Of a stretch of 64,000 bases of DNA, positions 1-64,000 are shown in pieces. Origin of the DNA: Cliona cf. orientalis (Eukaryota > Porifera > Demospongiae > Clionaida > Clionaidae); NCBI GenBank assembly GCA_963930775.1, contig OZ005692.1, positions 8,976,135 to 9,040,134 of the forward strand, read 5' to 3'. Both the position numbers and the translations under genes were made by a program. The notes beneath the pieces are model-generated. The model was not told the DNA's origin, made no database searches, and was given only the letters and a program-made list of their open reading frames with translations. Every line of letters starts with the position of its first letter. Position 1 is the stretch's first letter.

Positions 1-528
1 ATAATTAAAATACCACTCTCCTTCAACATGCACTACACACTACTGCTTGCAATTATTACGCAACACAGAATCGTATTAATTTTAGAATTACTGTACACAT
101 GCACTTCTAACATTAAATTTTGGCCCTTCAAAATGTTCAGTTCCTTCAAAAATATTATAGTCTCTAGTTTTTGGCAAAGGTCATCGTGCATATATTATCT
201 TATAAATGGGAATAGAATGCATAGCCAATGGAATGTTGAATAATTATTAACCTCTAAAAATTCGTCACAGCTCAAGCAATATTATTTTCACGCCAAATTT
301 TTAGATGAAATCAGTAATAAACTATGTGCACCACTCTCCTCAACAAGCACTAAGGAATAAGAATCACTTTTATGGAACACAGTGCTGAATTTAGGATTAT
401 GTTTGGGGGGGGGGGGGGGGGGGTAGAGGAACAGCTCTCTGTATTTTCTTGGGGCAATATTTATTCATCAAGGGGGTCACAGGGAAATACATGTACATAT
501 CCCACAGTAGAGAGGTTCTAGCTAGTGA

Positions 529-560
<32 letters not shown>

Positions 561-585
561 TAGTCTTCTCCCAGCTTTGACTCAC
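1..585. repeat. Intron-like sequence repeated at 23.83-24.13 kb
   Basis: This stretch resembles 23830-24133, the intron after the internal start-like linker exon of the death-domain gene. Shared blocks are the CTACTGCTTGCAAT region near 40, a G run at about 405-423 and the GGTTCTAGCTAGTGACTCTC block followed by (CT)n at about 505-555. It lies just downstream, on the minus strand, of the start-codon exon at 586-643. It is therefore probably intron 2 of a second death-domain gene that continues off the left edge. No coding exon was recognised within it. Confidence 0.6.
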
Positions 586-643
586 CTTTCTTTCTCCCTC
601 CCTCAGCCATTGTAGGATAATCTCTATCAGACACGCCCACCTC
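586..643 (-). CDS. Start-codon exon of a second death-domain gene (rest outside window)
   Basis: A 58-base exon has a CAG acceptor and a GTGAGT donor. It enters in phase 0 and leaves in phase 1. Its reading ends ...MAEGGRKK, with the ATG at 610-608 in the favourable context ACAATGG. The same exon occurs at 28328-28385 in the duplicated block, where the frame joins directly to a death-domain exon, and at 24134-24209 inside that gene. Copy A thus carries the beginning of a paralogous death-domain gene whose domain exons would lie to the left of base 1. Use of the ATG as the true start is inference. The alternative is a linker exon with further coding sequence upstream. Confidence 0.55.
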
Positions 644-1982
644 CTGGGACAATGACTACACCACCAGCCTACACAAACAATGATAGCACTTGTAGCATGA
701 TAAAGCCAAGAAAAAAGTACAAATCTATGTACTCTGCTCCTAGGATGCATCAGCAGCACACAGAAGTATTATAGCTAGTGCTTGTGACTTCCTAATATCT
801 GGTTTATGGTAGTCTCATCCCCCTTCGGAGCCCACCCGGGCCCAAAACGAAGGGGAAAGGGTCTGGGGATTGGTGAGCGTTTCCTTGGTTTGGCCGGCTT
901 TGGGTGCACACACGGACACCGCCAGTGCTCAAACAAATTTCAGATCTGATTGGTTAGCATATAGGCTCTGCTGTTGCATTCCTGCAGGCAGTGAGTCATA
1001 ATATTATGACCGTGCTAAAGTTGTGAAAACAAAACTGCTCAATCTGATGAAGTACAACCAAAAAAACACTAACCAGTCCCTGGACCCTTCCCTTCTTATT
1101 GGGGGTAGGGTCTGGGGACAAGACTAGGTTTGTGGTAACATTGACAAATTAGCTAGTGGGAGTGACTTGGGACAAGGATAGCATTGCAGCTGTACTATAT
1201 TATTATGTACTTCATGTGTTATAATAGAATTCATTGGGCCTCTCCCTCAGAATACCACACTCATGGTGCAGTATCCACACACCTTGGAAACCCATATTAA
1301 TATACACTGTGGAATGGTTTAACAATCGCAGTCCATATTAACTCATACTCTTGATGTGCTATCCTTAATTGGTCTGGTTATCAACCAGATATCTTTGGTC
1401 TAAGGACCACACTATTAAAGTTTACCTCGTTGATCAACTCAGTATCCAATAGGTCTGGGCCAAATATTTGTGAATATTTTCTTGAATAATAGACACCTTC
1501 TTGAAGAAGTTGAATAATGGGCTTTTCAACCGCTCAAGGAAGTCACATACACAATGTGTGCTTAAAATAGAAAACTATGTGTCATGTGACATGAGTCTGT
1601 GATCAAATGGAGGAAGCACTTGAGCAAAAAGCTCAGACAACTACATGTAGTCGTTGATCATTTTTGGGAGTGCTAAAAGTTCCGTTAGCCTCAGAACTTA
1701 CAATCAGAAAATTTTCATGTATTCCAGCATGCACTTGTTGGCCAAAATGTAGCTATGTGTACATTCTTGTCATATTCATGTTTCATTTGCCCTTTTTTTA
1801 AGAATAATATAGGTAAGTTAAACTTTCCCTTGAATAATGGGATAGATAAGTGAAGAATAATTATTTGAATAGTGGGCGAATATTTGGCCCAGGCCTATTC
1901 AAGATGCATCCAAACTCAAGTTACATGTAGGTAGGTAGACGTGCTTGGGTTACAACTTCTCTTAGCTTGGAACTTGAATTCA

Positions 1983-2210
1983 GTTACAGGGGAGTAGGAA
2001 GCAATCGCGTGTTGCAGGGGGCACCGATACAAGTTGTGGGTGTGGCTTTGATTATGAATTTTGTGACCACAAATTTGTGGTCACAAAATTCATAATCAAA
2101 GCCACACCCACAACTTGTATTTGTGGTCACAAAATTCATAATTAAAGCCACACCCACAACTTGTATCGGTGCCCCCTGCAACACGCGATTGCTTCCTACT
2201 CCCCTGTAAC
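1983..2210. mobile_element. Palindromic MITE / fold-back element
   Basis: The ends GTTACAGGGGAGTAGG and CCTACTCCCCTGTAAC are exact inverse complements. The arms continue inward with small rearrangements, and a second copy of the GTGGTCACAAAATTCATAAT segment lies in the centre. The flanks share a possible 3-base duplication TCA. It is absent from the matching place in duplication copy B. There is no coding capacity. Confidence 0.8.
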
Positions 2211-2725
2211 TCAATTATTCTTTTGTAGAAGTGGCATTAAGTAATTTAAACTACGCTTTTACGAAGAAAGTCTGATATATGATAGAAATTGGAAGAATAC
2301 ATACACAAGGGTTTTGTATCAAGCCTGATTATTAGGGGGGCCAGGCCCCCCTTCTGAAATATTGGGGGGGGGCAGTGGCCCCCTGGCCCCCCTGGTTCCT
2401 ACTCCACTGACTGTTAGCTATACTTCAGAGATGAACCATATTATAGGCTTTTCATCAGAACTATTATATTATAGAAAATGTCACTGAAGTACGTACAAAT
2501 GAATCCCCTTTCATAGTGCTTCCCAAACAACGTCAATACTGATGCTATTCCTGGCAAGTATGGAAACAGCTGCCAGTTCATGGTAAAGTGATCATTTAAT
2601 ACCGGTATTAAAGTGAGGGACTGTGAAAGGCTCACTGGTATGTCAGATTTCAGAAGTATAAATTGCACATTCAATTGCACCCCTTCCTATAAGTATTATC
2701 AACTATCATGGTTATATTATTATTG

Positions 2726-2870
2726 TAAGGTAAACCGGGGTAATTTCGTACCTAGTAGCTATTGGTAACTACGTAGGACGCCTGGAAGCGCGGCGACTAC
2801 GCGGGTTGTGTAGCAGAAATCACGAGGAAACGAAATTGCCCCGCATACGAAATTACCCCGGTTTACCTTA
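2726..2870. mobile_element. Short MITE with 20-base terminal inverted repeats
   Basis: The left end TAAGGTAAACCGGGGTAATT is the inverse complement of the right end. The core contains GC-rich sequence and a partial second inverted copy of CGAAATT(G/A)CCCCG. It is non-coding and lies in copy A only. Confidence 0.8.
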
Positions 2871-2973
2871 TAACTAGTATAGTATAAGCAAAATTAATTA
2901 TGATTCATAGTTAGCTCCAAAGTATAGACTGACTGCACAGGACACAAGTTTGTAGTACACGAAGGACACTCAC

Positions 2974-3095
2974 CTCGGGCCAGAATTTGAGCCGGCAGTC
3001 TGGTTTATCGCGAGACTAGACTAAACAACGATGTTAGCTAGTTTTATGATGAACATAAATTAACGACCGCGGCAGACTGTCCCGACACTAAGTGA
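2974..3095 (-). other. Putative 5' untranslated exon and promoter of the copy A death-domain gene
   Basis: On the minus strand this GC-richer stretch ends at a consensus donor (GAG then GTGAGT). It is conserved in copy B at 31525 (AAG then GTGAGT), although the surrounding sequence has diverged. No in-frame ATG precedes the donor, so it would be untranslated and spliced to the start-codon exon at 586-643. The start of the exon cannot be seen from sequence; the upper bound is approximate. Confidence 0.4.
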
Positions 3096-3326
3096 CAGTA
3101 TAGATTGGTGACAGCGATCGTCTTCTTAGAGTGGATGTGATGATTCTATCAACTCAGCATTATTGTGCGCATGCGCAAACTAACGCTACAATGCAGGTAT
3201 CAGTGTTTTTTAGAGTGGCCGGCAAATTTATATTGCCATATGCAGGAGGGGGCGCGGCAGGGGGACTAGGGCTACGTAAGAGTACAGTATTTTATATGGA
3301 TTTACCGGCACTATAACGCTTAAATT

Positions 3327-3382
3327 GCGGTGCCGGTGCCGGTACCGGTGCCGGTACCGGTACCGGTACCGGCACCGGCACT
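3327..3382. repeat. GGTACC/CCGGTG microsatellite
   Basis: An array of CCGGTA and CCGGTG hexamers lies downstream of the truncated bHLH-PAS copy and is absent from the equivalent place in copy B. The alternating GGTACC units are self-complementary. Confidence 0.85.
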
Positions 3383-3794
3383 GTAGACACAGCGTATTTC
3401 ATAAGCTGCTACATACTATCAGCTAGTGCAGAACAAGGAATTAAATTTTGATAATTATTCTATCAATAACTTGAAGTACACAATAATCATAATTAAGGAA
3501 GTGAGTAAAATGAGGTGGGCACTATAATTACAATTACTTGGCTTGGACAAAAACGACAAAAAAATATTATGTTAAGTACAAAAAATAGTATTCTCACAAA
3601 AATAAAGTACAAGAAGAGTTTTGAAATGATTGCGACAGAAAATGTCTCTCACACACAATAATGTTACAGGGAATGGAATTGACCAAAAAAGGCAGAAATT
3701 TTTATGTAGTGCATGATATATAATAGGCAATGGAAGTAACATTAGTAAGAAATTACTATATAAGTATCTATTAATAGTAGTTAGTTTTGTTCTA

Positions 3795-5119
3795 TCAATA
3801 GACAGGAGGGGCAGACCCAGCTGGCGCTCCACTTTTCAACCACTGCGACCACTGCGATATGCTCTCTGTAGCTTCTCTCTCCACGTGTGGACGACCGCTA
3901 GCGTGCACGAAATGTCCCGCGGAGGGCATCACACCGGAATACCGTACACGAGCATCGTTGATGATCGTCTGTCTGACACGACTCTGGCCAGCGAGGGGAA
4001 CAGACCTGATACTGTAGTTTGCTTGACTGTTGCCACCCGGAACAAAATGCAAGTCAGTAGTAAGCCCGTGAACGGCAGCTGTAGGGTCACCGAAGCCATT
4101 ACTAGTAACAGGCTGAAATGTAACAGCAGATCTGTGCGTGTAGAACGTGGTAGGCACTTCGACAGAGGGGCTTGGTGTGCTGACAGACATGGCAGCAACC
4201 TGAGGGGGCGTGGTGGAGTCTACAAAGCCGTTGGGAGCCACGTATCCAAAAGGACCCGGTTGTTGGAAGCCTCCTGGTGTTTGTTGCGGTGTAGTCGGAG
4301 GAACACCACCGACAAGGGGAAGAGTCTGGGGAACAGTAGTAGCAGAGTATGGGGGAGAGGTGCTTCCCTGATGATACTGACAACCATCACTGCTGGTTTC
4401 AGACGGACTGAGAGAGCGACGCATCTTGTAGCTATTCAATGGCAGAGCACCAACACTGTAAGGGCTGTCGTTTGGCTCGTACCCGACAGTCGAAGGGGGG
4501 AACTGCTGCATGTCCCCTTGAGCAGGGGGGCTGTTGTTGTATGGGGTGTAGGGTGGGCTGGGCATGAATGAATGGTGCTGGAGCTGCTGTTGTGAGTAGA
4601 GAGCTGGTTGGTCAATGACCTCAGCTGGGCTACCTCCATGGGAGTAGGATGGCTGATGCTCAGGGGAGGACTGGTAATGGCTCAGTGAGGAGGTGGGTGA
4701 GCTTGAGAATGGATTCTGGAGGGAGAGAGAGAGAGAGGAGGAGTGGTCAAGAATATATACAAGCGAGTGCAGCCAATCTCGACGACCATTACTCAATAAA
4801 CACGGTAAAGGTCGTTAAATTTGCAAATACATTGTGTTTACTCACTACATTTGGAGGACAGTCTGAAGCATCTGACTGAGGAGAGAGAATGTCAGCAGGT
4901 GGACTGCCTCGGAATATTGGCTTGACATCACCCATGATGGAGCTAGGCGGAGTCATCAGGTCCTTAGGTGAAGAGGCAATGTTCTCGCACACATCTGGAG
5001 GAGGTGGAGAGTTCTTGGCTTCCTGCTTGATAGTCTTGATGGGAGCAGGAGCCTCGTTAAGCCCACTCCCAGTAGGGGCAAGGGGATTGGCCAGAGCAGC
5101 GACGTCCAGTTTATCATTG
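3795..5119 (-). pseudogene. 5'-truncated duplicate of the bHLH-PAS gene (last two exons)
   Basis: Two exons are present: the 3' part of the penultimate exon (about 5119-4846, donor GTGAGT) and a complete last exon (4715-3795, 307 codons with stop). The last exon has exactly the length of the functional copy at 33030-32110. I count five amino-acid differences in 306 residues, with no frameshift or stop. The penultimate exon lacks its 5' part and carries a small in-frame deletion. The duplication starts inside an exon and brings no bHLH, PAS or promoter, so it cannot make the transcription factor alone. It could still be transcribed as a C-terminal fragment or joined to an upstream exon. The low protein divergence means either a recent duplication or continued constraint. 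Confidence 0.8.
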
Positions 5120-6988
5120 TGTCTTTATTTAGCGGAATGGAACTGTGGAATGGAATGGAATAATGGAATGACCACGCCCACCGAGTGTGTTTATGACGAC
5201 CTATACCCATTGTATTTGCCTAAGACACTATATCCATAGATAATTAGTCTAAATTATCTATGCTATATCTAAAACATATCGGTCTTCTTGAATCATGGGC
5301 AAGCCAGTGGCAGTAAGAAAAAAACGAGCACAAGCTGATCAAGGAAAAGAATAGAGAATTGTGGGTACAAAAGGGATCATTCAGCTACCTTAATTATGCC
5401 ATAGATTATATAATCTATGATTATGCTGGTCCCTCGCTTGGCCGGGGGACTTGCAAGAATTTCAGTGATGCCACGGTGTTGCCTCTCTTCCAAGTTGTGC
5501 CTCTTTGCGGCATGGGCTTCATATGTACTTGTAATATCAGGCAAATATTTTCTACTGGTATAGGACCGGAGATATATTGGCACCTGGCCCAGGCTTCCCA
5601 GCCGCACGCTGACAGACTATCAGAGTCCGGTGCTCCCTCTCCAAGATTATGGTTGGTGAAAATAGGCTGACCCCCATTTCGCTAGCTGGTGGGTGGGTAC
5701 CGGTGTCCTCAGCTAGTGCTGGTGATCTGATCATCTCTGCTATATTGCACTATATCGATGGCACACAATGTTAGGGGCCTTGTCCAAAGTCAGTAAGAAA
5801 CATAAATGTCATTATGACATTAACATCTTATCCCCCTCCCCCCTATTAACGTCACAGCATTTCAGCATAGATACTGAAACTGATTCTGTCCCATTTAGCC
5901 TACACATTCGGTATTCACTTATATTATTATTTTATACTGCTAGTGCTAGCTATATATGTCTTCATGGCATACCTGCGCTCCTTTGACAGTTTCTTGCTTG
6001 CCTGTGGCTACGTACACACATTTAGCTAATGTAGTGCTTGACACAGCTGTCACTAAAAATGCAAAATTAATTTTGACACTGCTGGAGGTGTGTCCGCTAG
6101 ACTTGTTCAACCACAAGAATGCATAATTACAACTATTAAAAGCTAAAATCTGCTGACAATACAGTTGTAAAAGTCATGACCAAGACCCCCCCTAACATCA
6201 TAATGAGGTTAATTTTTCAAGCATAGCATAATAGGTTTCATTTCCTCTAGGCTCTACATGTAGATATCCGAAAAATTGATCGTGAAGAAAAGTCCCCATG
6301 CTTTGCATTAACACTGGATTAATTGACTACGGTGATCCCCAGCTAATTGCTCACAGAGGTCCATTAGCATGCCGCTGGTACTTTGACCAGAGTAGTTGTT
6401 TGGTGGAAGTCCCAGGTTGGAGAGAATCCTAGGATCCACCAGCCTCCTCCCTGGTAGCAGGCCGCTCGCCGGATACCAGAGTAAGATAAGGCTTGGGGCC
6501 CATATTAACACGTCAGAGGTGTGCCTACCACAACCTCTGGCGCCATTCCCCCAACCATAGGACTAATCACGTCAAGGCGAGCTTGACGGAGAAAACTTTA
6601 CAAAAAAAAATAATAATAAAAATTAAAACGTGGTGGGCGAGGAGGGTGAAATTGCTTCTCTCTTCTTAGCCCTGGAACACTTAGCTGCTTCTGCTTCTGC
6701 TGCTCTGCTGTGCCCAGGCTCTTTGCGAGCTATATATAGGCAGAGGTGCGTCCTGCAGCCCTGGCAGGGAAATGCTTCCTGCCAGACTGTTTTGAACGGG
6801 CTGACATGTTTCTCGCAGCCTTGTAAGGGCTGCCTGTAGTCCAGGAGCCCTTACAAGGTGACTGGGCGTACCTCTCAATTAACCTACTTTAATGATTCAT
6901 TAAACTCCATCTTATATATTTCCAATTATTAATGTTATCAAAATCTCTTAACTTGTGATATGCTAATATTCAGACCCTCTTTCTTATA
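5120..6988. other. Intergenic region beyond the duplication breakpoint
   Basis: It begins right after the duplication ends. It contains a short GGAATG-type repeat near 5140-5170 and a small AT-rich palindrome around 5400-5430. The stretches at 5440-5740 and 6310-6560 have open minus-strand readings, but I recognise no family in them. Two neighbouring hairpins at about 6763-6858 are listed separately. No supported exon was seen. Confidence 0.5.
6763..6858. other. Two adjacent perfect hairpins
   Basis: CTGGCAGG...CCTGCCAG at about 6763-6787 forms an 8-bp stem. CCTTGTAAGGGCT...AGCCCTTACAAGG at about 6819-6858 forms a 13-bp stem with a loop of about 14 bases. No open reading frame explains them. 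They could be remnants of a fold-back element or a small structured RNA. Confidence 0.45.
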
Positions 6989-7012
6989 TTACCGTATCCT
7001 CCCGAAAATAAG

Positions 7013-7055
<43 letters not shown>

Positions 7056-7566
7056 TTTTTCAGCAGTAGACATGACCTAGACTGGGGAGGGGGCTTATTT
7101 TCGAATATGCACTTTCCCTCGAATATAAGCCCCCCTTAGCCACCATCGTTGGTCATGCACGTACTGCGGGAAATATCCAGAGTTTGCTTGTCTTTCTCCA
7201 AAAGAGCCGCGCAACACGAGGATCGGCGGTAGGAAAAGGACTTGTTGTTCCGTGTGTGTACGTCTTTAGAGGAAAGTAAAAGCATCTTGACCGGCTCGTA
7301 AGTGTCTTCGCCAAGCTAGAAGTGCCATCATAACAGAATGACTTCAAAATAGGCTTTTCTAAAAGCCAGCACCATCATCTTTGTACTCGTAGTCAATTGG
7401 AGGGCGGGGTTACGTACGTACGTACGTGCTCGCGCGCGTGTATATTACCGGGTATATGCAGTCTATCTACTTGGTGGGAGGGGGGCTTATAATCGAGGCA
7501 AACATACCTGTGCAAGAATTTGAAGGTCAAAGAGGGGAGGGGGCTTATTTTCGGGAGGATACGGTA
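6989..7566. mobile_element. TIR element with a C-tract, ends TTACCGTATCCTCCCGAAAA
   Basis: The left end TACCGTATCCTCCCGAAAATAAGCCCCCC is inverted at the right (about 7530-7566), and both sides are flanked by TA. A run of roughly 42 C follows the left end. The motif GGGGGCTTATTTTCG recurs in the interior near 7090 and 7485. It is non-coding apart from short chance frames. The outermost TACCGTAT sequence is shared with several other elements in this window. Confidence 0.8.
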
Positions 7567-8242
7567 ATAGCCTAAGTCTTGCATATATAGCTCCTTGTCT
7601 GTGAATTTTCACACTCTCTAGAAATAATAAAATACAATATTGATGTTGTGTAAATACCTTGAGTCAGTGCATGCATGGTGCAAATTAAAGATGGACGTAC
7701 ATACATGTACTAAACAAAACATCACGTCATAATATTATTATGCATACCACCAGGCACACTCACATGTCATGTACATAATCATACAATAATACAGGTACAC
7801 ACAAGCACACAGTATGATACATGGTACATGCAGCTATGATTAAGTTATAGGTATTATACTGGGAATGAGCCCCGGCCACACACCACTGCAATATTATGAA
7901 TATTTTATGAAGCCCCGTGACACATTTCAGTAGCTATACTTCACACTCAATTAATAAAGTCAAGAAGCCCCAAAACTATGTATGGTCACGAGCATTCTCA
8001 CTCTGAGAGTAAAATTTAACTGAAATAGAAAATTTAATGCCAGTATACATTCAATCATGCTAGTAGACTATGACATTGTATGTGTACAGTACCGCTCACC
8101 CTTAATAATCACATTAATTTCCCATTAATTTTATTTTCTTTAATGATAAAAAGATTCTTCTTACAAAGGCAACCCACTCATAAATTTAAGAATAATTAAT
8201 TTTGACACACTGTGAAATCAAGTTTTTCAGTTCTTTCTGACT
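7567..8242. other. AT-rich intergenic stretch downstream of the death-domain gene
   Basis: It holds (ACAT)-rich and AT-rich sequence and no recognisable exon or repeat. It would contain the 3' untranslated region and polyadenylation site of the death-domain gene, which ends at 8243. Confidence 0.4.
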
Positions 8243-8556
8243 CTACAATAAGAAAATATGGTATAAAAACTTAATTATAATATTATGAATGTGCAACTCA
8301 CATAATCCCATTGACATTAACTCTTCAGCGAGGTCTCCCATGTTGACTGAAGGAGACCTGAGAGCATCAGACAGGGAACTTAGAGCTGGCTCCTTCTTCA
8401 GCCACTGCTTCAGCATAGCTCTATAACAGTCTGTGCAAATGTCTCTGTTGTCCCTCTTGATAGCATCCAGTGTGTCTGGGGATATACCAAGGCCTAGACC
8501 CACATTGTACCACTGCGAGCGGGCACCCCATGTGGAAGTCTGGATTCTGTGCAAAT
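8243..8556 (-). CDS. Terminal death-domain exon of the ZU5 protein
   Basis: Acceptor TCACAG, entry in phase 1. It encodes a death-domain fold with the usual landmarks: W near the start (QTSTWGARSQWYNVGLGLGI), an AIKRDN segment, QWLKKEP before helix 5 and a final LAEELMSMGL helix. If read through it ends at a stop at 8243. A GTGAGT donor at 8301 would instead make a 255-base phase 1-1 module like the other death-domain exons. No following exon was found, so the terminal reading is preferred. Confidence 0.7.
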
Positions 8557-11500
8557 CTGTGATCTTCAGTTTATCTATTCAAAAGGAGAGAACATGATGA
8601 TTCAAGTAACATTACTAATATTTATGCAAACAAACCTGATCCACTTGATTCTGCATCAGTAAGCTGATTAGTCCGTGATAATGCTTTGGAATCCTCACTC
8701 TACATTAATTATGAGGTGTATCATTTTTATTAATGTCGATAATCATTGTACATCATAGAGCTAGTATAATATTATGCACAATCACAATGATTTTCAATCT
8801 CATAGTTGTTGCTGAGTTTTGAATAAGATAGACCCTACAACATTATACATTGGCGTAGGATCCAGGGAAGCTGGGGGCCCCAATATTCTATGCATGAAGT
8901 GCCTTTGTTCTCCAGAATATTAATGCAACACATACTTCTAAGGATTTCCAGGCCAGAATACCGTATAAGTAAAATGTGGCTCAATAGCTGCCAAATATAT
9001 TTAAACTTATGTTTTGGATCACCAGAGTATAATAATTATTTTGAATTGGTCTAAATTAATTTTGATGATCTTTGCCATTTTATTGGCCACTCAGAATTAA
9101 ATGTTTGTTTGAACTAACAAGATGGACTGTAAAATTTAAAGCATCCAATAACTGAGGTTACTACAGGCATAATATACCGACTCTGACTTTTAATAGGATT
9201 GTCTTAAAAATGTGTATTCTTAAGCTACACACATATATACCACACAGCACAAACCTCTAGATAGCTGAACACTACAACTTTACATAGAAACGCTGACACT
9301 TGTAATTAAAAAATTCTTTGATTAAATTATCATCCGCCCGACCGACCCTACTATTTCGTGGTCATGTTAGTTCATTATTCTGTGTGGCCTAATGTTATTA
9401 TGATATGGAGTTCATTCAAACTTATTCGATTTAAGACGTTTGAAACAGTTTCTGTCTTCGATAGTCCCAGGTTCTTTCTGGTTACCTCATCAATTCTTAT
9501 ACAAACAGTGTGAGTGTGGCGCAGTGTTTCAGAAATCATCAGACTAAGGGTTTTAGCACTTTCTGCCAGTAGCTTGCATGCTTCCAGGTCAGACGCTTCA
9601 TCTATAATAATATTGGCAACACGCATAAATGTAGTGATTCCATTAGCCTAAGGGTGTTCACACATAGCTAAAATATAATTACTAATCATAATCACCTCTT
9701 TGTCTTGAAGTTTCTCCTTGAGCAAGGACCGTCAACTGATGAGAAATAGTCCGCGTTTTTTCCATTACTCCATACACAGCCTGTAAAAACAATCACTTAA
9801 ATTATTGCAATGCTCTATTCTTATAGGGTAGCTATACTATTTCATTAGTAAAATTCTGCTTGGCAGTCATGAAAAAAATCAACTGATGCTATAAAGCATG
9901 CTCACATAAGAAGTAGTGGAAATCATAGAGCAGGAAGAAAAAATTTCTGGTGGTATGCCATAATAGCTACACACCATAGCTACTTAAATATTTAAGCTGA
10001 TATTGGCACCCTTTTCCAGCACCACTTGCATGCATAATAATATTATGCTGGAGCGCCCAGTCCACAGTGTCATTTGCACCACCTACCGTACTCATTATAC
10101 ATGCTCCAGCAGTAACTGTAGCAATTCGGGTCACTTCTTTGCCTTCTTTGGTTATATTTTCTGCTACTTCCTCAAAATCATCCTTGCATGTCCTCTCCTT
10201 GTGTACGCACACTTTCCTATATAGAAAGTGAAAACTATATTAGTTTTTACGAAAGATGATCCTTGTACAAATTAAAATATTCAGTTCAGACCTTATAAGC
10301 TGTGCCATCTTCCTCCACAAGCTTACTATATTTTTTGCTGATTCTACTTTCGATCCTAGACTTTCCTCATACTGAATGACAGCTTGATCTAATCTCTCAG
10401 CTGAATTCTGTATATAATAATATTATAACATTTATGACTGCATGCACTATAGTAAAATTATCAATACGACAGCCATACTTCCAGTTCAACTATGCTTTCT
10501 TCAAATTGATAGGTAGTTTTGAGATTAGGTGAAGTAGAGCTTGGTTCAGGTGGCTATATATACATGTATATATATATACGTACGGTAAACACAACGTCAT
10601 GATGAATCGCTCTATAAGCATAACAATATATATAATTATCATAATGTGTATACTGACCTTAATTAAATTCATTGTTTGACAATTTCCTCCCTGTACTCCT
10701 ATGGAGAGCTCTCCCATTGGCAAGCCACCTGAAAGCTCGACTTTCCCATCCAGTTTAATGGTGAATGACTTCTGTTGACGACCGTTCATCATAAAGAGTC
10801 CAGTTATTGGCTCACATTTTAGAGGCAGCAAGGCTTCATTAAGTTTAACTGAAAATTGTATCTTGTCGTGCCTTGAAACTTGCAAATCTAGCCGGTCACT
10901 GTCTGCAAGCACATATTTGTAGTTTTGAGGTATTGAGTCAGGTTCGTTACTATATGGACTGAAAAGCACAGCAATGCCAAACATGAGCTGGGAATTGAAT
11001 ACTGTTTCTTGAGACATAAACACTTGGCATCGTACTTCAATATTAAAGGAGCTATTGAATGGACTTTTCAAGCGAGAAATGAGATCTTTAAATTTTGTTA
11101 TTAGTGTGCTGAAGTGATTTATTTCGACTACAACAATGTATTGAGCATTCTCATCTTTGCATAAGCAATGATCAAGTAAGTTCCGTTTATTCGCAACGAC
11201 ATCAGAATGCCAAACCTCTAGCTGAGCATTTGGATTGTTCTCCATTACTTCAGCGTAATTAGGAATTGGTATGGAGATTGAGACATTCTCTGAGAATGTG
11301 ATGCCATGTGGTTCCAATCCTATGCATGATGATGCTAGGCAATTTCTGTCTTCTTCACAACAGACAGCTGGGCAATCATAAAGCATGGTAGCAGTGATTT
11401 CAACATCTTGGTTGGCATTAACACTACGTGGTGGTATTTGTACTTTGAACCCTGGAAGGTCAGAAATGGTGACTTCAGTGGGAGCAGTAATATCGACCAA

Positions 11501-14500
11501 TGGCTTCACTATCTTTGTTGACGATGGATAAGGTTTGCAGGATACTACAGCATAGAGGCAAAAATGTATCACTTCAAATGAAATTCGATCTTTGTGCACT
11601 TTACAATTGCACTCCGACCCCAATTCTCTCCATTCGGAGGTTTCTGTTTCAGCACATAATGGAATGATTTCATTCTTTGCATCCTTTTCTGATAGTTCAA
11701 TGTTCTTTAGTAATTCTATAATTGCTGGTTTATTAAGTGATGCCATCGCATTATCGGGAGTGATCCGTACAATAGGAGTAAGCTCGATTTCGTTACTTGC
11801 AATTTTGGGATGGATGTCAGTGTCAGTTACAGTTTCAATGGAGAAGTTTTGGTTGACGTCTTTGGATAGGTATACCAGGCAGTTAGAACTTTGTGCTACA
11901 CACATGTAATTTTCCTTGGATATGGGTATCATCTTATCTGAAATCAATGTATTAAACTATTGACAATTCAATTGCAATTAATAAACACCATATTTGCTCA
12001 AGGTAAAAGCTGGGAGAAACTATAGGCTCACAACTCAATGAAGCACTATAGTGCAAACCCTCAGTGCGTAAGCACTGCATGAGCAGTACTGCATGTCCAA
12101 CATTACTGCAAGATGCTCACATGGATTCTAGACTTCCTAGCACAATGTCAAGAGTCAAAGGAATAACTACAAGAATGCATATTGCATATAATTACGTAAT
12201 GTCTAGCAGTAGCACGTACATGTATGCAAGAGTAGATTAGCCATAAGAGTGTTGAACTACTGCAGGGCCCGTGTAAATGCGAAACGTCTGAATGACGTCA
12301 CGTTATCAGCCCATGTCACTGTACTATAGCTGTGTAAACAGATATGTACAGTCCTGCAGCCACGTGGTGCCAGCTGTACAAAAACTGCACAGCTGGCACC
12401 ACGTGGCTGCAGGACTGTACATATCTGTTTACACAGTGACATGGTGTTAAGTGGTTGATAAGCATACCAGGGCTGATAACGTGACGTCATTCAGACGTTT
12501 CGCGTTTACACGGGCCCTGTCAACACTCTTATGGCTAATCTACTCTTGATGTATGCAATGCCATGTCAGTAGTTATAGCAAGCTAAGAAGCTTCTCTGCC
12601 AGTGTGCTACGATCAGTGATGAACCAGTTATATTATTGGATCTATAAGTAATCACATATATTATTATACTTTTCGAGTTTTAAGAAGCCATCGCTGTCTA
12701 TTTATCTGTCAAAAGCTCACCAGGGAGTGAGGAAAGCGGCAGTGACCACCAAATAGCGCCACAACTCTTAATGAAGTGTTTTCAGGGAAGCCAAATGGTA
12801 AAAACATTGAAAACACCATAAAGAATCCTATAAAACAATGTGAAAATGAGGTAGCTAGGCAGCAGATTCTGCGGTAACAGATAGACAGATAAACATAATA
12901 CACAGAATGACTACTGTAACCCTGCGGCGCAGTGTACAGGTACATGTACGTGTGTCACAATGTGTTTGCATGTCTATGCATATAATATACATCCTTCTTT
13001 GCACATCCATTAATTTTATGGAATAATTGTGTTTCCTGTTTTTATGAGGTGGCAGTATAAAAAATTAGATTAGCACAGCAAATACGGACGTGTGTTTCCC
13101 CGCATGTTCCCAAACTTCAGTGTAATGTTATAAACAAAGAGACTCTCTGTCTACCACACTCAGCTATACACACATCAGTGACAGTGTCCCACCTCTCTCC
13201 ACTCCATTCATTCAAACCTGTTGAATTGGAGCTAGCTTCTTTCTCTCTTGGCATCTCTTCAGTAGATGTCTGCTCACTAGTCCTATCAAGTATAGATACT
13301 GCTGCTCCATCTTCATTGCCTGCTTCTACAAACAAATCAATTCAGTATATTGCATGTAGTTATTGGGGCGAGCCTGAGCGAGCCCCACATAGACGAGACA
13401 AACGCTCGCAATCCATATATTATTATGTATGGTACGTCCGTCACGTGTGAACCGCCATAGACATTGTACAGCGCTGCGCGGTATATTTCAAAAGGCCGCA
13501 TGAAAACATTTGTGTCAGCATAGTCAGGTGTTTTTTTGACACATTGAATTATTTCAGTGAATAAAGCCACTTTTTTTGGCCACTTTATTACGACTATACT
13601 TGTTCTTTGCTACTGTTTTAGTATGAGTTCTACTAACACTCAATCTGCTGAAGCGAAGAGAGAGAAAAGGCTTCAAAGAAGGCGCGAAAGAGAGAGAGCG
13701 CATCGTGCGCCGTACAGAAGCAAGCAGAAGGCTCCAAAGGAGGACACTCTGAGCGAGATAGAGCCTGTCATCAGCTCAATAGCGCAAGGACCAGCTAAGA
13801 ATACGATAAAGATAGACTAGACGTACTGCTCACTGATGACTCTGGTAAAACTTTGTATTGACTGTCAGTACTGAAGGATGGAAGGGGACTATCATGCAGC
13901 TGTAGACCTACAGGCCTACACGGCACTATGAGACTGTCTGTCATTGTTTGCTTGGATCTGTACCAGTAGTCTTCAAGATTTATCGTGCTATGGCTTTATT
14001 GGGGCGAGCCTGAGCGAGCCCCACATAAACGGTACAGCCATGCGCGAATTTTATATTACTAGTGGTGATGAAAATCATCTGTGCGGGGCGAGCCTTCGCA
14101 AAAGTCATAAGATTTCTGTGAAAGCACACAGGCATGCATGCGCACATGGGCTTGGTACCTCAATAGCTAGGCCTGAGAAGTTACCACGACAGTGAAAGTA
14201 TCACAAATTGCTAGTATAATAGCTATAGTCCAATAATGTTGATCACCTATACTATATTTATATAGTGGTCTACATGCCATGATCATGAGTGTAAGTACCC
14301 TGAGAGGATAAGCCTCCATGCAGTCATCTTCATGCTCAGAAAAGTGGAGTCTGCCAATGATGTTAATCGTGGACCTGAGCCTTGCCAGAGTGGTACAGCA
14401 CTCACCTTTCCAGTTTTATGCCTGGCCTGCACTCGAGTTGTCTCTCAGATCGATGGTGCAGTGCGGGTGTATACGCATGCGCATGACGACCATTACCTTA

Positions 14501-15115
14501 CGCGTTCAAAATTTAACTCTCTCCTCACTGAAATGATCACCCCACAAACATACACATATATATATACATATAAAACCGCTTCCTGTACCTCGTGTATTCG
14601 GGGCTCGCTCAGGCTCGCCCCGAATTATGTATAACTAGTGGTGATGAAAATCATCTGTGCGGGGCGAGCCTTCGCAAAGGTCAGAAGATTTCATTGAAAG
14701 CACACAGATATGCATGCACACATGGGGTTGGTACCCCAACAGCTAGGCCTGAGAAGCTACCATGAGAGTGAAAGTATCACAGATTGCTAGTATACCGGTA
14801 ATAGCTCTAGTCCAATGATGTTGATCACCTATACTATAGTAGCCTACATGCCGATAAGCCTCCATGCAGTCATCTTCATGCTCAGGAAATTGGAGCCTAC
14901 CAGCAATGTTAATCGTGGACCTAATTATAAGCCTTGCCAGAGTGGTGCAGCACTTACCTTTCCAGTTTTATGCCTTGCCTACACTCGAGTTGTCTCTCAG
15001 ATCGATTGTGCAATGCCAGCGTATGCGCATGCGCATGACGACCATTACCTTACACGTTCAAAATAATTTAACTCTCTCCTCACTGAAATGATCACCCCAC
15101 AAACATACATACAAG

Positions 15116-15146
<31 letters not shown>

Positions 15147-18100
15147 AACCGCTTCCTGTACCTCGTGTATTCGGGGCTCGCTCAGGATTATGTATGATTA
15201 CTAGTGGTGATGAAAATCATCTGTGCGGGGCGAGCCTTCGCCAAAGTAATAAGATTTCTTTGATAGCACACAGGTATGCCACGGTGCGCACAGGGGGTTG
15301 GTACCCCAATAGCTAGTTGGGCGGAGCCCAACCTTCGCGGGGAGAGGGGGAAGGTTGGGAATCACGCGTATACCCGGATTTGTTCCAACTGCAGAAAAAT
15401 TGCAGTCCAATCAGATTGCAGGATTCAAGTGGCTGTTAACCGCGAGCTTAGCGAGAAGCGTGAATCGGCTGGTTGGTGATGTCAACCAGCCGATTCACGC
15501 TTCTCGCTAAGCTCGTGGTTAACAGCCACTTGAATCCTGCAATCTGATTGGACTGCAATTTTTCTGCAGTTGGAACAAATCCGGGTATACGCGTGATTCC
15601 CAACCTTCCCCCTCTCCCTGCGAAGGTTGGGCTCCGCCCAACTACCCCAATAGCTAGGAATGAGAAGCTACCACAACTGTTACAGTGAAAGTATCACAGA
15701 TTGCTAGCATAATAGCTATGGCTAGTCCAATAATGTTGATAGTCTACATGCCATGACCATGAGTCCAAGTATCTGTAGCCAGGCCCTGAGGGGATAAGCC
15801 TCCATGCAGTCATCTTCATGCTCAGGAAAGTGGAGTCTACCAGTGATGTTAATCGTGGACCTCAGCCTTGCCAAAGTGGTACAGCACTCACCTTTCCAGT
15901 TTTATGCCTTGCCTACACTCGAGTTGTCTCTCAGATCAGATGGATCCATGCGCATGCGTATGACGACCATTACCTTACGCGTTCAAATTTTAACTCTCTC
16001 CTCACTGAAATGATCACCCCACAAACAATATATATACATATAAAACCGCTTCCTGTACCTCGTGTATTCGGGGCTCGCTCAGGCTCGCCCCGAATAATAT
16101 ACCCAGTGATCTCTATGGACATAAACGCGAAATATTCTATTGCGCATTCTCATGCCTGGGACACGGGCCGTAGATACGTCGTTCTAATTTAGCGAATTGC
16201 AAATTTACACTCGTGCTTGTGATCAAGCAAGCTACTGTACCGCGCCGTGGAAGGCTCCCAAGAAGGAGAGAGCGAGACAGAGCTCGTTATCAGCTCAACA
16301 GCGCAGGGACCAGCTATTAAAGAACACGATAAAGATAGACTAGACATGCTGCTCACTGATGATTCTGATAACAGAGGCAATCATAGTAAAATTTCAAGTT
16401 TTATTGACTGTCAGCACTGTAGGATGGAGGGGAATAGTCTATCATACAGCTGTAGATCTACAGGCCTACACGGTACTATGAGACTGTCTATCATTGTTTG
16501 CTTGGATCTGTATCAGTGGTCTTCAAATCTATCATGCTATGGCAGCTCAGCTAGACATTCAGAGGCTCAGCTCAGGCTCGCCCCAAACAGGCCCTGCATG
16601 ACACTAGTTAAAGTTTTTGAGTCGCAGCTACTGACAGAGGCTCAGCTCAGGCTCGCCCCAAACAGGCCCTGCATGACACTATAGTGTTTATTATATATGT
16701 ATGGTACGTCCGTCACGCGCGAACCGCCATAGACATTGTACAGCGCTGCGTGGTATATTTCAAAAGGCCGCATGAAAACATTTGCGTCAGCATAGTCACG
16801 TGTTTTTTTGACACATTGAATTATTTCAGTGAATAAAGCCACTTTTTTTGGCCACTTTATTACGACTATACTTGTTCTTTGCTACTGTTTTAGTATGAGT
16901 TCTACTAAGGCGAGGCAAACTAAATTCACAGTTTATCGTCACAGACTTTTCGATTTTGCATGCGGGCGGGCGGTCATTATTCAGATTTCAAACTAGTAAA
17001 AGAGTGCGAGAAATGCTAGGTTCGAACTCGCGATCGCCGAGACCACGCCCTTCAATTGCAGCGCTCGAGGGGGCGGGGCCAAAGTGCCATATAGTTGCTG
17101 CATACAATCTGAAATATGAAAATTTTGAGAAAATCTGAAAATCCATGCGGGCGGTGACGATAAACTGCGAATTCAGTTTGCCTGGCCTAACACTCAATCT
17201 GCTGAAGCGAAGAGAGAGAAAAGGCTTCAAAGAAGGCGCAAAAGAGAGAGAGCGCATCGTGCGCCGTACAGAAGCAAGCAGAAGGCTCCAAAGGAAGACA
17301 CTCTGAGCGAGATAGAGCCTGTCATCAGCTCAATAGCGCAAGGACCAGTTAAGAATACGATAAAGATGGACTAGACGTACTGCTCACTGATGACCCTGGT
17401 AAAACTTTGTATTGACTGTCGGTACTGAAGGATGGAAGGGGACTATCATGCAGCTGTAGACCTACAGGCCTACACGGCACTATGAGACTGTCTGTCATTG
17501 TTTGCTTGGATCTGTACCAGTAGTCTTCAAGATTTATTGTGCTATGGCTTTATTTAATAAAGTTTTTGAGTCGCAGCTACTGACAGAGGCTCAGCTCAGG
17601 CTCGCCCCAAACAGGCCCTGCATGTCACTAGTATAATAATCTCATTCAAACTGTGCATTTATTATGTGCCTTATTAACCCTCGCCGCAAAGCGTAGGCGG
17701 AGGGTTACTGCAATCGTTTGGCGATTTTTGTCCGTCCGTATGGTAAGGGTCGTCTGAGAGAAAGTACGCATCTGAGGGTTGCCAGGCATCAAGGAAGTTA
17801 AGTGTGCAGCTGTGGTTGCCATTCTGTGCCTTGCTGGTCAGTTGTCAATGGAGTAACAGTGTAAACAGGCAGTGGCTCTCAAGTGCATAATTGAGTTTAA
17901 GTAGTCACAGAGGCTTTCAGTTATTATAGTGACAGGGTATATATGTATACTATAGTAGATACATACTACCATTATGGTAGTATGTATCTAGTTCAATACT
18001 CCTTATATTGAGCAGGCATACACACTGAGATATGCTAGCTAGCTACTATAGATCTACATGTGCATGAGTCATGTATATACTTGTAGCGGCGAGGGTTTTG

Positions 18101-21100
18101 CACTCCTGTGCATTCATTTTAACAGGAATGGTGGGGTACTAGATGAGTAGAACAGTAAAATTTCCACATACTATTTGAATTTGGTAGCAGTTACCATAGC
18201 AACATAATTTTCAACCCCAAATTGTGGGATAGCTAGAGGTGATAGAGGGTCATTAGTAGGTTAACGGGTCAGTAGTGACTGCTATACCAAAATAGTAGCT
18301 ATCATAAGGCAATTGGAAAGAGACAATAGACAAACTCCACCAAGTGCTTAGCTATATAGACTTGACTCCACACTACACAGACTATCAGATATAGGTACAT
18401 GAGGTGGCTGAGTGGTGCCTTTGACACACCCACACACTGTAGTACATGTAGCAATATATACCAAAAGGCTTCTCTTCCTCTGCCTGTACATCACTAGAAG
18501 ACTCTTTATTCTCAGCTGAACCTACAGATATAAATTTAGTGCAGATGACTTAGATTAGTGCTGATAGCTAGAAAGGATATCCCTACCAAGGGCTATAAGT
18601 CCTTGCTACCACACAGTGCACATATACAAGAAATCAAGTACAGTTTGTAACGAGGAGCTAGCAATAAATACCCACGTGCATGCTCAAGGGGTAAGGCAAT
18701 TAGTTCGGTCTATCTGTTGATACTTTATCAGCAATAGATCACAATTATGTAATACTTGAGGCAGTTAGTGTGGTATTGTCCAGCTAATTATCATCAGTAC
18801 ACAAACCACATACCAGAAACATGTTTCCCATATAGCTGCTTTAGCACACTGTGATCAGTGAGTCTATGAGTCCTGTAGAGGGCCCAGGCTACCAGCTTCC
18901 AGCTTGGAGCAGGATGATTCTGCAGCCATTCCTCCAGCATGGACTCTTTCCCTGTCATCACATCCAGCCTGGACTGAGGTACATCAAGCCACCGGCCTAG
19001 CCCCTTCCACTCATGATCAGCTATACCTTGCAGAGCTGAGAGTAGATGAGGTACTGTCAGCGTTGAATCTGGACAAAGCAAATCATGAAGATAAATAAAA
19101 CAACATGAGGGTTACAATAAATAATACACATGATTTGCTTTGATGTCTTGTAAACTATTAGAATAAAAATTATCGTTTGTATTGTATATTACTAGCTATG
19201 TATTACTGCTGCACCTTTTATGATGTATATTTCAAATCAATAACAATAACTTAGTCCAGCAAAAATAAAAATGAATATACATGACCTTGAGAGCTAGCCA
19301 ACTGATGAGACCATTACCGCTATATGCAGCATCAGTGTGTAGACTAAAGTGGGTACAGTACTAGTGAGTTTAGATTCAAGGCTCATAGTTATCCACACTA
19401 CTATAGATCATTGAAGTGAGTCACCTGAACACACCTCATCAGGAGTGCTCCTGACCTCACTGAATTATCATAATAACAAGTATGTTTGATGTCACAATCA
19501 AGGGATAATGTGACTAAACACTACTAACAGCATACTATGTACAATCGAGTGCCAGTTAGTACAATGCATATGCATAAATGAAAGCAGCACCGAACTTTGC
19601 TGTTATGGTGTAGACCACACCCCTCACTGCAGGCCAAGAGCAGCTGCTCATACACACTGTGTAATGGCGACATTCTCACTCTGCTTGAACGTCGAATCTA
19701 TCACCAGACCATGACAAAGAGCAGACATCACCTCTCGCTTCGCTCGAAGCTCGGTGGTCTGCTGAGCAGGCCTGTCGAAATGCGCGGCGCTTGCGCCGCT
19801 CGCTCAAGCTCGAGAATGCATCTCTATGGCCCCTAGGTCCTGACAACCTTATTTGTGCACACGGCACAACAATTCTGGCCAATCGTGTGTCTTCTGAACT
19901 TGTAGGAGAGCGCATCTTTTATGCCCTCCAGGTTAGGACACAGACTATAGAAGAAAACTGTCGTCTGAAAAATATTTTCGTTGTATATAGTATAATAATT
20001 TATACCACTACTATCCAGAGGAGGTTAATTAAGCAACTAGAGCTCTGTGGAGCACATACCCCACGCGCACATTGCGCAATCTATAGATCTGCTTTTGTGT
20101 GTATGGGGAAACAAAATTAATATTGGATATATAGAAGTGCTGTTTGGTTGTATCAAGCTTAAGGGCTTATTATAGACTCCATAAGCCCTCAGTTATTTAT
20201 AGGCTCCTGGTGATATCAGCCAAAAAACCACTGACTCTCTCTCTGCACCAAGTCCAGGTCCTACAGATGTTTACGTAAAAGTAGGAAAATTGTCATGATT
20301 CTATCATGGGGAGATTTTACGTGACTTCTACCATGATTTAATCAAGGGAGGATTTTATGTCACATGTAAAGTATTCCCAGTGTTTACATTCGTTACTTCA
20401 TATGGGAAGATTGTACGTAAGGTCAAAGTTCTTACGTAAAATCTTGCCATGTAATCATATAGTACTGATTTACCAACACAATCATCAGGGAGTGATTTAT
20501 GTGTGACCTCTGACCTCACGTAAAATCTTCCCACGTAATACTGACTTACCAACAAAACAATCAGGGGGTGATTTATGTATGACCTCTGACCTCACGTAAA
20601 ATCTGCCCAGATATACCGTATAGCTCCAAATTTTCGTGGCACAATATTTTCGTGAATTTCGTGATTTGACTTCTGATCACGAAAATTTTACTCACGAATT
20701 ATTGTGGGCGTGGTTACGTTTTGTGTGCACATGCGCATCGCAAGCGCGATCGTGCGTACGTGATACTAGTCAGCTAGTGCACGAGTGAACTGTCTGAAAC
20801 GAAGTATTGAATCGCTACTAGCAATGTACAGACTCTGTACGCGTGCTTTCAGAAAGTGAATAAAAGTTGCCTACCAAATCCGCAAGGACCTTTGTCCAAA
20901 CAACATACTTCGTCTTGTATCGAATCCGCCAACAACCACGTTGAAGAGATGGTCAAACAAAGGCGCTAAAGACAGAAAGAGAGGCCCGTATAAGTCTTGT
21001 CTAGTTTCTTTCTCTTCATATTACCTGCACTGTACTAGCCCAACGCCGAGCCACGTGCAATTGTGGGCGGAGCGACAACGTAAATTGTCCGCACGGGTGC

Positions 21101-23965
21101 TGCGGCGCGGCGGTAATCACGAAAAAATGTGGCGATCACGAAATTTTTATCACGAAAATTTTCAATTATGGGATTTTCAGCAATTTCACGAAAATTTTGA
21201 ACCACGAAAATTTGGAGCTATACGGTATGTATGCGGGCTGATAATACTGCAATAATACACTGCTCATACAGATGGACTTTAACCTCACGTAAAACCTTCC
21301 CAGATATAAACAATGAATGTATTGTGGGATGATATTAATGCCAACAAAAAATATGTGCTATAAGTGAGCCATGTGTAGGCTGATCTTTGACCCCAGGATT
21401 CCCTTTAGGAAGACATACACACCATACCTTCATCAGGCACATTAATACTTTTATTTTAAGTTTGCAAATGCAACAATGATCCGACTTATGCAAGGGGTGG
21501 TCACTACTACAACTACTGTACTGACACAGGATCTACCTGCATAGACAAACCGTTATCAGGTCGACCACCATTGGTATTTCCAGGCAGCCTTTGTAGCTTC
21601 TTACAGCTCACGATATTTTGGTTATACTGACTTTTAGGATCTACCCGCATAGACAAACCCTCGAAACTCTTGAGACTAACCCTGCCCTACAGACCCTGGA
21701 GACTAACCCTGACAAACGATCTTACCTGAAATCCAAACCCCTGACCCCTCACGGAGGAGATCCATAGTGGTGAGGTAGGGATGACTTTTAGGAAGATCCT
21801 AAACGTCAGTCTACCCGATATTTTTTACCCGCAATGATGATTGCAGAAACAGAAATGTGTACTTCGTAATAGGGCGGTGCGCGCGTTTCCAGTCCATCTG
21901 AAAGATAATGTATAGTCCCTGGTATAATGTATTGAGTGGGCACTGTCAATATACTATAGGCGTGGTTACGAAGGCTAACAATAAGGCACTATTTGTGATG
22001 CTCATGGACTATGTCCCTCGATTCGAAGCACACTGAAGCCCGTTTTTCGCCAAATGCAACTTATTCACTAGTCGCTCAGATGCCTAGATCACGAGATATG
22101 GCGATTTTTGTGCAATTGACAACGACAACAACGACAACGATGACAAGACCGATTACTTTACCCCATGTGCATGTGCACGGGGTAATTATTCTAGTCATTA
22201 GAATATGCTTGCAATAATACTATACACCCGTGTACACAATCCAGGTCAACCCACTGAGTCAGCAAGAACAGTACATTAATATATGGCACACAGCCATAAT
22301 CAAAACTATATGATATTGGTGACATTTTTTACTAACATCCTCCGATTGCTAGTCAGGTAACAAAATTAATTATTATGTAAGTACATATCATGTCACCCCA
22401 GCACACAGCTTACCCTCCTCCCTTTTGGTGTATCTTTTTGCTGCCTGGAGTGCACTTTCCTCACAGCAGTAGTATAAGGATCCAGCTATAACTGCCCAGG
22501 AGATTCCCGGGATGAACTGCACTATGTATTCTGGCAATGACGCAAGTTTTTGTGACTGGAACTGCCCTCTGATCTCTTTCTCCTTAACGACCGGTACACC
22601 AAGGTGCACATGCAGACTGTGATCACCTCCTGGAGGGTTGTCATACCAGTTTCTCTCCAACAAGCCAAGGATTTTATCTACATGCTCCACAGTGAGGTTG
22701 GGGTCTGCATTGGAAAAACATACATGCCCTTTGTTCACTGGAGTATACAAAGGTATACTATACCATAAATAACTGTTTATCAATGATTGTGGTGATCTTT
22801 CTATTGTATTGCGTGTGAGAAGCTTTCGTTACATTTTGGAATCAATAATAATATAATATTATTTGATGGTTTATAATTCGCATAACATGTATGTATGGAA
22901 TGATCTTCAGAAAAGCATGCGTTTTTCATACAGATTAAGTACAATAATTATATCAATACCCAACAATTTTATACTCATTAGAGAGTAATCTCACACCACA
23001 TGGAATGGTACATGTACCGTATGGCCGGAAATTTTCGAGGGATCCAATTTTCGCGGAAGGGCCATCTTCAAAGATTTTGCGATCTAATTTTCGCGGATGG
23101 ACGTTTCAGGGTTGCTCCACCCACAATATTCGTCCGGCTCCACCTCTTACTGTACGCGCGCCACAGCTCAGGAACCGGCCGAAAAAACAGCAAGCGATCG
23201 ATCGATCGTATACTTGCACTTAGCAGAAATCGAGAAATGGCACGAGAGTAGCATATGATCGAGGCTAGAGACATTTGTGCAGAAGAAGCTCAACAATAAT
23301 GAACTGGTGTGAAGTAAACCAGCTGTTAGATCAATCCAGCTGAGCAGAGGCATGCACCACGATGGCCACGCCCCCCTGTTATCGCACGTGCCAGCGTGCG
23401 TTTAGGCTTTTTATTTCGTGGATTTAATTTTCGTGAATCGCCAGTCAACCGCGAAAACCACGAAAATTGGCTCCCTCGAAAATTTCCGGCCATACGGTAT
23501 ATGTCTTTGATGTGCATACCTGTCACAGGTTCAGAGTAATCCTGTATTCGCTTTGCCACTTGGTGTTCCTTTATCCAGTGAAGAGCACTGATGATACACC
23601 TCCAGCTGGATCTAGGATGTAGGGTGAGGGCGTAGAGAATCACAGCCCTCAGTCGATCAGAATCTGTGGAATGTTGGCTCCTTATTTCCTGCCTTTTTTG
23701 ATATGGCACATATAACCATACTCCAATGTCATCCCATCTTCTCTCTATCCCTCTCAGAGCCGCCATGATATTCTCCACAGTGAGGGCTGGTACTAATGGG
23801 AAGAAATAACACACTCCATTAAACAATGCTGTGTGTGTACACTATCACTGCAATAATCATGATGTACACCATTCTCCCTCAACATAAATTACACATGTAC
23901 TACTGCTTGCAATAAATATCACTAACTATCATGTACCACAGTGCTATATTTCAGGATTTCATTGT

Positions 23966-24000
<35 letters not shown>

Positions 24001-24081
24001 GAACCTCTGATCATCTATAGTGTACCATAATCAAGAGGTCTGAGGGGAAATAATTGTCCACAGTAGAAAGGTTCTAGCTAG

Positions 24082-24134
<53 letters not shown>

Positions 24135-27100
24135 TTTCTTGCTCCCTCCCTCAGCCATTGTAGGATGATCTCTACTGGGACCAGCTGTTGTCTCAGTTGT
24201 TAACTCTTTCTGGATAAGGATGGTTATAATATTATTATATTATTTATAATAAACATGGTGTCTTACTTTGGCTGAGAGGTAGTAATCTCCACATATTACA
24301 CTAACTACGTGTAGTGCAAGCAGCTCTTGTTCTTGCTGTGTATAGAGGGGGAAAATTTGTTCTGTTAAGAATTGTGGAAGTTGGAAGGTTAGCTGCAAGC
24401 ATCCTGGTGCAATATGGCACAATTTGAGATTTGTGATGCGCAGAATCTTGCAAAAGTCAGCTTCAAGTAGTTTTAACTGATTGAGCGTGCATCCCTCGTA
24501 GTGGTCATCGAGTTTTATGCTAATGTTAGTACTGAATTTACCACTTGCTTTCCCAAGCTCTGGTGGACACTCAAAGACTCTTCTCTTTGCGTATTCATTG
24601 AATTCTGCTTCATACTGCTGTAGTTTTTGCTTGTCGTTTGGTGTACCATGTGCTCCTACCAAGAATCTGAACAGTTTGTAGTTATAGAAGGAACAGTAAT
24701 CCAGGACGATAAGTCTAACACTATGTATGCTGGCTCTTGTGAGATCTAAGCTGTTCAGTTCCTCTCTCAGTAGTGGTTGGTTTTCCCCCTTGTACACTGG
24801 AGTAAAGGCACCAAATGCTTTCAGAGTAGCGACTACTTCTTCGACAGATATTCCTTGCTCTTTGATAGATTGGAAAAAAGCATTGAACATTACACCAAAT
24901 GCTCCAGCGATGTCAACGGATTCCGAGTACAGTCGTGTTTGTAGCTGTTCATAATCGTCAGAGCTCATATCTTTGCTTTGGAGGAATGGAAACATCCTCT
25001 CAGCTGGATTGAGGCTAATTGATGAGCCCTCTGTGGTACATGGTGCACTTATAGAAGTAGCTGCATGTTGTCATGAAAGTGCAGGCACACTATAATAATT
25101 ACCGTAATGCAAGTGCCCACTCCCAGGTGAGCGCTAATGTATACGTTGACATTTCAATGTTACAAACAAATGAAAGTTATATCCTGATAAGCGCTCCCAC
25201 AGTCCAAATCTAGTCTCGTCCCCAGACCCCACCCCCAAAAGGAGGAAAGTGCCTGGTACACATCGAGAGCTTTCTTGGGTGCACAGGATGCAGCTCATTA
25301 TGTGACTGTCCTGACAACGCATCGTTTTGGCATAGCAATACATCAACCACTCTCACAAACAGCAATAGCTGGCTATAGCACTGTATCACATGATAATCAC
25401 ATATAAGCCACATGGCATGACTCTGATTGGCGCAAAAGAATTCAGAAACACCAAGTCAGCAAGCCAAACAAAGCGCCCGATGTGTAACAGACCCTTTCCT
25501 CCTTTTGGCAGGGTCAGGGGGAAGGCAGAAAATTATGGTGAGGCTAAAGTGGCAGCATATTAATGTGCAAGGGGTACGGGGTCCTAGCATCCCCTTGTCC
25601 CAGAATATATATTTCTGAGGTGGACATTATTAAACTCAGTTCATGGTCGCAAAGATCCCTAAGACCAGGACTATTATAATACATGTAGTTGCATGTGCAT
25701 GTGGTTGCTCGAGCGTCACTTAGCAGAACACGCAGTAGGTGTGGTTCATAGTTTCAGTATTGCCAGAATGCCCAACTAGCACATACCTACGAAAATCAGA
25801 CCAACATTACTCAGGTCATAGCCTGAGCAGCCAGAGCGGCTTTCCTGGCCCTGTTTGGGGATGGGGTCTAGCCAAAACGTACCGTATAGCCGGAAATATT
25901 GGTGGGAATTAATTATAAATTTGGCGGTTGAGCCCCAAATCGCTATTACAAGAATATTGGCGGATTTAAATTTGGCGGTTCGGTACAGGATCGCCATACA
26001 TATATATGCGAGCAGGAAATTTTGGCAGATTTTAATTTGGCGGTTGTAATATAGACCGCCAAACCGCCAAATTTTCCGGCTATACGGAGTTATGTTTAAG
26101 CACCCACGGGCGCTTACCCAGGACACTACAATAACGCACAATGTCATGGTAATTAATAACCATGCGCTTATGCACTTATGTATGATATACGTACCTCCTA
26201 ATACATCCTTTAATTCATCTGCTAGCTGACCAAGATGTGCCTCCTGAAGAGCTTGAATTACAGTACTCCACGTTCGTGGTGTGCGCAGTCCTTCCTTACC
26301 ACTTAGCCACTCAATGAAGACATTTCGACATGCACTGAGTTGGTTTTGTTGGCTTTCAGTCCGAATTTGTGAAATTGTATTTCCATCAAAGTGTAGCCGG
26401 GTAGCGATCCCCTCCCACTTGCTTGCTGCTCTTTCGAACACTCGGATTACCTTTTGGTTACCACTTATCAGATCAAGTTCATGAAACTTGGGACACCTAA
26501 GCAGAGCTACATTACAGGTTGCAAAGATACAAGTTAATATTTAAATTTTGGCTAACTACATACAGTAGCGGTCAAAAAAACGTTGCCGTTTCTGCTAGCG
26601 CTGCCGTCCGTACCGTTTGTACGCTTGCAAAACGGAGCAGGAACAGATTGCAAATGCAGACTAGTACCATCCGTTCCGTTACCCCGCGCGCATGCGCAAG
26701 GGGTAAAGCAATCGTCTGTCGTTGTTGTTGTCGTCGTCAGCACAAAAATCGCCAGATCTCGAGTTCTAGGCGTCTGTGGGTACTGTAAGCATAACCAATC
26801 GATAGAAATCGGTGAAAAACTAGTTTATACGGGCTTCGAATTACTCAAAAGGGCTTACTAGTGCTACAAATCGTGCATTCTCTGTTCAACGTGCCTGTGG
26901 TTTATCGACCACACCCACTCTTTTAGCATGCTGATGCGACTGCGCATACTCAAGCTCAGTGTTGGAAAGGGTCGTCATGTCATAAAACAGCTATGCCGCA
27001 TGTTATGATGCAAATGCGATCTAACGCAAATGCGATCTATCAACACTTAGAAAAAATCGACGGGGAAAAAATCAAAGTGTACGGCAAGATTTGAACCCGC

Positions 27101-27402
27101 TCTATTCCGTCCCATACATAAGAGCCCAACCACTCGGCCACCACCGTTGTTGCTGCTGGCAGCCGTTATTTCAACTATTTTATAGACAAACCCTACACAA
27201 CCCAGCCCCCCCCCCCCACACACACACACTAACTCTGCTAACCATTCACAACCCAGCCCCAGACCTCCCAGCCCCTCCAGTCCACGTATACGTAAACCCT
27301 AGAGACTAACCCTGCTAACCATTCGCAACCCATCCCCAGACCTCCCAGCCCCTCCCACATTAACCCTGCTAACCATTCGCAACCCATCCCCTGACCTCCC
27401 AG

Positions 27403-27433
<31 letters not shown>

Positions 27434-28352
27434 ATCCATCCATATCGTCCAGCAATCGCGACGGCGTACATACCAGCGTATCACGAATGGGTCGGGATCG
27501 CATTTGCGTCGTTACACCGCAGAGTATTGCAGTACTACGCTACAGTGGCTACAGAACGCGCGGGGTATGTGCTCTACAGAGCTCTAGTTTCGTGCAGTTG
27601 AGTACTGGGCTAGGCAGCAAGCTCTGTACTGTGGTATGGGTGCTAGTACTACTGTCTAACCCGTAGGGCGGGCTACCTAACCATAGTTTATAGTAGGTCT
27701 TATCGTTCAAGCAGTGACGGGATGTGTTTATCTCGTTAGAGGTCAAAATTTGAAGGGCTCAGAAGCAAAGTGGGCTAACTCCGAACTTAATGTGGGGAAT
27801 TGTCTAAAAAGCTCAAAAATGCACTAAAAACCATACATTGTACTCTACCAAGTTGCCCAAATTTTCAAAATATTGAACTTTCTATAGCTCATGAAACACA
27901 TTTTAAACATGTTTTCAAGATTCGGGGGGCTAAGTCAACATTTGTGGGTTAACCCACTTTGCTTCTGAGCCCTTCTTTAATAACTGGTGGCCATCTACAA
28001 GCCACAGAAAACCAATTTCCACACCCAGGCTACAACTAGCTTTTGATAGTGCCTAGTGGGCCAGCCCAGTTCGTACTGAAATAGGAAACGAATATAGCAA
28101 TCAATTTGCTAGCCCGTTCTATACCGTGGAACGGAACGAACGGATGGCAACAGAACGGGCGTTGCACATCATACAAACAATCGGTACGAACGGCAGCGGA
28201 ATCGGCAACCGCTACTGTATAATTATACATTATGTACAAGTATGTTTGATATCACAATCATGGGATAATGTCACAAATATGCATGAGTTACCAACAGCAT
28301 GCTCAGTACATGCCAGCTTTGACTCACCTTTCTTTCTCCCTCCCTCAGCCAT
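8243..28352 (-). CDS. Multi-death-domain / ZU5 protein, 16 coding exons, 1,432 residues
   Basis: Likely intracellular adaptor or scaffold acting by homotypic death-domain contacts; the role is inferred from the domains. Coding exons in transcript order: 28352-28328, 26506-26195, 25060-24267, 24209-24134, 23792-23520, 22704-22414, 19068-18814, 18521-18462, 13325-13218, 11937-10658, 10407-10292, 10216-10087, 9780-9696, 9601-9486, 8699-8636, 8556-8243. Joined, they give one uninterrupted frame. Order by residue: death domain (9-112), unnamed domain (113-377), start-like linker (378-402), death domains (403-493, 494-590, 591-675), acidic linkers (676-731), ZU5 (about 885-985), UPA-like (about 1010-1155), helical part (1159-1307), linker, death domain (1329-1413). 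Domain exons are mostly phase 1-1. The 57-base intron at 24266-24210 decides whether this is one gene or two, the first stopping at 24240 and the second starting at 24158. The start at 28352 is inferred from the MAEGGRKK exon. Confidence 0.65.
8636..8699 (-). CDS. Ser/Asp/Glu-rich linker exon before the last death domain
   Basis: A 64-base exon between TAG and GTTTGT, phase 0 in and phase 1 out. It encodes SEDSKALSRTNQLTDAESSG and one further serine. It links the helical region to the last death domain and keeps the frame on both sides. It is short and low-complexity, so it rests on splice sites and frame only. Confidence 0.55.
9486..10407 (-). CDS. Helical-region exons between ZU5/UPA and the last death domain
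   Basis: Four exons (10407-10292, 10216-10087, 9780-9696, 9601-9486) follow the ZU5 exon with matching phases (0-2, 2-0, 0-1, 1-0). They encode mainly helical, charged sequence: a heptad-like NSAERLDQAVIQYEESLGSK start, then KEGKEVTRIATVTAGACIMS, which recalls the amphipathic core of apolipoprotein-L-like proteins, then EASDLEACKLLAESAKTLSL. The apolipoprotein-L comparison is weak. In the 9601 exon an acceptor inside an ATTATTATAG tract is chosen because the nearer CCCTTAG breaks the frame. Confidence 0.55.
10658..11937 (-). CDS. ZU5 and UPA-like domain exon
   Basis: A long exon of 1,280 bases, acceptor TTTCAG and donor AAG-GTCAGT, phase 1 in and phase 0 out. The central part carries ZU5 hallmarks: a DLPGFKVQIPPRSV strand pair, then EITATMLYD, CIGLEPHGITFSENVSISIP, and a closing INHFSTLITK strand. 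About 150 residues after it make a beta-rich UPA-like segment. ZU5-UPA-death-domain order is known from UNC5, PIDD and ankyrins. The first 150 residues (from DKMIPISKENYMC) match nothing I recognise. Confidence 0.75.
12222..12557. mobile_element. Long palindromic element (fold-back) of about 330 bp
   Basis: The arms GAGTAGATTAGCCATAAGAG and its inverse complement bound a near-perfect palindrome. Inner blocks GGGCCCGTGTAAA, TGACGTCACGTTATCAGCCC and GCAGCCACGTGGTGCCAGCTG all recur inverted, with a centre near 12383. It lies in an intron of the death-domain gene and has no coding potential. Confidence 0.85.
13218..13325 (-). CDS. Acidic linker exon (phase 1-1) upstream of ZU5
   Basis: A 108-base exon, acceptor TTTGTAG and donor G-GTTTGA, phase 1 in and out. 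It encodes a Glu/Ser/Thr-rich linker starting EAGNEDGAAVSILDR. Its GTTTGA donor is weak but resembles that of the linker at 8636. It fits in frame between the linker at 18462-18521 and the ZU5 exon, across a 4.6-kb intron filled by the nested repeat block at 13.4-18.1 kb. Confidence 0.5.
13430..14005. repeat. Dispersed repeat R1, copy 1 (carries an RRRERERAHRA-coding remnant)
   Basis: This unit is repeated nearly base for base at 16700-17560 and in diverged form at 16240-16550. The plus strand encodes AEAKREKRLQRRRERERAHR followed by a short acidic tail and a stop at 13820. Arg/Glu-rich runs of this kind occur near the N-termini of Helitron-type and other transposon proteins. That comparison is by motif only. 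No helicase or replication-initiator domain is present. Confidence 0.6.
14050..16100. repeat. Three tandem units of about 560-570 bp, the third interrupted
   Basis: The units begin near 14060, 14636 and 15200. Each contains GATGAAAATCATCTGTGCGG, then CTCCATGCAGTCATCTTCAT, CTTACCTTTCCAGTTTTATG-like and ATATATA-tract segments. Each ends with the palindromic GGGGCTCGCTCAGGCTCGCCCC or a remnant of it. The third unit is split by the palindrome at 15315-15643. No open reading frame is conserved among the units. Confidence 0.85.
15315..15643. mobile_element. 329-bp palindrome inserted in a tandem unit, 12-bp target duplication
   Basis: Near-perfect inverted arms of about 160 bases start AGTTGGGCGGAGCCC and meet at GGTTGGTGATGTCAACC. 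The 12 bases ACCCCAATAGCT flank both sides (15303-15314 and 15644-15655). The unfilled equivalent in the second tandem unit, near 14730, has this sequence once with one change. This directly shows insertion. There is no coding capacity. Confidence 0.9.
16240..17635. repeat. Dispersed repeat R1, copies 2 and 3
   Basis: A diverged copy (16240-16550) is followed by a close copy (16700-17560) of the 13430-14005 unit. Both are joined by direct repeats of GAGGCTCAGCTCAGGCTCGC near 16560, 16640 and 17587. The close copy is interrupted by the MITE at 16909-17187. Only remnant coding sequence is present. Confidence 0.8.
16909..17187. mobile_element. PIF/Harbinger-like MITE with TAA target duplication
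   Basis: The ends GGCGAGGCAAACT and (inverted) GGCCAGGCAAACT bound a 279-bp element, with TTTATCGTCAC also inverted near both ends. TAA flanks both sides, and the empty site is visible at 13630-13636 in repeat copy 1 (CTACTAACACTC). A 3-base TWA duplication is the PIF/Harbinger signature. The interior includes GGTTCGAACTCGCGATC, which resembles a tRNA T-arm (B box). Confidence 0.8.
17676..18096. mobile_element. MITE with AACCCTCGCCGC ends
   Basis: The terminal AACCCTCGCCGC is inverted at the right as GCGGCGAGGGTT. An inner TACTACCATAATGGTAGTATG palindrome-like segment lies near 17960-17990. It is non-coding and lies in the same 4.6-kb intron of the death-domain gene. Confidence 0.75.
18462..18521 (-). 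CDS. Acidic linker exon (phase 1-1)
   Basis: A 60-base exon (acceptor CTGTAG, donor G-GTATAT) encodes the Glu/Ser-rich linker SAENKESSSDVQAEEEKPF. It sits in frame after the fourth death domain. Evidence is limited to splice sites, phase and composition. Confidence 0.55.
18814..19068 (-). CDS. Fourth death-domain exon (phase 1-1)
   Basis: A 255-base exon between GTCCAG and G-GTATGT encodes one death-domain module. It opens with LTVPHLLSALQGIADHEWKG, then GRWLDVPQSRLDVM, EEWLQNHPAPSWKLVAWAL and a final helix. The WKGLGRWLDVP and WLQNHPAPSWK segments match the helix 1-2 and helix 4-5 patterns of the family. It opens with the same TLTV entry as the 22.7 and 23.8 kb modules, which fits tandem exon duplication. 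Confidence 0.8.
20260..20612. repeat. Degenerate tandem repeat containing CTCACGTAAAATCTTCCCA
   Basis: About three to four imperfect units of roughly 95-100 bp carry (T)CACGTAAAATCTTCCCA and GGGTGATTTATGTATGACC. Another unit continues at 21270-21310, so the MITE at 20613-21227 was inserted into this array. It is intronic and non-coding. Confidence 0.65.
20613..21227. mobile_element. TIR element with ATACCGTATAGCTCC ends
   Basis: The left end ATACCGTATAGCTCCAAATT is inverted at the right end, with TCGTGGCACAATATTTTCGTG-like inner repeats and TA at the borders. The middle is CpG-richer and encodes nothing recognisable. It shares its outermost bases with the elements at 6989, 23015 and 25880. 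Confidence 0.85.
22010..22200. repeat. Fragment of the repeat family also seen at 26.68-26.88 kb
   Basis: The inverse complement of 26690-26775 matches this stretch. Shared blocks are GGCGATTTTTGTGC, a GACAACGACAAC run and TTTACCCC...GGGGTAA. It is intronic, with no coding function inferred. Confidence 0.65.
22414..22704 (-). CDS. Third death-domain exon (phase 1-1)
   Basis: A 291-base exon between AATGCAG and G-GTAAGC. It opens PNLTVEHVDKILGLLERNWY, then VHLGVPVVKEKEIRGQFQS, and ends with VIAGSLYYCCEESALQAAKR. The TVEHV opening matches TVENI of the preceding module. A loop insertion (NPPGGDHS) lengthens the first part. Some core positions are unusual, for example no clear helix-5 tryptophan in the standard place, so it is a diverged death-fold module. 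Confidence 0.7.
23015..23499. mobile_element. TIR element with TACCGTATGGCCGGAAATTT ends
   Basis: About 30 bases at the left end (TACCGTATGGCCGGAAATTT, then TCGAGGG) are inverted at 23470-23499. Inner sub-terminal TTTTCGCGG repeats are present. It is inserted in the intron between the second and third death-domain exons. It has no transposase, so it is a non-autonomous element. Confidence 0.85.
23520..23792 (-). CDS. Second death-domain exon (phase 1-1)
   Basis: A 273-base exon between CCATTAG and G-GTATGC. It encodes PALTVENIMAALRGIERRWD, then DIGVWLYVPYQKRQEI, LHPRSSWRCIISALHWI and a closing helix. The RRWDDIGVWLYVP and HPRSSWRCII patterns are typical of helices 1-2 and 4-5. It follows the start-like linker exon at 24134-24209 in correct phase. 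Confidence 0.8.
23967..24133. repeat. G34 homopolymer and (CT)n tract beside a splice donor
   Basis: A run of about 34 G is followed by a (CT)n array (24084-24131) that directly abuts the donor of the linker exon. On the gene's strand the intron thus begins GTGAGAGAGAGAG. The same arrangement is found in the duplicate at 402-585. Confidence 0.85.
24134..24209 (-). CDS. Internal linker exon that resembles a first exon (TMAEGGSKK)
   Basis: A 76-base exon, acceptor TATCCAG and donor G-GTGAGA, phase 0 in and phase 1 out. It encodes KELTTETTAGPSRDHPTMAE and then GGSKK. Its 3' half is the same as the start-codon exons at 586-643 and 28328-28385. Here it joins the unnamed-domain exon, 57 bases upstream, to the second death domain. 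It may be a former first exon captured by fusion of tandem genes. Alternatively it is still a start (ATG at 24158) of a separate downstream gene. Confidence 0.6.
24267..25060 (-). CDS. Conserved unnamed domain downstream of the first death domain
   Basis: A 794-base exon, acceptor ATGCAG and donor GTAAGA. A short Ser/Thr linker leads into about 235 residues beginning SDDYEQLQTRLYSESVDIAG. Recognisable blocks are KAFGAF...YKGENQPLLREEL, LDYCSFYNYKLFRFLV, NEYAKRRVFECPPELG, a KLDDHYEGCT strand and LKLCHIAPGCLQLTFQLPQF. I recall similar sequence next to death domains in sponge and cnidarian proteins, without a family name. No catalytic motif is visible. An unspliced reading would stop at 24240. 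Confidence 0.7.
25125..25610. repeat. Intronic inverted repeat with CCAAAAGGAGGAAAG arms
   Basis: CCAAAAGGAGGAAAGTGCCTGGTACACATCG near 25235-25265 recurs inverted near 25470-25510, with related purine-rich sequence outside both arms. Terminal ends are not clear, so it is probably an old TIR element. It lies in the intron between the first death domain and the unnamed domain. Confidence 0.55.
25880..26087. mobile_element. Short TIR element with TACCGTATAGCCGGAAA ends
   Basis: CCGTATAGCCGGAAA is inverted at 26073-26087. GGCGG(T/A)T and AATTTGGCGG sub-repeats alternate in the interior. It is 208 bases long and non-coding, in the same terminal family group as 20613 and 23015. Confidence 0.8.
26195..26506 (-). 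CDS. First death-domain exon (phase 1-1)
   Basis: A 312-base exon between TGTAG and G-GTACGT. It encodes LLRCPKFHELDLISGNQKVI, then ERAASKWEGIATRLHFDGNT, EWLSGKEGLRTPRTWSTVIQ and LADELKDVLG. KWEGIATRL, the basic-acidic middle and RTWSTVIQALQ are classic death-domain helix 1-2 and 5 features. It is the most canonical of the five modules. Confidence 0.85.
27079..27146 (-). repeat. tRNA-like sequence, probably SINE-derived
   Basis: The minus strand reads GGTGGCCGAGTGGTTGGG (A-box-like D-arm of Ser/Leu tRNA type), an anticodon-arm-like middle and GCGGGTTCAAATCTTGCCG (T-arm with B box). The acceptor stem is not closed, so it is not a functional tRNA. It is a likely SINE head or tRNA pseudogene inside the element at 26561-28220. 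Confidence 0.55.
27190..27435. repeat. Minisatellite of about 50-55 bp units with a C homopolymer
   Basis: Three or more units carry AACCCTGCTAACCATTCGCA followed by ACCCATCCCCAGACCTCCCA, ending in a run of about 30 C (27402-27432). Related GACTAACCCTG text also occurs near 21690-21720. Confidence 0.75.
28232..28320. repeat. Intron segment shared with 19478-19555
   Basis: CAAGTATGTTTGAT(A/G)TCACAATCA followed by GGGATAATGT is shared between this intron and the intron upstream of the fourth death-domain exon. It is a footprint of duplication between death-domain modules that included intron sequence. Confidence 0.65.
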
Positions 28353-28385
28353 TGTAGGATGATCTCTATCAGACACGCCTACCTC
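28328..28385 (-). CDS. Start-codon exon of the multi-death-domain gene
   Basis: A 58-base exon (acceptor TCCCAG, donor G-GTGAGT). The ATG at 28352-28350 lies in ACAATGG. The peptide MAEGGRKK joins in phase 1 to the first death-domain exon at 26506. It is the same exon as at 586-643. Confidence 0.6.
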
Positions 28386-28507
28386 CTGGGACAATGACTA
28401 CACCACCAGCCTACACAAACAATGATAACACAATAACCATACTTGATAAAGCCATACTGTAAGGAAAAACAGCCACGTATACAAAACCCATATACTTAGA
28501 GTGTATC

Positions 28508-28677
28508 ATATAGCAGGAAACTTTCAAGGGAGAAAAGTTTTCTCCACATATTTAGGCATGCCATACCCATTAAATTTTATACAATTACTTTATTATTCCA
28601 CGAAATTTTTCTCCGCATAACGCTCTCTTCCTACCAATCTGCCAAAGTTTTCTCCCTTGATAAGTTTCCCGCTATAT
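28508..28677. mobile_element. Short TIR element with TATAGC(A/G)GGAAACTT ends
   Basis: TATAGCAGGAAACTTTCAAG and the inverted TATAGCGGGAAACTTATCAA bound 170 bases. TTTTCTCC(C) and GGAGAAAA repeats are present inside. It is non-coding and lies in the first intron of the death-domain gene. Confidence 0.8.
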
Positions 28678-29714
28678 AGTACCAGCATAGGAAAGTATAG
28701 TGCTATGTCTGTTTTTTTTTCATTAATTTTACTATAGCCAATCATTAAACAAAAACTGAGGCTAGCATCATAGCTAGCCTGCACTATACATGTATACATG
28801 TGTAAGTACTTTGTGTGGTAGCCATAGTACTCGTACGTATACAGCACAGTGATTATTGAGTGGTTTAGTCCATATTATATAGGACATTTCCTCATACTCT
28901 TCTCGATGTGTGTGGGTGGCAATAAACCATAAGCTATGCCTGGCATTGGTTGAGGGCCAGAGACACACTAAAAACATACATATATAGTCAAGCCCAATGA
29001 AAGTGGATAGTGTATTCACTTAGCTACCTTTGGTCTGGTTATAAACATGAACTAATCATGTTAAGGTCTAAGGACCACATTATTAAAGTTTACCTCGTTG
29101 ATCACCTGGACTCAAATTCAAATTACACGTAGGCAGGTAGGACGTGCTTGGATTGCAACTTCTCTTAGTTTGGCAATATTCAATTATACTCCAGAGATGC
29201 ACTTCTCATCAGAAGAACTATAGAACGTCAAGTGCATACATTTAATATAATGAATCTCTCCTTTCATATATACTGTTTCCCGAACAACTATAATGCCATA
29301 TCCATTTATACAATCACTTTATTTTATTACTGCTTGATAATATTCCGAGCCAAGTAGCTATGGAAACTACGGTGGCCTTGAAGGTCAGTCCTCAGGGTCA
29401 GGTGTCAGGTAAATTAAAGAACCTCAATTCTTAAGTAGCAATCGTCAGTTGTCAAGTAGTAATCCTCAGTTCTCAGGTAGCAACCTCCAGTCCTCAAGTA
29501 GCAAATTTCAGGTCTCAGGGTCGGTCCTCAGGGTCAAGTATAATAATTATTACATCAGTTGTAGGTTCATCATTGACTGTCTATAACTTTCTTTGAGTGT
29601 GTAAAATTAAAACTTTCAAGCCCAATGTTTAAGTCTGGGAGTATACACATATTATATGCATATGCATATGCATATTATGTGTATGCAGCAGCTACATATG
29701 CATGGATGTAAAGG

Positions 29715-29770
29715 CTTAAATAGCTAGAGGCTGCAGAGATCCTATAGGATCTCTGCAGCCTCTAGCTAGC
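29715..29770. repeat. Perfect hairpin inside the 1.9-kb element
   Basis: GCTAGAGGCTGCAGAGATCC is followed by TATAGGATCTCTGCAGCCTC and TAGC, a near-perfect palindrome of about 46 bases. A second AT-rich palindrome of ATGCAT units lies at 29648-29687. Such hairpins are typical of fold-back DNA. Confidence 0.7.
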
Positions 29771-30473
29771 TAGTACCAAACTTCGGGGGAGGGGGTGGTA
29801 AACACATAATATAGCGTGATTACTGCCATAACTAATAGAAGGTATATGCACCTGCTTCCCTTTTAGTTTGGCTTCTTCAAATAATTTGAGGGAAGTTAAA
29901 ATACAATAATAATTATAGCATCCTTGATCCCCAAATAATTAAGGATAGTGAAAGCTAATTGCAGGGAAGATCCCATATCATAATAATTGAATCAGACGCT
30001 CCAGATATAAAAATTAATGGCTAATTCAGAGGTGTGGATAGCTTTTTAGAGGGATGCATGCATACAAAAGGGAGGCCTATAAAATCAATGTACTCTAGAC
30101 CTACAATATTTCATTCCATGTTATCAAAGATAAAAAGAAGTATATGTATTTAGCTGCTGTGTAAACTTGTTAGCTACCATATTGCACAATGGTTAGCTAC
30201 ATCATACAAACAGAAGGGTCCATTTGACCTAACTTTGGAATAACACTGCTGAATAAGGTAATAATGATATTCAAGTGAATGCTAGTATCTACACAACCAG
30301 AAACATTTTGTATGTTGAGCTTCTAGAAGAGAACTTCATTGTCACATTACTTTACTACAGGATCTGGGATGTTACCTGTAGCTACAGGCTGTGCATGATT
30401 GCATGCATGCTAAGATCTTTGCAGCTTCTATTAAAATAGCACCCATACATGTGTACTTAGATATTTAGCAGGA

Positions 30474-30941
30474 TTCGATACTTTCAAGGGATCCAATTTT
30501 GTGGTAATAGTATAGTGATTACAGTCACAATACATTACTCCCATAGGCAAGAATGTGGATTACAGAGCTCTGTAATTGCACTCTTACTCCGTAAAGGGCA
30601 AATTCTATACTATTATCAATAATATTAATCACACACTTTAATCCTCGTACAATTAGGGCAGCAACAGTACTCTTACATGCACTCGTACGGCCAGTAATAG
30701 CACTCACTATTGATCGTGCTATTACTGGCCATACTCGTTCAAGTAAGAGCACCGATTACTGCCTAATAGTACTCAGAAATGTGTGATTAATAGCGGATGA
30801 TTGACTAACCACGAAAATTAAACTCAACGAAATATACAGTGCACAATGAGAGTGAGTATGCACATCCATAATTATACCAGTGAAATGTGTACAATACTGC
30901 TGATCCGTGAAAATTGAACCCCTCAAAAATTCTCCGCTAAA
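30474..30941. mobile_element. Degenerate TIR element nested in the 1.9-kb element
   Basis: TTTAGC(A)GGA...TTTCAAGGGATCCAATTTT at the left and the inverted counterpart near 30900-30941 are diverged relatives of the 23015-23499 ends. The interior contains an inverted AGTAATAGCACTC/GTGCTATTACTGG pair near 30690-30730. Confidence 0.55.
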
Positions 30942-31524
30942 CTGCATCTGCATGTCTTTAACTGAGTTACTGACTCAAATTTTGAGCTTGAGAGTCTTAA
31001 GTTAAGTTAATTTTACACCAGGATATTAAATATTTATACTCAAAGATAATCATTAGTATATACAAAGAGCCGACGGTGGACGTAGGGTGGATGTATTATA
31101 TTTGACCCTGAGGACAGAACCTGAGATTGAAAAATGCTACTTGAGGACTGGAGGTTGGTTGCTACCTGAGGACTGAGGATCACCACTTGAAAACTGATGA
31201 CGATTGCTACTTGAGGACTGAGGCACCTGATCCTGAGGACTGACCTTCAGGGCCACCGTAGGAAATGACTGCCATTTCATGGTATAAAAGATGGTGAGGA
31301 ACAAAGGCTCACTGGTATGGATTTCAGAAGTATAAATTGCACAGTGTATCCCTTCCTTTAGTTTTATCAGCTATGGTTTTACGACCAAATTATGATTCCT
31401 AATGAGCACCAAAGTAGACTGGTTTTATCATACCATAGGACACAAGTTTATAACTTGCATGGCATTTGCATAGGCATAGATTACTACTATCGGATAATTA
31501 TAATCTATGGCATAGGTTACTCAC

Positions 31525-31650
31525 CTTGGGCCAGAACTCCAGCCGGCGGACTGGTTTATCGCGAGACTAGATTAAACAACGATGTTAGCTAGTTTTATGA
31601 TGAAGATAAATTAACGGCCACGGCAGACTGTCCTGATACAGTGACAGCGA
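31525..31650 (-). other. Putative 5' untranslated exon and promoter of the multi-death-domain gene
   Basis: A GC-richer stretch ends at a consensus donor (AAG-GTGAGT at 31524) and is conserved in copy A at 2974. It would splice over about 3.1 kb to the ATG exon at 28385. It lies about 450 bases downstream of the bHLH-PAS stop codon, so the two genes are head-to-tail and close. The transcription start is not determinable from sequence. Confidence 0.4.
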
Positions 31651-32109
31651 TTTCTTATAGTGGGTGTGGTTCTGTCAACTCAGCATTATTGTGCGCACGC
31701 GCAAACTAACTTATTCAGTGTACCAGCTAGGGCAAAATTTGAATAATTATTCTATCAATAACTTGAACAGTACATAAAGTACACAATAATCATAATTAAG
31801 GAAGTGAGTAAAATGAGGTGGGCAGGAATTGATTTACACTATTATTACGATTACTTGGCTTGGACAAAAACGACAAAAAAATATAATGTTAAGTACAAAA
31901 ATAGTATTCTCACAAAAAATAAAGCAAGTATCAGAAGAATTTTGAAATGATTGCAACAGAAAACATTTCTCACACACAATAATGTTACAGGGAATGGAGT
32001 AGTTGACCAAAAAAAGGCAGAAACTTTTAATATCATTATGTACATGTAGTGCATGATATAACAGGCAATGGAAGTAACATTAGTATTAATAGTAGTTAGT
32101 TTTGTTCTA

Positions 32110-55126
<23,017 letters not shown>

Positions 55127-55865
55127 TTTTTCCAGGCTGTGCCAGGTACTAAACTTGAGGCCCCGTGTGCTATGAACCGATCAAGTATTAATTCACTGTG
55201 ATATGATCTACCGTTTCTGACAATGTTGCTCTAAACAGGAGAGTTAGCTCGGTCAACCTTTTATGCCAGATATCTCTCTGCCACGCTAATTAGGAGTGAA
55301 GCCATTAATAAACGGGCAACTCGTGACTTTCCGGCGACTAAGAAACAGGAAACAAACAAGTTGCTCGCGGTGCGCATGCTCCGTGCCGCAAATAGCAATT
55401 TTGCGATCGGCCACGCCTATTGACCACACCTAGCACCATTGCGCATGCTCAAGCTCTGTGTAGGTAAGGGTCGTTGATCCACTAGGCTGTGTAGTACATT
55501 GCTCTAGCAGCTGGATACATGTGAAATGCATCAGCATCACATTACATAGCCATGTTCACTTCACCATTAATGGTTCAAAACATAGGGAGTAGAATAATAT
55601 ACATGAGGTATACGATATGTCACTTAGTTGAACTGCGACATAATGCACATTGTAGTACTAACATAGCAATACAATGAATAATATTTAATAGGCTCATTGG
55701 CAAGCAGCAATTATGTCAACAATTGTGGTACACTCCCACTGTTAAATTGCAACCATGCAAACATCGCTATAGAGTTGTGATTCTTAGCTGTTACGGTGTT
55801 AGTCACTGTCCTAGTATAGCTACAAACCTTCTTGTACCTAGCTAGCTAAGCTTAGCCAGTCAGCT
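55127..55865. promoter_or_regulatory. Divergent promoter region between the bHLH-PAS and TRPA-like genes
   Basis: The two start codons (55126 minus, 55866 plus) are 739 bases apart and point away from each other. The half nearest the bHLH-PAS gene (55300-55480) is richer in GC and CpG. Part of it (GACCACACC...GCGCATGCTCAAGCTC.GTGT...AAGGGTCGT) resembles 26908-26978 inside the 1.66-kb element, so it may derive from a repeat. No clear TATA box or hypoxia response element was assigned. Confidence 0.5.
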
Positions 55866-58800
55866 ATGGAAGATTTGGCATCAGATATTGACAGTGCTGA
55901 AGATATCTATGGACTCTCCGACGGAGATAGAAGACTCACTATTGCAGTGACTAAGCAGGTAATATCTATGACAAGTACTTAGAAACTTAGTGTGTTAATA
56001 TATTATAATTTTCAGTGCATAGATCTACATTATATATCTTAGTGCATGATGTAAACAGTACCTATATCTATAGAGTGCCAAGGGCTAATTACGTCAAAAT
56101 AGGTGAAGAAGGCTGTTGTACTTATAGCCCAGACAGTGGTTTGTAATTGAATCAGCTGTCTGGCCACCACAGTGCTTCATAATCATCGTGGTTGTTACTA
56201 GTAGCCTAGTATTTTGCAAGGTATCCTATACCGGGCTATAGTTTAATACATGCCCTCCCTTCTCCTTCAGGGGTCATAAGCCCTTGATCCAGCTCCAGGC
56301 TGTAACTATGGAATATTAATTGGCTAACTAATCATTTTTAGAGTGATAAAGCAAAGTCATATCAGCTACCACTGAAGCCAAAACTGCTAGAGCGCATAGA
56401 TGCCTGCTACCAGGGAAGAGTACCACCTTTCAGGGATCTGAGGGAGTGTTCTGAACCTGTAGGGTTTGAAACGTTCTTCAACGATGCTTGGAAGGTAAGT
56501 GCATGCAACTATATAATTATTCAATTCATAACTACATGGCTCAATACCTATACCCCCATGCATTATTAATTTTGAGGTCTTTAGAATTTGTACTAGTGAG
56601 CCTTATACGAGTCTGCATTATCCAGCAATTGCTTGTACACTGGCGTAAGAACCAGGGGGGCTGGGGGGGGGCAATTGCCCCCCCCCCCCCCCCCAGTCAT
56701 AAGATTGGGGGGGCAGAGCCCCTCTGATTTTTAGACTGCTGTACAAACCAGGGGGTGGGGCTCACCCTCTGAGGTTTGCACTTTTCTTTTTCATCTGTTG
56801 CCACAATCAGGAATGAGTTATTCATAATTGTGGTGTATCTTAGCCCCACGGTGTGTAGATATCAATAATTGTCACATATGAACACAGATCAGTAGTCACT
56901 ACTGATCTGTGTTCACATGTGACAAGCTAAGAGTCCAGAATGTCCTCGAAAATGCACTAGAAAAGCTCTCAGAAGGTCTAAAACTCCAAAATTTTCCTGG
57001 GGGAGCATGCCCCCAGACCCCCTAGCTTTCGCGCGCTACGTGCGCATAAAGCGAGTCTTCACCTGCTTGCTTTCAGCCCCCCTGCTTAAAAACATCTTCC
57101 TACGCCACTGTTGTATACCAGTCTGAGATTGATATCTAAACTACTACTGTGATTTGATACTTGCCAGATGGAAGCCTGAACGAAATCAAGTAATATCAGA
57201 CTCCATAGTCCATGCACCATAACAGGGGAGGCAGAACAGGGGGCCCGGGGGGGGGGGGGGGGGCGGGGGGGGGGGGAGCGGGGGGTAACTATTAATTTTA
57301 ACTGACCAGGAGCCCCCCCCAAACTGAACTATCCTCAGCTGCCTCTGTATAATAATTATGTCATAACATTCAGGCTGTTGAACGAGGAAGCATGAAGAAG
57401 CTTAAAGACTCCATTCGACTGATGAAGAAGAACGACTCTCCTTCAGAAAACTGTCTTGACATCTGCTGCCTGCAGACTACCGTATCTCAGATCAGTGAAA
57501 AGGTTGTTGTCTACTACATGACGCTGCTAGCACATGCTGCTGTCCACCAAAGACTGGAGATGGTGAAATTTTTGATCAAGGAAGGAGCAAGTAAGGATCA
57601 CTAGTTTTTTTTGTTATGTCACATGTGAGCTTCATACCCAGCTTCGCGCAGTTTCATATACCCTTCATTTCATATAGCATGTGAAATATGGTAGCTATAG
57701 GGTAAGTTTTCAATTGCAATTCTGACTAGGAAAGGGCTTAGAATTTGTAGAAATACAGCCAGCATATTAGCTATAATATAATTTTTATCCTAATAATATA
57801 ATAGGTCTTCAGACAGACAACGTACTGACAGGAACACCCCTAACCCAGCTGTTGGTCTACAGCATGCTACACAGTCGTCACGACATCATTTCCAATGACA
57901 TCATCAAACATCTCATCGCTAGATCTCCTTCTGCACTCAATAGTGTCGTGTACTACGATATCCCTGTCAATGAAAGGGATTTGTCGGGTAAAGCCACATC
58001 TTTCTGGGTAGCATCTCCTCTGTCATTTGCCATCCTGCTTCAAAGATTCGACATTGCTGCACTTTTGACAGAGCAGGGAGCTGACCCTTTGCTAGATCTT
58101 GGTGATGGTACACTGACTTGTATGGTTGAGTACCTTCACTTTGGCACAAACGAATTCTTTTCGTGGCTTTTTCAAGAATACCTACTGGCAGAAGATATTG
58201 CTAAATTTGCCAAGCAACTGTTGCCCGAATTGCCCAATATTTTCAGTGAAGAGTGCATTCAATTGTTTAGTGAGTACTACAAGCATCCAGCACACGCCCT
58301 GTTGACTTGTGGAAATGAGGAAGTTGTCGAAATGGTCCTCAACGATGATATTTCACTGCTCTCTGTACAAGATCCAAGTGGAAAAACAGCTCTTCAAATA
58401 GCGGCTGGTCAAGGAGACGTGGTGTCCGTTAAACTACTGCTAAAGATGTAAATAAGCAAAATAATACAGAATATGGTCCTTCTTATAGTCCTGTACATAA
58501 ATGGCGGGGTGGGTACCTTCAGCTTAAATGGGTTGACATTCAAGATAGTAGCATGAAATAGATACTCGATGCTTTATTGATGTTTATTAATGTATGACAT
58601 CTAATTGGGCATTAACTTAAACTACAATCTTATAATAATGCTGATGTTCATTTTACTATACAGGTCCCGCAGAGCAATTGATGTTCAGATGAATGAGAAG
58701 GAAGCCATCTTAGCAGCTGCTCAAAATGATCACACTGAAATTGTGAGCAGTCTCCTTCACTGGAATTTCTCACTTGGTGCAGAAATTGTGGCCTCGATCA

Positions 58801-61800
58801 CATCTAAGCACCACTCCACCGAATTATCACTGCTTTCCAGCATATTTGAGGTAATGTGAGGAGAAAGAGAGAGAAGCAGAGAGAGACAGAGACATGCAAA
58901 GAGAGCTAGAGAGAGAAAGAGAGAGAGATTGAGCACAGTAGCTACATACATGATAGGCAACGAGGTGTGTGTGTGTATGATGGTATTATATTATACATGT
59001 GAACTGGTCCATGCATGATATTGTGCTAGCACAGTGACTAGGCTGAGTTTTCATTGCACGATCCTCCCACTATAGAGAACTATACCTATAGTGTCACTGC
59101 ATGTTTACTCAGTGATCCCCTTGCGACTATTTAGTATGTAAACAATAATGTCATACTTCCACATCCTCCACCTGCTGAATACGATAATAATAATATTATG
59201 TGTATGTAAGAAATACATAATATTATAATATTATGCTTTGTAGTGTATGTGAGTACATGTAGCTATAATAATTATTATTACATGACATTGTGTGCAGTTG
59301 TCATGCACACCACACATTGATAGACTTTCATCCTATTATTATTATCCCACTTCTTTGCATTTATATATATATACTAGCCAGTGAAATATAACTCCCCTCA
59401 TTTCTAAACTATGATAACAGAGTAGAGATACTTAGCTATTGAATTTCATGTTAAGCTATCAGTCACTGAATATCAATAACGCTTCAGCCAAATCAATCAA
59501 TACCTCCTTGCATGGTTTTGTTGTAGGCATTTCGTGACTACAAGCAGGAACTGTTGCTCCATAAACTTGACAACCAAGACAACACAATTGCCCATGTAGC
59601 TGCTAGGAGTGGCAACTCCAAGCTATTCAAGGTACATACACCCCTATAGCTAGAACTTTCATCATTATTATAATAATTATGAGTGATATTTTTCATACTG
59701 TTAGGTGACATTTCCTCTGAAATCCCTTTCTATGATGTTTGATGCACTGAAGAAGCTTAACAAAAGTGGTGTCACTCCACTTCATCTGGCAATTGAAAAC
59801 GGTTGCCTCAAGTGAGCTCATTCAATTGGAAAATTTGTTGCGTAGCTCTGTTTGTATACAGCTAAGTTGATAATGATATAACGAAGGCAGTACCATAGAT
59901 CATAGATTCACAGATGAAGATAATAGACCACTACTGAATTCTTGCATGGATTACGGGAAGAATAGCCACGTTGTTTCTTGTGCATGCCCTTTAGTATCCT
60001 CAAGACTCTAAAAGCATTTCAAGAGGAGAGAAGACACAAGCAGAGTGCAGAACAGAAGAAGGAGGAGCGAGAGTGGAAGGAGCTTTGGGGAGACCTGGGA
60101 TATGACCTTCTACTCCATGCTGCTAAACACGGATCTCCTGAAATTGTGCAGATTGTGCTTGAGATTGTCCAGGACTGCAACCTTCAATTGTACGTATGGC
60201 AAAAAACACTGAGAACCATAGTGGGATAGCAAAGCAGCTTACTCCTGATGTTGATTTAGCCCCCGCCACCCCCACCTACATTAAGAATTCCCCACATTTA
60301 AGTTGCATTTGCCCACTATAGAGCATTCTCAGTAATACTATTACTTAATAGCTAGTCCTGGTATGTGTATGTAGTCATAACGTTTGGAGGGAAGCTCTTT
60401 CTGATGCTGCAAAAACCGGCAAAAGAGAAATGGTGAAATATTTGCTCAATTCAGAAGATATTTCCAAGAATCTCGTCACAGAGGTAGGCTGTTCATTGCT
60501 TACAGCACGAGATTGCATATGTTTTCGAGCATGCCACAATTGTTGATCTCAGGATGTTTCCGAAGCTGTTCTTCTAGCGGCATCAAATGGCAACACAAGA
60601 TGTGTGGAACTACTTTTACAACAAAACAAGATAAAGGTGGATATTCGACGAAAGTGTCGTGAGGATGGCGGTAACTGTCTTATGGAGGCTATTAAAGGAA
60701 ACTACAAGTGAGCGATAATAAAAAAAATAATAATAGTATTAGAGTCATGTTGAGATAATATGAGAAGTTGTTATGTAGCCTATTAGCCTATTGGGGGGGG
60801 GGGGGGGGGGGGGAGGGGGAGGATAGTGGAGGCTAGCTTGCAATCCAATACTATCAGCCACCCACGTCGCAAAATTTCTGAATCAACCCCTGAGATATGC
60901 ACACAATGAGAAATCTACATAAATTGCAGAGAAACAGTTCTGACGATTGTATCACATGAGAAGTATGGGATTGAGTCAATGCAAGTCTGCCGACACACTG
61001 GATCTGAAGATTATACCACCCCTATGAGAATGTTGATTGTACACATGCCAGGTACCGGTTGGCTATTCATTATTATAGAGTAAGCAATGGCATTATATGA
61101 CTTGTATCTTGCTTGTATAAAAGATGTAGCAGAATGGGTTCTGAATGACTGTGAAATTAAAGACAGCCCCACACAGGGTGAGTATACTAATCATAAAATG
61201 TAGCACAATTACGTTATGAATTATCGCACCTGCTATAATTTTAGCTAGAGATATCGATGAATCAAATGTGGAAAGTACACAGGCAGACACGTATGAATTC
61301 TTAGAAGAGCTGTGCTACTTACACCTTGACTGTACATGTGATGATGTTATTGAGAATGCCAATTATGAAACAGTGGAAATGGGGTAAACTTAATTATGAT
61401 TATGACATTCATTACAACACTAATTTTTATCTTGGCTTCCATCACATTAATTATTAATTTTATGCATGTAGTCCTGTAAAAGCTACCCCACAGCAGTCAA
61501 TCAATGGAGGAACAGCAGAAAATACAACAACCAATGCAGCTGTCCATCAGGACGATAAGTGTTGTACAGCATCTAATCATCCACTAAAACTGATGGTAAA
61601 TTTCATCTTGATGCAACTTATGATATGTATAGCTATACCCAAGTCTCATGATCATATACCCAGTAGCTATTGTAGCTAGTAGCCACTTTAGTCGTAGTAA
61701 AATTTATGCTCAATAATTGCATTATCATCCTTGGTATCATGGAAAAAAATTAATGTGTGAGACATTAGCTACATTGATCTTTAGCTACTGAACAGCATGA

Positions 61801-63957
61801 AGAAATGAATCGTTTACCGTCTTCAATTTCAGGTGAAGCATGACCGAGAAGAACTTTTGCACCATCCATTGGTGAAGAAGTATATCAAGTACAAGTGGTT
61901 CACAGTTGGAATTGTTGGACTCATCTTCTACTTTGCTCTCTACTTGATATTTCTGAGCTTGCTAACGACTTTTGCACTGTTGATTCCTCGCCCCTCCCTG
62001 GAAAACAACTTTTGTGCTGGTATGCTTCGAGTATTATTGTAGTATATATACAAAGCATTTTTTTATCTGATACTCTCGTTCCCTTCCTCCTTCCCTCCAT
62101 CTCTCCCTTTTCTTCTTCGTCTCTCCCTCCCCCCTCCCTCTCTCCCTCTCTCTCCCTCTCTTCCCCTCCCTCCTGTTCTCACAGATGGCATCATTAATGA
62201 GACAGAAATCTCAGGTATAACTAATCTAATGACAAATGATATAAAATAGATTCAATGTTTAATCTTCTTTAGTTTGTGAAGGTATGTCATGCAGTTCAAT
62301 GAATTAAATCATCATGCAATTGGTGAGTGTTTTCAGTATGCTTATAATATCAATAAACTTTGCACACAGATCCAGAACTAGGAACAAGCACTAACTATTT
62401 TTTACGAAGTGTATCTGTGATACTAATGTTGTTCTCAGCAATCTACTTATTTCTCGAAGCTCTCCAGTTTTATCAACGCCTAAAGCAATACCTCTCAGAG
62501 TTTGAAAACTACATCCAAGTTGTCATGTACTCGTTGACCATCATCTTTGTGTATTGGCCACATGGGGTACCGGTATCAGACATGGAATGTTGGTGCTTTC
62601 CATCATGGAGGTGGCAGATTGGTGCCATAGCACTCTTTCTTGCTTGGTTCAACTGCTGTTTTCTGCTGAAGGACTGGCCATGGGTGGGCCAGCCTGTCAC
62701 CATGCTTATCAATGTCTACTTCAACTTTTTAACACTCGTTTACCTACCAATTCTACTCATACTGACATTTGGCTTCCCGCTCTACATGATCCACGCTCAA
62801 GAAGTAAGTATCATAGTTGGCTATGATTATATTATTATTATGCTTGCCCAGCCCTATTCCCCATTTATCACTCTCATCCACAGGCAGCTCTTATCAGTGT
62901 ATATTATGTATATTGCATATGCATGAGGCTCATTAGTCAGTAGCTTGCCCACGTTCAAAAGCTGCATGGGAGTGGGCCTGGCCATGGGGACAAGGCTACT
63001 CCTTCCTATGTATACTGCGTACGTGTGCATAAAGCTGTGGATTGCTACGTAACTTTGTGCTTAGGGTGAAGATGTGACCTTTGTAAACCCTGCTCGTGCG
63101 TTTTGGAATATCATTCTGCAAACCACCGGAGAGCTGGACAGCACCGTGCGGACGGATACCAACTTCGTCTATTCTGCATTGACGTACATACTGCTGATTC
63201 TCTTCATCATTGCTATGCCCGTACTCTTCAATAATTTCCTTGTAAGTTCCTTTAAACTTAATATGGATAAGACATTGTGTATATTATACAATCGAGCCTC
63301 CGAACAAAGGACACTTTGGGAACGGGCCTCTTGTCCTTTGCTCGGAGGTTGTCCCTATCTCGGAGGTTCATGATTTTTCAACCCATTTTTATTGTATTAT
63401 CCTTAACAAGTTAGTAAATGCACTGAAATGCATGATAAGAGCAGTAGAGATGATAATCAAGTGGTTGGTATGTTCTATTTTCAGTATCAACATAGCACAG
63501 GCTGAATTTTTTAGTTTCTGAAGTACTGGCTATTATTATCGCGCATGCGGCATAATATCGCGACCGCCTAGATTGCGACAAAGGTGGGCGCGGCATCGTT
63601 AATTTAAGGGCGTGGTTCCGGATGTCCGCTATTTAGAGGCAGTTTTGCATTGAAAAGTCACGTTGGGAGCTTGGATTTTGTCCGCTGTCCGGGAATCGAG
63701 AAGCGTCCGCTTCTCGGAGGTTGCTAATGTACTATAACTATGCTAAATTCAATCGGTAACACGGCACTTGTCCGCTATAGAGAGGTTGTCCGCTTCTCGG
63801 AGGGTCCGTTATCAGAGGCTCGACTGTAATTATCATCTATAGATGCTATAATCATTATTAATTTTTTAGATTGGAATGGCAGTTGGTGAGACAGAAGAGG
63901 AGAGAAAGAAGGCTTCTTTGACACTCGTCAAGATGAAGGTGGCTGTTTGCATGTTAA
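55866..63957 (+). CDS. Ankyrin-repeat TRP channel, TRPA-like (3' end outside window)
   Basis: Plasma-membrane cation channel by homology. Exons: 55866-55958, 56342-56494, 57374-57590, 57805-58447, 58664-58850, 59527-59631, 59705-59811, 59995-60189, 60375-60483, 60553-60707, 60930-61051, 61124-61177, 61245-61383, 61472-61595, 61833-62019, 62185-62214, 62273-62281, 62370-62803, 63065-63241, 63870-63957. All phases agree over about 1,109 codons. About 8-10 ankyrin units come first, for example SGKTALQIAAGQGDVVSVKL, KSGVTPLHLAIENGC and EAVLLAASNGNTRCVELLL. Then S1 (WFTVGIVGLIFYFALYLIFL), S2 (SVILMLFSAIYLFLEAL), S3, S4 (IGAIALFLAWFNCCFLL), S5, a pore helix and filter AFWNIILQTTGELD, S6 (ILLILFIIAMPVLFNNFL) and IGMAVGETEEE after the gate. 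TTGELD and the IG(L/M)AVG segment are TRPA hallmarks. Confidence 0.88.
56640..57320. repeat. Intronic insertion flanked by G/C homopolymers
   Basis: The intron between the second and third TRPA-like exons contains GGCGTAAGAACCAGGGGGGC near 56642. An inverted relative, CCCCCCTGCTTAAAAACATCTTCCTACGCCA, lies near 57076-57108. A perfect ATCAGTAGTCACTACTGAT-type palindrome at 56879-56925 and long G or C runs (56673-56693 and 57246-57285) are also present. Non-coding. Confidence 0.55.
58853..58930. repeat. (GA)n tract after a TRPA-like exon donor
   Basis: Imperfect GAGAGA repeats begin directly after the donor at 58850 (GAG-GTAATGTGAG). They are similar in position to the GA tracts beside bHLH-PAS donors. 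Confidence 0.7.
58935..59520. other. Intron of the TRPA-like gene without recognised content
   Basis: AT-rich intron sequence with TATATATA near 59360 and a GT-rich stretch near 58960. No exon or repeat family was identified. Confidence 0.5.
60797..60813. repeat. G homopolymer in a TRPA-like intron
   Basis: A run of about 17 G followed by a purine-rich AGGGGGAGGATAG stretch. It is one of many long G/C runs in the window, and its length in the assembly may be unreliable. Confidence 0.8.
62273..62281 (+). CDS. 9-base microexon of the TRPA-like gene
   Basis: TTTGTGAAG lies between CTTTAG and GTATGTC. It adds three codons (V C E) in phase 1-1 between the exons ending at 62214 and starting at 62370, in the S1-S2 extracellular loop. 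Skipping it also keeps frame, so it may be alternative. Confidence 0.45.
63289..63828. mobile_element. TIR element with CAATCGAGCCTC ends in the last visible TRPA-like intron
   Basis: ACAATCGAGCCTCCGAACAA at the left and, inverted, ACAGTCGAGCCTCTGATAAC at the right. The sub-terminal motifs CGGAGGTT and TTGTCC recur several times near both ends. 540 bases, CpG-rich middle, no coding sequence. Confidence 0.8.
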
Positions 63958-64000
63958 GTATCATTGCTCATAGCCATTAAACATGCAAGTAAAATTATTA

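What the first reader, a model, noticed from the sequence alone, without database searches (positions are those of the whole stretch)
8243..28352. One open frame over 16 exons joins five death domains, an unnamed domain and ZU5
Splice sites chosen by consensus give matching phases at every junction from 28352 to 8243, with no stop in 4,299 bases. Four death domains on one chain, followed by ZU5-UPA-death domain, is an architecture I do not recognise from described proteins such as PIDD, UNC5 or ankyrins. A scaffold nucleating multi-protein assembly is an inference.
Basis: partly seen in the sequence, partly recalled or inferred. Interest (0 to 1): 0.78.

Follow-up and report, generated by a model that had tools for sequence, protein, structure and literature searches.

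The report
Patchwork death-domain and TRADD-like immune gene
A stretch of an animal genome, probably a sponge's, carries what looks like a patchwork gene in which a cell-death module was spliced into the start of a second cell-death gene and joined to a possibly self-cutting module, a new combination within an already described class of sponge immune-type proteins.

Summary
The open 16-exon frame is real: 1,438 codons, all 15 introns GT-AG. Its meaning needs correcting. Two domains are Pfam Death domains; exons 5-7 are a death-like family with moderate profile support; ZU5 is confirmed; UPA is positional only. The unnamed domain ends in a TRADD-like N-terminal domain: PF20694 hits 16 of 25 chosen family members at E up to 1 (best 6.1e-7), though not the window's own copy; the genome gave 150 scored matches to the domain. 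Phase matching alone is weak evidence, because exons 2 and 5-9 are all phase 1-1. It looks partly duplicated when a Death/TRADD-N block landed in an older gene with three death-like exons. The joint to ZU5 has no comparative support. The ZU5 tail resembles PIDD/ankyrin and carries an HFS motif, so self-cleavage is plausible but untested. Death/TRADD-N proteins with variable tails are published for a sponge (PMC8195603), so this is a new variant of a known kind.

The parts
28313..28435 (-). 5' flank and first coding exon (ATG at 28352, MAEGGRKK) of the MAEGG family
   Evidence: Shares at least 78 nt upstream of the ATG with 7 of 7 MAEGG copies other than 24158, and about 660 nt with four of them; homology ends about 15 nt into the intron.
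26195..26506 (-). exon 2, Death domain 1
   Evidence: Pfam Death E 1.8e-7; 84% identical to the C13 copy and 50-57% to the C-terminal domains of five ROC-COR paralogues; dN/dS against C13 0.083/0.246.
   Evidence: 150 scored genomic matches, some two to a copy; PF20694 in 16 of 25 chosen members at E up to 1; 24 of 24 genomic PF20694 hits lie inside these matches; dN/dS against C13 0.064/0.319.
24297..24482 (-). approximate TRADD-like N region, with the Gly-Cys turn at 24404-24399
   Evidence: Placed from paralogue matches; the Gly is invariant and followed by Ser or Cys in 25 of 25 rows.
24134..24209 (-). exon 4, chimeric: tail of the Death/TRADD-N gene joined to a second MAEGG start exon (ATG at 24158)
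   Evidence: Donor, short intron and acceptor also present in the C13 paralogue; shares only 16-17 nt upstream of the ATG with each of the other 8 copies; 45 of 46 nt identical to 28368-28323.
23520..23792 (-). exon 5, death-like domain 2
   Evidence: 70-87% identical to 6 paralogues; no Pfam match alone; family profile against Death profile, hhalign 74% probability.
22414..22704 (-). exon 6, death-like domain 3
   Evidence: 74-79% identical to 6 paralogues; no relevant Pfam match.
18814..19068 (-). exon 7, death-like domain 4
   Evidence: 76-84% identical to 6 paralogues; matches the death-like domain of L038 at E 5e-5; single-sequence model with six helices, mean pLDDT 64.6; no Pfam match.
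18462..18521 (-). exon 8, predicted linker, unsupported
   Evidence: GT-AG and phase only; no match in loci L001-L038.
13218..13325 (-). exon 9, predicted linker, unsupported
   Evidence: GT-AG and phase only; no match in loci L001-L038.
10658..11937 (-). exon 10, ZU5-like part 1, Pfam ZU5, then a UPA-like part by position
   Evidence: Pfam ZU5 E 2.8e-9; family profile matches ankyrin-2 at whole-sequence E 3.5e-5, best single stretch only 0.25; 11 further matches in the genome, at 10 places.
11108..11116 (-). HFS motif at the end of the second ZU5-like part, PIDD-type cleavage motif
   Evidence: HFS in 9 of 11 loci including the window; letters checked.
11558..11566 (-). HFC, the degenerate counterpart at the end of the first ZU5-like part
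   Evidence: HFS in 7 of 11 loci; the window has Cys in place of Ser.
8636..10407 (-). exons 11-15, helical or coiled linker, no known domain
   Evidence: GT-AG and phase; no Pfam match near a cut-off.
8243..8574 (-). exon 16, C-terminal Death domain 5
   Evidence: Pfam Death E 3.4e-5; 35% identical to the domain downstream of ankyrin repeats and ZU5 in L038.

Best explanation
This is an intracellular, immune- or apoptosis-type scaffold gene assembled by exon shuffling. Step 1 (supported by sequence, mechanism inferred): an older gene of the MAEGG family, with a 5' flank, a MAEGG start exon and three death-like exons, received a Death plus TRADD-N block near its first exon. That duplicated about 46 nt around the first exon, so one copy (28352) keeps the upstream side and the other (24158) keeps the downstream side as part of a chimeric in-frame exon. 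Step 2 (supported): homology to the paralogues ends after exon 7, and the ROC-COR GTPase found further on in 5 of 7 other start-exon genes is absent here. Step 3 (predicted from splice signals only): transcripts continue into a PIDD/ankyrin-like ZU5 module with a C-terminal Death domain. Step 4 (inferred): the death-like domains recruit partners by like-with-like contacts, TRADD-N acts as a switch between the constant front and the variable tail, and the ZU5 module cuts itself after HF at the HFS site, leaving a UPA-like, coil and Death tail that can be released on activation, as in PIDD.
For: Open frame. Donor, short intron and acceptor after exon 3 also in the C13 paralogue, which by eye continues into a coiled coil. 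The start-exon halves are complementary: 28352 shares at least 78 nt upstream with 7 of 7 other copies, 24158 only 16-17 nt with each of 8. DNA homology of the Death/TRADD-N block to C13, intron edges included, at 83% and 87%. dN/dS about 0.34 and 0.20 for Death 1 and the TRADD-N exon against C13. Homology to the paralogues from 24174 to about 18693, introns included. ROC-COR in 5 of 7 other start-exon genes, best E 0.75 in the window. Paralogue L038 with ankyrin repeats, ZU5 and a death-like domain. HFS in 9 of 11 loci at the second site. PIDD is cut at HF/S after each ZU5 (PMC3210808, passages). The TRADD-N switch idea and ZU5 autoproteolysis in TRADD-N proteins are proposals of PMC8195603 (passages).
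Against: No transcript data. Exons 2 and 5-9 are all phase 1-1, so phase agreement proves little. Exons 8 and 9 have no match in the loci searched, and nothing comparative joins exon 7 to exon 10. The stretch between them holds many repeats. One relative of exon 3 (L008) stops soon after the domain, so some family members may end there. The window's own TRADD-N exon has no Pfam match, and its single-sequence model is useless (pLDDT 38). The TRADD-N and death-like profiles found no TRADD or death-domain chain in the PDB. UPA is unmatched. The first cleavage motif is HFC, not HFS. Death-like 2 has dN/dS near 1 (median 0.96 of 21 pairs), which could mean relaxed selection.
Confidence: 0.45

Rival explanations
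1. Two tandem genes: MAEGG-Death-TRADD-N ends at 24240, and a second gene starts at the ATG at 24158, like its paralogues elsewhere.
For: In the 7 copies outside this gene, MAEGG is followed by an exon-5-type exon and looks like a gene start; the exon-3 frame reaches a stop at 24240 if not spliced; one relative, L008, stops soon after the domain.
Against: Only 81 bases separate that stop from the ATG; the flank shared by the other 8 copies is missing here beyond 16-17 nt; the C13 paralogue appears to splice on from the same donor.
Confidence: 0.25
2. The front (MAEGG, Death, TRADD-N, three death-like domains) and the ZU5-coil-Death tail are separate genes, split between 18.8 and 11.9 kb.
For: A ZU5-module relative occurs with another front end, ankyrin repeats, in L038; exons 8 and 9 have no match in loci L001-L038; homology to the paralogues stops near 18693.
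Against: By eye in the list of open frames, no other front-end domain stands upstream of exon 10 on this strand; exon 10 opens at an acceptor in a compatible phase. Both points are weak.
Confidence: 0.25
3. A recombinant locus that is not functional: open by chance or recently decayed.
For: Repeat-rich surroundings; a duplicated 3' fragment of the neighbouring bHLH gene at 3443-5118; dN/dS near 1 in death-like 2.
Against: No stop in 1,438 codons; dN/dS 0.20 and 0.34 for the TRADD-N and Death exons against C13, though one functional branch could produce that.
Confidence: 0.1

Closest known systems
Sponge Death plus TRADD-N proteins, NCOA6 clade (PMC8195603, passages read)
   Same: N-terminal unit with death-like domain(s), then TRADD-N, then a variable tail, as the paper describes for most architecture types of its 357 Amphimedon TRADD-N proteins.
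   Different: Here a second start exon and three more death-like domains follow TRADD-N, and the predicted tail is ZU5-coil-Death.
PIDD
   Same: Two ZU5-like parts, an HF-type motif after each, C-terminal Death domain.
   Different: No leucine-rich repeats; first motif is HFC; Death, TRADD-N and death-like domains in front.
Ankyrins
   Same: The ZU5 family profile matches ankyrin-2; paralogue L038 has ankyrin repeats, ZU5 and a death-like domain.
   Different: The window gene model has no ankyrin repeats.
ROC-COR (ROCO-type) genes of the same genome
   Same: Same start exon, same three death-like exons, related Death domain.
   Different: ROC-COR absent from the window.

Membership tests
Sponge Death/TRADD-N proteins | N-terminal Death-superfamily domain | tested here: met
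   Exon 2 Pfam Death E 1.8e-7.
Sponge Death/TRADD-N proteins | TRADD-N domain | tested here: inconclusive
   Met for the family: PF20694 in 16 of 25 members at E up to 1, best 6.1e-7; 24 of 24 genomic hits at E up to 0.01 lie inside family matches. The window's own copy alone has no Pfam match at E up to 1.
Sponge Death/TRADD-N proteins | tiny residue then Ser (sometimes Cys) between strands 2 and 3 | tested here: met
   Gly-Cys at 24404-24399; Gly followed by Ser or Cys in 25 of 25 rows. Strand positions rest on the description in PMC8195603 and a poor model.
Sponge Death/TRADD-N proteins | lineage-specific expansion with variable tails | tested here: met
   150 scored matches of 234 candidates; coiled coil by eye in C13, other context here. 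Only two tails were looked at closely.
PIDD | HF/S after each of two ZU5 domains | tested here: not met
   Second site HFS, first site HFC.
PIDD | leucine-rich repeats in front | tested here: not met
   No LRR in the Pfam scan of eight model segments.
PIDD | UPA domain | tested here: inconclusive
   No Pfam UPA match in 12 rows at E up to 0.1; the position fits.
PIDD | self-cleavage | not testable with these tools
   Needs protein.
Ankyrin | ankyrin repeats, ZU5 pair, UPA, Death | tested here: not met
   No ankyrin repeats in the model segments; present in paralogue L038.
ROCO | ROC-COR GTPase module | tested here: not met
   tblastn of the L037 ROC-COR exon against the window: best E 0.75.
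UNC5 | extracellular and transmembrane parts | not tested
   No membrane-helix search was run.

The most novel reading that the evidence does not exclude
A gene caught in the act of domain shuffling: a Death/TRADD-N block inserted at a start exon with a roughly 46-nt duplication, giving a chimeric in-frame exon, promoter capture and two interchangeable start exons, so that alternative splicing of symmetric phase-1 exons could make either the old protein with three death-like domains or the full chain; with the ROC-COR engine replaced by a self-cleaving ZU5 module.
Probability: 0.3. Interest if true: 0.65.

Novelty: new variant of a known kind. Interest (0 to 1): 0.45.

Why it matters
Sponge and other marine invertebrate genomes are reported to hold large expansions of death-domain and TRADD-N genes with many one-off architectures (PMC8195603, passages), and how such variety arises is open; that paper proposes transposition or reverse transcription. 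This locus shows a candidate DNA-level join with identifiable edges, a source-like relative on another chromosome (C13) and unfused relatives nearby, so the route can be tested. It also predicts a PIDD-like self-cleavage step in an animal far from vertebrates.

Tried and rejected
Phase agreement as proof of one transcript was rejected, because exons 2 and 5-9 are all phase 1-1. A first alignment of the start-exon copies mixed strands, because the loci were not oriented; it was replaced and is not used. A ROC-COR remnant in the window was sought and not found. The stretch 12899-12682, which also lies after the death-like array in L037, looked like a shared intron but is a dispersed repeat (40 scored matches of 192 candidates, the window included). 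Window 27979-27750, matching near two paralogues, has inverted ends by eye and was set aside as a likely mobile repeat. The structure model of exon 3 was too poor to use. A search of the PDB with the TRADD-N family found no TRADD chain at E up to 10, the death-like family found no death domain at E up to 1, and the window's exon-10 protein found nothing at E up to 1. The TRADD-N and death-like family profiles are unrelated to each other. Clustering of variable sites in the death-like exons was not significant (permutation p 0.27, 0.09, 0.07), so no claim of a specificity patch is made. A second place with the TRADD-N family followed by ZU5 (C11) holds a different, single ZU5 after a coiled coil, and its Death hit looks by eye like the start of another gene. 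Co-location of TRADD-N family and ZU5 within 30 kb, downstream on the same strand, is 4 places including the window, against 0.87 expected (86 of 2000 shuffles reach 4), which is suggestive only; that test used the 150 scored of 234 TRADD-N-family candidates and 75 ZU5 places (65 of 65 plus 10 of the 12, leaving out the window's own and a second fragment), with some contig lengths approximate. Rows chosen: the 25 are 25 of the 150 matches, picked for spread; the 21 leave out one exon-5 copy that was cut by the edge of L025.

Full report
Where it lies. No name was available; I infer an animal, probably a demosponge, from introns, a HIF-type bHLH exon and the large Death/TRADD-N expansion, which PMC8195603 reports for the sponge Amphimedon.

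The observation. Pfam confirms Death in exons 2 and 16 and ZU5 in exon 10, and finds nothing near a curated cut-off for exons 3, 5, 6, 7 and the coil exons.

Exons 5-7. These three exons are related to each other, and each recurs in 6 paralogues at 70-87% identity. In 21 members, Pfam Death appears in 3 at E up to 1 (best 0.0053). The family profile aligns with the profile of this gene family's clear Death domains at 74% probability, E 2.8e-5 for that single comparison. A single-sequence model of exon 7 has six helices at moderate confidence. The Death profile used itself finds PIDD, FADD, FAS, RIPK1 and ankyrin death domains in the PDB, best PIDD at 1.1e-7; the exon 5-7 profile finds none. 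I call exons 5-7 death-like, not proven. The exon-5 type has 870 first-look candidates in the genome, of which the 150 scored have E of 2.3e-6 or better.

The unnamed domain. A search of the genome returned 150 scored matches out of 234 candidates, a few of them two pieces of one copy. An alignment of 25 of them shows an invariant glycine followed by Ser or Cys, as PMC8195603 describes for TRADD-N. Pfam TRADD-like_N (PF20694) matches 16 of the 25 at E up to 1, best 6.1e-7, but not the window's own copy. Searching the genome with PF20694 gave 24 hits at E up to 0.01, and by comparing coordinates all 24 lie inside matches; in that call's 14 control genomes the family rang once, below its cut-off. 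The helical first half has no family name here.

In the C13 relative (86% identical) the same donor is followed by a short intron, an acceptor and more exon, then by eye a coiled coil. Donor-like sites also follow the domain in other relatives viewed, but one of the eight, L008, stops soon after it. So exon 3 is not usually the last exon, though it may be in some relatives. The MAEGG start exon occurs 9 times in the genome, 3 of them in this window. The copy at 28352 shares at least 78 nt of upstream flank with 7 of 7 copies other than 24158, while 24158 shares only 16-17 nt with each of the other 8. Conversely 28352 shares only about 15 nt of its intron with the paralogues, while 24158 matches them downstream through exons and introns to about 18693. 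The two copies agree at 45 of 46 positions. This is what an insertion near a start exon with a short duplication would leave; the mechanism is inferred.

What the paralogues are. Seven other genes carry this start exon followed by an exon-5-type exon; six of them have all three death-like exons. In 5 of the 7 a ROC-COR exon follows, and then a Death domain related to exon 2. One (L031) shows no ROC-COR in the roughly 30 kb fetched. The other (L034) keeps only exon 5 at high identity, with more distant death-like exons and a distant ROC-like exon in L035. The window has no ROC-COR.

The tail. Exon 10 has 11 further matches at 10 places in the genome. Pfam ZU5 matches 9 of 12 rows of its family. 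Its family profile matches ankyrin structures (best whole-sequence E 3.5e-5, best single stretch 0.25). One relative, L038, has ankyrin repeats and ZU5 in one open frame and a death-like domain downstream. HFS follows the first ZU5-like part in 7 of 11 loci and the second in 9 of 11; the window has HFC and HFS. PMC3210808 (passages) says PIDD is cut at HF/S after each ZU5. UPA is inferred from position only. Nothing comparative joins exon 7 to exon 10.

Selection. Against C13, Death 1 has dN 0.083 and dS 0.246, and the TRADD-N exon dN 0.064 and dS 0.319. For the death-like exons, median dN/dS over 21 pairs each was 0.96, 0.65 and 0.67. Variable sites did not cluster significantly.

What is known. 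PMC8195603 was read as passages only. It reports 357 TRADD-N proteins in Amphimedon, most architecture types having an N-terminal unit of 1-3 death-like domains, TRADD-N and a variable tail; it reports UPA-ZU5 and FIIND fusions in the DEDD2 clade, and predicts autoproteolysis. PMC12909245 (passages) mentions NACHT-Zu5 in early animals.

On rereading, I corrected the gap between stop and ATG to 81 bases, the 150 'copies' to 150 matches, the paralogue counts, and added L008 and the weak single-stretch ankyrin score.

Verdict. A real, informative patchwork locus; a new variant within a known class. The full 16-exon transcript is plausible but unproven: the front half has comparative support, the joint to the ZU5 tail does not.

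Noticed in passing
window 3443-5118 and 31735-33431: The 3' exons of the neighbouring gene are duplicated at 90.6% identity over 1,731 bp, each copy about 3 kb upstream (minus strand) of a MAEGG start exon, pointing to segmental tandem duplication.
   Followed up: partly
window 54480-55022, minus strand: bHLH exon matching the HIF1A model (E 4.9e-12); by eye the gene seems to run down to about 32.1 kb.
   Followed up: partly
window 57777-62926, plus strand: Ankyrin repeats and, further on, a membrane-helix-like open frame (by eye); resembles a TRPV channel by recall only.
   Followed up: no
L022, L025, L026, L029, L037: A family of genes with three death-like exons, a ROC-COR exon and a Death domain on chromosomes C4 and C8.
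   Followed up: partly
L019 and L020: Kinase and Kelch exons next to the Death/TRADD-N relative on C13; Pfam run on one kinase and one Kelch frame, the rest by eye.
   Followed up: partly
L021 and L022: A gag-pol-like retroelement frame sits between the death-like exons and the ROC-COR exon of one paralogue (by eye).
   Followed up: no
G000:C3, about 8.3-11.4 Mb and 2.9-3.8 Mb: Many exons like exon 5 on one chromosome among the 150 scored of 870 candidates.
   Followed up: no
window 15314-15644, 12227-12548 and 1977-2216: Long inverted repeats, likely mobile elements.
   Followed up: no
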